From the NCBI RefSeq assembly GCF_900112595.1, contig NZ_FOMI01000001.1, forward strand, positions 124,001-188,000: a stretch of 64,000 bases of DNA, read 5' to 3'. Shown in pieces: positions 1 to 64,000 of the stretch (position 1 is its first letter; every line of letters begins with the position of its first letter). The position numbers and the translations under genes were made by a program. The notes below the pieces were generated by a model. The model saw only the letters and a list, made by a program, of their open reading frames with translations. It searched no databases and was not told where the DNA came from. The stretch comes from Algibacter pectinivorans. GTDB lineage: Bacteria > Bacteroidota > Bacteroidia > Flavobacteriales > Flavobacteriaceae.

Positions 1-74
1 ATTAAGGTCTTAATCTTATCCTTCGAAAATCGTTGATCTCTCGTTAATACTTGTTAATTATTTTTTTCAGTTTG

Positions 75-82
75 CAAATTTA
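75..82 (-). promoter_or_regulatory. Candidate -7 box for the gene beyond the left edge
   Basis: On the minus strand this reads TAAATTTG, an exact match to the Bacteroidota -7 consensus TAnnTTTG. It lies directly beyond the terminator that follows rpsK. No clear TTTG is seen 19-20 bases upstream. It probably starts a separate transcript for the next gene, expected by synteny to be rpsD, whose leader would occupy about positions 1-68. Confidence 0.45.
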
Positions 83-90
83 CACAAAAA

Positions 91-123
91 ATTAATATCA
101 TCTGAAATACAGATGATATTAAT
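91..123 (-). terminator. Hairpin terminator after rpsK
   Basis: A perfect 14-bp stem (91-104 with 110-123) encloses a 5-base loop. On the minus strand it is followed by a run of T. The plus strand also has T residues after the stem, so it could act in both directions. It starts about 40 bases after the rpsK stop and closes the ribosomal cluster as seen here. Confidence 0.8.
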
Positions 124-163
124 TTTTCTATTTGCTTTATTTAATTTTAGTTAACTAACTAAA

Positions 164-547
164 TTAAACTCTTCTTCTTTTAGGAGGACGACATCCATTA
201 TGTGGTAATGGAGTAACATCGATAATTTCTGTTACTTCAATTCCTGCGTTATGAATAGAACGAATAGCAGATTCTCTACCATTTCCTGGTCCTTTAACAT
301 ACACCTTTACTTTTTTCAATCCTGCTTCTGTTGCTACTGCTGCAGCATCTTCAGCCGCTAATTGAGCAGCATATGGTGTGTTTTTCTTAGAACCTCTAAA
401 TCCCATTTTACCAGCAGAAGACCATGAAATTACATCTCCTTTTTTGTTGGTAAGTGAAATAATGATGTTATTGAATGAAGCCGTTACGTGCGCTTCACCA
501 ACCGCATCAACAATAACTTTACGTTTTTTTGTACTTGTTTTTGCCAT
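164..547 (-). CDS. rpsK: 30S ribosomal protein S11
   Basis: Small-subunit protein S11 (uS11), part of the platform that cradles the 3' end of 16S rRNA near the Shine-Dalgarno interaction site. At 127 aa it has normal length. The S11 signature region is present ([19 protein letters not shown], near residues 43-61), and the basic tail ends PPKRRRV. It is the last gene of the cluster in this window. It is separated from rpsM by 101 bases, a wide gap for this operon, and followed by a strong hairpin terminator. Usually rpsD follows directly; here a terminator and a new -7 box intervene. Confidence 0.98.
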
Positions 548-648
548 TTTATTTTTAGCTTTTAGTTTTAGTGATAGTCGCTAGAATCCTAAACTATTAT
601 AATTTCAAACAGATTCCTTCCAACGTCTAAATACCTAAAGACTAATTA

Positions 649-1023
649 TTATTTAGTTGCTTTCTTTTTGTTAGCAACAGTTTTTCTTCTACCTTTTCTG
701 GTTCTAGAGTTGTTTTTAGTACGTTGTCCTCTTAATGGAAGACCCGATCTATGACGAATACCTCTATAACATCCAATATCCATTAATCGCTTAATGTTTA
801 ATTGCGTTTCAGAACGTAATTCACCTTCGATAGTAAAAGTTCCAACAGCGTCACGAATTCCAGAAATCTGATCGTCCGTCCAGTCTTGAACTTTTGTACT
901 TTCATCAACTTTAGCCTCAGCTAAAATTTCTTTTGCTCTACTTCTACCTATTCCATAGATATAAGTTAAAGAGATAACTCCCCTTTTGTTTTTTGGTATG
1001 TCTACACCTGCAATTCTTGCCAT
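649..1023 (-). CDS. rpsM: 30S ribosomal protein S13
   Basis: Head protein of the small subunit (uS13) that contacts the P-site tRNA and forms bridges to the large subunit. At 124 aa it has the usual start [10 protein letters not shown], the helix-two-turn-helix segment around [13 protein letters not shown], the [19 protein letters not shown] signature and a Lys/Arg-rich tail that reaches into the decoding region. The stop of rpmJ lies 2 bases upstream, so the two genes are co-translated from the same message. Confidence 0.98.
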
Positions 1024-1025
1024 AA

Positions 1026-1142
1026 TTACCCTTGTCTTTGTTTAAATCTAGGATTCTTTTTGTTAATTACGTAAAGTCTTCCTTTTCTACGCACAATTTT
1101 ACAATCTGCGCTTCTTTTTTTAATTGATGCTCTTACTTTCAT
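1026..1142 (-). CDS. rpmJ: 50S ribosomal protein L36
   Basis: A 38-aa reading frame starting [19 protein letters not shown] and ending FKQRQG, the unmistakable bL36 pattern. L36 is the smallest large-subunit protein and binds 23S rRNA near the L7/L12 stalk base. Only one cysteine is present, so this is the zinc-independent (C-minus) form without the CxxC..C..H zinc site. It sits 4 bases downstream of infA and 2 bases upstream of rpsM, the usual place at the spc/alpha junction. Confidence 0.96.
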
Positions 1143-1146
1143 CGTA

Positions 1147-1362
1147 TTAGTATCTATAAGTTATTCGAGCCTTAGTTAAATCATAAGGACTCATTTCTAA
1201 TTTTACTTTATCTCCGGGTAACAATTTAATGTAATGCATACGCATTTTACCAGAAATATGTGCTGTCACAATGTGACCATTTTCTAATTCAACACGAAAC
1301 ATAGCATTAGATAATGCCTCTATAATTGTTCCGTCTTGTTCTATTGCTGCTTGTTTTGCCAT
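1147..1362 (-). CDS. infA: Translation initiation factor IF-1
   Basis: A 71-aa single OB-fold protein that binds the A site of the 30S subunit during initiation and assists IF-2 and IF-3. Conserved segments are visible: [20 protein letters not shown], the [13 protein letters not shown] region and a C-terminus ending ARITYRY. It lies 9 bases after secY. No map (methionine aminopeptidase) gene sits between secY and infA, unlike in many other bacteria. Confidence 0.98.
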
Positions 1363-1371
1363 AGTATAAAA

Positions 1372-2727
1372 TTAAGCTACTGCTTTTCTATTTTTACCTG
1401 TTTTCATCAAACCATCATAGTGTCTATTTAACAAATAAGAATTTATTTGTTGCATAGTGTCAATTGCAACTCCTACCATAATTAATAACGATGTTCCTCC
1501 AAAAAATAAAGCCCATCCTTGTTGAACTCCCATAAGTTTAACAATAAACGCTGGAAATATAGCGATAAGTGCTAAAAATATAGAACCAGGTAAGGTTATT
1601 TGAGACATTATTTTATCTAAATACTCAGAGGTTTCAGATCCTGGACGTATACCTGGAATAAACCCACCACTACGCTTTAAATCGTCTGCCATTTTATTGG
1701 TAGGCACTGTTATTGCTGTATAAAAATAAGTAAAAACTATAATTAATAAAGCAAAGGTAAGGTTATACCAAAAACCAAACATATCAGAATAATTGGTTTG
1801 CATCCATGCACCTGCTGCCGTTTCTTTTAAGAAAGATGATCCTCCAATTAAGCTTGGCACAAACATAATAGCTTGAGCAAAAATAATTGGCATTACACCC
1901 GAAGCATTAAGCTTTAAAGGAATGTATTGTCTTGATCCTGCCATGGCGCTTTTCTCGTAACCACCAGAAGCGGTTCTTCTTGCGTATTGTACTGCTATCT
2001 TTCTAACACCCATTACTAACATAATAGACGCTAAGATAATAACAAACCAAATAACAAACTCAATTAATACCATCATTAAACCACCGTTTCCACCACCTTC
2101 TAATCTAGTAGCTGCATTTTGTAAAAATGATTGTGGTAATGTAGCAATAATACCTACCATAATTAATAATGAAATACCATTACCAATACCTTTATCGGTT
2201 ATTTTTTCACCTAACCACATTGCAAATATACAGCCTGTTACTAAAATAGTAACCGATGAGAAATAGAATAATGGTCCAGTACCTAAAAGAAATGCACTTT
2301 GTGGAATTCCTAATGCTGGTAAACTTGCCAAATATCCTGGGGCTTGTAATAAACAAATAGCAATGGTTAACCAACGCGTAATTTGATTTATTTTTTTCTG
2401 ACCACTAGCACCCTCTTTTTGCAATTTTTGCAAATAAGGGATCGCTATTCCCATTAACTGTACAACAATAGAAGCAGAGATGTATGGCATGATACCCAAA
2501 GCGAAAACCGAAGCATTAGCAAATGCACCTCCTGTAAAAGCGTTAAGCAAACCTAACAAACCTCCGTCTGTTTTTTCGGCTAGACCACCTAATTGAGAAG
2601 CATCGATACCTGGTAATACTACTTGAGCACCAAAACGATAAACTAATAACAGACTCAAAGTTACAATGATTCTGTTTCTTAGTTCCTCTATTTTCCAAAC
2701 ATTCTTAATTGATTCTATAAATTTCAT
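1372..2727 (-). CDS. secY: Protein translocase subunit SecY
   Basis: Central pore of the Sec translocon in the inner membrane, working with SecE, SecG and SecA (export) or the ribosome (membrane insertion). At 451 aa it has a cytoplasmic N-terminal helix, the plug region after LPGIDASQLGG and about ten hydrophobic segments. The QKLQKEGASGQKKINQITRW loop and the conserved C-terminal half segment GFIPGIRPG are present. It is embedded in the spc part of the cluster, 14 bases after rplO, so translocon synthesis is tied to ribosome synthesis. Confidence 0.98.
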   Translation of the reverse strand: MKFIESIKNVWKIEELRNRIIVTLSLLLVYRFGAQVVLPGIDASQLGGLAEKTDGGLLGLLNAFTGGAFANASVFALGIMPYISASIVVQLMGIAIPYLQKLQKEGASGQKKINQITRWLTIAICLLQAPGYLASLPALGIPQSAFLLGTGPLFYFSSVTILVTGCIFAMWLGEKITDKGIGNGISLLIMVGIIATLPQSFLQNAATRLEGGGNGGLMMVLIEFVIWFVIILASIMLVMGVRKIAVQYARRTASGGYEKSAMAGSRQYIPLKLNASGVMPIIFAQAIMFVPSLIGGSSFLKETAAGAWMQTNYSDMFGFWYNLTFALLIIVFTYFYTAITVPTNKMADDLKRSGGFIPGIRPGSETSEYLDKIMSQITLPGSIFLALIAIFPAFIVKLMGVQQGWALFFGGTSLLIMVGVAIDTMQQINSYLLNRHYDGLMKTGKNRKAVA

Positions 2728-2741
2728 ACTTATAAAAAGTC

Positions 2742-3194
2742 TTATATAGTTACAGCTTCTCCTCCAGCAGCTTCAATAGCAGCTTTTGCTGAAGCAGTAA
2801 ACTTGTGAGCAGTTACTTTTAATTTTGCTTTTAATTCTCCACGTCCCATGATTTTTACTAAATCATTTTTGTTTACTAAACGGTTTGTGAATAATGTTTC
2901 AAAATCAACTGTATCTTTAATTTTCTTATCATCAACCAATTGTTGCAAAGTATCTAAATTGATCCCTTGGTGTTCAATACGGTTAATGTTAGTAAAACCA
3001 AACTTAGGAACACGTCTTTGAAGCGGCATTTGACCACCTTCAAATCCTAGTTTCTTAGAATAACCAGAACGAGATTTAGCTCCTTTGTGACCACGAGTTG
3101 CCGTACCACCTTTTCCTGAGCCTTGTCCTCTACCTATCCTTTTACCTTGGTTTTTTACTGAACCTTCTGCAGGTTTTAAATTACTTAAATCCAT
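2742..3194 (-). CDS. rplO: 50S ribosomal protein L15
   Basis: Late-assembly large-subunit protein (uL15). It is 150 aa, with the long Gly/Arg/Lys-rich N-terminal extension typical of the family (GRGQGSGKGGTATRGHKGAKS) that threads into 23S rRNA, followed by the globular part and an Ala-rich end. It sits between rpmD and secY, as in most bacteria. Confidence 0.97.
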   Translation of the reverse strand: MDLSNLKPAEGSVKNQGKRIGRGQGSGKGGTATRGHKGAKSRSGYSKKLGFEGGQMPLQRRVPKFGFTNINRIEHQGINLDTLQQLVDDKKIKDTVDFETLFTNRLVNKNDLVKIMGRGELKAKLKVTAHKFTASAKAAIEAAGGEAVTI

Positions 3195-3210
3195 TTTTCA
3201 GTTTATATTT

Positions 3211-3390
3211 TTAAGCTTCTTCAACAGAAACTAAATGTGAAACTTTAGCAACCATACCAAGAATATTTGGTGTAGCTTCATGCTCTTTTACTTGACCAAT
3301 CTTTTTAAGACCAAGAGCTTCTAAAGTTCTTTTTTGTCTTTGCGTACGATTGATTGCGCTTTTAACTTTTTTTACTTTAATTTTTGCCAT
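3211..3390 (-). CDS. rpmD: 50S ribosomal protein L30
   Basis: A 59-aa frame starting MAKIKVKKVKSAINRTQRQK with the L30 ferredoxin-like pattern (RTLEALGLKKIGQ, then a segment ending ILGMVAKVSHLV). L30 (uL30) binds 23S and 5S rRNA regions of the large subunit. It lies 11 bases after rpsE and 16 bases before rplO, the expected spc-operon position. Confidence 0.96.
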   Translation of the reverse strand: MAKIKVKKVKSAINRTQRQKRTLEALGLKKIGQVKEHEATPNILGMVAKVSHLVSVEEA

Positions 3391-3401
3391 CTCTGTCTTT
3401 A

Positions 3402-3926
3402 TTAAGCGTTAAAAACTTGTTCAAGTGTAATACCTCTATCTCTAGCAATAGCATTCGCATCTCTTAATTGTAATAAAGCATCAAAAGTTGCTTTTACTAC
3501 GTTATGAGGGTTTGAAGATCCTTGAGATTTTGATAATACATCATGTACACCAACTGCCTCAAGAACTGTTCTTACAGCACCACCAGCAATTACTCCTGTA
3601 CCAGGGGCAGCAGGAATAATATTTACTCTAGCTCCGCCATATTTACCTTTTTGCTCATGTGGTAACGTTCCTTTAATAATAGGAATTCTCACTAGGTTTT
3701 TCTTAGCATCTTCAACCGCTTTTGCAATTGCACTAGCAACGTCTTTAGATTTTCCTAAACCTTGTCCTACAACACCTGCTTCGTCACCAACCACAACGAT
3801 TGCTGAAAAACCAAATGCTCTACCACCTTTAGTTACCTTAGTAACTCTCTGTACACCAACTAAACGATCTTTAAGATCTAATCCACCTGGTTTTACTAAT
3901 TCTGCACTTTTATATTTTTTAAACAT
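3402..3926 (-). CDS. rpsE: 30S ribosomal protein S5
   Basis: Small-subunit protein (uS5) near the mRNA entry channel, involved in decoding fidelity and helicase activity with S3 and S4. It is 174 aa. The N-terminal double-stranded RNA-binding-like domain holds [18 protein letters not shown] and [21 protein letters not shown]. The C-terminal domain has the [22 protein letters not shown] pattern. Confidence 0.98.
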
Positions 3927-3932
3927 AATTTC

Positions 3933-4289
3933 TTAGAATTTAAGTCCTGCTTCTCTAGCGCCTTCTGCTAATGATTTTACTCTACCGTGGTATAAATATC
4001 CACCTCTATCAAAAGCAATAGTTTCTATACCAGCCTTCATAGCTTTTTCGGCAATTGCTTTACCTACTAATTTTGCTACTTCGGTTTTGGTTGCTTTCGC
4101 AGCACTAATGTCTTTATCTCTTGAAGATGCTGAACTGATTGTATTACCAGTAACATCATCAACTATCTGAGCATAAATTTCTTTATTGCTTCTATAAACA
4201 GCTAATCTTGGTCTTGCTTCTGTACCAGAAACAACCTTACGGATTCTGTTTTTTATTCTTAGTCTTCTTTCGTTCTTTGTCAATGCCAT
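3933..4289 (-). CDS. rplR: 50S ribosomal protein L18
   Basis: 5S rRNA-binding protein of the central protuberance (uL18). At 118 aa it has a short basic N-terminus ([14 protein letters not shown]), the [18 protein letters not shown] core and the typical ending [24 protein letters not shown]. It lies between rplF and rpsE. Confidence 0.97.
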
Positions 4290-4299
4290 AACTTAATTA

Positions 4300-4842
4300 T
4301 TAAGCTGATTTACCTGCTTTTCTTCTTATTTCTTCACCAACAAACTTAACACCTTTTCCTTTATAAGGTTCAGGCTTTCTAAATCCACGGATCTTCGCAG
4401 CTACTTGACCAACAAGTTGTTTATCGAATGATGTTAATTTTATAATTGGATTTTTCCCTTTTTCAGATATAGTTTCCACCTTTACTTCTGGAGCAACATC
4501 TAAAATAATGTTATGAGAAAACCCTAAGGCTAAATCTAATTTTTGTCCTTGGTTTGATGCTCTATAACCTACACCTACCAATTCTAATTCTTTAGTCCAT
4601 CCTTTAGATACACCTTCGACCATATTATGCATTAATGATCTGTATAAACCATGTTTTGCTTTTTGGTCTTTAGTATCAGAAGAGCGTGTAACTAACACAT
4701 TTGCTTCTTCTACTTTAATTTCTATAGAATCGTAATTTTGAGTTAACTCTCCTAATTTTCCTTTTACAGTTACCACGTTATCCTTAACGTCAACTGTTAC
4801 ACCTTCTGGAATGGCTATTGGATTATTTCCTATTCTTGACAT
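4300..4842 (-). CDS. rplF: 50S ribosomal protein L6
   Basis: Large-subunit protein (uL6) at the base of the L7/L12 stalk next to the sarcin-ricin loop, where translation factors bind. It is 180 aa with two repeated alpha/beta domains. The C-terminal signature PEPYKGKGVKFVGEEIRRKAGKSA-like segment is present near residues 157-180. Normal length for the family. Confidence 0.97.
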   Translation of the reverse strand: MSRIGNNPIAIPEGVTVDVKDNVVTVKGKLGELTQNYDSIEIKVEEANVLVTRSSDTKDQKAKHGLYRSLMHNMVEGVSKGWTKELELVGVGYRASNQGQKLDLALGFSHNIILDVAPEVKVETISEKGKNPIIKLTSFDKQLVGQVAAKIRGFRKPEPYKGKGVKFVGEEIRRKAGKSA

Positions 4843-4859
4843 TTCTTTCTGGCTTTAAA

Positions 4860-5258
4860 TTAGTGTACGTAACATAAAATTTCTCCTCCTACGTTATCTC
4901 TTTTGGCTTGTTTACCTGTCATAACTCCGTGAGAAGTTGAAACAATAGCAATACCTAAACCATTTAAGATACGTGGCAAATCATTAGCTCCTGCATACTT
5001 ACGTAAACCTGGAGTACTGATTCTTTGAAGTTTTTTAATTACTGGTTCCTTTGTTTCTTTGTTGTACTTAAGAGCTATTTTAATAGTTCCTTGCACAGAA
5101 GAATCATCAAATTTGTAACTTAAAATATATCCTTGTTCGAATAATATTTTAGTGATGTCTTTTTTAAGATTAGAAGCAGGGATCTCTACCACTCTGTGGT
5201 TAGCACGCACTGCGTTTCTAATTCTTGTCAAATAATCCGCAATTGGATCTGAGTACAT
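4860..5258 (-). CDS. rpsH: 30S ribosomal protein S8
   Basis: Central-domain 16S rRNA-binding protein (uS8), also the translational autoregulator of the spc operon in enterobacteria. It is 132 aa with the conserved start YSDPIADYLTRIRNA and the C-terminal signature STSHGVMTGKQAK. A 68-base gap separates it from rpsN, wider than its neighbours' gaps. No clean hairpin was seen there, but in E. coli S8 acts near rplE, so any S8 regulation here cannot be placed from sequence. Confidence 0.97.
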   Translation of the reverse strand: MYSDPIADYLTRIRNAVRANHRVVEIPASNLKKDITKILFEQGYILSYKFDDSSVQGTIKIALKYNKETKEPVIKKLQRISTPGLRKYAGANDLPRILNGLGIAIVSTSHGVMTGKQAKRDNVGGEILCYVH

Positions 5259-5326
5259 AATGAATTGATTTTGTGGTCTTGGTTTTCGAACTATTTCGAA
5301 CCTTAAACCCGATTATTTAAATAATA

Positions 5327-5596
5327 TTACCAACTAGCTTTTCTTACTCCAGGAATAAGACCTTGATTGGCCATTTCTCTGAACGTTACACGAGAAATAC
5401 CAAAGGTTCTCATATATCCTTTTGGTCTTCCTGTTAATTTACATCTATTATGCTGACGAATAGGAGATGCATTTTTAGGTAACTTTTGTAATGCTTCGTA
5501 ATCTCCAGCTTCTTTTAAAGCTTTACGTTTCTCAGCATATTTAGCTACTGTTTTAGCTCTTTTCACCTCGCGGGCTTTCATTGATTCTTTAGCCAT
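5327..5596 (-). CDS. rpsN: 30S ribosomal protein S14, zinc-independent form
   Basis: Head protein of the small subunit (uS14). At 89 aa it is the longer form, without the CxxC...CxxC zinc ribbon that marks the short 61-aa type. The segment [19 protein letters not shown] matches the family signature. It lies between rplE and rpsH, the canonical spc position. Confidence 0.97.
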
Positions 5597-5599
5597 GTC

Positions 5600-6151
5600 T
5601 TAGTTTTTTTGAAAAGGTAATCCTAATTCAGTTAATAATGATTTTGCTTCTTTATCAGTATCAGCAGTAGTTACAAATGTAATATCCATACCTGAAATTT
5701 TATTAACTTTATCAATATTAATTTCTGGGAATATAATTTGCTCAGTAATTCCTAAGTTGTAATTACCTCTACCATCAAATCCTGTAGCTTTTATACCGTT
5801 AAAATCTCTAACACGTGGAAGTGCAGAAGTTACTAAACGGTCTAAAAATTCATACATTTTTTCACCACGTAAAGTTACTTTAACACCAATTGGCATTCCT
5901 TTACGTAATTTAAATGTTGCAACATCCTTTTTAGATAATGTAGCGATTGCTTTTTGTCCAGATATAGCAGTTACCTCTTCTAACGCGTAGTCGATTAACT
6001 TTTTGTCTGCAACTGCAGCTCCAACACCTTTAGATATTACTATCTTGGTAAGTTTAGGAACTTGCATTACATTTTTATATCCAAATTCGTCTGTAAGAGC
6101 AGCAATTATTTTGCTATTATACTCTTCTTTAAGTCTTGGTGAATATGCCAT
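5600..6151 (-). CDS. rplE: 50S ribosomal protein L5
   Basis: 5S rRNA-binding protein (uL5) of the central protuberance that contacts the P-site tRNA T-loop. It is 183 aa. Recognisable segments are [35 protein letters not shown] and the C-terminal [14 protein letters not shown]. Three bases separate its stop from the rpsN start. Confidence 0.98.
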
Positions 6152-6153
6152 AA

Positions 6154-6465
6154 CTATATTACTTCATTAGATTTTGTTGAAAATCTTACTTTTTTATCGC
6201 CTTCTACTTTATAACCAACTCTAGTTGTTTCTCCTTTTGAAGTTAACAATGATAAGTTAGAAATATGAATAGCTGCTTCTTTCTCTACGATTCCTCCTTG
6301 AGGGTTTTGTGCACTTGGTTTAGTATGTTTCTTTACCATGTTTACACCCTCAACAATCGCTTTGTTCTTTTCTATTAATACTTTTTGAACTTTACCTTCA
6401 GATCCTTTATGATCTCCAGCAATAACTCTTACAGTATCTCCAGTTTTTATTTTAAGCTTTGTCAT
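6154..6465 (-). CDS. rplX: 50S ribosomal protein L24
   Basis: Assembly-initiating large-subunit protein (uL24) near the peptide exit tunnel. It is 103 aa with an N-terminal KOW motif ([20 protein letters not shown]) and the conserved [12 protein letters not shown] segment. It lies between rplN and rplE as in other bacteria. Confidence 0.97.
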
Positions 6466-6480
6466 CTTACTTATAATGTA

Positions 6481-6849
6481 TTAAAGCACCTCTGGTGCTA
6501 ATGATACAATCTTCATGAATTGTTTATCACGAAGCTCTCTAGCAACAGGACCAAATACACGTGTTCCTCTCATTTCACCCGTTGGGTTTAATAATACACA
6601 AGCATTGTCATCAAATCTTATATAAGATCCGTCTGGTCTTCTTACTTCTTTCTTGGTACGCACAACAACTGCTGTAGAAACTGCTTTTTTCTTAATGTTT
6701 CCATTAGGAGTTGCATCCTTAACAGAAACAACTATTTTGTCTCCTACAGAAGCATATCTTCTTTTAGTACCTCCTAAAACACGGATCACTAAAACTTCTT
6801 TTGCTCCAGTATTGTCTGCTACTTTTATTCTTGATTCTTGCTGTAACAT
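6481..6849 (-). CDS. rplN: 50S ribosomal protein L14
   Basis: Large-subunit protein (uL14) at the subunit interface, forming bridges with 16S rRNA and the docking site of the silencing factor RsfS. It is 122 aa with the typical start [17 protein letters not shown] and the [18 protein letters not shown] segment. It is 2 bases from rpsQ. Confidence 0.98.
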
Positions 6850-6851
6850 AA

Positions 6852-7109
6852 TTATTTAGCTCTTTCTAGGATTTCTACTAATCTCCAACATTTAGATTTA
6901 CTTAAAGGTCTTGTTTCCATGATCTTTACTGTATCTCCAATATTACAATCGTTTGTCTCGTCGTGTGCAACATATTTTTTTGTTTTTAACACGAACTTAC
7001 CATACATAGGGTGCTTAACTTTTTTAACCTCTGCAACAACTATTGATTTTTGCATTTTGTTACTAGTAACAACTCCTATACGTTCTTTTCTTAAATTTCT
7101 TGTTTCCAT
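6852..7109 (-). CDS. rpsQ: 30S ribosomal protein S17
   Basis: Primary 16S rRNA-binding protein (uS17) of the 5' domain. It is 85 aa with an OB fold. The signature [20 protein letters not shown] is present. It follows rpmC after 12 bases. Confidence 0.97.
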
Positions 7110-7121
7110 CTTTCAGCAGAA

Positions 7122-7316
7122 TTATTGTAATTCTCTTTTAGTTAATTCAGTCGCAATTCTAGCTACTGTTCTTCTTAAAGAACGTAATTGAATTGGATTT
7201 TCTAAAGGAGATATTGCATGAGCCAATTTTAGGTCTGAATAACTCTTTTTTGTTTCACCAAGTTTCTCTTGTAACTCAGCTACCGATAATTCTTTAATTT
7301 CTGATTGTTTCATCAT
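7122..7316 (-). CDS. rpmC: 50S ribosomal protein L29
   Basis: Small two-helix large-subunit protein (uL29) at the peptide exit where trigger factor and SRP dock. It is 64 aa. The start MKQSEIKELSVAELQEKL and the RSLRRTVARIATEL helix are typical. Two adjacent Met codons open the frame; the first was used for the coordinates, and the second would shorten it by one residue. Confidence 0.96.
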   Translation of the reverse strand: MMKQSEIKELSVAELQEKLGETKKSYSDLKLAHAISPLENPIQLRSLRRTVARIATELTKRELQ

Positions 7317-7325
7317 CTTAAATTA

Positions 7326-7745
7326 TTATGCTTCGTAATCGCGAGCGATTAAAAACTTAGTTTTTACTGGTAATTTTTGTGCAGCTAAACGTAATGCTTC
7401 TTTTGCAACGTCTAATGGCACACCACCAATTTCAAATAAAACACGACCTGGTCTACATACTGCTACCCATAATTCGACAGCACCTTTACCTTTACCCATA
7501 CGTACTTCAAGAGGCTTTTTTGTAATAGGCTTGTCTGGAAATATTTTTATCCAAAGTTGACCTTCTCTTTTCATGTAACGAGTGGCGGCAATACGAGCTG
7601 CTTCGATTTGACGAGCAGTAATAAACGTAGCGTCCATTGCTTTTATTCCAAAAGTACCGTTTGAAAGTTGATGACCTCTACCAGAGAGTCCTTTCATACG
7701 TCCTTTTTGTTGTTTACGAAATTTTGTTCTTTTAGGCTGTAACAT
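7326..7745 (-). CDS. rplP: 50S ribosomal protein L16
   Basis: Large-subunit protein (uL16) near the A-site and the peptidyl transferase centre. It is 139 aa with the start [19 protein letters not shown], the [18 protein letters not shown] signature and the [20 protein letters not shown] segment. Normal length. Confidence 0.98.
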
Positions 7746-7766
7746 TTTTCTTTAATTTATAAAAAA

Positions 7767-8486
7767 TTACTTTCTACGACGAGGTCCTTTGTTTCCTCCT
7801 CTTCCGGCTCCACCTTTTCCTTGCTTCTTAGATAATCCAACAAGCGGAGAAAGTTCTCTTTTACCATATACTTCACCTTTCATGATCCATACTTTAACAC
7901 CTAATCTACCATAAGTAGTATGTGCCTCAACTAAAGCATAATCAATATCGGCTCTAAAAGTTGATAAAGGAATACGTCCTTCTTTGTAGTGTTCTGAACG
8001 TGCCATTTCAGCTCCATTTAAACGACCACTAATTTGGATTTTAATTCCTTCAGCATTCATACGCATTGTTGCAGCAATAGCCATCTTAATTGCACGTCTG
8101 TATGATATTCTATTTTCAATTTGACGAGCGATGCTAGATCCTACTAAAAACGCATCAAGTTCAGGTCTTTTAATTTCAAAGATATTAATCTGAACTTCCT
8201 TTCCAGTAATTTTCTTAAGCTCTTCTTTTAACTTGTCTACCTCTTGACCACCTTTTCCGATAATAATACCAGGTCTAGCAGTAGTGATAGTAACGGTTAC
8301 AAGTTTTAAAGTTCTTTCGATAATTACTCTACTAACACTAGCTTTAGATAAACGCGCGTGAACGTATTTTCTAATCTTATCGTCTTCGGCAAGTTTATCA
8401 CCATAATCGTTTCCTCCGTACCAGTTAGATTCCCATCCTCTGATAATTCCTAAGCGATTTCCGATTGGATTTGTCTTTTGTCCCAT
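7767..8486 (-). CDS. rpsC: 30S ribosomal protein S3
   Basis: Small-subunit protein (uS3) at the mRNA entry channel. It is 239 aa with an N-terminal type II KH domain containing the [14 protein letters not shown] loop (near residues 74-87). The C-terminal domain has [22 protein letters not shown] Gly/Arg/Lys-rich tail closes the protein. Coding is continuous with rplV (8-base gap) and rplP (21-base gap). Confidence 0.98.
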
Positions 8487-8494
8487 ACTCTTTA

Positions 8495-8902
8495 TTAAGC
8501 TTGTGTGTTATTATTAGCTCCTACCACTATTGTTACATGGTTAGAACGTTTTCTAATTCTGTGTGCACGACCTTGAGGTGCTGGACGTAATCTTTTTAAC
8601 ATAGATCCGCCATCTACTCTAATCTCTTTAACAATCAATTCAGCCTCTTCAATACTAGCCTCTTCGTTTTTAGCTTGCCAGTTTGCAATTGCAGACAATA
8701 ACAATTTCTCTAAACGACCAGAAGCTTCCTTTTGGTTGAATTTTAATATATTAAGTGCATGTTCTACTTTTTCACCTCTTACTAAATCGGCTACTAAACG
8801 CATTTTTCTCGGTGATGTAGGACAGTTATTAAGCTTAGCAAAAGCAACGTGTTTTTTTGCTTCCTTAATAGCGTCTGCCATTTGTTTTTTACGACTTCCC
8901 AT
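8495..8902 (-). CDS. rplV: 50S ribosomal protein L22
   Basis: Large-subunit protein (uL22) whose beta-hairpin lines the nascent-chain tunnel; changes there confer macrolide resistance in other bacteria. It is 135 aa with an N-terminal extension of about 15 residues before the core. The hairpin segment [19 protein letters not shown] is present without obvious deletion. Six bases separate it from rpsS. Confidence 0.97.
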
Positions 8903-8908
8903 AGCTTA

Positions 8909-9187
8909 CTACTTTTTACCTTTATTTTTAGCACCTGCATGCCCACGGAATGAACGTGTTGGTGAAAATTCTCCTAATTTATGACCTACCATGTTTTCAG
9001 TTACATATACTGGTACAAATTGACGGCCATTATGTACTGCTATTGTTTGTCCAACAAAATCTGGAGTAATCATACTAGCACGAGACCAAGTTTTGATTAC
9101 TGTCTTTTTGTTATTCTCAACATTAACAGCTACTTTCTTTTCTAATTTATAATGAACGTAAGGTCCTTTTTTTAATGATCTTGCCAT
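8909..9187 (-). CDS. rpsS: 30S ribosomal protein S19
   Basis: Head protein of the small subunit (uS19), partner of S13. It is 92 aa, starting [17 protein letters not shown] and containing the signature [19 protein letters not shown]. It lies 3 bases after rplB. Confidence 0.98.
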
Positions 9188-9190
9188 GTC

Positions 9191-10018
9191 TTATTTCTTT
9201 CTACGTTCTACAATATACTTATTACTTGCCTTAGTTTTAGAACGGGTTCTGTAACCTTTAGCTGGAATACCATTTCTAGAACGAGGATGTCCACCTGAAG
9301 ACTTACCTTCACCACCACCCATTGGGTGATCAACTGGATTCATTACTACTGGTCTAGTACGTGGTCTTCTTCCTAACCATCTTGTTCTACCTGCTTTACC
9401 ACCTACTAATAATTGGTGATCTGAGTTAGATACAACACCTATTGTAGCCATACATCCTGCAAGAATTAATCTTGTTTCACCTGAAGGTAACTTAACTGTA
9501 GCAAACTTACCATCTCTTGCCATTAATTGAGCAAAAGCACCTGCACTACGAGCCATAATAGCTCCTTGACCAGGACGTAACTCTATACAAGAAATAATAG
9601 TTCCTAATGGAATTTCACTTAATGGCATTGCATTTCCAATTTCTGGAGCAACACCTTCTTTACCAGATACTACATTTTGCCCAACTTGAAGTCCATTTTG
9701 AGCAATAATATATCTTTTTTCGCCATCTTGATAATTCAATAAAGCAATAAAAGCTGTTCTGTTTGGATCGTATTGGATTGAAGCTACTTCACCAGGTATA
9801 CCTGCTTTGTCTCTTTTAAAATCGATAATACGATACTTTCTTTTATGACCACCACCTATATAGCGCATGGTCATTTTTCCTTGACTGTTTCTACCACCAG
9901 ACCTTTTATTCGGAACGAGTAAACTCTTTTCCGGCTTATCAGTAGTAATGGCGTCATAACCATTTACTACTCTAAATCGCTGTCCTGGTGTGATTGGTTT
10001 TAATTTTCTTACTGACAT
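9191..10018 (-). CDS. rplB: 50S ribosomal protein L2
   Basis: Universal large-subunit protein (uL2) needed for subunit association and peptidyl transferase assembly. It is 275 aa. The C-terminal region holds the near-invariant [20 protein letters not shown] with its conserved histidine. The N-terminal half carries the OB-fold/SH3 RNA-binding domains. Normal length. Confidence 0.98.
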
Positions 10019-10028
10019 TTGTCTTTAA

Positions 10029-10319
10029 TTACATGTTACTGTATAAATCAATCATTTCACCTTCCGCCAGTTGTACAATTGCCTTTTTAACAGCATTTGT
10101 TTTACCATGTTGAATACCAGTTTTAGTAAACTTGGTACTACGATCTGGACGGACATTTATAGTACGAACTTTTTCAACAGAAACACCATAAGCAGCCTCA
10201 ACCGCTTTTTTGATTTCTACCTTGTTCGCCTTAGTTTTCACTGCGAAAGTGTAGCAGTTTCTCAACTCGCTATTAGCTGTCGCTTTTTCTGTGATTATAG
10301 GTTTAATTAAGATACTCAT
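10029..10319 (-). CDS. rplW: 50S ribosomal protein L23
   Basis: Exit-tunnel protein (uL23) that docks trigger factor and SRP. It is 96 aa, with the start LIKPIITEKATANSE and the conserved YTFAVKTKANKVEIKKAVE segment. It lies between rplD and rplB. Confidence 0.97.
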   Translation of the reverse strand: MSILIKPIITEKATANSELRNCYTFAVKTKANKVEIKKAVEAAYGVSVEKVRTINVRPDRSTKFTKTGIQHGKTNAVKKAIVQLAEGEMIDLYSNM

Positions 10320-10324
10320 TGTTT

Positions 10325-10954
10325 CTATTTACTTAAATTTGTTTCAATTCCTGCTAAAGCTCCTTCTAACAATACTACTTGTCCTGCATTAAGTATTTTA
10401 TAAGTACTTAATTCTGAAGAAGTTATAACTTCTGTGCTTTTTAAATTACGCGATGACAAATATACGTTATTATTTGACCCACCCAACACAAACAGTGTTT
10501 TTTTGTTTTCTAACTCTAAAGCCTTTAAAACTGCAGTAAAGTTTTTAGTCTTTACATTATCGAAATTAAAATCTTCTAATACTGTAATTGACTTTTCTCC
10601 TGCTTTGATACTTAAGGCAGACTTACGTGCTAAACGCTTTAAGTTTTTATTAAGTTTGAAGCTGTAATTTCTTGGTCTTGGACCGAACATACGACCACCA
10701 CCTTTAAATACACCAGACTTAATACTACCTGCTCTTGCTGTACCAGTTCCTTTTTGCTTTTTAATCTTACGTGTAGATCCAGAAATCTCAGCTCTTTCTT
10801 TCGATTTGTGAGTTCCTTGACGTTGGTTTGCTAAATATTGTTTAACATCCAAATATACTGCATGATTATTAGGCTCAATAGCAAACACATCTTTAGAAAG
10901 GTCTGCCTTTCTACCTGTGTCTTTTCCGTTTATATCTAAAACTGCTACTTTCAT
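10325..10954 (-). CDS. rplD: 50S ribosomal protein L4
   Basis: Large-subunit protein (uL4) whose extended loop reaches the exit tunnel; in E. coli it also represses the S10 operon. It is 209 aa. The loop segment KQKGTGTARAGSIKSGVFKG is present. Its ATG overlaps the rplC stop by one base (TAATG), suggesting translational coupling. If L4 regulates this operon, the hairpin between rpsJ and rplC is the obvious candidate site, but that is inference. Confidence 0.97.
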   Translation of the reverse strand: MKVAVLDINGKDTGRKADLSKDVFAIEPNNHAVYLDVKQYLANQRQGTHKSKERAEISGSTRKIKKQKGTGTARAGSIKSGVFKGGGRMFGPRPRNYSFKLNKNLKRLARKSALSIKAGEKSITVLEDFNFDNVKTKNFTAVLKALELENKKTLFVLGGSNNNVYLSSRNLKSTEVITSSELSTYKILNAGQVVLLEGALAGIETNLSK

Positions 10955-11571
10955 TATTTTCTAATAATTACATAAGCGTTTTTGTGACCAGGAACACATC
11001 CTTTAACCACAAGTAGATTCTTTTCAGTAACTACTTTTAAAACTCTTAAATTTTGAACTTTAACTGTGTCTCCACCCATTCTTCCTGCCATTTTCATGCC
11101 TTTAAAAACACGAGCAGGGTAAGATGCAGCTCCAATAGATCCTGGCGCTCTTAAACGGTTATGTTGACCGTGAGTAGCTTGACCTACACCACCGAAACCA
11201 TGACGTTTTACAACACCTTGAAATCCTTTACCTTTTGATGTTCCTGCGATATCAACAAATTCACCTTCAGCGAAATGTTCTACAGTTATAGCATCACCTA
11301 ATTTGTACTCCGCATCAAAACCTTTGAATTCAACAACTTTGCGTTTTACAGAAGTACCCGCTTTTTTAGCATGACCTAAGTCTGCTTTAGTAGCGCTTTT
11401 TTCTGTCGCGTCATCGAAACCTAATTGAACAGCAGAATAGCCGTCAACCTCTTCAGTTCTGACTTGGGTAACGATACATGGTCCAGCTTCGATTACTGTA
11501 CAAGGAATGTTTTTCCCGTTTTCATCAAAGATGCTGGTCATACCGATTTTTTTTCCAATTAACCCAGACAT
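10954..11571 (-). CDS. rplC: 50S ribosomal protein L3
   Basis: Early-assembly large-subunit protein (uL3) with a finger reaching the peptidyl transferase centre. It is 205 aa. The start [19 protein letters not shown] and the [20 protein letters not shown] finger are typical. It follows rpsJ after an unusually long 123-base gap that contains a strong hairpin. Confidence 0.98.
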
Positions 11572-11607
11572 AATTATTTATTTAATTTATTACTATTTGT
11601 TATTAAA

Positions 11608-11640
11608 ATTCAAGGCTGAAAATACGTTTCAGCCTTGAAT
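11608..11640 (-). terminator. Hairpin with T-run between rpsJ and rplC (attenuator or leader element)
   Basis: A perfect 14-bp stem (11608-11621 with 11627-11640) encloses a 5-base loop. On the minus strand it is followed by TTTAATAAC. It has the form of an intrinsic terminator but lies inside the ribosomal cluster, 54 bases after the rpsJ stop and 36 bases before the rplC start. No TAnnTTTG box is visible between it and rplC, so rplC and all later genes seem to depend on read-through. That fits partial termination or a protein-controlled attenuator. Confidence 0.7.
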
Positions 11641-11694
11641 TGTATTTTTACCGTTTTTCCCTCGCACGCAGCTCAGGACATGTAAGTTTAATTA

Positions 11695-12000
11695 TTAAAC
11701 TTTTATCTCTACTTCAACACCACTTGGTAACTCAAGCTTCATTAACGCATCAATTGTTTTTGATGACGAAGAGTAGATATCCAATAATCTCTTGTAAGAT
11801 GATAATTGAAATTGCTCTCTTGATTTCTTGTTTACGTGTGGAGAACGTAATACAGTGAAAATTTTCTTGTGCGTTGGTAATGGAATTGGTCCAGTTACAA
11901 CAGCACCAGTACTCTTTACTGTTTTTACAATCTTATCAGCAGACTTATCTACTAAGTTGTGATCGTAAGATTTTAATTTTATTCTGATTTTTTGACTCAT
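11695..12000 (-). CDS. rpsJ: 30S ribosomal protein S10
   Basis: Head protein of the small subunit (uS10), also the NusE antitermination partner. It is 101 aa with the signature [30 protein letters not shown]. It lies 11 bases after fusA, so the str and S10 blocks are fused. No tuf gene lies between fusA and rpsJ. Confidence 0.98.
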
Positions 12001-12011
12001 TTTCTTAAGAT

Positions 12012-14138
12012 TTACGATTCAACTCCTTTAGCTGCCTTAATTACTTCTTCAGATATGTTAGAAGGCGTTTCAGCATAGTGAGAAAATTCCATTGTTGATG
12101 TTGCACGACCAGAAGATAAAGTTCTTAAAGTTGTAACATAACCAAACATTTCAGATAATGGAACAGTAGCTTTTACAGTTTTTGCACCAGCTCTATCTCC
12201 CATATCACTTACTTGACCTCTTCTTCTATTTAAATCACCTACAATATCACCCATGTTTTCTTCTGGAGTGATAACTTCAAGTTTCATAATAGGCTCCATA
12301 ATAACAGCCTTAGCTGCTTTTGCAACGTTTTTGAAACCTAATTTTGCTGCTAATTCGAAAGACAATTGATCCGAATCCACATCGTGGTAAGACCCATCCT
12401 TTAAAGTAACTTTCATAGCATCGATTTCGTAACCTGCTAAAGGTCCGTTAACCATTGCTTGTTTGAATCCTTTTTCAATAGAAGGGATAAATTCTTTAGG
12501 AACGTTACCACCTTTAATTACAGATTCAAATTGAAGACCTACTTGACCTTCATCAGCTGGCTCTACAGTAAATACGATATCTGCGAATTTACCACGACCA
12601 CCAGATTGTTTCTTGTAAACTTCTCTATGATCAGCAGAAGCGGTAATAGCCTCTTTGTATTCAACTTGAGGTTGACCTTGATTAACCTCTACTTTAAATT
12701 CACGTTTTAAACGATCTACAATTACATCTAAGTGTAACTCACCCATTCCAGAAATAATAGTCTGTCCTGAAGCTTCGTCTGAACGTACAGTAAAAGTTGG
12801 ATCTTCCTCAGCTAATTTAGCTAAGCCCATCCCTAATTTATCAACATCAGCCTTAGTTTTAGGCTCAACCGCGATACCAATTACTGGATCTGGGAAGTCC
12901 ATAGACTCTAATACTATAGGGTGCTTTTCATCTGAAAGTGTATCTCCTGTTTTGATAGATTTAAATCCTACAGCAGCTCCAATATCTCCAGCTTCAATAA
13001 AATCAATTGCATTTTGCTTGTTAGCGTGCATTTGATAGATACGAGAGATACGTTCTTTTTTACCAGAACGGTTATTTAAAACGTAAGAACCAGCATCTAA
13101 ACGACCAGAATACGCTCTAAAGAATGCTAAACGGCCTACAAAAGGATCTGTAGCAATCTTAAATGCTAAAGCTGCAAATGGCTCCTTAACACTTGGCTTA
13201 CGTATTTCTTCTTTTTCTGTAGTTGGATTAACACCCACAATACCTTCTTTATCTGTTGGAGAAGGTAAATAACGACATACAGCATCTAATAAGAACTGAA
13301 CACCTTTATTTTTAAATGCAGAACCACAAATCATTGGAATAATAGCCATATCCATTACAGCAGCTCTAAGTGCAGCGTGCACTTCTTCTTCTGTAATAGA
13401 ATCTTCATCTTCCATGAATTTTTCTAAAAGATTCTCGTCGTAACCAGCTACTTCTTCAATAAGTAATGCACGGTACTTACGAGCTTCTTCTTTTAAATCG
13501 TCTGGAATCTCAATAACATCAAAAGTTGCCCCTTGAGTTTCATCATGCCAAACAATAGCTCTGTTTTTTACTAAATCTATGATACCTTTAAACTCATCCT
13601 CGTCACCAATGTTTAAAACGATTGGCACCGCATTTGATTTTAACATATCTTTTACTTGTTGACAAACTCCTAAAAAGTCTGATCCTTGACGGTCCATTTT
13701 ATTAACGAAACCAATTCTAGGCACTTTATAGTTATCAGCAAGTCTCCAGTTAGTTTCAGATTGAGGCTCAACACCATCAACCGCACTAAACAAGAATACT
13801 AACCCATCCAGTACACGTAAAGAACGATTTACCTCTACAGTAAAATCTACGTGACCCGGAGTATCAATTATATTAAAGTGATATCCTTTAGTTTCAGGTG
13901 TTGGCTCTCCGTTTTCAATTGGGAACTTCCAAGTACAAGTAGTAGCAGCAGAAGTAATTGTAATACCTCTCTCTTGCTCTTGCTCCATCCAGTCCATTGT
14001 AGCGGCACCATCATGCACCTCACCAATTTTGTGAGAAACACCTGTATAATAAAGTATACGCTCTGTTGTAGTAGTTTTTCCTGCATCAATATGTGCAGCA
14101 ATACCTATATTTCTAGTGAATTTTAAATCTCTTGCCAT
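12012..14138 (-). CDS. fusA: Elongation factor G
   Basis: Translational GTPase that drives ribosomal translocation and, with RRF, ribosome recycling. It is 708 aa. The N-terminal G domain has the P-loop [15 protein letters not shown] (near residue 16), the switch [10 protein letters not shown] and NKMD. Later domains include the [17 protein letters not shown] region and the C-terminal [14 protein letters not shown] segment. Length and motifs are those of a full EF-G. It lies 3 bases after rpsG. Confidence 0.98.
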
Positions 14139-14141
14139 GTC

Positions 14142-14618
14142 TTAGAATCTAAAGTGAGAGAATGCTTTGTTAGCCTCTGCCATTTTGTGAGTATCAACTC
14201 TTTTCTTTACCGCCGCTCCTTCTTCTTTAGCTGCTGCTAAAACCTCAGATGCTAAACGTAACGCCATCGATTTTTCGTTTCTTTTACGAGCATAGCTAAT
14301 TAACCATTTCATTGCTGTAGAAACTTTACGATCTGGACGAATTTGCATTGGAATTTGGAATGTTGCACCACCAACACGACGACTACGTACTTCTACGTGA
14401 GGCATAACGTTAGATAAGGCATCTTTCCAGATTTCTAATCCTGTTTTTTCTTCGTCAGTTTTTTTCGAGTCTACAATATCAATTGCATCGTAGAATACTT
14501 TAAAAGCGACAGACTTTTTTCCGTCCCACATCATCATGTTAACGAAACGAGTTACTAACTGATCGTTAAATTTTGGGTCTGGTAAAAGCGGTCTCTTTTT
14601 TGCTGCTCTTTTTCTCAT
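14142..14618 (-). CDS. rpsG: 30S ribosomal protein S7
   Basis: Primary 16S rRNA-binding protein (uS7) of the head domain that nucleates its assembly. It is 158 aa with the signature [22 protein letters not shown] and the [17 protein letters not shown] segment. In E. coli it is the str operon repressor. It lies between rpsL and fusA with gaps of 21 and 3 bases. Confidence 0.98.
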
Positions 14619-14639
14619 GTCTTCTTCTTAAAGTTTTAA

Positions 14640-15014
14640 TTACTTTTTAGGGCGTTTTGCACCATACTTAGATCTACGTTGCGTTCTACCTGAAACACCT
14701 GCTGTGTCTAAAGCACCACGTACAATGTGATATCTAACTCCTGGTAAATCTTTTACCCTTCCACCTCTAACCAATACTATCGAGTGCTCTTGTAGATTGT
14801 GTCCTTCACCACCGATGTATGCGTTAACCTCGTTACCGTTTGTTAAACGAACCCTTGCTACCTTACGCATTGCTGAGTTTGGTTTTTTAGGAGTTGTTGT
14901 GTAAACACGAGTACACACACCACGTCTTTGCGGACAAGAATCTAAAGCAGCCGATTTACTCTTCTTGGTTATTTTGGCTCTTCCTTTTCTTACTAATTGC
15001 GAAATTGTTGGCAT
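14640..15014 (-). CDS. rpsL: 30S ribosomal protein S12
   Basis: Decoding-centre protein (uS12) and streptomycin target. It is 124 aa. The two segments where resistance changes usually occur, [12 protein letters not shown] and [10 protein letters not shown], carry the normal lysines, so no streptomycin-resistant change is visible. It is the first gene of the whole cluster, with its promoter 44-74 bases upstream. Confidence 0.98.
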
Positions 15015-15057
15015 ATATATTATATATAAATTTTATTATCCTCTTTTAAGAGGGGTG

Positions 15058-15088
15058 CAAATGTAGAAATTAATTTTTAGAATTCAAA
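15058..15088 (-). promoter_or_regulatory. Bacteroidota-type promoter of the ribosomal cluster
   Basis: On the minus strand TTTG (15085-15088) and TACATTTG (15058-15065) are separated by 19 bases. This is an exact match to the Bacteroidota pattern TTTG-N19-TAnnTTTG. Transcription would start near 15050. The first transcribed bases include a short inverted repeat (CCTCTT/AAGAGG, 15040-15053), and the rpsL ATG follows at 15014. Confidence 0.85.
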
Positions 15089-15191
15089 TCCTAATCGGTT
15101 AATTTTTAAGAGTTTTCAAAAATAATAACATTCGCTATATTATAAACTTATATTTTACGTTAGATTTACATAAAAAAAGCCGTTCAAAAAA

Positions 15192-16886
15192 GTGCAAAAA
15201 ACTTGGTACTTATTCCTTATTATATATACACTTTTTTATTTAGAGAGTGTAAGCCAAAATTTAATACTATCTATTAAAGGCGAAAACGAAACAGAAACAA
15301 GGATAATAGACTCTATTGGTTACCTTAAAACTCACAAAGACTTAGAATCACTAAAAAACGAAAACAGCTTAACAAAAAAAAACTTAGCAAAACTAGGTTA
15401 CATTGAAAATAAAATATGGGAGTTAAAAAAGACAAACGATAGTACATTTCAATCTACCATACACTTAAAAAAGAAATTTGACTCCCTATACATTTTTTAT
15501 GATAACAAAAAAATAGATAGCTCTACGCTAAACTTAATCTCTAACCAAGTAAACACTAATTACTTTGTACTTAAATTTCAAAATATCGAACAGGCATTAT
15601 ATACCTTAAACACAGAATTATCAAAAAAAGGCTTCCCGTTTTCAAAAGTAAAACTTTCAAACCTTGAAATAAAAAACAAAACCACATTACACGCCCATTT
15701 AACCACAGGTAACTTAATTGAAAAGCGACGAATAAATAAGATTGTAAGTAAAGGATATGAAAAATTTCCAAAATCTTTCACACATCATTACTTAAAAATA
15801 AGACGAAATCAAGACTTTGATATCAATACCATAAGAACTAAAACAGAACAATTATCCAATTTAAGATTTGCAAAAGAAGTAAAACCACCTGAAGTTTTAT
15901 TCTTAAAAGATTCAACAACTTTGTATTTATACCTTGAAAAATCCAAAAGCAATAATTTTGATGGCTTTTTAGGGTTTGGAACAAACGAGGAAACCAATAA
16001 ATTAGAATTCGATGGTTATTTAAACCTAAACCTAAATAATAATTTAAATTTCGGAGAAACTTTCAGCCTACTTTATAAGAGTGATGAAAACGATCAAAAA
16101 ACATTTGAAGTTAACACTGAGCTTCCCTATTTATTTAATTCGCCTATTGGTGTAAACCTCTCGCTTAGAATCTTCAGAAAAGACAGCTCTTTTACTACAG
16201 TTAACCAAAATGCTAAGTTTCATTACCAATTAAACTCTAGCAACAAAATATTTATAGGAGTTACTACAACTGAATCAAACAACACACTTGCAAATAACAA
16301 CAGTTTAACTATAAATGATTACACTACCACACAATACAACCTTGCATACCAATTCATAAAACCACAATATAATAACCTATTATTTCCTATACAATCACGT
16401 ATTTATTTTGAAACGGGATTAGGAAGCAGAATTAGCGATACCGACAAAAAGAAACAATCACAATTTTTATTTGACCTAATGAAAATTGTAAACTTTAACA
16501 CCAAAAACAGTCTTTTTTTAAAAACAACAGGAAAAGCATTAATATCCGACAACTATTTTGACAACGAGTTGCTAAGGTTTGGCGGTATAAACTCACTAAG
16601 AGGTTTTGAAGAAAACAGTTTAAATGCCACTTTTTTTGCTGTTTTAAATACCGAATACAGATACCAACTAAACAACACAACTTACATTCACAGTATCTTA
16701 GATTCTGGCTACCTAGAAAACAACATTCAAAACAACAGGAATACACTTTTTAGCTACGGCATAGGCTTAGCTATTCTTACAAAATCAGGTGTTTTAAAGC
16801 TAAACTACGCTAATAGCAAAAATGAGAATAAACCATTTAAATTAGCCAATTCTAAAGTACACATCAGTTTGATCGCTAATTTCTAG
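15192..16886 (+). CDS. Omp85/BamA-like outer membrane barrel protein
   Basis: Starts with GTG; an in-frame stop lies just upstream and no ATG is nearby. The product has 564 aa with an N-terminal hydrophobic signal (WYLFLIIYTLFYL). About residues 130-250 have two POTRA-like segments. A 16-stranded-type barrel follows, carrying the diagnostic RGF loop (FGGINSLRGFEENS, near residues 462-475) and ending in Phe. Omp85 proteins insert or translocate outer-membrane or surface proteins. The substrate here is unknown, since no partner gene is adjacent. It is divergent from the ribosomal cluster and shorter than BamA, so it is not the essential BamA. Confidence 0.8.
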   Translation: MQKTWYLFLIIYTLFYLESVSQNLILSIKGENETETRIIDSIGYLKTHKDLESLKNENSLTKKNLAKLGYIENKIWELKKTNDSTFQSTIHLKKKFDSLYIFYDNKKIDSSTLNLISNQVNTNYFVLKFQNIEQALYTLNTELSKKGFPFSKVKLSNLEIKNKTTLHAHLTTGNLIEKRRINKIVSKGYEKFPKSFTHHYLKIRRNQDFDINTIRTKTEQLSNLRFAKEVKPPEVLFLKDSTTLYLYLEKSKSNNFDGFLGFGTNEETNKLEFDGYLNLNLNNNLNFGETFSLLYKSDENDQKTFEVNTELPYLFNSPIGVNLSLRIFRKDSSFTTVNQNAKFHYQLNSSNKIFIGVTTTESNNTLANNNSLTINDYTTTQYNLAYQFIKPQYNNLLFPIQSRIYFETGLGSRISDTDKKKQSQFLFDLMKIVNFNTKNSLFLKTTGKALISDNYFDNELLRFGGINSLRGFEENSLNATFFAVLNTEYRYQLNNTTYIHSILDSGYLENNIQNNRNTLFSYGIGLAILTKSGVLKLNYANSKNENKPFKLANSKVHISLIANF

Positions 16887-16945
16887 TACACAATTATTAA
16901 ATTCTCAAAAATATTAGTGATTCACCAAATTTTAACCATAATTTA

Positions 16946-16976
16946 TTGTTTTATTAACTTTAATTTATGATTTTTG
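16946..16976 (+). promoter_or_regulatory. Probable promoter of the susCD operon
   Basis: TTG (16946-16948) and GATTTTTG (16969-16976) are 20 bases apart. The second box matches TAnnTTTG in all fixed positions except the first T. Transcription would start about 20 bases before the susC ATG at 17004. Confidence 0.4.
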
Positions 16977-17003
16977 GCATTGACTAATTCAAATAATTAC
17001 AAA

Positions 17004-20000
17004 ATGAAAACAAAGTTTAGTGGAATTCTAACGCTATTACTAGCGTTTGTCGTGCAACTAACGTTCGCACAAGAAAAGACAATTTCAGGAACAGTATCGG
17101 ATGCCTCAGGGCTCCCACTACCTGGAGCTACTGTCTTAGTAAAAGGTACTTCATCAGGTACATCATCAGATTTCGATGGTAACTATTCAATAACTGCCCG
17201 TCAAGGAAGCACCTTGGTATTTAGTTTTGTTGGATATACAACTAAAGAAGTTGCTATTGGAGCTTCCAATACAGTTAATGTTACTCTTCAAGAAGACGCT
17301 GAGTCTTTAGAGGAAGTAGTCGTAACTGCTTTTGGTAGTGATAGGAATGCAAAAGAAACGGTTTATGCCAATCAAACGGTTAAATCAGATGATTTACTTT
17401 CAGTGCCTAGCAAAAACGCATTAGAAGCATTAAGAGGTAAAACGGCTGGTGTAAATCTATCAACAGCCTCTGGATCAGTTGGTTCATCTACAAGAATAGT
17501 ATTGAGAGGTGCAGGATCCCTTACTGGTAATAACAATGCTTTAATTGTTATTGATGGTGTTGCAATCGATAATACTTCCACTTCTGGAGGTGCTGGATCA
17601 TCTACTACTGGATATTCTGATTTTGGTAATAGATTCAATGACGTTAATCCAGACGATATAGAATCTGTAACCATTTTAAAAGGTCCATCTGCAACCTCAC
17701 TATACGGATCACGTGGTGCTTCGGGTGTTGTGCTTATTACAACAAAAACTGGTAAAGGAAAGAAAATGCAGGTGAACTATAATGGTTCAACATCAATGGA
17801 AACAGCAATTGTTAGTTTACAACGTCAAAGTAAATTTGGACAAGGTTATGATAACCTTCACTTAGATTCTGGTGAAAACTGGTCTTGGGGTCCTGCTTTA
17901 GATGGTGTAGTAAGACCATGGACTTCACCAATTGATTCTGATGGAGACGGAGCATTGGAAGCCTTAATAAGACCATATAGCGCTGTGCAAGATCAATTAC
18001 AAGATTTTTTCAACACTGGATATACCATTACTAATAATATAAATCTTTCTGGATCTACAGAAGGTTTTACTTACTACGCTTCGTATGGTAATACAGACCA
18101 AACAGGAACGCTAGATAATACGTCTTATAACAGAAACAACATAACTTTTAACGCTTCGGCAAAATTAAGCGATAGATTAAAATCTGATTTTAAAGTAAGT
18201 TATGCTAATGTAAAACAGAATACTGCACAAGAAGGATCTCGCGCCTTCGAAGGAAATAACGCCTATGCAATGGCAGTTCAATCGCCTGTAAATATACCAC
18301 TAAGTGAGTTAAGAGATTATAAAAGTCCATTTCATGATATTAATGGATATTGGGGATCTTACTCTTCAGTAAACCCATACTATATCCTAAATGAATATGG
18401 AAATGAGGCCGATATCGATAACGTATTAGCTAACGCCTCTTTAACTTATAGTTTTTTAGATAATTTATCAGTTACTGGACGTTTTGGTGGTAATATCGTA
18501 AATACTCAAACAGATATATGGACTCCAACATTCTCACCAGCTGAACAAATAGTTTGGACAGACAATTTAGAACAAGCAGCCCGAGATACTAAACACAGTT
18601 CATTAGGAGAATATATAAATACAAATCGTAAAGTAGAAAATCTTGATGCCACTGTAATGTTTAACTACAATACAGAATTTAGTGATAACCTTACATTAAC
18701 AGCTGCTGCAGGTTACAACTTCTTCCAAAGAAAAAGCCAACGTTTAACAGGAAGTACTGTAGGTGGTTTAGTAGTTCCAGATGTTTACAATTTAGCTAAT
18801 AGTACACAACAAGCTAACTCAAGCATGTATAGAGACAAATACAGAATTTATGGTGTTTTAGCGAATGCAACAATTGGATATAAAGATGCTGCATTTTTAG
18901 AATTTTCAGCAAGAAATGACTGGTCTTCTACGCTTCCAACAGAAAATAATTCTTTTTTATACGGTGCTGTTGGTGCTTCTGTAATATTAACAGATTTATT
19001 TGATATTAAGAATGACGTTTTAAATTATGCCAAATTAAGAGGTAGTTATGGTACATCTGGTAAAGATGCTGATTTATATTTACTTAACTCTTATTTTGTT
19101 GGTAACCCTTCAATTATAGATTTAGGTGATTTTGCACTTAACTTTCCAAAAGATGGTGTTCCTGGTTTTACAATTGGTAATAGAATTGGAAACCCTGGCT
19201 TAAAACCCGAATTAACAACTACTTACGAAGTTGGTACCGATCTTGGTTTCTTTAAAAACAAAATTAGTGTAGGTTATACATATTACCATTCGATTCATGA
19301 TGACCAATTGGTAACTATAAGTCTTCCTCGATCTACAGGTTATACGCAGACCGTTAGTAACATAGGTAGAATGGAGAATAAAGGGCATGAATTATCTTTA
19401 ACTTTAAAACCTATTAAAGGTTTGGTTGACGGTTTAGATGTTGAGTTCTTTGGAACATATTCTAAAAATGAAAATGAGGTTATTAGAATTACAGATGATA
19501 TAGATGAATTAAATATTGGAACTTTTGGATTCGCTGCAGGAACTACGGTTTCTATAGTTGCCAAAGAAGGATTACCATTTGGTACGTTCAAGGGTAATGA
19601 TTTTAAATATAATGATCAAGGTCAAGTAATTGTTAATGCTGATGGATTTCCAGAATACCCTGCTGATGATGTTTATTTAGGTAATAACCAAGCTGATTAT
19701 TTACTTAATTTTGGTGCTAACATAAGCTATAAAGGATTTGGATTTAGAATTTTATTTGACAAGAAAGAAGGTGGACTATTTGCTTCACAAACCAAATACA
19801 ACACTAATTTTAATGGTACGAATGTTAATACCACGGTTTATAATAGAGAACCTTTCATCTTTCCAAATTCTGTAGTAGATAACGGAGATGGTACATTCTC
19901 TGAAAACACAACTCAAATTACCGAACAAGCATATTTTACTGATTATGATGCACCAGTTTCAACGCAACTGATTGATGCTAGTTTCTTAAAATTAAGAGAA

Positions 20001-20252
20001 GTAGAATTTAGTTATACATTTTCTAAAGATCTTTTAAAGAATACATTCTTTACAAATGCTAGAATATCATTATTTGGTAAAAATCTTAAATTTTGGTTAC
20101 CAGATGAAAACAAATATGCTGATCCAGAAGTTAATGGGATAAGCACCAGTTCTAGTGGTAGTGTGAGTACAACAGGTAATGGGCAAGGTATTGAAACAAC
20201 GCAGACACCTGCTTCAAGTAGTTTAGGTCTGAACTTACAATTGTCATTTTAA
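17004..20252 (+). CDS. SusC/RagA family TonB-linked outer membrane receptor
   Basis: TonB-dependent transporter that imports large ligands across the outer membrane together with its SusD lipoprotein. The ATG at 17004 was chosen because it begins a clean signal peptide (MKTKFSGILTLLLAF, cleaved after FAQ). The frame remains open upstream to a TTG at 16974. A carboxypeptidase-regulatory-like domain with LPLPGATVLVKGT and DFDGNYSI follows. Next come LEEVVVTAFGSDR, a plug domain (NALEALRGKTAGVNL, SATSLYGSRGASGVVLITTK) and a long barrel ending in Phe. The product is 1082 aa. The ligand is unknown; no glycan-degrading enzyme is linked. Confidence 0.95.
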   Translation: MKTKFSGILTLLLAFVVQLTFAQEKTISGTVSDASGLPLPGATVLVKGTSSGTSSDFDGNYSITARQGSTLVFSFVGYTTKEVAIGASNTVNVTLQEDAESLEEVVVTAFGSDRNAKETVYANQTVKSDDLLSVPSKNALEALRGKTAGVNLSTASGSVGSSTRIVLRGAGSLTGNNNALIVIDGVAIDNTSTSGGAGSSTTGYSDFGNRFNDVNPDDIESVTILKGPSATSLYGSRGASGVVLITTKTGKGKKMQVNYNGSTSMETAIVSLQRQSKFGQGYDNLHLDSGENWSWGPALDGVVRPWTSPIDSDGDGALEALIRPYSAVQDQLQDFFNTGYTITNNINLSGSTEGFTYYASYGNTDQTGTLDNTSYNRNNITFNASAKLSDRLKSDFKVSYANVKQNTAQEGSRAFEGNNAYAMAVQSPVNIPLSELRDYKSPFHDINGYWGSYSSVNPYYILNEYGNEADIDNVLANASLTYSFLDNLSVTGRFGGNIVNTQTDIWTPTFSPAEQIVWTDNLEQAARDTKHSSLGEYINTNRKVENLDATVMFNYNTEFSDNLTLTAAAGYNFFQRKSQRLTGSTVGGLVVPDVYNLANSTQQANSSMYRDKYRIYGVLANATIGYKDAAFLEFSARNDWSSTLPTENNSFLYGAVGASVILTDLFDIKNDVLNYAKLRGSYGTSGKDADLYLLNSYFVGNPSIIDLGDFALNFPKDGVPGFTIGNRIGNPGLKPELTTTYEVGTDLGFFKNKISVGYTYYHSIHDDQLVTISLPRSTGYTQTVSNIGRMENKGHELSLTLKPIKGLVDGLDVEFFGTYSKNENEVIRITDDIDELNIGTFGFAAGTTVSIVAKEGLPFGTFKGNDFKYNDQGQVIVNADGFPEYPADDVYLGNNQADYLLNFGANISYKGFGFRILFDKKEGGLFASQTKYNTNFNGTNVNTTVYNREPFIFPNSVVDNGDGTFSENTTQITEQAYFTDYDAPVSTQLIDASFLKLREVEFSYTFSKDLLKNTFFTNARISLFGKNLKFWLPDENKYADPEVNGISTSSSGSVSTTGNGQGIETTQTPASSSLGLNLQLSF

Positions 20253-20271
20253 TTAAAAAAATAATAATACG

Positions 20272-21762
20272 ATGAAGAACAAAATAAACATATTTCTTAT
20301 TCTATTATTAACACTAAGCTTTTCATGTAATGATAGCTTAGAAGAAGTTAATATAGACCCTAACACTTTCCCATCAGCTGGAGACGCACAAGTTTTAAGC
20401 TCAGCTATTGGCTTTATGGGATATATTGTTGAAACAGATTTAAATTACAGCGAATCCTTTCTTTGGAGTCAGTACTACACATGGGGTATTGGTGTTTCCA
20501 TTGGAAATGAAGAGCGTTATGTATCTGCAGGTGGTGATTTTAATGGTTACTGGCAACGTGCTTATGCCAACTCACTTGTAGACTTGAATTATATAACTAA
20601 AAATAGTACCAACAAGGCCTATAAAGGTATGGCTAATGTATTGAAAGCTTATTTATTTCAAGGTTTAGTTGATCATTTTGGAGATGTACCATTTACTGAG
20701 GCACTTTCTGGAGCAATTGAAGACGGATCTAATTTAACACCAAGTTATGACTCTGCTGAAACAGTTATTTACCCTGAATTGGTTAACATATTGAATGAAG
20801 CTTTAGAAGATTTAAGTTCAGCTGATAACGATGAAATAAGTAGAACAGGTACCGACGATTTTATCTTTTATGATGACGACGTTTTAAAAACTAGTGATAT
20901 TTCTAAATGGATTAAGTTTGCTAATTCATTAAAATTAAGAGTTTTAATGAGAACTTCAGAATCTAATCCTCAAGGTGCGGCAATTCAAGCATTAATAAAC
21001 AGTGGTACTTTTGTTGAGACCATTGATGATATGCCGTTTATACCATTTTCTGGAAAATCTGGAGATCAAAACCCGATGTATGCTAGAGCTGAGTTTGGTG
21101 TAGGTATGTTTTATTTTGCTAGTAATGCTTCTATAAATTTACTTGAATCACTTAACGATCCTAGAGCTCAAGTATTATACGCAAAAGCCACTTCTGGAAC
21201 CGCTGAAGGATCCTTACGAGGTATTGACCAAGGCACCATTGATGATGAGCCTTTTACAGCTCCAGCTAGTGATTATAGTTTGGCATCTGACTATGCTTAT
21301 GGAGCTGACAAACCAGCTATTTTAATGAGTCCGTGGGAGGTTTGGTTTTTAAGAGCTGAAGCAGCTGCACGTTATGGAACTGCAGACGACGAAGTTATGG
21401 CGTTTGAAACAGCAATTGATTTGAATTTTAGCTATATGGAACTAACCGATTCTGCTAGCTACATTGGTACGCTAGGATACTCAGTTTCTGCTCCTTTAGA
21501 TGACAGAATAGACATGATAGCTGTACAAAAATGGATATCTTTAAATGGTACACAAGAAGACGAAGGTTGGATTGAAACTAGAAGATTTGATAGACCAGCA
21601 AGTAGAGTATTTTCTGATGGAATTTTTCAAACACCTCCAGCTTCTGTATTATCAAGTGGAACATTTCCTTCAACATGGCTATACCCAGAGTCTGAAAGAA
21701 GTTTAAATCCAAATGCTTTACCACAAAGACAAATTACTGATGCCATATTTTGGGATAATTAA
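20272..21762 (+). CDS. SusD/RagB family outer membrane lipoprotein
   Basis: Surface lipoprotein that forms the lid on the SusC barrel and binds the ligand. It is 496 aa, with a signal peptide ending in a lipobox and Cys19 (LSFSC). The mature start NDSLEEVNIDPNTF resembles the SusD-like_2 group more than the classic starch SusD. It starts 19 bases after susC and ends in a 16-A tract that runs into the next gene. It is the second gene of the operon. Confidence 0.92.
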   Translation: MKNKINIFLILLLTLSFSCNDSLEEVNIDPNTFPSAGDAQVLSSAIGFMGYIVETDLNYSESFLWSQYYTWGIGVSIGNEERYVSAGGDFNGYWQRAYANSLVDLNYITKNSTNKAYKGMANVLKAYLFQGLVDHFGDVPFTEALSGAIEDGSNLTPSYDSAETVIYPELVNILNEALEDLSSADNDEISRTGTDDFIFYDDDVLKTSDISKWIKFANSLKLRVLMRTSESNPQGAAIQALINSGTFVETIDDMPFIPFSGKSGDQNPMYARAEFGVGMFYFASNASINLLESLNDPRAQVLYAKATSGTAEGSLRGIDQGTIDDEPFTAPASDYSLASDYAYGADKPAILMSPWEVWFLRAEAAARYGTADDEVMAFETAIDLNFSYMELTDSASYIGTLGYSVSAPLDDRIDMIAVQKWISLNGTQEDEGWIETRRFDRPASRVFSDGIFQTPPASVLSSGTFPSTWLYPESERSLNPNALPQRQITDAIFWDN

Positions 21763-21775
21763 AAAAAAAAAAAAA

Positions 21776-22528
21776 ATGAAAAAATATAAATTAATATTAT
21801 GTACGTTTTCAATCTTAGGGTTGATATTAACCAGTTGTGATCCTAGTGTAGAATCACCTGGTGCAGATGATAGTTCAGAGGTAACTTTCCTTCCTCTAAT
21901 TGAACTTGAGGGAGCAGATGTTGTTCTAGATTGTGATGCAACTTCTTATTCTGACCCAGGAGCTGTTGCCTCAGTTGCCGGAGAAGAAATAGAGTTAAAT
22001 ACCAAAATCACTGGAACTTACTTTGGCGGAACATCAATTGAAGGTCCTGATGTCTATTCAGTAGCCTATAGCGCTTTTAATGTCGACGACATTCCAGCAA
22101 CAGCATTTAGAGAGGTGTTATGGCCTGAATGTAATGGAGATTTGGTTACCAGTATAGCAGGAGTTTATACAGCATCTGTAGCTAGAGATGGAAGTTCGCC
22201 AGATGGCTATCAAGATAATGGCCCTTTTATTATTAAAGATTTAGGTGATGACAGATATGCGTTTTCTGATGCTCAAGGTGGTTGGTACGAATTTGGAAGA
22301 GGTTTAGGACCTTCATATGGTACTCCAGGATTAATACTAAAAGCTAATGATATTTCTGCTAACGATTTTACTGCAGAAGGTACAGTTACCACTAATACAT
22401 TTGGAGGTGTAAATACATTTGTAAGTTTAAAAGTAAACCCAGATGATAAGACTCTTGTTCTTGTTGTTGATTGGAGCTTTGGTTTCTCATTTGAGACAGT
22501 ATTTACTCAAACTGAAATTTACTATTAA
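21776..22528 (+). CDS. Lipoprotein with Ig-like (DUF5011/DUF5012-type) domain, SusCD-associated
   Basis: The ATG at 21776 was chosen because it starts a lipoprotein signal (LILTSC, Cys21); the frame is open upstream but would lack a signal. The product is 250 aa. After the lipidated Cys comes an Ig-like segment with the YSDPGAVASV pattern seen in DUF5011-type domains. A Gly/aromatic-rich C-terminal beta domain ends TEIYY. Proteins like this occur as SusE-like surface binders downstream of SusD. Family assignment is from pattern only. The ligand is unknown. Confidence 0.75.
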   Translation: MKKYKLILCTFSILGLILTSCDPSVESPGADDSSEVTFLPLIELEGADVVLDCDATSYSDPGAVASVAGEEIELNTKITGTYFGGTSIEGPDVYSVAYSAFNVDDIPATAFREVLWPECNGDLVTSIAGVYTASVARDGSSPDGYQDNGPFIIKDLGDDRYAFSDAQGGWYEFGRGLGPSYGTPGLILKANDISANDFTAEGTVTTNTFGGVNTFVSLKVNPDDKTLVLVVDWSFGFSFETVFTQTEIYY

Positions 22529-22543
22529 TAAAAAGATAAAAAC

Positions 22544-23071
22544 ATGAAACATAATATAATATTAAAAAAATTAAGCTATTTATTTTTTAGCATAGTAATG
22601 ATGGCTTCTTTTACAGCTTGTGAAGGTGTAGAATCTGAACCAGACGCAAGCGATATTGTAATTGAAGAAGTTACAGGATCTTGGTACATAATAGGATTAG
22701 AAACTGATGGTGAAACTCCTGCTTTTGCTGGTGATTACGTACTTTATGACATCTATAACTCATCTGAAAACAATTTCGATTTTTGGATTGATGATCATAA
22801 CACATTTTTCCAATTAAAATCTAAAGGAACAGTAGATTTATCGTCTTTAACCTTTTCTAGCGAAGCTAATACAGCTGAGTTATACACAGGTGAAACTGTA
22901 ACTATTAGTAACGGACAAATAACTAAAGACAGTTTTACAACAGCTAGTAACACCGTAGTAGATGCTATCTATTTTGAAGCTGAATTTAGTTGGGATCCTG
23001 GTACGGTTTATATTTTTAAAGGCCATAAAAGAACAGGTTTCGTAGGTGATGATAACCCACATTACGAATAA
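22544..23071 (+). CDS. Putative lipid-binding (lipocalin-like) lipoprotein, SusCD-associated
   Basis: A 175-aa protein with a lipobox (FTAC, Cys26). The mature part starts with a segment ending VTGSWYIIG and ends GHKRTGFVGDDNPHYE. This resembles the small calycin-like proteins annotated as lipid-binding that follow some SusCD pairs. It starts 15 bases after the preceding lipoprotein and is followed by a terminator, so it is the last gene of the four-gene operon. Function is inferred from context and fold pattern only. Confidence 0.65.
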   Translation: MKHNIILKKLSYLFFSIVMMASFTACEGVESEPDASDIVIEEVTGSWYIIGLETDGETPAFAGDYVLYDIYNSSENNFDFWIDDHNTFFQLKSKGTVDLSSLTFSSEANTAELYTGETVTISNGQITKDSFTTASNTVVDAIYFEAEFSWDPGTVYIFKGHKRTGFVGDDNPHYE

Positions 23072-23087
23072 TAATTCTTAAAATTAT

Positions 23088-23118
23088 AAAAAACCACTTC
23101 TAACGAAGTGGTTTTTTT
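23088..23118 (+). terminator. Terminator of the susCD operon
   Basis: AAAAAACCACTTC (23088-23100), a 4-base loop, then GAAGTGGTTTTTTT (23105-23118). The stem is perfect and ends in a T-run, 17 bases after the last lipoprotein gene. It also has A residues on the left, so it may act in both directions. Confidence 0.9.
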
Positions 23119-23132
23119 ATACCTTTACCCCA

Positions 23133-23867
23133 ATGGAAAACCAAACACAAATATTCGGGATACGCGCTATAATAGAAGCCGTAAATGCAGGTGAAACTAT
23201 CGATAAAGTATTTCTTCAAAAAGGAGAAAGAGGCGAGCTATTTGGTGAGCTAGAATCTTTATTGAATAAAAAGTCCATAAACAAATCGTATGTTCCTGTT
23301 GAAAAACTGAATAGGTTAACCAAAAACAACCACCAGGGTGCCGTTGCGCAAATATCGCCTATTGAGTTTCACGACATGGAAACCTTAGTTACAAGTGTTA
23401 TAGAATCTGGTAAAACACCCCTGTTTTTATTATTAGACCAACTAAGTGATGTGCGTAATTTTGGCGCCATTATTAGAACGGCAGAATGTACAGGTGTTAA
23501 CGGTATTATAATTCAAAAAAATGGTAGCGCTCCAGTTAATGGAGATACAATAAAAACAAGTGCTGGCGCTGTATTTAAAATTCCTATCTGTAAAGTAGAC
23601 CATATTAAGGATGCTGTTTTTTACATGCAAGCATCTGGCGTAAAAGTTATAGCTGCTACCGAGAAAACTAACAATACATTATACGATGTATCCTTTGTTG
23701 AGCCTTGTGCTATAATTATGGGATCGGAAGGCAGAGGAATAAACCCTTCTACCTTAAAAGTTGTAGATACCAAGGCAAAACTACCTTTACTAGGAGACAT
23801 TGAATCTTTAAACGTGTCTGTAGCCTGTGGTGCTTTTTTATACGAAGTGGTAAGACAGCGACTGTAG
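23133..23867 (+). CDS. rlmB: 23S rRNA (guanosine-2'-O-)-methyltransferase, SpoU/TrmH family
   Basis: SAM-dependent ribose methyltransferase, expected to modify G2251 (E. coli numbering) of 23S rRNA. It is 244 aa. The N-terminal substrate-binding domain starts QIFGIRAIIEAVNAGE and includes NNHQGAVAQIS. The SPOUT knot domain has motif 1 (DVRNFGAIIRTAE), motif 2 (IIMGSEGRGI) and motif 3 (LPLLGDIESLNVSVACG). It starts 15 bases after the susCD terminator and is not part of that operon. Assignment to RlmB rather than another TrmH-type enzyme rests on length and the N-terminal domain. Confidence 0.9.
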   Translation: MENQTQIFGIRAIIEAVNAGETIDKVFLQKGERGELFGELESLLNKKSINKSYVPVEKLNRLTKNNHQGAVAQISPIEFHDMETLVTSVIESGKTPLFLLLDQLSDVRNFGAIIRTAECTGVNGIIIQKNGSAPVNGDTIKTSAGAVFKIPICKVDHIKDAVFYMQASGVKVIAATEKTNNTLYDVSFVEPCAIIMGSEGRGINPSTLKVVDTKAKLPLLGDIESLNVSVACGAFLYEVVRQRL

Positions 23868-23886
23868 ACTGTAAGCTGTAGATAAA

Positions 23887-24633
23887 CTAATCAATATTCT
23901 TATCGCTAGCCTTCTTAAAGTGATACTTAAATTGCAAAGGTTCCTCCTCTTCTACTTCAATTTCCGGCTCAACAGATTCTATAAAATTGCCGTTTTCATC
24001 GAAATGCTGTAAAAAAGGATCGTCTTCTTCTTTATAATGTTCTTGTTCCCAAATATACTTTTTAGGTTTTGCTATTTCTTTTCTAAAAATAAAAGCAAAT
24101 AACAAGCCCGTAATTAAACCTGCCATATGCCCTTCCCAAGATATACCTTGCTCTATAGGTAAGGTATACCAAATCATACTTCCGTATAAAAATATAACAA
24201 GTAACGACAAGGCTATTAAACGGTAATGTTTAGCAAATACACCTTTAAAAAACGTAAAACTTACCAATACATAAATAAGTCCGCTAGCACCTATATGGTA
24301 CGATGGCCTACCTATGCACCAAGTAATAAAGCCAGATAACAAAATTCCCCAAAACAGGACTTTCCAAGCAATATGCCTATAGAAATAAAACAAAGCTGTA
24401 GATAAAACAAATAAAGGCACCGTATTATGATATATGTGTTTGATGTCGCCATGAATAAAAGGACTCAGTAAAACGCCTCGTAACCCTTTTAAAGTTTGCG
24501 GATACACCCCATATTTACTAAAATTATAACCAAACCGCACTTCAAACCAAAATATAAGCCAAATGGCAAGTACAAAAAAAACAGGATACGCAATTACGCC
24601 CGTAGAGAATTGAAAATGTTCTTTATTTTTCAT
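23887..24633 (-). CDS. Rhomboid family intramembrane serine protease
   Basis: Membrane protease that cuts substrates inside the bilayer. It is 248 aa with about six hydrophobic segments. The catalytic Ser117 lies in GASG (SYHIGASGLIY) and His169 in EGHMAGLITG. A HGDIKHIYHN segment (residues 61-70) corresponds to the conserved HxxxHxxxN of TM2. The C-terminal 60 residues are acidic and cytoplasmic (EEEEP). It is convergent with rlmB, with a 19-base gap. The substrate is unknown. Confidence 0.88.
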   Translation of the reverse strand: MKNKEHFQFSTGVIAYPVFFVLAIWLIFWFEVRFGYNFSKYGVYPQTLKGLRGVLLSPFIHGDIKHIYHNTVPLFVLSTALFYFYRHIAWKVLFWGILLSGFITWCIGRPSYHIGASGLIYVLVSFTFFKGVFAKHYRLIALSLLVIFLYGSMIWYTLPIEQGISWEGHMAGLITGLLFAFIFRKEIAKPKKYIWEQEHYKEEDDPFLQHFDENGNFIESVEPEIEVEEEEPLQFKYHFKKASDKNID

Positions 24634-24693
24634 TGTTATAAATTTAGCAAATAGTTATCCAACTTTAAGTTTCGTGCTAAATTGGCAGTTAAA

Positions 24694-24824
24694 CACCCGC
24701 TGAGGCATTGCTGAGGAAAGCCCACAGCACGACGAAGGAAGTACGAGGACTTATAACCCTTCAACTCCGCTCAGGATAAACTCAAGCCCGCCCCCTGATT
24801 TCTCTTCGGGGGACACGCCCAAAC
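24694..24824 (+). repeat. Dispersed intergenic repeat, copy A
   Basis: This copy lies between the divergent rhomboid and rarA genes. The shared core GCATTGCTGAGGAAAGCCC, then CACGACGAAGGAAGT and CGAGGACTT, aligns with copies B-E. The right end, ACGCCCAAAC, also matches. It has an extra module (CTTCAACTCCGCTCAGGATA) shared only with copy C, and a tail hairpin (CCCCCTGA...TTCGGGGG, 24791-24812). No reading frame is preserved in it. Confidence 0.75.
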
Positions 24825-24879
24825 TAAAAAGAAAACCATTTCCATTGCTATGTAAATGCATAAAACGAAAATTTTACTT

Positions 24880-24887
24880 TAATTTTG
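24880..24887 (+). promoter_or_regulatory. Candidate -7 box of rarA
   Basis: TAATTTTG matches TAnnTTTG and ends 5 bases before the rarA ATG at 24893. A start site about 6-7 bases further would fall on or next to the start codon, so the message might be leaderless. No TTTG is seen at the -33 distance. Confidence 0.35.
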
Positions 24888-24892
24888 TAACC

Positions 24893-26176
24893 ATGAACGA
24901 CAATGCTCCTTTAGCCGAACGCTTGCGGCCAAAAACCTTAAAAGACTACGTAAGTCAAGCCCATTTGGTGGGCGAAGGTGGTGCATTATCGCAACATATA
25001 AAACAGGGTTTAATTCCGTCGATAATATTTTGGGGACCTCCAGGAACCGGAAAAACAACTTTAGCCAACATTATTGCTACCGAATCTGGCAGACCATTTT
25101 ACACACTTAGTGCCATAAATTCTGGGGTTAAAGATATTCGAGAGGTTATTGATAAAGCCAAACAAAGTGGTGGTTTATTTACCACAAAAAACCCAATTTT
25201 GTTTATTGACGAGATCCATAGGTTTAGTAAATCACAACAAGACTCGCTATTACAAGCCGTAGAAAAAGGATGGATTACACTAATTGGTGCCACTACCGAG
25301 AACCCAAGTTTCGAGGTTATACCCGCACTACTATCGCGCTGTCAGGTTTATATTTTAAATGCTTTCGATAAAACCGATTTAGAAACCCTTTTAAAACGCG
25401 CTATCGAAACCGATGTGCATATTTCTAAAAAAAATATAACCCTTAAGGAAACCAATGCCCTATTAAGGCTATCGGGTGGCGATGCTAGAAAATTACTAAA
25501 CATTTTCGAGCTTTTAGTAAATTCCTTTAGCACCAACAATATTGTTATAACCGACGAAGCTGTTTTAGAAAACATACAAAACAACACCGTACGTTACGAC
25601 AAAACGGGCGAACAGCATTACGATATTATTTCGGCGTTTATAAAATCCATTCGTGGTAGCGACCCAAATGGCGCCGTATATTGGTTAGCTCGAATGATTG
25701 AAGGTGGCGAAGATGTAAAATTTATTGCAAGACGTTTACTCATTTCGGCAAGCGAAGATATTGGTAACGCCAACCCAACGGCACTTGTAATTGCCAATAA
25801 CGCATTTCAGGCCGTTACTACCATTGGCTACCCAGAAGCCCGCATTATTTTAAGCCAGTGCGCCACTTATTTGGCATGTTCGCCAAAAAGTAACGCCTCA
25901 TACATGGCCATTGGTATGGCACAGCAATTAGTTAAACAAACCGGCGATTTAAGCGTGCCTATAGAAATTAGAAACGCTCCCACTAAACTAATGAAAGAGC
26001 TCGGGTATGGCGACAATTACAAATACGCACACAATTACGAAAATAATTTTGCCCCACAAGAATTTCTACCAGACGAAATTAAAAACCAAAAACTTTACGA
26101 CCCCGGAAATAATGCTCGCGAAAACGCACACAGAGAGTTTTTAAAACAACGCTGGAAAGACAAATACAACTATTAA
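24893..26176 (+). CDS. rarA: Replication-associated recombination protein A (AAA+ ATPase)
   Basis: Homologue of RarA/MgsA/Mgs1, an ATPase related to clamp loaders that acts at stalled replication forks. It is 427 aa from the ATG at 24893, chosen because the family starts (M)..PLAERLRPKTL. The Walker A is GPPGTGKTT, the Walker B LFIDEIHRFSK, and the arginine-finger region IPALLSRCQVY. The C-terminal helical part has GGEDVKFIARRLLISASEDIG and ends KQRWKDKYNY-like. It stands alone between two copies of the dispersed repeat. Confidence 0.95.
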   Translation: MNDNAPLAERLRPKTLKDYVSQAHLVGEGGALSQHIKQGLIPSIIFWGPPGTGKTTLANIIATESGRPFYTLSAINSGVKDIREVIDKAKQSGGLFTTKNPILFIDEIHRFSKSQQDSLLQAVEKGWITLIGATTENPSFEVIPALLSRCQVYILNAFDKTDLETLLKRAIETDVHISKKNITLKETNALLRLSGGDARKLLNIFELLVNSFSTNNIVITDEAVLENIQNNTVRYDKTGEQHYDIISAFIKSIRGSDPNGAVYWLARMIEGGEDVKFIARRLLISASEDIGNANPTALVIANNAFQAVTTIGYPEARIILSQCATYLACSPKSNASYMAIGMAQQLVKQTGDLSVPIEIRNAPTKLMKELGYGDNYKYAHNYENNFAPQEFLPDEIKNQKLYDPGNNARENAHREFLKQRWKDKYNY

Positions 26177-26180
26177 AATA

Positions 26181-26316
26181 TTTAGGGCGTTACCTTTTTC
26201 TCATACCTGCCAGGTAAAAAAACCTTGCAGGATCGCAAAAGGTCGGGCTTTCACTACTCGCTCCCTCCTTAGGTCGGGGAGCTTAAACAAACCGTTCAAT
26301 CCCTAACGCAAACCGC
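26181..26316 (-). repeat. Dispersed intergenic repeat, copy E (inverted)
   Basis: Read on the minus strand it has GCGTTAGGGATTG at one end and TAACGCCCTAAAT at the other. GCGTTA (26304-26309) and TAACGC (26187-26192) are reverse complements. The core CCCGACC..AAGGAGGGAGCGAG..AAAGCCCGACC matches copies A-D. Its CCCTAAAT end starts 4 bases after the rarA stop. An extra inverted repeat (ACCTGCCAGGT) sits near that end. It fills the gap between convergent rarA and the next gene. Confidence 0.75.
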
Positions 26317-26333
26317 GTTATTCAAAATAAACT

Positions 26334-27188
26334 TTAAAACTTTATATTGAGAGTTTCTTGCTCTAAATTACCACCAGCATAGTACTCAATAACCCAATCG
26401 TTACCTTTTTTATACACTATAGCGCTGCTACCCACAACCAAATACACATCTTTTAAATTCGTGTTTTTTATACGGTATACTACTTTTGGAGAACTATCAA
26501 CCAACTGAAAACCATTATCAATAACCTGCGCATACAATACGTTTGATGTGCCTTGTATTACAGCAACATCTTCAACAACTTTTTGCGCCACGGCCTTAGG
26601 TTTAGCAGGTGCTTTAGGAGCACTTACTGCTACCACTTTTTCCTCTTTTTCTTGCTTTAATAATTCTATTTCCTTTTTTAAATGCTGTATTTGCTCGGTA
26701 TTTTCTGGTTTTACTTGAGGCTGTGTTACTATATTTAATAAAGTTTCATTGGGCTGATACTTATAATTTAAGGCTTCTATAGATTTAAAAGCATCACGTA
26801 AAGCTAAATTATAGGCTGTCCTATATTCTTTTTCTCTACTTTCTCCCATTTTGGATGTATAAATTAGTTTATCCTTACAATCCTTAAGCGTTACAGCAAG
26901 CCTAGTTTTAAACATACTTGATTCCTTTACAACATCACAAAACAAAGCAAGACATCTGTTTATATTAAGTTCATCTGGATAATCAGCCCCTTCCATAATT
27001 GCCTTAAAACCGTATTTTTCAAACAAAAACTTAGTAAGAGAATTAAGTTGATATTGATCACTTTCTTTTAAAAAATCATATTTATTTGATACAATTACAT
27101 ATTTATAACTATTAATATTAGCCTGTGCAAATAAGGCATTAGCGAAAAGACATGTTATAATCCCTAAAGTTAAAAATTTAATTTTCAT
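26334..27188 (-). CDS. Secreted protein of unknown function with coiled coil
   Basis: A 284-aa protein with a clear signal peptide (MKIKFLTLGIITCLFANALFAQA). Residues about 25-150 form a mixed alpha/beta region without a family I recognise. Then comes a short coiled coil rich in Glu, Lys and Leu (QIQHLKKEIELLKQEKEE), an Ala/Pro/Lys linker, and a C-terminal beta-rich domain ending LEQETLNIKF. Its start overlaps the stop of the upstream gene by 4 bases (ATGA). It is the last of three coupled envelope genes. Likely periplasmic. Confidence 0.7.
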   Translation of the reverse strand: MKIKFLTLGIITCLFANALFAQANINSYKYVIVSNKYDFLKESDQYQLNSLTKFLFEKYGFKAIMEGADYPDELNINRCLALFCDVVKESSMFKTRLAVTLKDCKDKLIYTSKMGESREKEYRTAYNLALRDAFKSIEALNYKYQPNETLLNIVTQPQVKPENTEQIQHLKKEIELLKQEKEEKVVAVSAPKAPAKPKAVAQKVVEDVAVIQGTSNVLYAQVIDNGFQLVDSSPKVVYRIKNTNLKDVYLVVGSSAIVYKKGNDWVIEYYAGGNLEQETLNIKF

Positions 27189-28582
27189 TTATTATTAAAT
27201 ATATAGTTAAAACCTAATTGTAAAGATACACTTTGTGCATCGTAAATATTTTGATATTGCAAAAAATTATCGGCTAACACATAAAAATTAGCACCTCCTA
27301 TATGAGCAGATACTCCTAAACCTATATTATTGAATGTATATGAATCTATAGTATACGTAGCCTTCATTCTTAAGCCTTTAAAAAGTCTTCGGTAATAATA
27401 TGCTGTTAATGCTAACTGAGGGCTTTTAGGTCGTTTTATAGCATACAACTGCGCGCCTACCCTGTTCATATAAGGTTGTTCGTCTGCCAAACAATTACAC
27501 AACTTTAACCTTTTTTTACCAAAGGCATAATTTAAGGAAGCATTAAATTTAATTGGTCTCCAAGTCGTGTACGCATCAGCATTCTCGTTGGTATCAAATA
27601 AATCTTCAAACTCGTCTTCAATGGCACTATAAAACTCATCGGCAGTATCTCCTTCATTTGTATCAAAAAAAATAGGATCTACACCTTCAAAAATCAACTC
27701 GCCTTTAACTTCGTAATTTTCCACTTCTTTGCTATGTCTTATAAAACCAACATCTTGCAAACTCGCATCGAAAGTCCATTGCTTATCAAAATTATAGGTA
27801 ACCCCCATGTCGAAACCAAGTCCTAAATTCCCTCCTAATAATGTTCGTGTTACAACATCCTTTGGTTCAAAAGCATTGTCTTCACCATTTAAGGCATATC
27901 CAGAGGTTCTTAACGCCGTATCTAAATTAAAAATATGCCGAAAAAAATTATTTTCTCCTTCTACCGTGGTAAAATAGCCTTCGTTTTTATTTGAGGTAGC
28001 GTTAATTAAGCTGGAATAAATTTTACCTCTTGCACCATAGGTGAACTTCTCATTTACTTTTTTATTGTAGCCTACATGCCACACGGCGATTACCTCAGCC
28101 ATGGCACTAACAGTGCTAACATCGAACCGTTGGCCAATATTATTTTGATTACCTTCTAAGGCTAAAACCGCAATGTCTTTAGGGAAATAGGTTAAAAAAT
28201 CGAATTCTTGATACACTCCAAAACTTAAGTATTGGTTTTTATTGTAACTAGGCCCAATGGCAAAACCACCAGAAACTATTTCTAGTTGTTGATTGGCGGT
28301 AAAAAAATCACCTGGTTTGGCATCATAAACAACCCGCCTAAATTTTGTGCTAAAATCTACACCATCGGCAGCAAATAAATCGTAAATGGTTGCTCCAGAC
28401 GAACCTCCATTGGCATGAAAATGCGATAAAAACGGAATTCCAAAATAGGCCCTATTAGTTACCCTTCCGCCAGGGTTAGTAAGAAGAGATTGTGGAATCT
28501 CTGAAAACCCATACAATAGTTGCTTATTTTGGCTAAAACACACAAAGCTTATAAGTATTAATAATAGACTAATTGCTTTCAT
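27185..28582 (-). CDS. Outer membrane beta-barrel protein, DUF5723-like
   Basis: A 465-aa protein with a signal peptide (MKAISLLLILISFVCFSQ). Many alternating hydrophobic strands end in aromatic residues (YLSFGVYQEFDF, ALTAYYYRRLF, LQLGFNYIF). The GFSEIPQSLLTNPGG start of the mature part matches the DUF5723 pattern common in Flavobacteriaceae. An acidic insertion lies near residues 310-335. The gene overlaps its downstream neighbour by 4 bases and follows the upstream lipoprotein gene after 2 bases. The substrate or role is unknown. Confidence 0.75.
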   Translation of the reverse strand: MKAISLLLILISFVCFSQNKQLLYGFSEIPQSLLTNPGGRVTNRAYFGIPFLSHFHANGGSSGATIYDLFAADGVDFSTKFRRVVYDAKPGDFFTANQQLEIVSGGFAIGPSYNKNQYLSFGVYQEFDFLTYFPKDIAVLALEGNQNNIGQRFDVSTVSAMAEVIAVWHVGYNKKVNEKFTYGARGKIYSSLINATSNKNEGYFTTVEGENNFFRHIFNLDTALRTSGYALNGEDNAFEPKDVVTRTLLGGNLGLGFDMGVTYNFDKQWTFDASLQDVGFIRHSKEVENYEVKGELIFEGVDPIFFDTNEGDTADEFYSAIEDEFEDLFDTNENADAYTTWRPIKFNASLNYAFGKKRLKLCNCLADEQPYMNRVGAQLYAIKRPKSPQLALTAYYYRRLFKGLRMKATYTIDSYTFNNIGLGVSAHIGGANFYVLADNFLQYQNIYDAQSVSLQLGFNYIFNNK

Positions 28583-28584
28583 AA

Positions 28585-29142
28585 TTAGTCGTTAATATTA
28601 AAATAAAAAACACTTTTAGACTTCATATTTATTTGACCAAGTGTATTTTCATTAATAGCTTCCCCTTCTTGCACAATTAAAGTAAAACTCAATTTATTTG
28701 CATTCATTAAGACCCTTAATCTATTACCTTCAAATACTTCTGTATATTTTGTATAAACTTGAGAAGCGTCCGGGGATGCCAAAGCCTCAAAAGAAAAAGT
28801 ATGTACGGTTTGATCTAAATCGTCTAGAAGGTCTACCTGCAACTCGAAACTCCTTTTAATCGAGTTTAAAACATCAAATACAAATTCTACTTTAACAATG
28901 TTATTTCTAGTAAAACTATTATTAAACAGATCTAATTCAATAAAGTCTGAAAACTCACTCGACTCATTAGCTCCAGCAAAAAAATTAGTTGCAGGGGCAT
29001 CAAAAAAAAGCAAGCTATTTTCAATAACTGGCGATAACTCTAAGTCTTCAGCTTGGTTTAAATCGATTTCTTCTGTGCACGACCAGAAACACATTGCTAA
29101 ACTAAGTACTAAACCATATATTTTATATATTCTTCCCTCCAT
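28585..29142 (-). CDS. Lipoprotein of unknown function
   Basis: A 185-aa protein with a lipobox (FWSC, Cys22). The acidic mature part (TEEIDLNQAEDLELSP) is followed by beta-rich sequence ending SVFYFNIND. I do not recognise the family. It is the first of three genes packed within 2 bases or overlapping, with the barrel and coiled-coil proteins downstream. That suggests the three form one envelope complex or pathway. Confidence 0.65.
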   Translation of the reverse strand: MEGRIYKIYGLVLSLAMCFWSCTEEIDLNQAEDLELSPVIENSLLFFDAPATNFFAGANESSEFSDFIELDLFNNSFTRNNIVKVEFVFDVLNSIKRSFELQVDLLDDLDQTVHTFSFEALASPDASQVYTKYTEVFEGNRLRVLMNANKLSFTLIVQEGEAINENTLGQINMKSKSVFYFNIND

Positions 29143-29173
29143 CTTTTTATAAAACGAACTAATACTTAATCTA

Positions 29174-29863
29174 TTATAGATATTTTTTTAATTGTATTAA
29201 ATTATCTATTTGCTTAATGTTATTATCTAGCTTCAAATTATTAACATCAAAAAACACAACATCCATCCCTATATTTTTTGCGCCCATAATATCGGCCTCA
29301 TAACTGTCGCCTATCATCACACTTTTACTAGCATTGGTATTTGCTAAATTTAATGCATAATCAAATATTTTAGGGTTAGGTTTTTTTACACCGGCAATTT
29401 CCGAATTGGTAATAGTTTTAAAATAATGATTTATTTTGGAATGGCTCATTTTTTTATATTGAACCTCATCGAAACCATTAGTTATAATATGTAACGTATA
29501 ATTTAAACTTAAATAATCTAGGATCTCGAAGGTGTTTTCAAATAAATGATTAAAGCTTGATAAATGCGTTATATAATCGTCTGATAATTTATTTATTAAT
29601 CCAGTATCAACCTTAAACCCAACAGCCTCAAAGGTGTCGTTTAACCTCCCGTAACGTAAAGTATCCTTTTGTATTTTCTCTTCTCTGTACAGTTTCCAAT
29701 AGTTTAAATTAATGGGTTCGTAATGTTCCAAAAAATCTTCAACCGCTATATTTACATTATTGATTTTAAAAATTTTATCGAATGTTAATGCCGAATTTTT
29801 GTCAAAATCCCAAAGTGTATGGTCCAAATCAAAAAACACATCTGTTATTCCTTTAAGCTTCAT
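29174..29863 (-). CDS. YjjG-type noncanonical pyrimidine nucleotidase (HAD family)
   Basis: HAD-superfamily phosphatase that by family knowledge removes phosphate from noncanonical nucleoside monophosphates. It is 229 aa. Motif I is FFDLDHTLWDFDKNS, motif II is HIITNGFDEVQ, and motif III/IV is the KPNPKIFDYAL...VMIGDSYEADIMGAKNIGM region. It overlaps the upstream deacetylase-like gene by 11 bases, so translation is probably coupled. YjjG is favoured over phosphoglycolate phosphatase by the DHTLWDF motif. Confidence 0.85.
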   Translation of the reverse strand: MKLKGITDVFFDLDHTLWDFDKNSALTFDKIFKINNVNIAVEDFLEHYEPINLNYWKLYREEKIQKDTLRYGRLNDTFEAVGFKVDTGLINKLSDDYITHLSSFNHLFENTFEILDYLSLNYTLHIITNGFDEVQYKKMSHSKINHYFKTITNSEIAGVKKPNPKIFDYALNLANTNASKSVMIGDSYEADIMGAKNIGMDVVFFDVNNLKLDNNIKQIDNLIQLKKYL

Positions 29864-31154
29864 TTGGTGAATCTAAAATTAAATTAAACAATTCTTTAAA
29901 CCCGTCCCACCGCTTATAATCGCTAAACGTATAATTATGAAAAATGGGTACAAATTGACCGTCTACTTGTTTTATTTGATAAATAAGCTCGTTTAAAACC
30001 TTCTTTTTATCTAATAAAGATTTTTGCTTTAGCAACGTAAAATCCATAAGTTGATAAGGTACAATTTTTAAAGGTGTTTGTACTTCGTAATCTAAATCGT
30101 AAAACAAAAATGGTGTACAAGAGCCGGCTCTAAACCCTAAATGATTTACATAACCCATGGTGTAATCTTCCTTAATTTCTAAAGCTATAAGATTTCTATA
30201 AGTTTCAGGTAAATTAAGTTTTGAAAAAGATTGTCTAGATGCTTTTAAATTTCTGTTTAAAATATCTTCCATTTTAAGTTTTTCTTTCTTTAAAAGGCTT
30301 TCATCATCTAGAGCGAAATATGAAATTTTTAGTCCTACATCGCAATAATCGCCAACGTGCTTAATAAGCGATATAAATTGTTTTTTGTTTGGGTTAATCC
30401 CTTTGTCGTAAGTAGAGTAATCGCCTAACAAGAAAAAGAAAAGAAAGGAAAACGAAGAGCTTTTTTGCCGGTTTATTAAGTACTTAAACGTATCAAAAGG
30501 ATCGTGCTTAAAACCCATAATTACAGCAAACCTAGTGTACAAGCTTTTAAGCCTTAACCTAGCTAAATCTTTAAGAGAGCCACCCAATGTTCTCATAATA
30601 CCCTTTAACTTGTACGTGTACGCCGAGGGCACATCTATAACGGGTTTTATTTGATAGCTCCTGCTTGGAAATTCGAAATCTGGAAATTGCTTTTTTAAAG
30701 CATCTCTAAATTTATAGGCCCAAATATCGACTACTGGTTGATGCAAAAAACCTTCTTGAAACGCTAAACTTTCGGTGGCTGTAAAACGTCCGTATTCATC
30801 TTTTACATGCGGTAAATACTCTTCGTATCTAGATAATAAATAAAAAGAAGCCGAAAACACATCAAAAGGAATACTGCTCTTTTCGCCTAAGTAGAAAAAA
30901 CATTTTGTATGCTCCCAGGTATGGATATGGATATCAATATCATTTAACCCTTGCTCGAATAAAATATCGTGACTTTTAATATAAAACTCGTTACCCAATT
31001 GCTGTTTCGTATACGACATTTTCAAGCTATCGTGGGCAATAAACGTTTCAATTTTAGTTGTAAAACTAACTTCAATACCTAAAACTCGCGTACAAATATG
31101 CTTAAAAACATATTTAAGTCGCGGCGATATTTTATGGGTATAAACTAATAACAT
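29853..31154 (-). CDS. Polysaccharide deacetylase family protein
   Basis: A 433-aa protein without a signal peptide. The N-terminal 110 residues look like the DUF7033-type domain that precedes such enzymes in Flavobacteriaceae. The rest has a NodB-barrel-like pattern, including VDIWAYKFRD, DVGLKISYF, FRAGSCTPFLFYDL and a late HNYTFSDYKRWDGFKEL. The usual metal-binding NodB triad is not obvious, so activity is uncertain. The 3' end overlaps the YjjG gene by 11 bases. Confidence 0.65.
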   Translation of the reverse strand: MLLVYTHKISPRLKYVFKHICTRVLGIEVSFTTKIETFIAHDSLKMSYTKQQLGNEFYIKSHDILFEQGLNDIDIHIHTWEHTKCFFYLGEKSSIPFDVFSASFYLLSRYEEYLPHVKDEYGRFTATESLAFQEGFLHQPVVDIWAYKFRDALKKQFPDFEFPSRSYQIKPVIDVPSAYTYKLKGIMRTLGGSLKDLARLRLKSLYTRFAVIMGFKHDPFDTFKYLINRQKSSSFSFLFFFLLGDYSTYDKGINPNKKQFISLIKHVGDYCDVGLKISYFALDDESLLKKEKLKMEDILNRNLKASRQSFSKLNLPETYRNLIALEIKEDYTMGYVNHLGFRAGSCTPFLFYDLDYEVQTPLKIVPYQLMDFTLLKQKSLLDKKKVLNELIYQIKQVDGQFVPIFHNYTFSDYKRWDGFKELFNLILDSPNEA

Positions 31155-31156
31155 AA

Positions 31157-31218
31157 TTTCAGTTTGCAGTATTCAGTGTTCAGTAAGCGGTCTGCTGTCA
31201 TCGGTCTTCTGTCTTTGT
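31157..31218. repeat. Degenerate CAGT-rich tandem repeat
   Basis: The gap between radC and the deacetylase-like gene holds short related units: TTCAGTTTGCAGTATTCAGT, GTTCAGT, then two copies of the form CGGTCTnCTGTC. A related string (ACTGTAGACTGTAAGCTGTA) follows rlmB at 23868-23887. These may be remnants of a low-complexity dispersed element. No coding potential is seen. Confidence 0.4.
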
Positions 31219-31917
31219 TCATAGCAGTGATTCATCGGCGAAACTAAAGTATGCTTTTTCTGTTATAATTAGGTGGTCTAGAACTTTAATATCTAAACTT
31301 TGTGCAGCTGTTTTTAACTTATTGGTAATTTGTTTATCGGCCTCACTAGGTTTTAGGCCGCCCGATGGATGGTTGTGTGCTAAAATTAAGCCTACCGCTC
31401 CTACCTCTAGCGCATTTTTTAACACCAAGCGCACATCTACTAAAGTGCCTGTTATACCGCCTTTACTAAGTTGGTTTTTACGAATTACTTTATTAGAATT
31501 GTTTAAATAGATTATCCAGAACTCTTCATGCTGAAGCTCGCCAATAACAGGTTGCATCAATTCAAAAACCGAAGAGCTGGATGTAATTTTCTTTTTTTCT
31601 AAGGCTTCTTCACCTCTACGACGGCGACCTAACTCTAAAGCAGCAATTATAGTTATGGCTTTGGCTTCACCTATTCCTTTAAATTCGGTAAGTTGTTTAA
31701 TAGATAGTTTTCCTAAGGCACTTAAATTATTATCGGTGCTTGCAAGGATGCGTTTACATAAATCGACAGCACTTTCTTGTCGGTTACCAGAACCAATCAA
31801 AATGGCTACAAGTTCGGCATCACTTAAAGCCGCCTTTCCTTTGTATAATAACTTTTCACGCGGCTGATCGTCCTGACTCCAGTTTTTTATAGAAAATGAC
31901 GATGGTTTTTCTTGCAT
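31219..31917 (-). CDS. radC: RadC family JAB/MPN-domain protein
   Basis: A 232-aa protein. The N-terminal part has a helix-hairpin-helix-like segment (LTEFKGIGEAKAITIIAALELG). The C-terminal MPN+ domain carries the metal-binding JAMM motif HNHPSGGLKPSEAD (His181, His183, Asp194) plus an upstream Glu. Historically called a DNA repair protein, but that role has been withdrawn for E. coli RadC. The true activity is unknown. It is probably a metallohydrolase. It is divergent from the broken paiB-like gene. Confidence 0.92.
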   Translation of the reverse strand: MQEKPSSFSIKNWSQDDQPREKLLYKGKAALSDAELVAILIGSGNRQESAVDLCKRILASTDNNLSALGKLSIKQLTEFKGIGEAKAITIIAALELGRRRRGEEALEKKKITSSSSVFELMQPVIGELQHEEFWIIYLNNSNKVIRKNQLSKGGITGTLVDVRLVLKNALEVGAVGLILAHNHPSGGLKPSEADKQITNKLKTAAQSLDIKVLDHLIITEKAYFSFADESLL

Positions 31918-32015
31918 TCGTTAAAGATAAATATTGTAAATTTCAGAAGCAATAGAATTATTAACAAAAATAATGAGATTCCTTTCTTTTAAGGCCTAAC
32001 AAAACAACAAAAGCA

Positions 32016-32615
32016 TTGAGCTATCCTCCTAAACATCATCAAGATAATACTATTACCCACCTTATTGAAGTGATTAAAACCTACCCCTTAGCCACCTTAA
32101 TTTCGGTTAAAGATAACGTGCCATATATTACACACTTGCCTTTAATTTACAATAAAAGCGGTAAACTTATTGGCCATATTGATAGTAACAACCCGCAAGC
32201 GGAACTTTTAAAAAACAATAACGACATTACTATTATTTTTTCTGGTCCGCAATGCTATATCTCGCCAAGTATTTATACCACCAAACAATTACCAACCTAG
32301 AATTACATTAAGGTACATTTAAAAGGCAAAGTAAAAGCTATTGAAAGCAAAGAGGCTTTAAAGCAGTCGTTAATTACAATGACCGAATTTCTTGAAGCAC
32401 CAGAGCATAAATACGTTTTAGAGCCCGATAATAAAAGCATGAATGCCTATCTTAATTATATTAAAATGTTTGAAATTTCTATTGATTCTTGGGAAGGTAA
32501 ATTTAAACTCTCGCAAGATAAAAAGCCTGAAGATATTGATAACGCTAAAGCGGAATTGGTAAGAGCTAATAAGGAAAGTGTTGAGGCTTTTTTGGCGAAG
32601 TGTTTTGAGGTTTGA
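32016..32615 (+). pseudogene. PaiB-like FMN-binding protein gene with one in-frame TAG
   Basis: The frame 32016-32615 (199 codons plus stop) is continuous except for TAG at 32298-32300 (codon 95). The N-terminal piece runs from SYPPKHH to TTKQLPT; the C-terminal piece starts NYIKVHLKGKVKAIE. In PaiB-type FMN-binding regulators this junction normally reads PTWNY..VH..G, so the TAG replaces a conserved Trp (TGG), a single-base change. The frame opens with TTG; no in-frame ATG lies before the upstream stop at 31974. The rest of the sequence is undamaged, so inactivation looks recent, or this is a sequencing error. Confidence 0.8.
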
Positions 32616-32710
32616 GAACTTGTTTTTGTAAAAATTTACAACTAAATTCGTTAAACATTTAATTGAGTTAGTAATTTAACCTTACCATACAAAACAAAAA
32701 GAAAGAAAAA

Positions 32711-33343
32711 ATGAAAATGCTATTTTATATCTTTTTAATAAGTTATTCAACAAATATATTTTCTCAAAACACCCTTTTCAATTTTTACAATGATGAAGGT
32801 GCTCAAATAACTAGAAAGGAATTTTATGAGAAAAGAGACCATTATGAAACCTATCCTATGTACTTTGAAAATGATTCAATAAAGTTTGGGGTTTTGTTCG
32901 ATAGAGAAAAATATGGGGTTTTAAAAGACTCTACTTTTCAATCTTTAAAAAATTACTTAAATACCTTTTACCCATCTAAGATTAATCCTAAGGATATAAT
33001 AGTTATTAATTTTCTTACCGGAATTCCAATAAATGAACTAAGTAAAAAAGACAAAAGTAGTTGGGATATTTTTCACAGGGACTATTTAAAAAAACTAAAT
33101 AAAATAACTGATATTTCTCATTTTTGGATTTCTTCATTGGAAAAAGAAAAGTTAAAATATTTCCATAGTGAAAAAGTGGACTGGAAGAAGGATGAGGATA
33201 ATTTTATAAAAAGGCTTTTTTTTCCTCATGAAACGACATATGGATATTATATTATTATAAACCCTAAAGGCAAATACTACTACAGTTTGGGAGAATATGG
33301 AAAAAACAATGTTTGGTCAAAAACTAGGCTCATGAAAAGTTAG
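32711..33343 (+). CDS. Secreted protein of unknown function
   Basis: A 210-aa protein with a signal peptide (LFYIFLISYSTNIFSQ). The mature part is rich in Lys, Phe and Tyr (NTLFNFYNDEGAQITRKEF, FFPHETTYGYYIIINPKGK). I do not recognise a family. It is preceded by a 95-base gap with nothing obvious, and it is convergent with mpl, 17 bases away. Its A+T content looks higher than that of its neighbours. Confidence 0.6.
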   Translation: MKMLFYIFLISYSTNIFSQNTLFNFYNDEGAQITRKEFYEKRDHYETYPMYFENDSIKFGVLFDREKYGVLKDSTFQSLKNYLNTFYPSKINPKDIIVINFLTGIPINELSKKDKSSWDIFHRDYLKKLNKITDISHFWISSLEKEKLKYFHSEKVDWKKDEDNFIKRLFFPHETTYGYYIIINPKGKYYYSLGEYGKNNVWSKTRLMKS

Positions 33344-33360
33344 TGAAACCCAAATAAGCT

Positions 33361-34716
33361 TTACCCAACCAACCCCTTAACAGCATCAAAATCCAATCCA
33401 CCATAATTACCAGAACTCATTAACAATAACGCCTTATTATCAAAGTTTTGTTTGAATAAAAAGTCTTTAAAATCGTCTGGATTGGTATAAATAATTAAAT
33501 CGTCGCGCTGAAATGCATTTGCTATTTGCTGGTGCGTTACCGCTTCGAGCTTTTTAATTTCTACGGCATGTGGCGAATAGAATACCACCGCAACATCTGC
33601 AGCATTAAGTGCGCCTTTATACTCTTTTAAAAACTCGGCATTTAAACTGCTATAAGTATGTAATTCTAAACAGGCCACAAGGGTGCGGTTATTATACTGT
33701 TCTTTTACTGCGTTTGTAGTAGCTTCTACCTTACTTGGTGAGTGCGCAAAATCTTTAAAGGCTACACTGGTTTTACTTTCTGCAATTTTTTCTAGACGTT
33801 TACTTGCGCCTTTAAATGTGGAAATGGCTTCGTAAAAATCGTCCTCGTCTATTCCCATGTGCTGGCAAATCCATTTGGCACCTGCAAGGTTGTTTAAATT
33901 GTGTTTACCAAAAACTTCTATTGGCAATTCGCCTTCGGGAGTTTCTAGAAGTGTTTGTCCGTTATTAACAGTATATTCGGGAGTTTGGTAGGCTATTTTT
34001 CTTATGGTGTTTTCGCTAGCTTCTACAACGCGTTTTACTTTTGGATCTTCTTCGTTGTAATTAATGCTTCCGCCGCTTACAATAGAATCTACAAAAATGC
34101 TAAACTGCTCTACGTAGTTTTGGTAAGTTGGAAATACATTAATATGATCCCAAGCAATACCGCTTAACAAGGCTATATTGGGTTTGTATAAATGAAATTT
34201 TGGTCGGCGGTCTATAGGCGAGCTTAAATACTCGTCGCCTTCTAGTACTATAAAATCGTTGTGTTCGGTAAGTTTTACCATAACATCGAAACCTTCTAAT
34301 TGCGCGCCAACCATATAATCGACTTCTTTATCATGATAATGCATAACATGCAAAATCATTGATGTTATGGTTGTTTTACCATGACTTCCGCCAATAACAA
34401 CACGGGTTTTATGTTTGGATTGCTCGTACAAAAACTCTGGGTAACTGTAAATTTTTAGTCCTAATTCTTGAGCTTTTAGCAACTCAGGATTATCGGCTTT
34501 TGCGTGCATACCTAAAACTATAGCGTCTAAATTGGCTGTTATTTTTTCTGGAAACCAACCAAATGTTTCGGGCAATAAGCCTTTGGCTTGTAACCTTGAT
34601 TTAGAAGGGTCGAATATAGTGTCGTCACTTCCGGTTACTTGATATCCTTTATTATGTAAAGCAAGTGCTAAATTATGCATTGCTGCTCCGCCAATGGCTA
34701 TAAAATGTACGTTCAT
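33361..34716 (-). CDS. mpl: UDP-N-acetylmuramate:L-alanyl-gamma-D-glutamyl-meso-diaminopimelate ligase
   Basis: Mur ligase family enzyme that reattaches the recycled tripeptide L-Ala-gamma-D-Glu-meso-DAP to UDP-MurNAc in peptidoglycan recycling. It is 451 aa. An N-terminal Rossmann-like domain (VHFIAIGGAAMHNLALAL) precedes the ATP loop GGSHGKTTIT (residues 109-118). Then come EGDEYLSSPIDRRPKF, AWDHINVFPTY and a C-terminal domain with FAHSPSKVEATT. Mpl is favoured over MurC by the GGAAMHNLA start and the DEYLSSPIDRRPKF segment. Confidence 0.88.
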   Translation of the reverse strand: MNVHFIAIGGAAMHNLALALHNKGYQVTGSDDTIFDPSKSRLQAKGLLPETFGWFPEKITANLDAIVLGMHAKADNPELLKAQELGLKIYSYPEFLYEQSKHKTRVVIGGSHGKTTITSMILHVMHYHDKEVDYMVGAQLEGFDVMVKLTEHNDFIVLEGDEYLSSPIDRRPKFHLYKPNIALLSGIAWDHINVFPTYQNYVEQFSIFVDSIVSGGSINYNEEDPKVKRVVEASENTIRKIAYQTPEYTVNNGQTLLETPEGELPIEVFGKHNLNNLAGAKWICQHMGIDEDDFYEAISTFKGASKRLEKIAESKTSVAFKDFAHSPSKVEATTNAVKEQYNNRTLVACLELHTYSSLNAEFLKEYKGALNAADVAVVFYSPHAVEIKKLEAVTHQQIANAFQRDDLIIYTNPDDFKDFLFKQNFDNKALLLMSSGNYGGLDFDAVKGLVG

Positions 34717-34847
34717 GAAACAAATATCAAACTAGAAAAATCAATTTCCAAATTATTTATGGATTAGTTGATTGGTGTTAAAAAATTGTACCGTAAACGT
34801 GTAAAAATGTAAAGATTTTTTATTGATAAACCTAAATTAGCAGGTAT

Positions 34848-34943
34848 GCCCGCGCTAGGGATTGCAGCGGATAGCCCACAGCCCGACAAAGGAGGGGCGA
34901 GGACTTGTAGCGAAAAGCCCGACCCTTGGGGTAGCGCCCAAAT
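34848..34943 (+). repeat. Dispersed intergenic repeat, copy B (most compact copy)
   Basis: The shortest and cleanest copy. GCGCTA (34852-34857) and TAGCGC (34932-34937) form a 6-bp closing stem. Two related half-units, ATTGCAGCGGATAGCCC (34861) and CTTGTAGCGAAAAGCCC (34904), are about 42 bases apart. GACAAAGGAGGGGCGAGG lies between them. The CGCCCAAAT end lies 1 base from the stop codon of the TPR gene, which is transcribed into it. Confidence 0.8.
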
Positions 34944-34944
34944 A

Positions 34945-35895
34945 TTACAAATTTAAAATTTTCTGTTTTTCGTCCTTAAAAGGTTTAATTTTTGGCAGTT
35001 GCGCTAGAGCCATATCGATGTGTTTTAAGGCCGTTTCTTTGTTGTTTTTATGCACGTTTATTTGTGCCAAACGGTAGTGCGCCCAAGCTTTTGGAACGCC
35101 ATCGGACTCTGAATAATTCTTGATATAGGTTTGTAAACATTGCTCGCCTTTTTGAAGCTCGATATTATACTCGGCAGCCACCTTACCTATTTGATAATGC
35201 AAGGCATTACGCTGGTGTTTTTGCTGCGCTTCCTCTATGGTTTTTATGGCTTTTTCGGGTTGTTTTTCCTTTTCGTAAAGCGTAGTTAACTTGTTAAAAC
35301 AGGTTAGCGAACCTCCTGTTTGAATGGCCATTTTATAATATTTTTCGGCTAAATCTGGTTCGTTATCATACTCGTAAACATAGCCTTTTGCCAAGTAACC
35401 ATCTACCTTCGATAGATTTTCTAGTTCTTGGGCATAGTGTAAGGATTTGCTCTTGCTGCCGCCAAAAATTCCGGGTAGCTGTATATACAGCTCGACTAAG
35501 GCCCAACGGGTTTCTATGTGGTTTTTATCTAATTCGGCCGCCGTGGTAAATGCGCTTTTTATATCGCCAATTAAACCAATGGCTTTTAGCTTATTCTGTA
35601 AGGCTTTCATACCTAAAACACCACCGTATTTGTAATGATAATTGGCTGTTTTGGGTTTAAGTTCTACCAGTTTTTTGTATTCGACTATGGCTTGATCCCA
35701 CTTTTTTTGATGGCCATAGGCATCGCCCAAAAGCTCTGTGGCTTTTAAATTACCAGGGTGGGTTTTAAGGTACGCTATAAGTTGATATTCTGCTTTTTCG
35801 AACTGCTTTTCCTGGATAAAACTGGAGATTTCTTCAAGTTTACCTTGAGAGAAACACACCATAGGAAGCACTAAAAGAAACAGAAATTTTCTCAT
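34945..35895 (-). CDS. Secreted tetratricopeptide repeat protein
   Basis: A 316-aa protein with a signal peptide (MRKFLFLLVLPMVCFSQ). At least six TPR-like helix pairs follow, for example LKATELLGDAYGHQKKWDQAI, AEKYYKMAIQTGGSL and AIKTIEEAQQKHQRN. TPR arrays act as protein-binding scaffolds, and this one is likely periplasmic. No catalytic domain is visible. It stands alone, 228 bases from mpl, with repeat copy B attached to its 3' end. Confidence 0.8.
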   Translation of the reverse strand: MRKFLFLLVLPMVCFSQGKLEEISSFIQEKQFEKAEYQLIAYLKTHPGNLKATELLGDAYGHQKKWDQAIVEYKKLVELKPKTANYHYKYGGVLGMKALQNKLKAIGLIGDIKSAFTTAAELDKNHIETRWALVELYIQLPGIFGGSKSKSLHYAQELENLSKVDGYLAKGYVYEYDNEPDLAEKYYKMAIQTGGSLTCFNKLTTLYEKEKQPEKAIKTIEEAQQKHQRNALHYQIGKVAAEYNIELQKGEQCLQTYIKNYSESDGVPKAWAHYRLAQINVHKNNKETALKHIDMALAQLPKIKPFKDEKQKILNL

Positions 35896-36103
35896 AATAA
35901 TTTTAATAGAAACACAAAAATAAGCTTTCTAGTTTTTGTATGCACAGGTTTATGATAATCTTAAACTTTTATTGGATTTGTAAAACGCACCATGACTGTT
36001 TTACCTACAAAATGATTAACTTCACTCACTCAACGTATCCAATAACTCATTTAGTATGTTTTGGAACGGAATTTGAATATATATTAGAGACAAATTTATA
36101 CAC

Positions 36104-39100
36104 ATGAAGCGTTCACTATTTCTATTTATGATCCTACTTTTTTCAACTTTATCTCAAGCACAATCTCCAAACTATAAGGATTTATGGGCTAAAATTGACA
36201 AGTTTGAGGCCGAAGGTTTACCACAATCTGCCTTAAAAGTTATTGACGATATTGAAAAACAAGCCACAAAAGATAATAACCACCCGCAATTAGTAAAAAC
36301 GTTAATTTTTAAAAGTAAATACGCCTTAAGTTTAGAGGAGGATGCTCAATTAAGTATTATTAACGATTTTAAAAGCCAAATTGCAACTAGCAATTTTCCT
36401 GTTAAAAACATACTGGAAAACTTACTGGCTAATTTATATTGGCAGTATTTTAACCAATACAGGTGGCAGTTTTATAACCGTACAAAAACGGATAAAAAAG
36501 TGGATGCTATAGATTTTAGAACTTGGGATTTACAAACACTTTTTAACGAAATCCATTTACATTTAAAGGCGTCCCTTGCAAACGGACTTATGTTACAACA
36601 GGAAGCTCTAGAAAACTACAGTGTTTTATTGCATGAGCAGAAAGATTCTAAAATATACCGACCTACCTTGTTTGATTTTTTGAGCCATAATGCCTTAGAA
36701 TTTTACAAAACTAATGAAACGCAAATTACCAAACCTGCCTACAAATTTGAAATTGATAATGTTGATTTTTTAGCCGATGCCAAAACGTTTTCTGCATTAC
36801 AAATAGAGTCTAAAGATACCACATCCTTACAGCTTAACGCTTTAAAAATATACCAAGATTTAATTCGGTTTCATTTAAAAGATGAATTGCCACTAGCTTT
36901 AGCCTATGTAAATATTGAACGCTTAAAATTTGTAAAGGCACATGCTACTTTTCAAGATAGTGAAGCTCTTTTATTAAAGGCTTTTAAAATTGAAGGCGAC
37001 CGTTTAAAAAATAATGAAGTGTCTGGTTTATATGATTTTGAAACCGCTTCTATTTACTATCAGCAAAGTCAAACTTACCAGCCAAAAACTAACGAGAAAC
37101 AGCGTTGGAAAGCCAAAGACGCTTTAGAGATTTGTGAGCAGGTTATTTCAAAATTCCCTGAAAGTAAAGGTGCCGAAAACTGTGCTATTTTGAAATCTCA
37201 AATTGAGCAGTTTTCGTTTCAAATTACAACCGAAAACTTTTTACCAATCCAACAAAATGCCAGATTACTACTAAGTTATAAAAATTTAAACGCCATTAAG
37301 TTTAATGCGTATAAGGTTACGGAAAAACAATATAAAACCTTTTCAAACATATATAGAGAAGATGAGCAACGAGAATTTATTAAAAACTTGTATGCCAATA
37401 AAATTTGGAAGAGTAACTTAAAAAACGAAGCCGATTACCAAAGACATACTACCGAAGTTTTTATGCCTAATCTTGATGCTGGCAGATATTTAGTTGTTGG
37501 GTTTATTGAAGAGAATGAAGATGCTTTTGCTTTTGCTACTCTGCAAGTTACCAATATGGCTTATGTTGAAACTGAGGCTTTAGAGCACAAAATATTTCAA
37601 ATTATTAACCGAAATAACGGAGCACCTATTACCAATACTAAAGTAGAGGTATCGTACGCTTCTAGAGTTAATAAGGTAGTTACTAAAACTTATACCACAA
37701 ATAACTTAGGCGAAATTAAAATTAACAAGGATAACAGCTGGTACCGCAACGTTAATTTAAAAGTACAGCAAGGTAACGATGTTGCCTACTTTGGCGACTT
37801 TTATATTAACCAAACCTACAAACAGCCAGAAGAGAAAGTATCTTATAAATCCTTTTTATTTACAGACCGCAGTATTTACCGCCCAGGGCAAACCGTATAT
37901 TTTAAAGCCATTGCCATGGAAACTTTTAATGGTAAGTCTGAAGTTTTAGCCAATGAAATGGTGTATGCCAAATTGTATAATGTAAACAACGAAGCACTTA
38001 AAACATTAACATTTAAAACCAACGAATTTGGCTCTGTTGCAGGCGAATTTATTTTACCAAGCAGCGGTTTAACTGGTGTGTACCGCATTGAGTTTAACAC
38101 AGAATCTAATAAATATTTAAGAAGCAATGCTAGCTTTTCGGTTGAAGAATACAAGCGCCCGAAGTTTGAAACTAAATTTACTCCTGTAACCGAAACTTTT
38201 AAAATTAACGACGCTATTACCGTTAAAGGAACTGCCTTAGCTTATGCCGGAAGTAACATTACCGATGCCAAAGTCGTGTATCGCGTGCACCGTAAAGTGC
38301 AATACCCACGCTGGTACTTTTGGTACAGACCATACATAAACAGCGAGCCTCAAGAAATTACTCATGGCGAAACAGTAACCGATGCTAATGGTGAATTTGA
38401 AATTATTTTTAAAGCCATTCCAGACCAAAGTGTAGATAAAAATAGTCTACCTGTTTTTAATTATGAAATTACTGCCGATGTTACCGATTTAAACGGCGAA
38501 ACAAGAAGCGCAACAACGGTTGTAAACGTGGGTTACCATGCTTTACTTGCTAATTTAAGCATTGATAGTTTACTGGATAAAAGCAAAAACTCTCATAACC
38601 TTACTATCGATACTAAAAACTTAAATGGTGAATTTGTTCCTGCTACAGGTACTGTAAAAATCTACAAACTACAAGCGCCAAACACGGTTTTAAGAGAGCG
38701 ACCATGGAGTGCTCCAGACTACCAAGAAATTTCCAAAACTGTGTTTAAAGATCTGTTTCCACACGAGGCTTACAACAATGAGCACAACTCTAGTAATTGG
38801 AATAAAGGCGAGTTAGTTTTAGAAAAACCATTTAACACAAAAAATACTAAAACCATCGCTCTAGGTAAAATTAAAAAATGGCAATCTGGTGAATATATTA
38901 TCACATTAGAAAGCAAAGATAAATTTGGACAATTGGTAAAAGACGAAGTAAAAACCACCTTGTTTAGTGCCGCCGATAAGGTTCCAGCCGATAATAAGCT
39001 ATTAACCATTGCAACAGATAAAAAAGAATACAGCGTTGGAGACACCGCTAATATTACCATAGGTTCGGCTGCCGAAAATATTTTGGTTACCGTTTCTGTC

Positions 39101-42100
39101 GAGAAAAACAAAAACATTATTAGTACAGAAATTATACAACTAAATGCTAATAAAAAAACCATTTCTGTTCCTGTTACAAAAGCCGATTTAGGTGGTTTTG
39201 TTGTACATTACAGTTTTGCTGCTTTTAATAGTTTCCTATCGGGTTCTCAAGCTATTTCGGTGCCCTATCCAAATAGTAATTTAGCCATTGAAACCTTAAC
39301 CTTTAGAGATAAGCTACAACCCGGAACCGATGAAACTTGGCAGTTTAAAGTTAAAGGACCCGATGGCGAAAAAGTAAGTTCTGAATTATTGGCAAGTATG
39401 TACGATGCATCCTTAGACCAATTTAAACCACACAACTGGAACTTTAACCCGATTCAAAACAGAATATACAGCGCGTATAGCTATCGTAGAGCATACCAAA
39501 GTTTTGGTATTGAAAATTTTAGAGTGTACAATATTAATTCAGGATATAGCTACCCACAACAACATTTTGACCAATGGAATTGGTTTGGCTTTAATTTTGG
39601 GAATAACTATGCATTAAGATATCGAAGAAGTGCTAGTATGTCTAAGAAATTAAGTGGTCAGGTTGCGGGAGTTCAAATTGTGGCTGATGAGATGGAACTA
39701 GAGGAAAGCGCACTAGAGGATTCTGTAGTAATTGGATATAGCTCCAATAAACAAGAGGTAGCAGCAGCACCAATGCAACAATTGGATGAAGACGTTAATC
39801 TAAAAGAAGAAAAAACAGATTTCGATAATATCCAAATTCGTAAAAACTTACAGGAAACAGCCTTCTTCTTTCCGCAATTAAAAACAGATGATAAAGGCCA
39901 TGTAAGTTTCAGCTTTACAACACCCGAGGCTTTAACCCAATGGAAATTGCAACTTTTAGCGCATACAAAAACTTTAGAAAGCGCAACACAATCATTTAGT
40001 ACAGTAACCCAAAAAGAATTGATGGTTATTCCTAATGCACCTCGTTTTTTACGCGAAGGCGATAAAATTACCATTAGTACAAAAATTGCTAATCTTACCG
40101 AAAACCAATTAACTGGACAAGCCGTGTTAATATTAACCGATGCTGTTTCTGGAAAAACTATTGATTCTAATCTTGGTAATTCAGAAAACAACAAAGTATT
40201 TACCGTTGATGCCAAAGGTAACACCCAAGTATCATGGGCGTTAAATATTCCTGAAGGTATACAGGCTGTACAATATAAAATTATTGCAAAATCGGATACT
40301 TTTAGTGATGGTGAGCAAAATGCGTTACCCGTTTTAAGCAACCGTATGTTGGTTACCGAAACATTACCAATGTGGGTTAGAAGCCATCAAACCAAAAGCT
40401 TTACATTAGATAAGTTAATGTCTAATACCTCAACATCGCTTACAAACCATAAGTTAACTCTAGAGATGACTTCCAATCCGGCATGGTATGCTGTACAGGC
40501 TTTACCCTATTTAATGGAATATCCTTATGAGTGCAACGAGCAAACATTCTCAAGATACTATGCAAATGCGTTGGCAAGCCACATTGCAAATTCAAACCCG
40601 AGAATTCAAGAAGTCTTCAACCAATGGAAAAATACAGATGCATTACTTTCTAACCTAGAAAAGAATGAAGAATTAAAATCTATTCTAATTCAAGAAACGC
40701 CTTGGTTACGCGATGCGCAAAGCGAAACAGAACAGAAAAAACGCATTGCTTTATTATTCGATTTAAACAAAATGAATAATGAATTGCAATCGGCTATCCA
40801 AAAACTAGAAAGCAATCAATTGTCTTCTGGTGCTTGGGCTTGGTTTAATGGTGGTTATGAGAATAGATACATTACACAGCATATTATTACTGGTTTTGGG
40901 CATTTAAACAAACTTAATGTTAAAACAAGTGCCCATTCAAACATGATAGAAAATGCCATTTCATATTTGGATAAAGAATTTGTAAAAGAGTATAAAGACC
41001 TTAAAAAATATAACAAAAACGTCGATTTAAGTAAAGACCATTTAAGTTACACACAATTGCACTATTTATACATGCGAAGCTTTTTTAGCGAGGTTAAAAA
41101 ATCGAAAGAAGTAGAAACTATAATCGATTACTACCAAACGCAAATTGGCAAATATTGGTTAAACCGTTCGTTATATTCTAAGGGATTAATGGCCTTAGTA
41201 TCGCATAGAAATAGCGATAGTAAAACGGCTTTAAAAATTTTAAAATCGCTAAAAGAAACTAGTATTACTTCAGAAGAACTGGGTATGTATTGGAAATCCA
41301 ACACCAATTCATGGTATTGGTATCAAGCACCAATTGAAACTCAAGCCTTATTAATTGAAGCCTTTGGCGACATTGAAAACGATACCGAAACTATTGATAA
41401 CCTAAAGATATGGTTACTAAAAAACAAGCAAACTAACCGTTGGAAAACCACAAAAGCAACTACCGAAGCCGTATACGCATTACTGCTTCAAGGAAGCGAT
41501 TGGTTATCTGTTACCGATATGGTAGATGTGGTTATAGGTGGACAAGCCATAACGCCTTCAAAATTAGAAAGTGTAAAAATTGAGGCAGGAACGGGTTACT
41601 ATAAAACAGCTTGGAATACTGCCGAAATAAAACCCGAAATGGGCGAAGTAAAAATCTCTAAAAAAGGTAAAGGCATTGCTTGGGGAAGTTTATACTGGCA
41701 ATATTTTGAAGATTTAGATAAAATAACCACGGCTGAAACACCACTTAAACTTAGCAAAAAGTTATTCTTAAAAAGTAATACAGATACTGGTGAAGAAATT
41801 TCAGAAATTAATTCTGAAACTGATTTAAAAGTGGGCGACTTGGTTCGTGTTCGCATAGAGTTACGTAGCGATAGAAATATGGAGTTTTTACACATGAAAG
41901 ATATGCGCGCTTCTGGATTAGAGCCAGTAAATGTTATCTCAAAATACAAATGGCAAGATGGTTTGGGCTACTACGAAAGCACAAAAGATGCATCAACAAA
42001 CTTCTTTTTTGACTATTTACCTAAAGGTGTTTATGTTTTTGAATATGATTTACGCGTAAATAATGCTGGTAACATGAGTAATGGCATTACTACCATTCAA

Positions 42101-42166
42101 AGTATGTATGCACCAGAGTTTAGTAGCCATAGTGAAGGCGTTAGGATTTCAGTAAACAGTAAATAA
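36104..42166 (+). CDS. Bacterial alpha-2-macroglobulin with thioester motif
   Basis: A 2020-aa protein with a signal peptide (MKRSLFLFMILLFSTLSQAQ) and no lipobox, so probably periplasmic rather than lipidated. The N-terminal 380 residues are helical. The MG2 domain starts near residue 580 (FTDRSIYRPGQTVYFKAIAM). A later A2M core has FFFPQLKTDDKGHVSFSF and APRFLREGDK. The thioester motif Cys1477-Asn-Glu-Gln1480 (YPYECNEQTFSRYY) is intact, implying covalent trapping of attacking proteases. An insertion near residues 1178-1220 resembles SusC plug motifs. No pbpC is adjacent, unlike in many proteobacteria. A lipoprotein gene follows after 1 base. Confidence 0.92.
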   Translation: MKRSLFLFMILLFSTLSQAQSPNYKDLWAKIDKFEAEGLPQSALKVIDDIEKQATKDNNHPQLVKTLIFKSKYALSLEEDAQLSIINDFKSQIATSNFPVKNILENLLANLYWQYFNQYRWQFYNRTKTDKKVDAIDFRTWDLQTLFNEIHLHLKASLANGLMLQQEALENYSVLLHEQKDSKIYRPTLFDFLSHNALEFYKTNETQITKPAYKFEIDNVDFLADAKTFSALQIESKDTTSLQLNALKIYQDLIRFHLKDELPLALAYVNIERLKFVKAHATFQDSEALLLKAFKIEGDRLKNNEVSGLYDFETASIYYQQSQTYQPKTNEKQRWKAKDALEICEQVISKFPESKGAENCAILKSQIEQFSFQITTENFLPIQQNARLLLSYKNLNAIKFNAYKVTEKQYKTFSNIYREDEQREFIKNLYANKIWKSNLKNEADYQRHTTEVFMPNLDAGRYLVVGFIEENEDAFAFATLQVTNMAYVETEALEHKIFQIINRNNGAPITNTKVEVSYASRVNKVVTKTYTTNNLGEIKINKDNSWYRNVNLKVQQGNDVAYFGDFYINQTYKQPEEKVSYKSFLFTDRSIYRPGQTVYFKAIAMETFNGKSEVLANEMVYAKLYNVNNEALKTLTFKTNEFGSVAGEFILPSSGLTGVYRIEFNTESNKYLRSNASFSVEEYKRPKFETKFTPVTETFKINDAITVKGTALAYAGSNITDAKVVYRVHRKVQYPRWYFWYRPYINSEPQEITHGETVTDANGEFEIIFKAIPDQSVDKNSLPVFNYEITADVTDLNGETRSATTVVNVGYHALLANLSIDSLLDKSKNSHNLTIDTKNLNGEFVPATGTVKIYKLQAPNTVLRERPWSAPDYQEISKTVFKDLFPHEAYNNEHNSSNWNKGELVLEKPFNTKNTKTIALGKIKKWQSGEYIITLESKDKFGQLVKDEVKTTLFSAADKVPADNKLLTIATDKKEYSVGDTANITIGSAAENILVTVSVEKNKNIISTEIIQLNANKKTISVPVTKADLGGFVVHYSFAAFNSFLSGSQAISVPYPNSNLAIETLTFRDKLQPGTDETWQFKVKGPDGEKVSSELLASMYDASLDQFKPHNWNFNPIQNRIYSAYSYRRAYQSFGIENFRVYNINSGYSYPQQHFDQWNWFGFNFGNNYALRYRRSASMSKKLSGQVAGVQIVADEMELEESALEDSVVIGYSSNKQEVAAAPMQQLDEDVNLKEEKTDFDNIQIRKNLQETAFFFPQLKTDDKGHVSFSFTTPEALTQWKLQLLAHTKTLESATQSFSTVTQKELMVIPNAPRFLREGDKITISTKIANLTENQLTGQAVLILTDAVSGKTIDSNLGNSENNKVFTVDAKGNTQVSWALNIPEGIQAVQYKIIAKSDTFSDGEQNALPVLSNRMLVTETLPMWVRSHQTKSFTLDKLMSNTSTSLTNHKLTLEMTSNPAWYAVQALPYLMEYPYECNEQTFSRYYANALASHIANSNPRIQEVFNQWKNTDALLSNLEKNEELKSILIQETPWLRDAQSETEQKKRIALLFDLNKMNNELQSAIQKLESNQLSSGAWAWFNGGYENRYITQHIITGFGHLNKLNVKTSAHSNMIENAISYLDKEFVKEYKDLKKYNKNVDLSKDHLSYTQLHYLYMRSFFSEVKKSKEVETIIDYYQTQIGKYWLNRSLYSKGLMALVSHRNSDSKTALKILKSLKETSITSEELGMYWKSNTNSWYWYQAPIETQALLIEAFGDIENDTETIDNLKIWLLKNKQTNRWKTTKATTEAVYALLLQGSDWLSVTDMVDVVIGGQAITPSKLESVKIEAGTGYYKTAWNTAEIKPEMGEVKISKKGKGIAWGSLYWQYFEDLDKITTAETPLKLSKKLFLKSNTDTGEEISEINSETDLKVGDLVRVRIELRSDRNMEFLHMKDMRASGLEPVNVISKYKWQDGLGYYESTKDASTNFFFDYLPKGVYVFEYDLRVNNAGNMSNGITTIQSMYAPEFSSHSEGVRISVNSK

Positions 42167-42167
42167 T

Positions 42168-42644
42168 ATGATTAAACCAAAGTATTTACTTTTATCATTC
42201 ATTCTCGTTTTTTTATTTGTGTCTTGCAAAAGTCATAAAAATTCGACTTATAATTCGATAGACAATACACCAAAAATTCTATTTCTAAACTATAGTATTA
42301 TTGAAAGTTCAAACGGAGCTAGAACTATTCAATTTAATAATAAAAAAATAGTAAATGGAAAAATAAAACGTAATGACTTAGAGCTTCTAGAAAACGGTGT
42401 TGAAGGCGATTTGATTTTTACTGAGCTAAATTCCAAATCTAAAATCATTAATCAAATGCTAATAAAAAACCCTTTAATTAAAAACATTGAGTTTGTTAAT
42501 GAGTCAAAAAAATTCCAAACTCAAGTTGTTAAACTCGATAAAACGCAGTTCTCTATAAGGTTACAACTTAAAAATGAGACTAAATTAATAACAATTAGTA
42601 ACTTTGCTACAAATAACACCCTCATAAAAACCCAAATTAATTAG
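42168..42644 (+). CDS. Lipoprotein of unknown function
   Basis: A 158-aa protein with a lipobox (LFVSC, Cys20). The mature part is Lys/Asn-rich with repeated short beta segments (TPKILFLNYSIIE, GDLIFTEL, FSIRLQLKNETK). I do not recognise a family. It lies 1 base from both the A2M gene upstream and the M64 peptidase gene downstream, so the three are almost certainly one operon. Confidence 0.65.
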   Translation: MIKPKYLLLSFILVFLFVSCKSHKNSTYNSIDNTPKILFLNYSIIESSNGARTIQFNNKKIVNGKIKRNDLELLENGVEGDLIFTELNSKSKIINQMLIKNPLIKNIEFVNESKKFQTQVVKLDKTQFSIRLQLKNETKLITISNFATNNTLIKTQIN

Positions 42645-42645
42645 C

Positions 42646-44043
42646 ATGAAATCTTTTTTAGTGGCTATACTTTTCATTTTTAATACCTACAGCTTATCCG
42701 CTCAGGTGTTTGATGTTGAGCCTATAAAAATCTCTGGAGCTGATGATAAACGTATAAACTTAGTAATTTTAAGTGAAGGGTATCAAGCTAGTGAATTAAC
42801 AGATTTTATTACAGATGCAACAAACTTTTCGAATGAAATGTTTAAAGAATCGCCTTTTAAAGAATACGAAAACTATTTTAATATCTATGCCGTAAAAGTA
42901 CCATCAAACGAAAGTGGTGCCGACGACCCAGAAACAAATACATTTGTAGATACATACTTTAATGCAACGCATAACGCATTTGGTAATCCTTTCCTTCTTT
43001 ACTATGAAATAGATGGTAATAACGCTAATAACACCGAAGCCAAAATACTATCAGTTTTAGCTGATAATTTTCCAAATTACGACAATACATTAATTCTAGT
43101 AAATTCCTCTAAATATGGTGGTAGCGGCGGCAAATTTCCTATGGCTTACAATGGTTATTGGGCCTCTAAAATAATTATGCACGAATTAGGACATTCTTTA
43201 TTTGATTTAAAAGATGAATATTACCCTGGCGATTTACTTGCCGGAGAGGCTATAAATATGACTCAAGAAACTAACTCAAATTTAGTGAAATGGAAAAACT
43301 GGATAGACACTAACAATGTTGGCGTATACCAATATACATGCGATGGTTGTGAAACAAATGAATATACAAATTGGTATAAACCGCATGAAAATTCTATTAT
43401 GGAATTTATAGACAAATCTTTCAATTCTGTTTGTAAGGAAGGTATGATTGAAAAAATATATGATCTTGTTTCTCCTATTGACTCTTATACACCTACTGAT
43501 ACTACGGTAAACGACCCTAGTTTACCATTAAATTTTGAATTGAATTTAGTTAAACCCATCCCAAATACGCTAAATAGCACTTGGACACTCAATACTGTTA
43601 ATTTTGCTAATGATGTAGACGATGTTTCAATTTCTGATACCGATTTGCAAACAGGAGAAAATATTTTAAGTGTTTCTGTAATAGATAATACAGCTATGCT
43701 AAAAATAGATAATCATGAAACCTTAAATATACATACCATTTCTTGGACTATTAATTACTCTACATTAGGTATTGATGATATTGAAACTGAAATTAATACG
43801 TATAACATATCAATGTATCCAAATCCAACTGAAAACATTTTAAATTTAGAGATTGAAAGTCATTCTGATACTAATATAAAAGTTGAAATTATTAGTATTG
43901 ATGGAAAACTAGTTAAAACCGAAACACTTTCGGGTGACCAAAACAACCAAATTGATATTAGCCCTCTAAGTCAAGGCGTTTATATTGCCAACTTTTATTC
44001 TAAAAATATGCGTATTGCTAGCAAAAGGTTGACAAAAAACTAG
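42646..44043 (+). CDS. M64 family metallopeptidase with type IX sorting domain
   Basis: Secreted zinc peptidase of the IgA-peptidase M64 family. It is 465 aa with a signal peptide (MKSFLVAILFIFNTYSLSAQ). The zinc motif is HELGH at residues 179-183 within MHELGHSLFDLKDEYYPGD, and the upstream GGSGGKFPMAYNGYWASK is typical. The C-terminal 75 residues (SMYPNPTENILNLEIES to SKRLTKN) form a type A T9SS signal for export and surface anchoring. It is third in an operon with A2M and a lipoprotein. The substrate is unknown. Confidence 0.88.
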   Translation: MKSFLVAILFIFNTYSLSAQVFDVEPIKISGADDKRINLVILSEGYQASELTDFITDATNFSNEMFKESPFKEYENYFNIYAVKVPSNESGADDPETNTFVDTYFNATHNAFGNPFLLYYEIDGNNANNTEAKILSVLADNFPNYDNTLILVNSSKYGGSGGKFPMAYNGYWASKIIMHELGHSLFDLKDEYYPGDLLAGEAINMTQETNSNLVKWKNWIDTNNVGVYQYTCDGCETNEYTNWYKPHENSIMEFIDKSFNSVCKEGMIEKIYDLVSPIDSYTPTDTTVNDPSLPLNFELNLVKPIPNTLNSTWTLNTVNFANDVDDVSISDTDLQTGENILSVSVIDNTAMLKIDNHETLNIHTISWTINYSTLGIDDIETEINTYNISMYPNPTENILNLEIESHSDTNIKVEIISIDGKLVKTETLSGDQNNQIDISPLSQGVYIANFYSKNMRIASKRLTKN

Positions 44044-44044
44044 A

Positions 44045-44566
44045 TTACTTTTCTGGAGGATAACTATTAAGCACCTTTTCTGCAATGGCATTTAAGCGTG
44101 CTTCACGTTTTTCGGGTGTGGATTTTGGGTTAAAACTAGATTCGCTAACGGCTTGCCAAAAGAGTTGCTTTTTATTTTCGTCTACAAAATCGATAGTAAT
44201 TTGTCGGTTTACATTGGCTTGACCAATTGGTAAGCCTATTGAAATGCCACCACCAACATTTCCGCCACCGCCACCTACGCCTACACCTACTGTTTGACGT
44301 TGTGGCTCTTGATATTCTTGACTTTTAATATCTATAAAAAAATCTGGAGTTTCAGAAAAACTAAAGCCTTTGGATTGCATTTTTGAATCGATAGCGTTTA
44401 ACAAGCGTTTGGTATCTAGTTCGCTTAAACCGGTTTCCATATCGGCATAAAACTGATAGGTTTTATAGTTGTTAAAACTCGTTGTTTTATCGTAATCGTA
44501 ATTTACACGTATTGGTGCACAAGACACCATTAAGATAGCTAGAATAGCAAAGTTTAGAAATTTCAT
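44045..44566 (-). CDS. DUF4136 family lipoprotein
   Basis: A 173-aa protein with a lipobox (LMVSC, Cys16). The mature start VNYDYDKTTSFNNYKTYQF is the hallmark of DUF4136, followed by a Gly-rich stretch (VGVGGGGGNVGGGISIG). The C-terminal part (IDFVDENKKQLFWQAVS) is also typical. The biochemical role of the family is unknown. It is convergent with the M64 gene, 1 base apart. Confidence 0.88.
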   Translation of the reverse strand: MKFLNFAILAILMVSCAPIRVNYDYDKTTSFNNYKTYQFYADMETGLSELDTKRLLNAIDSKMQSKGFSFSETPDFFIDIKSQEYQEPQRQTVGVGVGGGGGNVGGGISIGLPIGQANVNRQITIDFVDENKKQLFWQAVSESSFNPKSTPEKREARLNAIAEKVLNSYPPEK

Positions 44567-44630
44567 AACAGGTTCTTTTTTTTTATAGAATCAATCAAAA
44601 ATTATTCCAATGTTGAATATTATCTAAAAT

Positions 44631-44770
44631 ACTCGCGTCAGGGATTGCAGAGGAAAGCCCAAAGTCTGACGAAGGAAGTGCGAGGACTTGAAACCTTTCG
44701 ACTTAACTCAAGACAAGCTCCAAGCCCGACCCTTAGGGTAACCTGACTGCCGGCAGGCAAACACCCAAAT
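44631..44770 (+). repeat. Dispersed intergenic repeat, copy C
   Basis: It shares GGGATTGCAGAGGAAAGCCC, CTGACGAAGGAAGTGCGAGG and AAGCCCGACCCTTAGGGTAA with the other copies. GTCAGG (44637-44642) and CCTGAC (44742-44747) are reverse complements. It carries the same inserted module as copy A and a small palindrome CTGCCGGCAG (44747-44756) near the end. The CACCCAAAT end lies 4 bases from the obg stop, with obg transcribed into it. Confidence 0.75.
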
Positions 44771-44774
44771 TATT

Positions 44775-45773
44775 TTAATCGTTCAACATTTTCCATAAAA
44801 CATCTTTAAGTTCGGTAATGCCTTTTTGGGCCACAGAAGATATAAACATGTATGGAATTGGAAGTTCGTTATCGAGTTCTATTTTCATTTCTGCTTGTAA
44901 TTCATCGTCTAGCATATCGCATTTTGATATGGCGATAATACGCTCTTTATCCAGCATTTCTGGATTGTAACGACGAAGCTCATCTAACAGAATATCGTAT
45001 TGTTTTCTAATATCATCGGCATCAGCAGGAATCATAAACAACAATATAGAATTACGTTCTATATGGCGTAAAAAATAATGTCCTAGACCTTTACCTTCGG
45101 CTGCGCCCTCGATAATTCCAGGAATATCTGCCATAACAAAGGTTTGGAAATCGCGATATTTTACAATACCTAAATTGGGTTTTAGCGTTGTAAACTCGTA
45201 ATCGGCAATTTTAGGTTTTGCAGATGTAACTACAGATAGTAAGGTTGATTTTCCTGCATTTGGAAACCCTACAAGACCAACATCGGCAAGTACTTTTAAC
45301 TCCATGGTTACGTACTTTTCTTCCATGGGCATACCTGGTTGTGCGTAACGCGGTGTTTGGTTTGTAGAACTTTTAAAATGCCAGTTTCCTAGACCTCCTT
45401 TACCGCCTTGGGCTAATATAACTTCCTCGCCATCGAAAGTAATTTCGAAAAGAATATTATTAGTTTCTGTATCTCGAATTACTGTTCCTAATGGTACATC
45501 GATATAAACATCTTCGCCATCGGCTCCAAAACTACGACCACTACTACCATGCTCTCCGTGTCCTGCTCTACTATGTTTTTTAAACTTTAGGTGTAATAAA
45601 GTCCATAAATTTGATTTACCACGAACAATAACATGACCTCCACGACCACCATCGCCTCCATCTGGACCACCTTTTGTAATATATTTTTCGCGATGTAAAT
45701 GTGCAGAGCCTTTACCTCCGTTTCCGGAAGACACAAACATTTTTACGTAGTCTACAAAATTCCCTTCTGTCAT
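44775..45773 (-). CDS. obg: GTPase Obg/CgtA
   Basis: Essential ribosome-associated GTPase of 50S assembly and stringent-response control. It is 332 aa. The Gly-rich N-terminal Obg fold ([26 protein letters not shown] region) precedes a G domain with GFPNAGKST (G1), [17 protein letters not shown] (G3) and SKCD (G4). No long C-terminal extension is present, the usual state in this phylum. Repeat copy C follows its stop after 4 bases. Confidence 0.96.
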
Positions 45774-45882
45774 AGTCCTTTATTTAAATTGAAAATAAAA
45801 AATTAAAGTATGCCACAACTCGTGCTATAGCTCCAATTAATTTTAAACCTTCTGTAATGATTTAAGTTTATTTTAAAAATAC

Positions 45883-45919
45883 AAAAACTATAACTTCTAT
45901 TTTAAAAGTTATAGTTTTT
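45883..45919 (-). terminator. Terminator after hpt-adk
   Basis: AAAAACTATAACTT (45883-45896) and AAGTTATAGTTTTT (45906-45919) form a perfect 14-bp stem with a 9-base loop. On the minus strand the stem ends in a T-run and more T follows. It separates hpt-adk from obg, so obg should have its own promoter in 45774-45880, although no TAnnTTTG box was seen there. Confidence 0.75.
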
Positions 45920-45928
45920 AATATTAAG

Positions 45929-45948
45929 ATTTCTGCTTTTACAGAAAT
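45929..45948 (-). other. Small hairpin abutting the adk stop
   Basis: ATTTCTG (45929-45935) and CAGAAAT (45942-45948) form a 7-bp stem directly after the adk stop codon, 9 bases before the larger terminator hairpin in transcription order. It may stabilise the 3' end or be part of a tandem terminator. Confidence 0.45.
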
Positions 45949-47058
45949 TTATAATTTATTTATTACCGTACTTAAACGTTCTGTAATTTCTTCGATACCA
46001 CCAATACCATCAACACCAAAATATTTATTTTGTGCTGCATAATAATCTTTTAAAATAGCGGTTTCATCGTAATACACTTTAATTCTGTTTCTAATAACAG
46101 TTTCATCGGCATCATCTTTTCTTCCGCTAGTTTTTCCTCTTTCTAGTAAACGTTTTACTAAAACTTCATCATCAACCTCTAAGGCTATCATAGCATTAAT
46201 TTGAGAATCTTTGCTATCCATTAACTTATCTAAAGCTTCTGCTTGAGCGTTAGTGCGCGGAAAACCATCAAAAATAAAACCTTTTGCATCGGCATTTTTT
46301 TCTACCTCTGCATTTAACATATCTATGGTAACTTGATCTGGCACCAACTGTCCTTTCTCAATAAAAGATTTGGCCAGCATACCCAAAGCAGTATCATTTT
46401 TCATGTTGTATCTAAATACATCACCTGTAGAAATATGCACTAAATTATATTTCTCTTTTAAAAATTCTGCTTGTGTTCCTTTACCTGCTCCTGGAGGGCC
46501 AAATAATACTAAGTTAGTCATGTGTTGAGTTTGTTTAATTTGATAGACTTCTGGTAAATCTCTTCCTAAACCATCATAATCTAAGCCGTAGCCTACAATA
46601 AATTTATTAGGAATTTCAATACCTATATAATGTAATTTAAAATCTTTTTTATACGCTTCGGGCTTGTAAAATAGGGTTGCTATTTTTAACGCCTTTACGT
46701 TTTCGTTTTTAAAAATTCTGTGAATTTCAGCCAGTGTTTTTCCCGTATCTATAATATCTTCCAAAATAATTACGGTTCGCCCTGTTAAATCTTGTGTTAA
46801 ACCAATTAGCCTTTGTATGTCCTCGCTAGATTTAACGCCCTCATAAGAGGCTAATTTGATAAATGTAACTTCGCAAGGTTTAGGATACTTTTTAACAAAG
46901 TCGCTAACTACCATAAACGAGCCATTTAAAACACCAATAAACATTGGTATTTCGTCGCCTACATCTTCAGCAATTTCAATAGCCATACGTTCTAAAGCAG
47001 CATCTATCTCTTTGGCAGAAACAAAGGGTTTAAAATATTTATCGTGTAGCTTTATCAA
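45949..47058 (-). CDS. adk: Fused hypoxanthine phosphoribosyltransferase - adenylate kinase
   Basis: A 369-aa bifunctional protein. Residues 1-176 are a purine phosphoribosyltransferase with the PRPP loop VIILEDIIDTGKTL and PMFIGVLNGSFM (salvage of hypoxanthine to IMP). Residues 180-369 are a complete short adenylate kinase starting at Met180 (TNLVLFGPPGAGKGTQAEFL), with HISTGDVFRYN, DGFPRTNAQAEAL and a lidless-type ERGKTSGRKDDADE region (AMP + ATP to 2 ADP). The retained Met180 could also start a free kinase. The joint looks like two neighbouring genes that lost the stop between them. Confidence 0.93.
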   Translation of the reverse strand: MIKLHDKYFKPFVSAKEIDAALERMAIEIAEDVGDEIPMFIGVLNGSFMVVSDFVKKYPKPCEVTFIKLASYEGVKSSEDIQRLIGLTQDLTGRTVIILEDIIDTGKTLAEIHRIFKNENVKALKIATLFYKPEAYKKDFKLHYIGIEIPNKFIVGYGLDYDGLGRDLPEVYQIKQTQHMTNLVLFGPPGAGKGTQAEFLKEKYNLVHISTGDVFRYNMKNDTALGMLAKSFIEKGQLVPDQVTIDMLNAEVEKNADAKGFIFDGFPRTNAQAEALDKLMDSKDSQINAMIALEVDDEVLVKRLLERGKTSGRKDDADETVIRNRIKVYYDETAILKDYYAAQNKYFGVDGIGGIEEITERLSTVINKL

Positions 47059-47079
47059 GGGAAATAATTTTTAAAGTCG

Positions 47080-47087
47080 CAAAGATA
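47080..47087 (-). promoter_or_regulatory. Candidate -7 box of hpt-adk
   Basis: On the minus strand this reads TATCTTTG, matching TAnnTTTG, 22 bases before the hpt-adk ATG at 47058. No clear TTTG at the -33 distance. Confidence 0.4.
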
Positions 47088-47220
47088 ATCAATATACTTA
47101 ATACATCTAGTTTTTAAGCAAAATTGACCCATAAAAAGAATAAAATAGGTGTATTCCTCCTAAATTTAGCAATCCTATTTTTTTGATTTATGATTTCTCG
47201 ACTAATTTAAGATTTAAGTG

Positions 47221-47228
47221 TATTTTTG
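47221..47228 (+). promoter_or_regulatory. Candidate -7 box of purKE
   Basis: TATTTTTG matches TAnnTTTG. It ends 33 bases before the purK ATG at 47262. It lies divergent to the hpt-adk box about 135 bases away, so purine salvage and de novo genes share one intergenic control region. Confidence 0.4.
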
Positions 47229-47261
47229 CGTAACTTTAATAGCGTATTAGCAGTAAAAATC

Positions 47262-48419
47262 ATGACAAATTATTTTTCTTCAAATTTTAAACTTGGTATT
47301 CTTGGTGGTGGTCAATTAGGTAAAATGCTACTTTACAACACTAGAAAGTTTGACATTTTCACGGCCGTTCTAGATTCTAGCAACGAAGCGCCTTCTAAGA
47401 TGGCCTGTAACGAATTTCAGCTGGGAGATTTAATGGATTATGATGCTGTTTATAATTTTGGTAAACAAGTAGATATTTTAACTATCGAAATTGAAAACGT
47501 AAATGTTGACGCCCTTGAAACTCTAGAGAAAGAGGGTGTAAAAGTGTATCCAGCATCAAAAACATTACGTCAAATTCAAAATAAGGCGAAACAAAAATTA
47601 TTTTATCGCGATCAAAACATTCCAACATCGGATTTCACAAGGTTTGCTTACCTATCGGAAATAGAAGATGCTATTATAAATGGCGGTTTACACTTTCCTT
47701 TTGTTTGGAAGGCTGCTCAATTTGGTTACGATGGTAATGGTGTAAAAGTGGTTAGAACATTAGAAGACCTTAAAAGGTTACCAAAAGGCGAATGTATTGC
47801 CGAAGAACTAATCCCTTTTAAAAATGAATTAGCCGTTATTGTCGCAAGAAGTGCATCGGGCGAAATAAAAACCTACCCGGTTGTTGAAATGGAATTTCAT
47901 CCAGAAGCCAATCAAGTTGAGTATGTAATTTGTCCGGCTAGAATTCCTGATAGTGTAGCTAAAAAAGCTGAAGAAGTAGCCTTAAAAACATCAAAAGCAT
48001 TTAATCATGTTGGCTTATTAGCCGTTGAAATGTTTCAAACAGAAAACGACGATATTTTAGTTAATGAAGTAGCACCCAGACCTCATAATTCTGGGCACCA
48101 AACTATAGAAGCAAGTTATACGTCGCAGTTTGAACAGCATATTAGAGCTATTTTAGATTTACCTTTAGGAAGAACCGATAGTAAAGTTGGCGGAGTTATG
48201 GTAAACCTAGTTGGCGCAGAAGGTTATACAGGTAACGTGGTTTATCAAAACATTGAAAACATCATGAAGCTAGATGGTGTAACCCCACATATTTACGGTA
48301 AAAAAGAAACACGACCATTTAGAAAAATGGGACATGTAACTATTGTAAATGAAGATTTAAATGAGGCAAGACGGGTTGCAGAATTAGTAAAGAAAAGTAT
48401 AAAAGTTATAAGCGAATAA
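47262..48419 (+). CDS. purK: 5-(carboxyamino)imidazole ribonucleotide synthase
   Basis: ATP-grasp enzyme that carboxylates AIR to N5-CAIR with bicarbonate in purine synthesis. It is 385 aa from the ATG at 47262, chosen because the family starts just before FKLGILGGGQLGKML; a non-ATG start would lie 12 codons upstream. ATP-grasp signatures include FPFVWKAAQFGYDGNGV and NEVAPRPHNSGHQTIEA. It is followed by purE after 68 bases and is divergent from the hpt-adk fusion. Confidence 0.96.
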   Translation: MTNYFSSNFKLGILGGGQLGKMLLYNTRKFDIFTAVLDSSNEAPSKMACNEFQLGDLMDYDAVYNFGKQVDILTIEIENVNVDALETLEKEGVKVYPASKTLRQIQNKAKQKLFYRDQNIPTSDFTRFAYLSEIEDAIINGGLHFPFVWKAAQFGYDGNGVKVVRTLEDLKRLPKGECIAEELIPFKNELAVIVARSASGEIKTYPVVEMEFHPEANQVEYVICPARIPDSVAKKAEEVALKTSKAFNHVGLLAVEMFQTENDDILVNEVAPRPHNSGHQTIEASYTSQFEQHIRAILDLPLGRTDSKVGGVMVNLVGAEGYTGNVVYQNIENIMKLDGVTPHIYGKKETRPFRKMGHVTIVNEDLNEARRVAELVKKSIKVISE

Positions 48420-48487
48420 ACATCAATAAAAACAAAATCCTGATTAGTGAACTTTAGGTTTTTGAAATTTAAAAAATTGTAATTTAT

Positions 48488-48967
48488 ATGAAAGTAGGAG
48501 TTATTATGGGAAGTAAAAGTGATCTTCCTGTTATGCAAGAAGCCATAGACATCTTAAATGGTTTTGATATTGAAGTTGAAGTAGATATCGTTTCGGCACA
48601 CCGTACACCCGAAAAACTATTCGATTACGGTAAACATGCACACACGAGAGGTTTTGCTGTTGTAATTGCTGGTGCTGGTGGTGCTGCGCACTTGCCTGGT
48701 ATGATTGCTTCTTTATCACCATTACCTGTAATAGGTGTGCCTGTAAAAAGCAGCAATTCTATAGATGGTTGGGACTCTGTACTTTCTATTTTACAAATGC
48801 CAGGTGGTGTGCCTGTAGCTACAGTAGCTTTAAACGGCGCGAAAAATGCCGGAATTCTGGCAGCTCAAATTATTGGAAGTAGCGACAAATGTGTGCTAGA
48901 TAAAATAATTGCTTACAAGGAAGGGCTAAAAATTAAAGTAAACGAATCTGCTAAAGATTTACAATAA
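48488..48967 (+). CDS. purE: N5-carboxyaminoimidazole ribonucleotide mutase
   Basis: Class I PurE that converts N5-CAIR to CAIR, the step after PurK. It is 159 aa. Motifs include MGSKSDLPVMQEA, VSAHRTPEKLFDY and IAGAGGAAHLPGMIASL. PurK and PurE next to each other show the two-step bacterial route. A strong terminator follows 2 bases after the stop. Confidence 0.97.
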   Translation: MKVGVIMGSKSDLPVMQEAIDILNGFDIEVEVDIVSAHRTPEKLFDYGKHAHTRGFAVVIAGAGGAAHLPGMIASLSPLPVIGVPVKSSNSIDGWDSVLSILQMPGGVPVATVALNGAKNAGILAAQIIGSSDKCVLDKIIAYKEGLKIKVNESAKDLQ

Positions 48968-48969
48968 AA

Positions 48970-48997
48970 AAAAGCCCTGAAGTTATTCAGGGCTTTT
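48970..48997 (+). terminator. Terminator of purKE
   Basis: AAAAGCCCTGAA (48970-48981), loop GTTA, TTCAGGGCTTTT (48986-48997). Perfect 12-bp stem with a GC core and T-run. Right after the purE stop. Confidence 0.92.
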
Positions 48998-49061
48998 CAG
49001 CTATTAACAAATAATTCTCATGAGTTAGTCACTCTTCGTATTATTGGCTGCAAAAATATAC

Positions 49062-49091
49062 AATATTTACTATGCGTACATAGTAAATATT
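49062..49091. promoter_or_regulatory. 13-bp inverted repeat upstream of the M3 peptidase gene
   Basis: AATATTTACTATG (49062-49074) and CATAGTAAATATT (49079-49091) are exact reverse complements with a 4-base spacer. It ends 24 bases before the peptidase ATG. It could be a repressor operator or a leader hairpin; only weak T-richness follows on the plus strand, and the purE terminator is already present upstream. I see no cognate regulator beside it. Confidence 0.5.
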
Positions 49092-49115
49092 ATTTTTAAC
49101 ACATTCATTAAAGAA

Positions 49116-51149
49116 ATGATAAAAAAAACTCTACTTACACCGTTTAAAACTAAATATAATACGCCTCCTTTCAGAATAATTGAAACTTCTGATTACCTAC
49201 CAACAATAAAAGAGGCTATAAAAATGGCTAAAAATGAAATTGATGCCATTGTAAACAATCCTGAAAGTCCAACCTTCGAGAACACTATTGTAGCCTTAGA
49301 TTTTTCTGGTGAGCAGTTGGATAGAATTTCTAGTATTTTCTTTAATTTAAATTCGGCCGAAACAAATGAAGACATTCAAAAAATAGCTCAAGAAGTATCG
49401 CCTTTACTATCAGAATTCAGTAACGACATTACTTTAAATGAAGATTTATTTAAGCGTGTTAAGGCGGTTTATGATGCTAAATCAGAGTTAGAATTAACGG
49501 TTGAGCAAACCACACTTCTAGATAAAAAATATAAAGGTTTCTCTAGAAACGGAGCCAACTTACCAGAAGACAAAAAAGATAAACTTAGGGACATTGATAA
49601 AAAACTAAGTCAGTTAAGTTTAAAATTTGGCGAAAATGTTTTAGCTGAAACCAACAAGTTTGAAATGCTTATTACAAACGAAGCCGATTTATCTGGACTA
49701 CCAGAAGGCACTATAGAAGCTGCAAAACAGTTAGCAGAATCTAAAGATAAAGAAGGTTGGCTATTTACTTTAGACTATCCGAGTTACATACCATTTGTAA
49801 CCTACGCAGATAATAGAGAACTAAGAAAAAAAATAACCTTAGCAGCAGGTAGTAAAGCGTTTAAAAACGATGCATTAGATAATCAAGATAACGTATTACA
49901 AATTACAAAACTTAGGCACGAGCGTGCTAATTTATTGGGTTACAAAACCTACGCACACTTTGTTTTAGAAGAGCGTATGGCCCAAACGCCTGAAACAGTT
50001 CTTAATTTTTCGAATGAATTGCTTGAAAAAGCAAAACCAGCAGCAGATCGAGAATTTAAAAACCTTGAAAATTTTGCTAAAGAACTCGATAATATTGATT
50101 GCTTAGAAAAATGGGATGGCTCATATTATTCCGAAAAGCTAAAGCAGAAACTTTACAGTTTAGATGACGAAAAACTTAAACCGTACTTTAAATTAGAAAA
50201 CGTTATTAATGGTGCGTTTACAATAGCTAATAAATTATTCGATTTAAAATTTGAAGAAATTGATACTATAGATAAATACCATGACGATGTTTTAACATAT
50301 AAAGTTACAGACACTAATGGCAACTTTATTTCTGTTTTTTATGCCGATTTCTTCCCTAGACCAGGAAAACGAAATGGCGCGTGGATGACCTCATACAAAC
50401 CACAATACATCTTAAATGGTGAAAACAGCAGACCGCACGTTTCTATTGTTTGCAACTTTACAAAACCAACTAAAAGCAAACCTTCATTATTAACTTTTAA
50501 TGAGGTTACAACTTTGTTTCACGAATTCGGACATGCATTACATGGCATGTTGGCTAACACCACCTACCCTAGTCTTTCTGGTACAAGTGTATTTTGGGAT
50601 TTTGTAGAGTTACCAAGCCAGGTTATGGAAAATTGGTGTTTCGAGAAAGAAGCCCTAGAGCTTTTTGCTACGCATTACGAAACCGGAGAAGTTATCCCAA
50701 TGGAATTGGTAGAAAAAATAAAAGAATCGGCTACGTTTCATGAAGGTATGCAAACCTTGCGTCAATTAAGTTTTGGTTTATTAGATATGAGTTGGCATGG
50801 TCAAGACCCAACCCAAATTACAGATGTAAAAGCTTTTGAGACCGAAGTATTCAAAAACACATCGTTATATCCTACAACTAAAGAAACCTGTATGAGTACT
50901 GCATTTTCTCATATTTTTCAAGGTGGATATTCCTCGGGCTATTACAGCTACAAATGGGCGGAAGTTTTAGATGCTGATGCTTTTGAGTATTTTAAGGAAG
51001 AAGGCATTTTCAATAAAACAGTTGCTACAAAATTTAAAGACAACGTATTAAGCCAAGGCGGAACCGAAAACCCAATGACGCTTTACAAACGTTTTAGAGG
51101 CCAAGAGCCAAAACCTGAAGCGTTATTAAGACGCGCAGGATTAATATAA
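49116..51149 (+). CDS. M3 family oligopeptidase / peptidyl-dipeptidase Dcp
   Basis: Zinc metallopeptidase that degrades short peptides. It is 677 aa from the ATG at 49116 (MIKKTLLTPFKTKYNTPPF); the frame is open 24 codons upstream but that part is not like the family. The zinc site is HEFGH at residues 469-473 (TLFHEFGHALHGML), with the third ligand Glu downstream in SGTSVFWDFVELPSQVMENW. No signal peptide is visible, so it is cytoplasmic. Length suits Dcp. A terminator follows. Confidence 0.93.
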   Translation: MIKKTLLTPFKTKYNTPPFRIIETSDYLPTIKEAIKMAKNEIDAIVNNPESPTFENTIVALDFSGEQLDRISSIFFNLNSAETNEDIQKIAQEVSPLLSEFSNDITLNEDLFKRVKAVYDAKSELELTVEQTTLLDKKYKGFSRNGANLPEDKKDKLRDIDKKLSQLSLKFGENVLAETNKFEMLITNEADLSGLPEGTIEAAKQLAESKDKEGWLFTLDYPSYIPFVTYADNRELRKKITLAAGSKAFKNDALDNQDNVLQITKLRHERANLLGYKTYAHFVLEERMAQTPETVLNFSNELLEKAKPAADREFKNLENFAKELDNIDCLEKWDGSYYSEKLKQKLYSLDDEKLKPYFKLENVINGAFTIANKLFDLKFEEIDTIDKYHDDVLTYKVTDTNGNFISVFYADFFPRPGKRNGAWMTSYKPQYILNGENSRPHVSIVCNFTKPTKSKPSLLTFNEVTTLFHEFGHALHGMLANTTYPSLSGTSVFWDFVELPSQVMENWCFEKEALELFATHYETGEVIPMELVEKIKESATFHEGMQTLRQLSFGLLDMSWHGQDPTQITDVKAFETEVFKNTSLYPTTKETCMSTAFSHIFQGGYSSGYYSYKWAEVLDADAFEYFKEEGIFNKTVATKFKDNVLSQGGTENPMTLYKRFRGQEPKPEALLRRAGLI

Positions 51150-51162
51150 ATTATTACAAAGA

Positions 51163-51194
51163 AAAGCTGAATCTTAATGATCAGCTTTCTTTTT
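51163..51194 (+). terminator. Terminator after the M3 peptidase
   Basis: AAAGCTGA (51163-51170) pairs with TCAGCTTT (51181-51188) across a 10-base loop and is followed by CTTTTT. It lies just upstream of the regulator's operator. Confidence 0.75.
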
Positions 51195-51200
51195 AGAATA

Positions 51201-51224
51201 AACTTTCAATAATTACTGAAAGTT
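51201..51224. promoter_or_regulatory. 24-bp palindromic operator, copy 1 (before gbsR-like gene)
   Basis: AACTTTCA-N8-TGAAAGTT, where the centre itself contains TAATTA, so 23 of 24 positions fit a palindrome around the axis apart from one A/C pair. It overlaps the -33 position relative to the TATATTTG box at 51238. A dimeric repressor bound here would block that promoter. Copy 2 (51767-51790) is its exact reverse complement. Confidence 0.7.
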
Positions 51225-51237
51225 TAAAAAGTTTTAC

Positions 51238-51245
51238 TATATTTG
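51238..51245 (+). promoter_or_regulatory. -7 box of the gbsR-like gene
   Basis: TATATTTG matches TAnnTTTG and ends 3 bases before the ATG at 51249. The expected start site would lie on or inside the first codons, so the transcript may be leaderless. The palindrome occupies its -33 region. Confidence 0.5.
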
Positions 51246-51248
51246 GAC

Positions 51249-51752
51249 ATGGAATATCAAGAAGCAAAAGAAAAATTTATTAGCACATGGGGAAGTTTAG
51301 GCACACTATGGGGCATAAACAAGGCTATGGCTCAAATTCAATCGTTGCTTTTTATTTCTACAAAAGCGCTATCCATGGAAGAAATCATGGAAGAGTTAAA
51401 AATTTCTAGAGGAAACACAAGCATGAATTTACGCCAATTAATGGATTGGGGTATTGTAACTAAAGCGTTAATTCCTGGTGAGCGCAAAGAGTATTTTACC
51501 ACAGAAAAAGATGTTCAAGAACTTGCAAGACATATTGCAAAAGAACGTAGCAGACGAGAAATTAAACCGGTAATTAAAATTTTAAAAGATGTATCGTCCA
51601 TAAAAGATGATGGCACCGAAAAAACCAAGGAACTTATTAAGCAAACAAAAGCTTTACACGATTTGGCCGAAACAGCAGATGCTATGATGAACAAAATTGT
51701 TAATCAAGAACAAACTTGGATTACTAAATCTTTAATGAAATTGATAAAATAA
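51249..51752 (+). CDS. GbsR/MarR-like transcriptional regulator
   Basis: A 167-aa winged-helix protein, likely a dimeric repressor. The ATG at 51249 was chosen because the frame upstream has only a TTG at 51243 and the family starts near MEYQEAKEKFISTWGSLGTLWG. The recognition part is LSMEEIMEELKISRGNTSMNLRQLMDWGIVTKA with a wing at GERKEYFTT. The C-terminal half is a long helix for dimerisation. Identical palindromes lie before and after the gene, indicating autoregulation and control of the next two genes. The inducer is unknown. Confidence 0.85.
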   Translation: MEYQEAKEKFISTWGSLGTLWGINKAMAQIQSLLFISTKALSMEEIMEELKISRGNTSMNLRQLMDWGIVTKALIPGERKEYFTTEKDVQELARHIAKERSRREIKPVIKILKDVSSIKDDGTEKTKELIKQTKALHDLAETADAMMNKIVNQEQTWITKSLMKLIK

Positions 51753-51766
51753 AAAAATTTAAAACA

Positions 51767-51790
51767 AACTTTCAGTAATTATTGAAAGTT
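51767..51790. promoter_or_regulatory. 24-bp palindromic operator, copy 2 (between regulator and membrane gene)
   Basis: AACTTTCA-N8-TGAAAGTT, the exact reverse complement of copy 1 over all 24 bases. It lies 14 bases after the regulator stop and 26 bases before the membrane-protein gene. No clean TAnnTTTG box follows, so it may act as a second binding site, a roadblock, or control a non-consensus promoter. Confidence 0.7.
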
Positions 51791-51816
51791 CAATAATAAT
51801 AAAATTTTAAGAAATT

Positions 51817-52164
51817 ATGAGAAATTTACATTATACAAATTGTTTCTTTTATAGCTTAACCCTAATACCATACATAACTATATACTATTTTATATACGGC
51901 ATGTACGCCCAATTAATACTTGGTGTTACACAAATAATAATGGCTTTAGTTTTATTATTTTTTGGTAAAAAACTAAATAGAGAAATTAAAAAACACCTAA
52001 AAAATTATTGGATACTAACCCTAGGAATCTTACTACTAATATTTCTTTTTACTCAAGCAAATTCAAACACCAATGAAATTATACTAGTTCTATTTGTTTT
52101 TATTCTCCCAATGGGTATTGCAAGCTACTTTTTATACATAACCCACTTAATACGTAAACAATGA
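51817..52164 (+). CDS. Small membrane protein of unknown function
   Basis: A 115-aa protein with four predicted membrane segments (about residues 9-32, 34-50, 64-80, 88-108) and a basic loop KKLNREIKKHLKN between the second and third. I do not recognise a family. Its stop overlaps the next gene's start (ATGA, 4 bases), so translation is coupled to the TIGR01777 protein. It lies directly after operator copy 2. Confidence 0.65.
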   Translation: MRNLHYTNCFFYSLTLIPYITIYYFIYGMYAQLILGVTQIIMALVLLFFGKKLNREIKKHLKNYWILTLGILLLIFLFTQANSNTNEIILVLFVFILPMGIASYFLYITHLIRKQ

Positions 52165-53060
52165 GAACTATAATAATTGCCGGAGGAAGCGGATTTCTTG
52201 GTCAGGTTCTAGAAAACTATTTTACCAAAAAGAATTATTTGGTAAAAACATTAACAAGAAACCCTAAAAAAGAAAATGATATTTTTTGGACAGCTAAACA
52301 TTTGGATGCATGGACTAAGCACCTTGAGAGCGCAGAAATTTTAATTAACCTTACAGGAAAATCTGTGGATTGTAGATACACCAATAAAAACAAAAAATTA
52401 ATTCTAGACTCTAGAATTAAGACTACCAAGCTTCTTGATTTGGCCATTAGAGCATGCAAAAACCCTCCAAAAATTTGGATAAATTCTTCAACCGCTACAA
52501 TTTACAAAGATTCTTATACTAAAGAAATGACCGAAGCATACGGCGAAATTGGAGACGACTTTTCGATGAATGTTGCCAAATCTTGGGAAGCAGCGTTTAA
52601 CCAAATTAACACACCTAAAACCAGAAAAATAACATTACGCACATCGATTGTTTTAGGTAAAAACGGAGGTGCTTTAATACCACTTAAAAGGTTAACAATC
52701 CTTGGCCTAGGAGGAAAACAAGGCTCTGGAAAACAGAGAGTAAGTTGGATACATGAGTTGGATTTTTGTAGAGCCATAAACTTTTTAATTAAGCATAAAA
52801 ATCTTGATGGTATTTTTAATTTATGTGTACCAAAACCAACGAATAACAAAACATTAATGAAATCGCTTAGACGTATATTAAAAATCCCGTTTGGAATTCG
52901 TCACCCCATCCCTGTACTTAAACTTGGCGCAAAACTTATTGGCACTGAAACTGAATTGGTATTGAAAAGTAGAAATGTTATTCCTGAACGTCTTTTAAAT
53001 AATAATTTTAAATTTAGCTTTACACGTATTGAACATGCATTATCCCATTTGGCTACCTAA
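52161..53060 (+). CDS. TIGR01777 family epimerase-like protein
   Basis: A 299-aa extended short-chain dehydrogenase-like protein. The N-terminal nucleotide-binding loop is IIIAGGSGFLGQVL. The family mark LINLTGKSVDCRYTNKNK is present, then INSSTATIYKD and LRTSIVLGKNGGAL. The C-terminal DUF1731-like part ends with a segment containing PERLLNNNFKF. The reaction is unknown. It is third in the regulator operon with 4-base overlap to the membrane gene. Confidence 0.9.
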   Translation: MRTIIIAGGSGFLGQVLENYFTKKNYLVKTLTRNPKKENDIFWTAKHLDAWTKHLESAEILINLTGKSVDCRYTNKNKKLILDSRIKTTKLLDLAIRACKNPPKIWINSSTATIYKDSYTKEMTEAYGEIGDDFSMNVAKSWEAAFNQINTPKTRKITLRTSIVLGKNGGALIPLKRLTILGLGGKQGSGKQRVSWIHELDFCRAINFLIKHKNLDGIFNLCVPKPTNNKTLMKSLRRILKIPFGIRHPIPVLKLGAKLIGTETELVLKSRNVIPERLLNNNFKFSFTRIEHALSHLAT

Positions 53061-53120
53061 TTAGGAAACCTTAAAAAAGGAGAATGCAGTTGGATAATTA
53101 ACTACTTCCAACGGCAAACT

Positions 53121-53234
53121 TACCCGCGCCATGGATAGTAGCGGATAACCCACAACCCGACGAAGGAGGTGAGAGCACTTGTAGCGTATAGCTTGCTTCC
53201 TTTCTTTTGGCGGGGGCAGGGGTAGCACCATAAT
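53121..53234 (+). repeat. Dispersed intergenic repeat, copy D
   Basis: It shares CCCGCGC..GGATAGTAGCGGATAACCC, AACCCGACGAAGGAGGTGAG and CACTTGTAGCGTATAGC with the other copies and ends GGGGTAGCACCATAAT. It is more diverged at the right side, where a G-rich stretch replaces the GACCC block. It lies between the TIGR01777 gene and the sigma factor gene, both plus strand, 60 bases from the first. Confidence 0.65.
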
Positions 53235-53292
53235 TATAGGCACTATAATCGCTTATTTATTAAGATCTAGTATTAAATTCCATTTTTTTAGC

Positions 53293-53300
53293 TATTTTTG
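53293..53300 (+). promoter_or_regulatory. Candidate -7 box of the sigma factor gene
   Basis: TATTTTTG matches TAnnTTTG and lies 26 bases before the sigma ATG at 53327. No TTTG at the -33 distance. If the gene is autoregulated by its own sigma, another promoter type would be expected. Confidence 0.35.
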
Positions 53301-53326
53301 ATATCTTATAAGAAATACAAAATAAA

Positions 53327-53878
53327 ATGTCCCACCATCAAATTGACCCTAATAAATGGATTGATCTGTACTCAGATTACCTGTTTAACTATACAATTAC
53401 ACGGGTAAGCGATCGAGAAAAGGCTCAAGACTTGGTACAAGACACCTTTTTGGCCGGTTTAAAATCTATGAAAAACTTTAAAGGCGAAGCGAGCGAACGC
53501 ACGTGGTTGGTTTCTATATTAAAGCGAAAAATTATAGATCATTACCGAAAAATTAACTCTAACAAAGGAAAAGCTGAAGTAAGAATTAATTACAATGACG
53601 CTGAAAGCGAAGGAGATTGGCTAGAAGAACGAGTGGCAGACCCCTTTGATAAAACGGCCGAAGATCATTTACAAAATAATGAATTGGGTGATGCCATACA
53701 CAAATGTCTAGGGAAATTACCTAAAAAACAATCTGAAATTTTTAAAATGAAAACCATACTTGGATACGAAACAGAAGTTATTTGTAATGAATTAAATATT
53801 ACTGCGTCTAACTTATGGGTTATCATCCACAGAGCTAGAACAGCTATGGCAGATTGCCTTAAAGATAATTGGTTTTAA
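53327..53878 (+). CDS. ECF-type RNA polymerase sigma factor
   Basis: A 183-aa sigma-70 family factor with only regions 2 and 4. Region 2 covers WIDLYSDYLFNYTITRVSDREKAQDLVQDTF and the -10-binding part ASERTWLVSILKRKIIDHYRK. Region 4 has LPKKQSEIFKMKTILGYETEVICNELNITASNLWVIIHRARTAM with its helix-turn-helix. It is followed 2 bases later by a gene for a Cys/His protein that looks like its anti-sigma factor. The target regulon is unknown. Confidence 0.92.
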   Translation: MSHHQIDPNKWIDLYSDYLFNYTITRVSDREKAQDLVQDTFLAGLKSMKNFKGEASERTWLVSILKRKIIDHYRKINSNKGKAEVRINYNDAESEGDWLEERVADPFDKTAEDHLQNNELGDAIHKCLGKLPKKQSEIFKMKTILGYETEVICNELNITASNLWVIIHRARTAMADCLKDNWF

Positions 53879-53880
53879 TT

Positions 53881-54141
53881 ATGAGTAAAATAAAATTTAT
53901 AATTCCTTGCGAAGAAGCAAATCATGTTTGTGATAAATCACAATACAAAAATGCCAGCATAAGAGAAAAAATAGCGCTTAATTTGCATTTAATTTTTTGT
54001 AGAGCCTGTAGAAAATATTCATCTAACAACTCAAAACTTACAAAAACTATTAAAAAAGCTGAAGTTGAGTGCTTAGATCAAAAAAGCAAAGAAGCTATGA
54101 GAGAAGACTTCAACCAAGCCCTAAAAGAAATTTCTAGTTAG
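53881..54141 (+). CDS. Putative zinc-finger anti-sigma factor
   Basis: An 86-aa soluble protein. The ATG at 53881 was chosen; an upstream in-frame non-ATG start would overlap the sigma gene. It has His36-x3-Cys40-x2-Cys43 (HLIFCRAC) and an earlier Cys10 and Cys17, the pattern of a ZAS anti-sigma domain. No membrane segment is visible, so sensing would be cytoplasmic, perhaps redox. The last 21 bases overlap the convergent UbiA-like gene. Confidence 0.72.
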   Translation: MSKIKFIIPCEEANHVCDKSQYKNASIREKIALNLHLIFCRACRKYSSNNSKLTKTIKKAEVECLDQKSKEAMREDFNQALKEISS

Positions 54142-54951
54142 TATTAGGATTAAAACTACCCATAATATGGGTAGTCCCTCTACACAAAAAGAACTATAAT
54201 ATTTCTTTTGGTTGGTTTTACTTAAAAGTACTAAAACTCCTGTAATAACGGCAACGATAGCGCGCGTAATAATAATTCGGCTATCAATTGAATTTTTAAA
54301 AAAATCTAACACCAAAAAAACAACTAAAAGTAAAACACCAAGGCATTTAGTTTTATTAACACCTAATTTTTGAGGTATTGTAGAGAGACTTGGTGCATCA
54401 TACTTTAAATCTCTTAACTCAAAAGGAATCATGAGTACTAATACGTACAAAAACCTCTGTATAGTTAAAAAAATAATGTCTCTACCTATAAGATAACCTA
54501 CATTTATTAGGGGCACCAAAACAGTTACTCCTGCCCAAACAAAAGCTATTAAGTATACTTTTATACCTCTTACGCTTCTTAAATTACTTTTTTGCGATGA
54601 AAAAACAGGAATCGCGTAAAACACAGTAAGTACAGCTAAACAAAAAAGAAAACCAAAAGTCCTAACCTCTAGCTTAATTGCATAAAAACACGTCAATAAA
54701 AAAGAAATAAAAGACAACATCTGTATCCATCTAAGCCAGTTAGATAACCGTTTATAATAAAGTTTTGAAACCCCAAAGTACTTTACAAAATTATAGCCCG
54801 AAATAGCAGAAAAAAATACAAAACACAAAACATCATTATTACTGGAAACCCCTGTAGTAAAAAACGTAATAAAAGTTAGAGAGACTACCGATATAGCCAC
54901 ATGAATACTACTACTAATATAAAAATTAAAAAGATTTTTTAATACCTGCAT
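54121..54951 (-). CDS. UbiA-like multi-pass membrane protein, probably not a prenyltransferase
   Basis: A 276-aa protein with about eight hydrophobic segments arranged as in the UbiA superfamily. The second Asp-rich site is recognisable (IPFELRDLKYD, followed by TIPQKLGV). The first site, where NDxxDxxxD is expected, reads SGYNFVKYFG and has no Asp. The prenyl-diphosphate Mg site is therefore incomplete. The function is unknown. It is convergent with the anti-sigma gene, overlapping by 21 bases. Confidence 0.7.
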   Translation of the reverse strand: MQVLKNLFNFYISSSIHVAISVVSLTFITFFTTGVSSNNDVLCFVFFSAISGYNFVKYFGVSKLYYKRLSNWLRWIQMLSFISFLLTCFYAIKLEVRTFGFLFCLAVLTVFYAIPVFSSQKSNLRSVRGIKVYLIAFVWAGVTVLVPLINVGYLIGRDIIFLTIQRFLYVLVLMIPFELRDLKYDAPSLSTIPQKLGVNKTKCLGVLLLVVFLVLDFFKNSIDSRIIITRAIVAVITGVLVLLSKTNQKKYYSSFCVEGLPILWVVLILILTRNFF

Positions 54952-55037
54952 ACAGCAAATTTAACTAAAGTGTTGATAACGTTTAGTAATAGTTAAAAAC
55001 TTTCCAAAACGCTCCATAAAACACATCTAATATTATG

Positions 55038-55045
55038 TATTTTTG
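55038..55045 (+). promoter_or_regulatory. Candidate -7 box of gcvP
   Basis: TATTTTTG matches TAnnTTTG, 26 bases before the gcvP ATG at 55072. No TTTG at -33. No glycine riboswitch-like structure is visible in the short leader. Confidence 0.45.
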
Positions 55046-55071
55046 CGAAATATATAAAAGATTTTTGCTTA

Positions 55072-57921
55072 ATGAATACAAACGCTTTCGCTTTGCGTCA
55101 TATCGGTCCTAGGGAAGATGACCAAAAACAAATGTTAAATACTATTGGTTTAGAAACGTTAGATGAATTAATTTACGAAACTATACCAGACGATATTCGT
55201 TTAAAAAAAGAGTTGAATTTAGATGAACCAATGACCGAGCATGAGTATTTACTTCATATTCATGATTTATCTAAAAAAAATAAAGCATATAAGACATATA
55301 TAGGCTTAGGCTACCACCCTACTATTTTACCTGCTGTAATTCAAAGAAACATTCTAGAAAACCCTGGTTGGTATACGGCATACACGCCTTACCAAGCCGA
55401 AATTGCTCAAGGAAGACTAGAAGCCTTATTAAATTTCCAAACCATGGTTATAGACCTTACGGGAATGGAAATTGCAAATGCCTCTTTACTTGATGAAAGT
55501 ACAGCAGCTGCAGAAGCCATGAGTTTACTTTTTGCCGTTCGCGAACGCGACCAGAAAAAAGCAGGAATCAATAAGTTTTTTGTTTCTGAAAACATATTAC
55601 CACAAACCTTATCCTTATTACAAACTAGAGCTAATCCTATTGGAATAGAGCTTGTAATTGGTAAGGAAGAAGCTTTCGATTTTTCGGAAGCATTTTTTGG
55701 AGCCATTTTACAATACCCAGGAAAAGACGGTCAAATTACCGATATAAAATCTTTTATAAGTCAAGCTAGTGATGCTCGAATTAAAGTTGCTGTTGCTGCC
55801 GATTTTTTAAGTTTAGTAAAACTAGAAGCGCCAGGGCAATTTGGAGCAGATGTTGTAATTGGCACCACACAACGTTTCGGAATCCCGATGGGATATGGTG
55901 GTCCGCACGCCGCTTATTTTGCAACCAAAGAAGCTTATAAACGAGATTTACCAGGGCGTATTATTGGTGTAACCAAAGATGCCAATGGCAACCGCGCTTT
56001 ACGTATGGCACTACAAACTAGAGAGCAACATATAAAGCGAGATAAGGCAACTTCAAACATTTGCACAGCTCAAGTTTTATTAGCTGTTATGGCAAGTATG
56101 TATGGCGTTTATCATGGTCCTAAAGGCTTAAAATTTATCGCCAATAAAATTCATAATAAAACAGCTACTTTAGCAAGGGCCTTAGAGAAGTTAGGATATA
56201 AACAATTAAACACATCGTACTTTGATACGCTTCAAATAAAAACGAAAGCTAAAAAAGTAAAAAAGGTAGCTACTAAAAAGAAAGTTAATTTATTTTATCC
56301 GGATTCAAAAACCGTTACATTTTCAATTAACGAAACCACCTCTATTCGGGATATTAATTATTTGATTGCCATATTTGCCGAAGCTGCTAACAAGGAAACT
56401 ATTACAATTTCTAAAATTGAACAAGCTAACAACATTTTAGAAACCGTACAAAGACAATCTGATTTTTTAACCGATGCTGTTTTTAACACCCATCATTCCG
56501 AAACAGAATTAATGCGTTACATAAAATCTTTAGAACGTAAAGATTTAGCATTAAACCACTCTATGATTTCATTAGGATCCTGTACTATGAAACTTAATGC
56601 GGCTTCAGAAATGCTTCCTTTAAGTTGGTTTAAATGGGGTAATATTCATCCTTTTGCGCCTTTAAAACAAGCCAAAGGCTATTTAACTATTTTAAAAGAA
56701 CTTGAAGACCAGTTAACAGAAATTACCGGTTTTGCAGCAACATCGTTACAACCAAACTCTGGTGCACAGGGCGAATTTGCGGGTTTAATGGTTATTAAAG
56801 CGTATCACGAATCGCGTAACGATCACCACAGAAACATATGCTTAATCCCATCGTCTGCACATGGTACAAACCCTGCAAGTGCGGTTATGGCAGGCATGAA
56901 AGTTGTTGTAACAAAATCGACTGCCGAAGGCAATATTGATGTTGACGATTTACGTGAAAAGGCAGAACTTCATAAGGATAACCTTTCTGCTTTAATGGTG
57001 ACCTATCCATCTACACATGGTGTTTACGAATCGGCTATTAAAGAAATTACTAAAATAATACATGATAACGGCGGACAAGTATACATGGATGGTGCAAATA
57101 TGAATGCACAAGTTGGTTTAACCAATCCTGGAAATATTGGTGCCGATGTATGCCACCTAAACTTACACAAAACCTTTGCTATACCTCATGGTGGTGGCGG
57201 TCCTGGAGTAGGTCCTATTTGCGTTGCTAAACAATTGGTACCTTTTTTACCTGGTAGCCCATTAGTAAAAGTTGGAGGTAAACAGGCTATAACCGCTATT
57301 TCGGCGGCGCCTTTTGGTTCTGCGCTAGCCTGTTTAATATCCTATGGATACATAAAAATGCTTGGAGCACAAGGCTTAACAGAATCTACAAAAATTGCCA
57401 TTTTAAATGCTAACTATATTAAGCAACGCTTACAAGGTAATTTTGACACCTTATATTCAGGCGAACGCGGTCGTGCAGCTCACGAAATGATTGTAGATTG
57501 CCGTCCGTTTAAAGCAAACGGTATTGAAGTTACAGATATCGCAAAACGCTTAATGGATTATGGTTTTCATGCCCCAACAGTATCTTTTCCGGTAGCAGGA
57601 ACTTTAATGATTGAACCTACCGAAAGTGAAAGTAAAGCAGAAATAGATCGCTTTTGTGACGCTATGATTTCAATAAAAAAAGAAATAGACAACGTAACTA
57701 AAGAGGATGCAAATAACCTGCTAAAAAATGCACCGCATACGCTACATATGATTACGGCCAACGATTGGAACTTTCCGTATTCTCGCGAAGCAGCAGCCTT
57801 CCCACTAGAGTACGTAAGAGATAATAAGTTTTGGCCAAGTGTAAGACGTGTGGACGATGCTTACGGAGATAGAAACTTAATTTGTTCTTGCGCTCCAATT
57901 GAAACCTACGCAGAAGCCTAA
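55072..57921 (+). CDS. gcvP: Glycine dehydrogenase (decarboxylating), P protein
   Basis: PLP enzyme of the glycine cleavage system that decarboxylates glycine and passes the aminomethyl group to lipoyl-GcvH. It is 949 aa, the fused (alpha2-type) form. The N-terminal half has [17 protein letters not shown] and [21 protein letters not shown]. The C-terminal half carries the PLP lysine (Lys700 in [18 protein letters not shown]). A Lys-rich insertion ([12 protein letters not shown], near residue 395-408) is unusual. No gcvT or gcvH is adjacent. Confidence 0.97.
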
Positions 57922-58026
57922 AATAACATGTTGAACATCGTAATTTTAATCAATATTGAATAGCTATTAACTAAGAACCGCGTAATTTAGTATGCACGCA
58001 TAACACATATAGTAAATTTCTATTTT

Positions 58027-59085
58027 ATGAATATTAAAATAACTGGTACAGGAAGCTATATTCCTTCCAAAATTGCAACCAATGAAAACTTTCATAATCA
58101 TGAATTTTTAAACACCGATGGTAGTTCCATAAAGGCGCCAAATGAGGTTATTGTTAAAAAATTTAAAGCCATAACAGGAATAGATGAACGCCGTTACGCT
58201 AAGCACCATTTAAACACCTCGGACCTTGCTTCTTTTGCTGCCGAAAAAGCCATTGAAAGCGCTAATATCAATAGAGAGGACCTAGATTATATAATAGTTG
58301 CTCATAATTATGGAGATGTAAGGCACGATAGCATTCAAAGCGATACCGTACCAAGTATTGCTTCTAGAGTAAAACATTTATTGCAAATTAAAAACCCTAA
58401 ATGTGTTGCTTACGATTTGCTTTTCGGATGCCCAGGCTGGGTACAAGGTGTCATTCAAGCGCATGCGTTTATTAAAGCAGGTATTGCTAATAAATGCTTA
58501 GTAATTGGAGCCGAAACGTTGTCCCGAATTTTAGACCCACATGATAGAGATTCCATGATTTATAGCGATGGTGCTGGAGCTGTGGTTATAGAAAACACAA
58601 ACAACGAGGGCGGTATTATTGCTTTCGACTCTGCCACCTTTTCTTTAGACGAGGCGCACTATATTTACTTTGGCGAAACTAATAATCAAAATACTACCGA
58701 TAACCGTCGTTATATAAAAATGTATGGTCGTAAAATTTACGAGTTCGCATTAACAAACGTACCGGTTGCCATGAAATCTTGTTTAGATAAAAGCGGCGTT
58801 GATATTACTCAAGTTAAAAAAATATTGATTCACCAGGCTAACGAAAAAATGGACGAAGCCATAGTTAAGCGCTTTTACGAACTTTATAATATGGAAATGC
58901 CGGAAGGCATAATGCCTATGAGTATTGGAAAGTTAGGTAATTCTAGCGTAGCAACCGTACCTACACTTTACGATATTATCCTAAAAGGAAACTTAGAAAA
59001 CCAAGAAATTAACGAAGGTGATATTATTCTTTTTGCAAGTGTAGGTGCCGGAATGAATATCAATGCTATTGTATATAAACAGTAA
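58027..59085 (+). CDS. 3-oxoacyl-ACP synthase III family protein (KAS III-like)
   Basis: Thiolase-fold condensing enzyme, 352 aa. The catalytic triad is visible: Cys135 in DLLFGCPGWVQG, His269 in ILIHQANEKM and Asn305 in GKLGNSSVATVP. The end VGAGMNINAIVYKQ is typical. It is not next to plsX/rpmF or other fatty acid genes, so it is probably a paralogue rather than the housekeeping FabH. It could make a branched or special acyl chain. It follows gcvP by 105 bases. Confidence 0.85.
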   Translation: MNIKITGTGSYIPSKIATNENFHNHEFLNTDGSSIKAPNEVIVKKFKAITGIDERRYAKHHLNTSDLASFAAEKAIESANINREDLDYIIVAHNYGDVRHDSIQSDTVPSIASRVKHLLQIKNPKCVAYDLLFGCPGWVQGVIQAHAFIKAGIANKCLVIGAETLSRILDPHDRDSMIYSDGAGAVVIENTNNEGGIIAFDSATFSLDEAHYIYFGETNNQNTTDNRRYIKMYGRKIYEFALTNVPVAMKSCLDKSGVDITQVKKILIHQANEKMDEAIVKRFYELYNMEMPEGIMPMSIGKLGNSSVATVPTLYDIILKGNLENQEINEGDIILFASVGAGMNINAIVYKQ

Positions 59086-59199
59086 GCTAAAGAACTATTT
59101 TTTTTTACAGGTTTAGCATTTAACGTAAACTAATTATTTACACTTTTGCAGTACAAAAAAATATAACTATATCTTTACTAACTATATTCAAACAAAAGC

Positions 59200-60105
59200 A
59201 TGGAATTTTCGCAGCTATTCTATAAAATAATCTATCAAAAAAAATTAAACTATGCTTTAAGGAATATTTCCTATCCCATTGGAAAGTTTTTAAAAAAACT
59301 AAGAATCCCTCCCTCTGGAATTTTACAACTAAAAACAAATTCTGGCATAATCAAGATTAAAACAAATCAAACTAGTTATCTTACTCAACTACTTTTTTGG
59401 AATGGATACGAACAATTTGAATATTCTAAAATTTTTGAGATTCTAACGAAAGATATAAATGTTTTTTTGGATATAGGCTCAAATATTGGTTACTATTCAC
59501 TTTTAGCTGTTAAAGCTAATCCAAATATTAGTGTTTACGCATTTGAACCCGCAATAGGGCCCAAATATTTTTTACAACAAAACATTTCTTTAAATAATTT
59601 TGAAGACAATATAAAACCTATTGATTTAGCATTAAGTAATCAAATAGGAAAAATAGATTTTTATGAAGTCGAAAGTTTAAAATATAAAAAACTAAAATAT
59701 AATCTGGCTGGAGAGGGGAATGCTGGCACTAAAAAAACTTCTAGGAATTTCATAAAAAACACAGTTTCGGCAACAACTCTAAAAGATTTTGTGAAACTTA
59801 AAAAATTAGATAAAATTGATTTAATAAAGATTGACACAGAAGGAACAGAAATAGATATTCTGAATTATGGAATTGAAGTTATAAGAGTACATCAACCAAT
59901 TGTAATTTGTGAAACATTATTTAACACTATTGAAGTTGAACTTGAAGATTTTTTCAAAAAATTAGATTATATATTTTTCAACCACACCTATCAAGGTTTA
60001 ATTGAGGTTAAAACAATTAAAAGAGGTAAAGACAATGGAATTAGGAATTGCTTTTTTGTACCAAAATCTAAACTAAATTTAATATCATCATTTATAGTTA
60101 ATTAA
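59200..60105 (+). CDS. FkbM family methyltransferase
   Basis: A 301-aa SAM-dependent methyltransferase. The SAM-binding start is NVFLDIGSNIGYYSLLAVKA (near residues 87-106), with YAFEPAIGPKYFL and the family mark LIKIDTEGTEIDIL. Members O-methylate sugars or polyketides. It is followed 6 bases later by a glycosyltransferase, which suggests glycan modification. The substrate is unknown. Confidence 0.88.
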   Translation: MEFSQLFYKIIYQKKLNYALRNISYPIGKFLKKLRIPPSGILQLKTNSGIIKIKTNQTSYLTQLLFWNGYEQFEYSKIFEILTKDINVFLDIGSNIGYYSLLAVKANPNISVYAFEPAIGPKYFLQQNISLNNFEDNIKPIDLALSNQIGKIDFYEVESLKYKKLKYNLAGEGNAGTKKTSRNFIKNTVSATTLKDFVKLKKLDKIDLIKIDTEGTEIDILNYGIEVIRVHQPIVICETLFNTIEVELEDFFKKLDYIFFNHTYQGLIEVKTIKRGKDNGIRNCFFVPKSKLNLISSFIVN

Positions 60106-60111
60106 TTTACT

Positions 60112-60960
60112 TTGAATTTCTACATCATCATTCCTGCTCACAACGAAGCCGATTCCATAGGTCTTACGCTTCAATCTTTGGTTAATCAAACTTTAAAACC
60201 AAAGCAAATTGTTGTGGTTAATGATAACTCTACCGATGCTACAGAGTCAATTATTGATGATTATATTAAAACCTATACCTTTATTTCCATAGTAAACAAT
60301 AAATCGTCTAACCAACATTTACCGGGTTCCAAAATTATAAATGCATTTTACAAAGGTTACGAAACCTTAAATAGCGCTTACGATATACTATGTAAATTTG
60401 ATGCCGACTTAATTTTTCCTGAAAACTACCTCGAAAAATTAGCAATTCATTTTAAAAAGAATCCTAAATTAGGAATGGCTTCGGGGTTTTGTTACATTGA
60501 AAAAAACAACCAATGGATTTTAGAAAACCTAACTAACAAAGACCATATTCGTGGTGCTTTAAAGGCCTACAGGAAAGAATGTTTTCTAGACATAGGAAAA
60601 CTTAAACGGTCTATGGGTTGGGATACCGTTGATGAGTTGCTAGCTAAATATTACGGCTGGGACATTTTAACTGATGATGCTTTACATGTAAAACATTTAA
60701 AGCCCACTGGCGTTAGTTATAATAAAGCATCAAAGTATTTGCAAGGGGAAGCTATGTATAAAATGCGCTATGGCTTTATAATAACATTAATTTCCGCCTT
60801 GAAACTAGCTTACAAAAAAGGAAGCTTTTCACTATTTAAAGATTATATGAGTGGATATTTTAAAGCTAAAAACCAAAAAACAGCCTACTTAGTAAACCAG
60901 CAAGAAGGTGTATTTATTAGAAATTTACGATGGAAAGGCATGCTAAATAAATTTAAATAA
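60112..60960 (+). CDS. Glycosyltransferase family 2
   Basis: A 282-aa GT-A fold enzyme. The start is NFYIIIPAHNEADSIGLTLQSL from a TTG codon at 60112; no in-frame ATG lies between the FkbM stop and this codon. The nucleotide-sugar part has VVVNDNSTDATESI and the DxD motif KFDADLIFP (near residues 99-107). The C-terminal part has MRYGFIITLISALKLAYKKG, which may be membrane-attached. Probably transfers sugar to a lipid or polysaccharide together with the FkbM enzyme. Confidence 0.87.
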   Translation: MNFYIIIPAHNEADSIGLTLQSLVNQTLKPKQIVVVNDNSTDATESIIDDYIKTYTFISIVNNKSSNQHLPGSKIINAFYKGYETLNSAYDILCKFDADLIFPENYLEKLAIHFKKNPKLGMASGFCYIEKNNQWILENLTNKDHIRGALKAYRKECFLDIGKLKRSMGWDTVDELLAKYYGWDILTDDALHVKHLKPTGVSYNKASKYLQGEAMYKMRYGFIITLISALKLAYKKGSFSLFKDYMSGYFKAKNQKTAYLVNQQEGVFIRNLRWKGMLNKFK

Positions 60961-60964
60961 CAAA

Positions 60965-61183
60965 ATGAAAATTGTTGCTCTAATAGTATGCATAGGTATT
61001 GGCTTATTCTTTTTAACTAAAGTAAAAGCTAAACCGGATATTAAATATGTTGAAAGTACATTGGCCAATAAAAATTGTAACGCACCAGATAGTATTGCTA
61101 AGAGGCACCATAATGGTTCCTATATTAGAGGACGCGCCTATTACTTGATTGAGCTTGCAAAGCATCCAGACAATAAAAAATAA
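60965..61183 (+). CDS. Small exported or membrane-anchored protein
   Basis: A 72-aa product starting MKIVALIVCIGIGLFFLTKVKAKPD, an N-terminal hydrophobic segment that may be a signal or anchor. The remaining 48 residues (NCNAPDSIAKRHHNGSYIRG) are polar with one Cys. It starts 4 bases after the glycosyltransferase, so it is probably in the same operon. I do not recognise a family. Confidence 0.6.
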   Translation: MKIVALIVCIGIGLFFLTKVKAKPDIKYVESTLANKNCNAPDSIAKRHHNGSYIRGRAYYLIELAKHPDNKK

Positions 61184-61207
61184 GATTCCCTCTTTAGATG
61201 GAATATA

Positions 61208-62017
61208 TTATTTAAAACTCCAACCTTTATAACTACTTGAAGCTTCTAGTTTATTCTCTATGGAATCTTCTAGTTCAGGAAAAAAATCTATTCCTGTTAA
61301 TGCTTCAACCTCATCAACAGACACTACAAAATCGTACAAAGGCTTGTTAGAAGCCTCGTGTGGCATTAAAAACGCAATCATTTTAGTGGTTCCAGAATTG
61401 GTATCAATTAACACCTTGTAAAACTGATTTGGAACAGAAACATGCTCTGTGCCTATAGACTTCATATTACCGTTTAAAACACCTCCGGTAACAACAAAAA
61501 CACCGTTGTACTTACTTGCCCAATACCTCACTTTTTGCTCCAAACTATTCCAAATTCCGGCATTAAATTGATGTTCTTGCGGACTAATATTACTTGTTAA
61601 AAAAGTTTCGTCGTGTGCCGCTTTAGTATAACGTCTGTCTCCAGCAGGACAAAGATGTCCGCGATCGAAACCCGAGTTTTTATAGTTTCTCCAGCTTGCC
61701 GCACCCGTTTTTACAGCTTTATCAATTTCAAAATAAGGCCGTTTATGATTTGTATTAGATAAATGCGCTTTTTTTAATTCGTATGCTACCCATTCCGCTT
61801 GTTCATGTTTCTCGTTATACGATAATGAATAACCATTATGATGTACTATTTGTCCTGTTGACGAAGTTGGTAAAAAATACTCATTGGTATCACTTTTAGT
61901 TGTTTGACCTTCAGTAATAATTTCGGCTTTTTCTTTTTCACCTAAAAAATACTCATAGCCATAAACCGCTAAAACAATAACCAAAACAACTATGGAGGAC
62001 AGTGTACGTTTGCTCAT
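61208..62017 (-). CDS. DNA/RNA non-specific endonuclease (NUC1 family)
   Basis: A 269-aa protein with an N-terminal hydrophobic segment (SIVVLVIVLAVYGYEYF), so exported or membrane-anchored. The catalytic beta-beta-metal motif is DRGH at residues 118-121 (GFDRGHLCPAGDRR), with the Mg-binding Asn in SNISPQEHQFNAGIW. Such nucleases cut DNA and RNA without sequence preference and often serve in phosphate or nucleotide scavenging. Its ATG overlaps the stop of the upstream PafA-like gene by one base (TAATG), linking it to phosphate release. Confidence 0.9.
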   Translation of the reverse strand: MSKRTLSSIVVLVIVLAVYGYEYFLGEKEKAEIITEGQTTKSDTNEYFLPTSSTGQIVHHNGYSLSYNEKHEQAEWVAYELKKAHLSNTNHKRPYFEIDKAVKTGAASWRNYKNSGFDRGHLCPAGDRRYTKAAHDETFLTSNISPQEHQFNAGIWNSLEQKVRYWASKYNGVFVVTGGVLNGNMKSIGTEHVSVPNQFYKVLIDTNSGTTKMIAFLMPHEASNKPLYDFVVSVDEVEALTGIDFFPELEDSIENKLEASSSYKGWSFK

Positions 62018-63639
62018 TAATTTAAAACAAATTCTAAAGGTTGACCTATTGAAAAGTTTGGAAAACTAGTTCCTAAAAGTGCAGACATGGTTGGTGCAAT
62101 ATCTGTTATTTCGGTCTTTTTTAAAGTGTCTCCTTTCTTAATTCCTTTTCCGAAAAACAATAAAGGCACGTGGGTATCATAATTTAAACCACTACCATGA
62201 GTTGAACCCACTTTACTATAAGAAATATATGCCGGATCGTTTAATAACAAGACATCGCCAGATGCCTTTTGGTTAAATCCTTTTTGCATAAGCGCTTCAA
62301 TACCTTCAACAAAATTTACAGAACCCATGCTTGTTGCAGTATAGGCTTTATATATATTTTTGTAAGTTATTTGCTCGTTTACTATAGCTTCTTGTACATC
62401 CTGCAAATTTAAATTTAAGGCTTTAATTTTTTCTCTATTTAAGAAAATTTGGTCATTGCTTATGTTTTCTAAAATCTCTGTTGTACCGTAAGTCTCAATT
62501 AAAAACGCATTAAACTGCTTTTTACGTTCATCGTTATTTACGTATCCTGCAGGAATTTTTACAGATTGCAAATAAGATGGTACATCAATAGCTGCATGAT
62601 CTGCTGTTAAGAAAACAGTGTATTCACCTTTACCAACCTCTGTATCTAGTGCTTGGAATAACCGCTCTAAATCCTTATCTAAACGAATATAAGTATCCTC
62701 AACCTCTTTTGAGTTTACTCCAAATTTATGACCAACATAATCGGTACTTGAAAAGCTAACCGTTAAAACATCGGTAATCTCATCTTCACCTAAAGCTTCG
62801 CCTTTTATGGCTGCTATGGCAAAATCTGCAACAATACTATTCCCGTAAGGCGTTCCTTTAATAATATCAAAATTTCCATTTTTATCTTTTAAAACACCTA
62901 AATCATAAGGAAATGTTGCTGTTTCCTTTCCTTTAAAAGTGCCTTCAAAATCATTTAAATCAGAGCCACTTTCGGTATAAGTTGAAATATTATATAAAGT
63001 ATTCCATGGTTTTAAATACGATTCGGCAACATTAGAATCGTTAAATTTCTTAACCCACTTAGGTAAGGTATTCATATAAAAAGAGCTACTAATAAAGGAG
63101 CCTTCATCACTGCCATGAAACCAATATGCTGCATTAGCGGTATGACCAGCTGGTAAAATAGCACCTCTGTCTTTTATTGAAATACCTATTGTTTTTCCTC
63201 GCATTTGTGTAAACAATCTATTTTCATCGGCAAACGTTGTGGTTTTCATGCGGTGAGGCGACATTTTACCTGCCTTATGTTTGGTTCCCACAGGTTCTAC
63301 ATTTTCATCTCCAGCACAATACACTGTTTTTTTTATCTCTCTATCGTAAAAATTATTACCAATTATACCATGATATTTTGGCGTGGTTCCGGAATAAATA
63401 GAAGCATGCCCCGGAGCCGTGTAAGTTGGTACGTAATTATAATGATTGTTTTTACAATTAAACCCTTCGTCCATCATACGTTTAAAACCTCCATCACCAT
63501 ATTTGTTATAAAATCGGGTTAAATAATCGTAACGCATTTGGTCTACAACAATACCAACAACCAATTTAGGATTATCGTTTTGTGCTATCGTGGGGAAGCT
63601 TAATGTTAAAACAAACATTAAGAAAAATAAATATTTCAT
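62017..63639 (-). CDS. PafA-type alkaline phosphatase
   Basis: Calcium/zinc-type periplasmic phosphomonoesterase of the PafA family, characteristic of Bacteroidota. The ATG at 63639 was chosen because it starts a signal peptide (MKYLFFLMFVLTLSFPTIAQ); the frame remains open 11 codons upstream. The product is 540 aa. Asp33 lies in VVDQMRYDYL and the Thr nucleophile is Thr74 in PTYTAPGHASIYSG. FLTADHAAIDVPSY and GSTHGSGLNYDTHVPL carry other metal ligands. It is coupled to the downstream nuclease gene. Confidence 0.92.
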   Translation of the reverse strand: MKYLFFLMFVLTLSFPTIAQNDNPKLVVGIVVDQMRYDYLTRFYNKYGDGGFKRMMDEGFNCKNNHYNYVPTYTAPGHASIYSGTTPKYHGIIGNNFYDREIKKTVYCAGDENVEPVGTKHKAGKMSPHRMKTTTFADENRLFTQMRGKTIGISIKDRGAILPAGHTANAAYWFHGSDEGSFISSSFYMNTLPKWVKKFNDSNVAESYLKPWNTLYNISTYTESGSDLNDFEGTFKGKETATFPYDLGVLKDKNGNFDIIKGTPYGNSIVADFAIAAIKGEALGEDEITDVLTVSFSSTDYVGHKFGVNSKEVEDTYIRLDKDLERLFQALDTEVGKGEYTVFLTADHAAIDVPSYLQSVKIPAGYVNNDERKKQFNAFLIETYGTTEILENISNDQIFLNREKIKALNLNLQDVQEAIVNEQITYKNIYKAYTATSMGSVNFVEGIEALMQKGFNQKASGDVLLLNDPAYISYSKVGSTHGSGLNYDTHVPLLFFGKGIKKGDTLKKTEITDIAPTMSALLGTSFPNFSIGQPLEFVLN

Positions 63640-63750
63640 TCTATAATTAAATTTATAAAGCCAAAAATACATATAATTAATCCATCATTATTTTAAATTA
63701 AAGTTAAATACCAACAAGTTTTTTTTACTTTAGCATTTACAAATTTGTAT

Positions 63751-64000
63751 ATGACTTATCTGCATAACATAGGTGCTTATTTTTTAATGATAGTAGAAAT
63801 GTTTCGAAAACCGACAAAATGGACGGTAATGAAACAACTTATTCTTAAGGATATAGACGATTTAATTATTGGTTCTTTAGGAATTGCTGCTTTTATTTCC
63901 TTTTTTGTTGGAGGTGTTGTAACTATACAAACAGCGCTTAATATTGATAGCCCATTAATACCTAAATACCTGGTTGGTTTTGCAACGAGGCAATCCATTA
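63751..64000 (+). CDS. MlaE-type ABC transporter permease (5' part, runs off the window)
   Basis: Open reading frame from the ATG at 63751 to the window end (83 codons visible). The product starts MTYLHNIGAYFLMIVEMFRKP, continues with an amphipathic stretch, and then has GSLGIAAFISFFVGGVVTIQ, the hallmark of the MlaE/YrbE permease that moves phospholipids between membranes. MlaF (ATPase) and MlaD (MCE) genes would be expected downstream. Confidence 0.85.
   Translation, partial: MTYLHNIGAYFLMIVEMFRKPTKWTVMKQLILKDIDDLIIGSLGIAAFISFFVGGVVTIQTALNIDSPLIPKYLVGFATRQSI

What the first reader, a model, noticed from the sequence alone, without database searches (positions are those of the whole stretch)
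24694..53234. Five-copy dispersed intergenic repeat with two internal half-units
Copies at 24694-24824 (A), 26181-26316 (E, inverted), 34848-34943 (B), 44631-44770 (C) and 53121-53234 (D) share the core AGGGATTGCAGnGGAnAGCCC, CCGACgAAGGAgG, GCGAGgACTTG and AAGCCCGACCC, and mostly a GCCCAAAT end. Copy B shows two related half-units about 42 bases apart (ATTGCAGCGGATAGCCC and CTTGTAGCGAAAAGCCC), so the element looks like an internal duplication. The copies are diverged but not random, are G+C-richer than their surroundings, and occur about once per 6-10 kb from 24 to 54 kb. None lies in the ribosomal cluster. I do not recognise a named family; a REP- or MITE-like element or a structured RNA are both possible.
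Basis: seen in the sequence. Interest (0 to 1): 0.72.

Follow-up and report, generated by a model that had tools for sequence, protein, structure and literature searches.

The report
Module-swapping relatives of Flavo-1 repeats
The five segments are real copies of a folded DNA repeat, present well over a hundred times in this marine Algibacter genome and related to a supposed small RNA called Flavo-1; its middle part differs between species at the same place while its ends stay the same.

Summary
The five copies are real and belong to a large interspersed family: 126 distinct copies found so far in this Algibacter genome. Copy B resembles Rfam RF01705 "Flavo-1" below its cut-off (27.4 bits, cut-off 42); the copy at the same site in a sister species passes it (50.6 bits). 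Covariation over 107 copies is strong (21 of 24 pairs), and G·U far exceeds A·C (48 v 7), so the drawn strand folds as a single strand. Conserved ends (GCGYTAGGGATTG ... GAAAGCCCGACC ... TARCGCCCAAA) enclose an exchangeable module. Sites A, B and E are shared by most Algibacter genomes examined, with modules differing between species; site B recurs across genera with at least 7 module changes. The 3' end often lies within 15 nt of the stop codon of a gene on the other strand (35 of 108; null mean 9.9). Copies at 16 G000/G004 sites differ by 4%, flanks by 11%. I read it as a BOX/REP-like non-autonomous element with stable addresses and swappable modules rather than an sRNA gene. Its mobiliser is unknown; a RAYT (Y1 transposase) is not shown and not always present.

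The parts
24691..24826 (+). Copy A, module type I, decayed ends, nested TTCAACTCCGCTCAGGATAAACTC insert
   Evidence: R1 model 28.7 bits; A-C shuffle 0/1000; same site in A. amylolyticus
26181..26316 (-). Copy E, module type III (CGGTTTGTTTAAGCTCCCCGACCTAAGGAGGGAGCGAGTAGTG), between two convergent genes
   Evidence: two-ended scan score 58; sister species hold module I or II at this site
34844..34945 (+). Copy B, intact module type I, reference copy
   Evidence: R1 115.7 bits, but it is one of the 24 copies the model was built from; Flavo-1 27.4 bits, below cut-off 42
34852..34857 (+). P1 5' strand GCGCTA (pairs with 34932-34937)
   Evidence: 2 to 28 double-changed cells in four of its six pairs; seen without the model
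34932..34937 (+). P1 3' strand TAGCGC, followed by the conserved tail CCCAAAT
34858..34860 (+). P2 5' strand GGG (pairs with CCC 34918-34920); next pairs 34862-34863 with 34915-34916
   Evidence: 52 and 41 double-changed copies of 122
34873..34905 (+). exchangeable apical module, type I (AGCCCACAGCCCGACAAAGGAGGGGCGAGGACT)
   Evidence: type II found at the same site in relatives, other types in other genera
34923..34931 (+). P4 small hairpin CCC..GGG; its loop and the TAAC/GCCC border accept nested palindromes in other copies
44627..44772 (+). Copy C, module type I with two nested repeats
   Evidence: R1 45.3 bits; two-ended scan 40
53118..53236 (+). Copy D, module type I, 3' end decayed
   Evidence: R1 53.4 bits; D-B shuffle 0/1000
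34945..35895 (-). TPR-repeat gene whose stop codon lies 3 nt from the CCCAA end of copy B
44775..45773 (-). Obg-family GTPase gene whose stop codon lies 6 nt from the CCCAA end of copy C
24845..26176 (+). RarA/MgsA-type AAA ATPase gene whose stop codon lies 6 nt from the 3' end of copy E

Best explanation
The copies belong to a family of non-autonomous, interspersed, structured elements, scattered over the phylum, of which Rfam's Flavo-1 is one module type. SHOWN: about 95 nt (longer with inserts) form one fold on one strand: a closing helix P1, an inner helix with two symmetric GNA/GNA loops, an apical arm, and a small hairpin P4 just before the P1 3' strand, ending in CCCAAA. The ends are conserved from Algibacter to Bacteroides plasmids; the apical arm is one of at least three different modules, or hosts other palindromic repeats. 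Sites are old and shared within and beyond the genus, while modules differ at the same site. In Algibacter the 3' end tends to abut stop codons of genes on the other strand. INFERRED: the element spread by copying of a single-stranded (RNA or DNA) form whose two ends a trans-acting machinery recognises; insertions survive mostly at gene ends, where they disturb least and may act as a 3' boundary, as REP and BOX elements do; copies later exchange modules through their shared ends, by conversion between copies or precise re-insertion at the same address. No mobiliser was found.
For: Copy number: 128 model hits of 150 scored candidates in the own genome; 126 distinct scan copies; 132 model hits of 150 scored in a sister. 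Fold: (RNAalifold finds the same helices unprompted), and a second set of 26 distinct copies from a distant genome, plasmids and one viral contig (9 pairs double-changed, 0/500 shuffles; alignment fitted to the model). Single strand: G-U 48 v A-C 7, p=6.5e-9. Same-site module change. Stop-codon position: (35 of 108; null mean 9.9, maximum 20 in 5000). Convergent over divergent gaps, Fisher p=2.8e-4 (occupied gaps from the whole set, unoccupied ones from 384 kb). Constraint in place: 70 of 1655 element sites differ between G000 and G004 against 170 of 1542 flank sites, p=2.8e-13.
Against: No clean recent insertion was seen. All 18 G000 copies with both flanks alignable have a counterpart in G004 (17 by model hit, E by gap length); of 22 G004 copies 16 have a model counterpart, 3 do not (one internally deleted, one with module III, one with flanks 5.7 kb apart) and 3 lack a flank. 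So movement is inferred from copy number and patchiness. No target-site duplication was seen by eye and no transposase-bearing copy was met. The stop-codon and orientation rule was not reproduced in the distant genome G183 (8 of 20 copies face a stop; 4 of 20 within 15 nt). Constraint in place could equally mean a host function. Homogenisation of modules within a genome is suggestive only (type I similarity 0.68 within a genome v 0.53 at the same site in other genomes, 10 same-site pairs; permutation p=0.18 without G000). Y1 transposase and Flavo-1 counts do correlate over 60 genomes.
Confidence: 0.6

Rival explanations
1. A structured RNA with a cellular role (sRNA or mRNA 3'-end regulator) in many copies, kept by selection at each site; dispersal is incidental.
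For: Compensatory changes and G-U tolerance on one strand; in-place divergence 4% v 11%; retention of sites across the genus; Rfam files Flavo-1 as sRNA.
Against: In tandem gene gaps the folding strand is antisense to the genes 52 v 24, so neighbours' transcripts mostly carry the wrong strand; upstream there is only a weak, fuzzy motif (about TTRGCRRATA), not promoter-like to my eye (no promoter scan was run); modules differ at the same site; in F. psychrophilum Flavo-1 hits lay indistinctly sense or antisense of transcripts and many outside them (PMC9723704, passages).
Confidence: 0.2
2. Recurrent independent insertion into the same hot spots (behind stop codons), rather than inheritance plus module exchange, explains different modules at the same site.
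For: Same or near-same 3' junction (CCCAAATATTA or a close variant, the last three letters being the stop codon) at site B in many genera; presence needs 8 changes on the tree; a strong positional rule exists in Algibacter.
Against: 19 of 19 scored site-B copies in one orientation; presence clusters on the tree (8 changes v 15.7 shuffled, 0/500), 18 of the 19 within one clade with SH-aLRT 99; the flank runs unbroken up to P1 across a module switch between two close species.
Confidence: 0.15
3. A REP/REPIN-type element moved by a RAYT (Y1, IS200-like) transposase.
For: Palindromic, intergenic, single-strand fold; Y1 matches and Flavo-1 counts correlate over 60 genomes (Spearman 0.49, and 0.45 without the own genus); the genome has two Y1 matches, with the nearest copies 2.2 kb and 7.3 kb away.
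Against: Within the family outside the genus the correlation is 0.24, not significant; 6 of 18 genomes rich in Flavo-1 have no Y1 match; of the two own matches one is a Y1 domain fused to a haem-synthesis enzyme and the other lies in a 1287-aa open frame that I did not resolve.
Confidence: 0.04
4. Chance similarity of GC-rich intergenic DNA.
For: None beyond the weak E alignments.
Against:: E-values down to 8e-36 for copies other than the query, and covariation.
Confidence: 0.01

Closest known systems
Flavo-1 RNA (Rfam RF01705; Weinberg et al. 2010, PMC2864571, table row seen in a passage)
   Same: Same inner helix with GNA/GNA loops and the same half-unit letters (cmscan alignment); module II copies of the same family score 43.9-62.9 bits, above its cut-off of 42; one of them lies at the same site as copy B in a sister species.
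   Different: Window copies (types I and III) fall below the cut-off. The Rfam consensus (76 positions) has no counterpart of the closing helix P1, hairpin P4 and CCCAAA tail, and the family is filed as an sRNA gene.
BOX elements of Streptococcus (PMC3049150, passages read)
   Same: Works alike: interspersed, folded, conserved outer modules with a variable middle, over-represented between convergent genes, nested insertions, slow new insertion.
   Different: Different phylum; no sequence relation was tested; BOX varies by the number of boxB repeats, here different modules stand in for each other; BOX has a proposed IS partner, here none.
REP/REPIN elements of enterobacteria and pseudomonads
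   Same: Palindromic intergenic repeats, a share of them within 15 nt of stop codons (PMC12306157, passages: 446 of 4,072 by its own tool, and 260 of 496 reported by Liang 2015, which I did not read).
   Different: Longer, multi-helix fold; no clear RAYT link; one particular end of the element faces the stop codon.
MITEs
   Same: Short, non-autonomous, high copy, inverted ends (P1).
   Different: No target duplication seen and no partner transposase found; the inverted ends are only 6 bp and vary by compensation.

Membership tests
Flavo-1 (RF01705) | Rfam gathering score of 42 bits | tested here: not met
   Window: no hit at gathering; copy B 27.4 bits. Sister-site copy L100:12977 scores 50.6.
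Flavo-1 (RF01705) | Consensus inner helix with conserved GAU..GNAGCGG / UGUAGCGGAAAGC core | tested here: met
   cmscan alignment of copy B over model positions 1-76; covariation.
Flavo-1 (RF01705) | Functions as a small RNA gene | not testable with these tools
   No expression data; the literature passage gives no clue to function.
BOX-like interspersed element (kind, not family) | Conserved outer modules with variable middle in many dispersed copies | tested here: met
BOX-like interspersed element (kind, not family) | Enrichment between convergent genes | tested here: met
   32 convergent v 18 divergent copies against 10 v 31 unoccupied gaps, p=2.8e-4
BOX (Streptococcus family) | Sequence homology to boxA/boxC | not tested
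   No BOX sequence was compared.
REP/REPIN | Linked RAYT (Y1) transposase in the genome | tested here: not met
   G007: 132 model hits, no Y1 match, 99% complete
MITE | Target-site duplication at the ends | tested here: inconclusive
   No duplication visible in flanks by eye or logo; no clean empty site to prove it
MITE | Ends shared with an autonomous transposon | not tested
   No dedicated search for a transposase-bearing copy was made

The most novel reading that the evidence does not exclude
A class of genomic element whose address and ends are inherited but whose central module is replaced by a dedicated, end-guided mechanism (templated by single-stranded DNA or RNA), so that unlinked copies in one genome share modules while orthologous sites in sister species do not.
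Probability: 0.15. Interest if true: 0.8.

Novelty: new variant of a known kind. Interest (0 to 1): 0.55.

Why it matters
Flavo-1 has been listed since 2010 as a candidate structured RNA and is counted among the abundant sRNAs (PMC2864571 and PMC9029176, passages). If it is one module of a BOX-like element, sRNA catalogues of the Bacteroidota over-count genes, the Rfam model needs its outer helices and sister modules, and the open question what Flavo-1 does becomes testable: look for the protein that reads the two conserved ends, and watch modules change at fixed sites in close strains. It also gives natural markers for recombination between dispersed short repeats.

Tried and rejected
Internal duplication as the origin of the half-units: not needed (helix strands). 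RAYT link. Captured unique payloads: the roughly 85-nt inserts in some module II copies looked unique, but side by side many resemble, by eye, diverged copies of another repeat (CAGATTGCCACGTC..CTCCTCGCAATGACG). Replication-strand preference: no consistent pattern with GC skew in G000, G004 or G007. Reading-frame rule at the stop codon: distances in multiples of 3 dominated in 77 non-independent copies but not clearly among the 36 close ones at independent sites (18, 11, 7 by remainder 0, 2, 1). attC-like integron sites were considered from memory and dropped because the end motifs run in the opposite order (not tested). The 2020-aa neighbour was first taken for SprA, and my notes call it so; Pfam shows an alpha-2-macroglobulin family protein. 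Concerted evolution of modules: not significant. Two G000/G004 sites change module type; one (c119083/G004 258490) has an extra 1.1 kb beside it in G004 and is not clean.
Full report
OBSERVATION. Seven of ten pairwise alignments are never equalled in 1000 dinucleotide shuffles; the weak ones all involve copy E (A-E 383, E-D 80, E-C 38 of 1000). Copy B used as a DNA query against the window's own genome (G000, 3.65 Mb, 21 contigs) gave 40 scored matches of 123 candidates, itself included, the weakest at E=2e-19.

FOLD. Twenty-four copies without large inserts were aligned (A2; of the 30 shown, 1 was dropped for an odd 3' end and 5 for length). RNAalifold, unprompted, gives the helices that I had read by eye: P1 GCGYTA:TARCGC, P2 GGG:CCC, a UU:AA step, a two-pair core, AAGCCC:GGACTT with a C-A mismatch, an apical hairpin, and P4 CCC..GGG. 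On 107 copies 94.7% of cells pair, 21 of 24 pairs have double changes, and no shuffle of 500 reaches this; sliding the partner by 1-3 columns gives 23-52% (this alignment was fitted to the model and so leans towards it). A count that does not use the model, on 122 copies found by their ends alone (score >= 40 of the 126), shows pairing beyond shuffles in most varying pairs of P1, P2 and the core, and G·U 48 against A·C 7 (p=6.5e-9). The excess of G·U identifies the drawn strand as the one that folds. RNA or single-stranded DNA cannot be told apart here.

IDENTITY. Rfam at gathering finds nothing in the window. A relaxed search of 201 bases around copy B gives Flavo-1, RF01705, 27.4 bits, E=4e-4, cut-off 42; the same kind of search over copies A and E gave nothing. 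In seven other loci of G000 and relatives, 7 Flavo-1 matches exceed the cut-off (43.9-62.9 bits); these are copies with the module GGCATCCTTTT..AAAAGATATA or a close form. One of them (L100:12977, G006) sits at the same site as copy B, between the same Mur-ligase-like and TPR genes. The window copies are thus relatives of Flavo-1 that fail Rfam's own membership cut-off.

COPIES AND DISTRIBUTION. The model R1 finds 128 matches among 150 scored candidates of 681 in G000 and 132 among 150 of 562 in G007; a scan for the two ends finds 126 usable copies at distinct places in 107 fetched pieces of G000, 3 more being dropped at edges. By a text rule 68 are module I, 26 II, 23 III and 9 unassigned, several of the 9 being I by eye. 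Type I copies with the same ends occur on Bacteroidales plasmids (75 and 78 records of 72,556 with two queries; model scores 67-84 bits in 6 of 6 plasmid loci put into), on one IMG/VR contig (one exact pattern), and on no phage record (one query).

STABLE SITES, CHANGING MODULES. Of 22 G000 elements tested against G004, 18 have both flanks alignable; 17 of these have a counterpart found by the model and E one of nearly equal gap length; 4 had no alignable flank pair. Of 22 G004 elements, 16 have a model counterpart in G000, 3 do not and 3 lack a flank. At c177107 G000 holds module III and G004 module II between the same ends and flanks. Across the genus (nine genomes) site E holds module III in G000 and G004, II in G006, G003 and G007, I in G008 and G009, and a truncated III-like remnant by eye in G001 (G002 lacked a flank). 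Site B holds I in five genomes (G000, G004, G008, G009, G001) and II in three (G006, G003, G007), and is empty in G002. Site A has scan hits in 4 of 8 and degenerate copies by eye in the other 4. Site C has copies in narrow gaps in 4 of 9, in wider gaps in 3, a remnant in 1 and none in 1. Site D could be read in 2 genomes only, by eye. Site B in 53 genomes (window plus 52 of the 53 loci with both flanking genes, out of 80 loci fetched): 19 occupied, counting 4 degenerate copies judged by eye, all in one orientation and most ending in CCCAAATATTA or a close variant whose last letters are the stop codon; the tree needs 8 presence changes (shuffled mean 15.7, 0 of 500 as low) and 7 module changes (a quick tree with many open forks). 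Where modules agree, 16 orthologous G000/G004 copies differ at 70 of 1655 positions against 170 of 1542 in the flanks (the two sites with switched modules and all gap columns were left out).

POSITION. In G000 the gene on the 3' side faces the element with its stop codon in 84 of 126 copies (genes are long open frames, not a gene finder's calls). For the 108 copies lying inside a gap, 35 have the 3' end within 15 nt of that stop; random placement in the same gaps gives 9.9 on average and never more than 20 in 5000. In tandem gaps the folding strand is antisense to the genes 52 times, sense 24 (p=0.0018). On plasmid pBF9343 and a plasmid of B. ovatus a resolvase gene likewise ends at the 3' end of the element match; on pBUN2 a LuxR-type gene on the same strand ends at the 5' end instead. 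The distant genome G183 does not show the bias: 8 of 20 facing, 4 of 20 within 15 nt.

MECHANISM. Dispersal by copying follows from the number of similar copies at unrelated sites and from the patchy distribution; the fold on one strand suggests a single-stranded stage that is recognised. The ends, more than the module, are what is conserved from Algibacter to Bacteroides plasmids, so the ends are the likely recognition part and the apical arm is free. This also fits where foreign palindromes are nested: in the P4 loop, at the TAAC/GCCC border, and, in copies A and C, just before the 3' AAGCCCGAC. Exchange through the ends (conversion or precise re-insertion) is the simplest account of changing modules at fixed sites. 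These steps are inference. The RAYT hypothesis was tested by count: correlated over all 60 genomes (0.49; 0.45 without the own genus) but not within the family outside the genus (0.24, p=0.22), with strong counter-examples.

KNOWN KINDS. BOX elements of pneumococcus are the closest kind: modular, folded, over-represented between convergent genes, nested in one another, slow to insert (PMC3049150, passages). REP elements share the closeness to stop codons (PMC12306157, passages). Searches of the held library for Flavo-1, RF01705 and Flavobacteria with interspersed repeats listed no paper whose title or shown abstract describes Flavo-1 as an interspersed or module-swapping element; I read passages of five papers only, and that library omits most subscription journals.

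One search confirmed that the 126 copies are distinct places and gave the distances to the Y1 matches.

Noticed in passing
L002:1471-3039 (G000:C12:202672-204240): An open frame of 522 aa joins an N-terminal Y1 (IS200-like) transposase domain to coproporphyrinogen III oxidase (Pfam PF01797 25.3 bits, PF01218 450.7 bits). Y1 matches in similar-length frames occur in G009 (542 aa), G008 (523) and G001 (493), so the fusion may be conserved; the other genomes' frames were not read.
   Followed up: partly
L001 (G000:C17:190029-190346): The better Y1 match of the genome lies in a 1287-aa open frame; frames of 1074-1302 aa hold a Y1 match in G001, G002, G003 and G004 too. A Flavo-1-like copy lies 2.2 kb away.
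   Followed up: no
window 51201-51225 and 51766-51790: A perfect 25-nt inverted repeat (AACTTTCAATAATTACTGAAAGTTT) brackets a 169-aa open frame.
   Followed up: no
copies A and C in the window; L026, L028, L089: TTCGACTNCGCTCAG-type and CCTGCCGGCAGG-type palindromes are nested at fixed points inside the elements (15 and 14 of 126 copies by a text rule).
   Followed up: partly
L120-L142: Module II copies in 8 of 10 Algibacter genomes carry inserts of up to about 85 nt, many resembling by eye another repeat (CAGATTGCCACGTC..CTCCTCGCAATGACG).
   Followed up: partly
L324, L327, L329 (plasmids p5482, one of B. ovatus, pBF9343): Type I elements sit near ArdC-like genes on conjugative Bacteroides plasmids; a resolvase gene ends at the element on two of them.
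   Followed up: partly
L323 (IMG/VR contig of 36,416 bases): A type I element on a contig classed as viral (model score 85.1 bits).
   Followed up: partly
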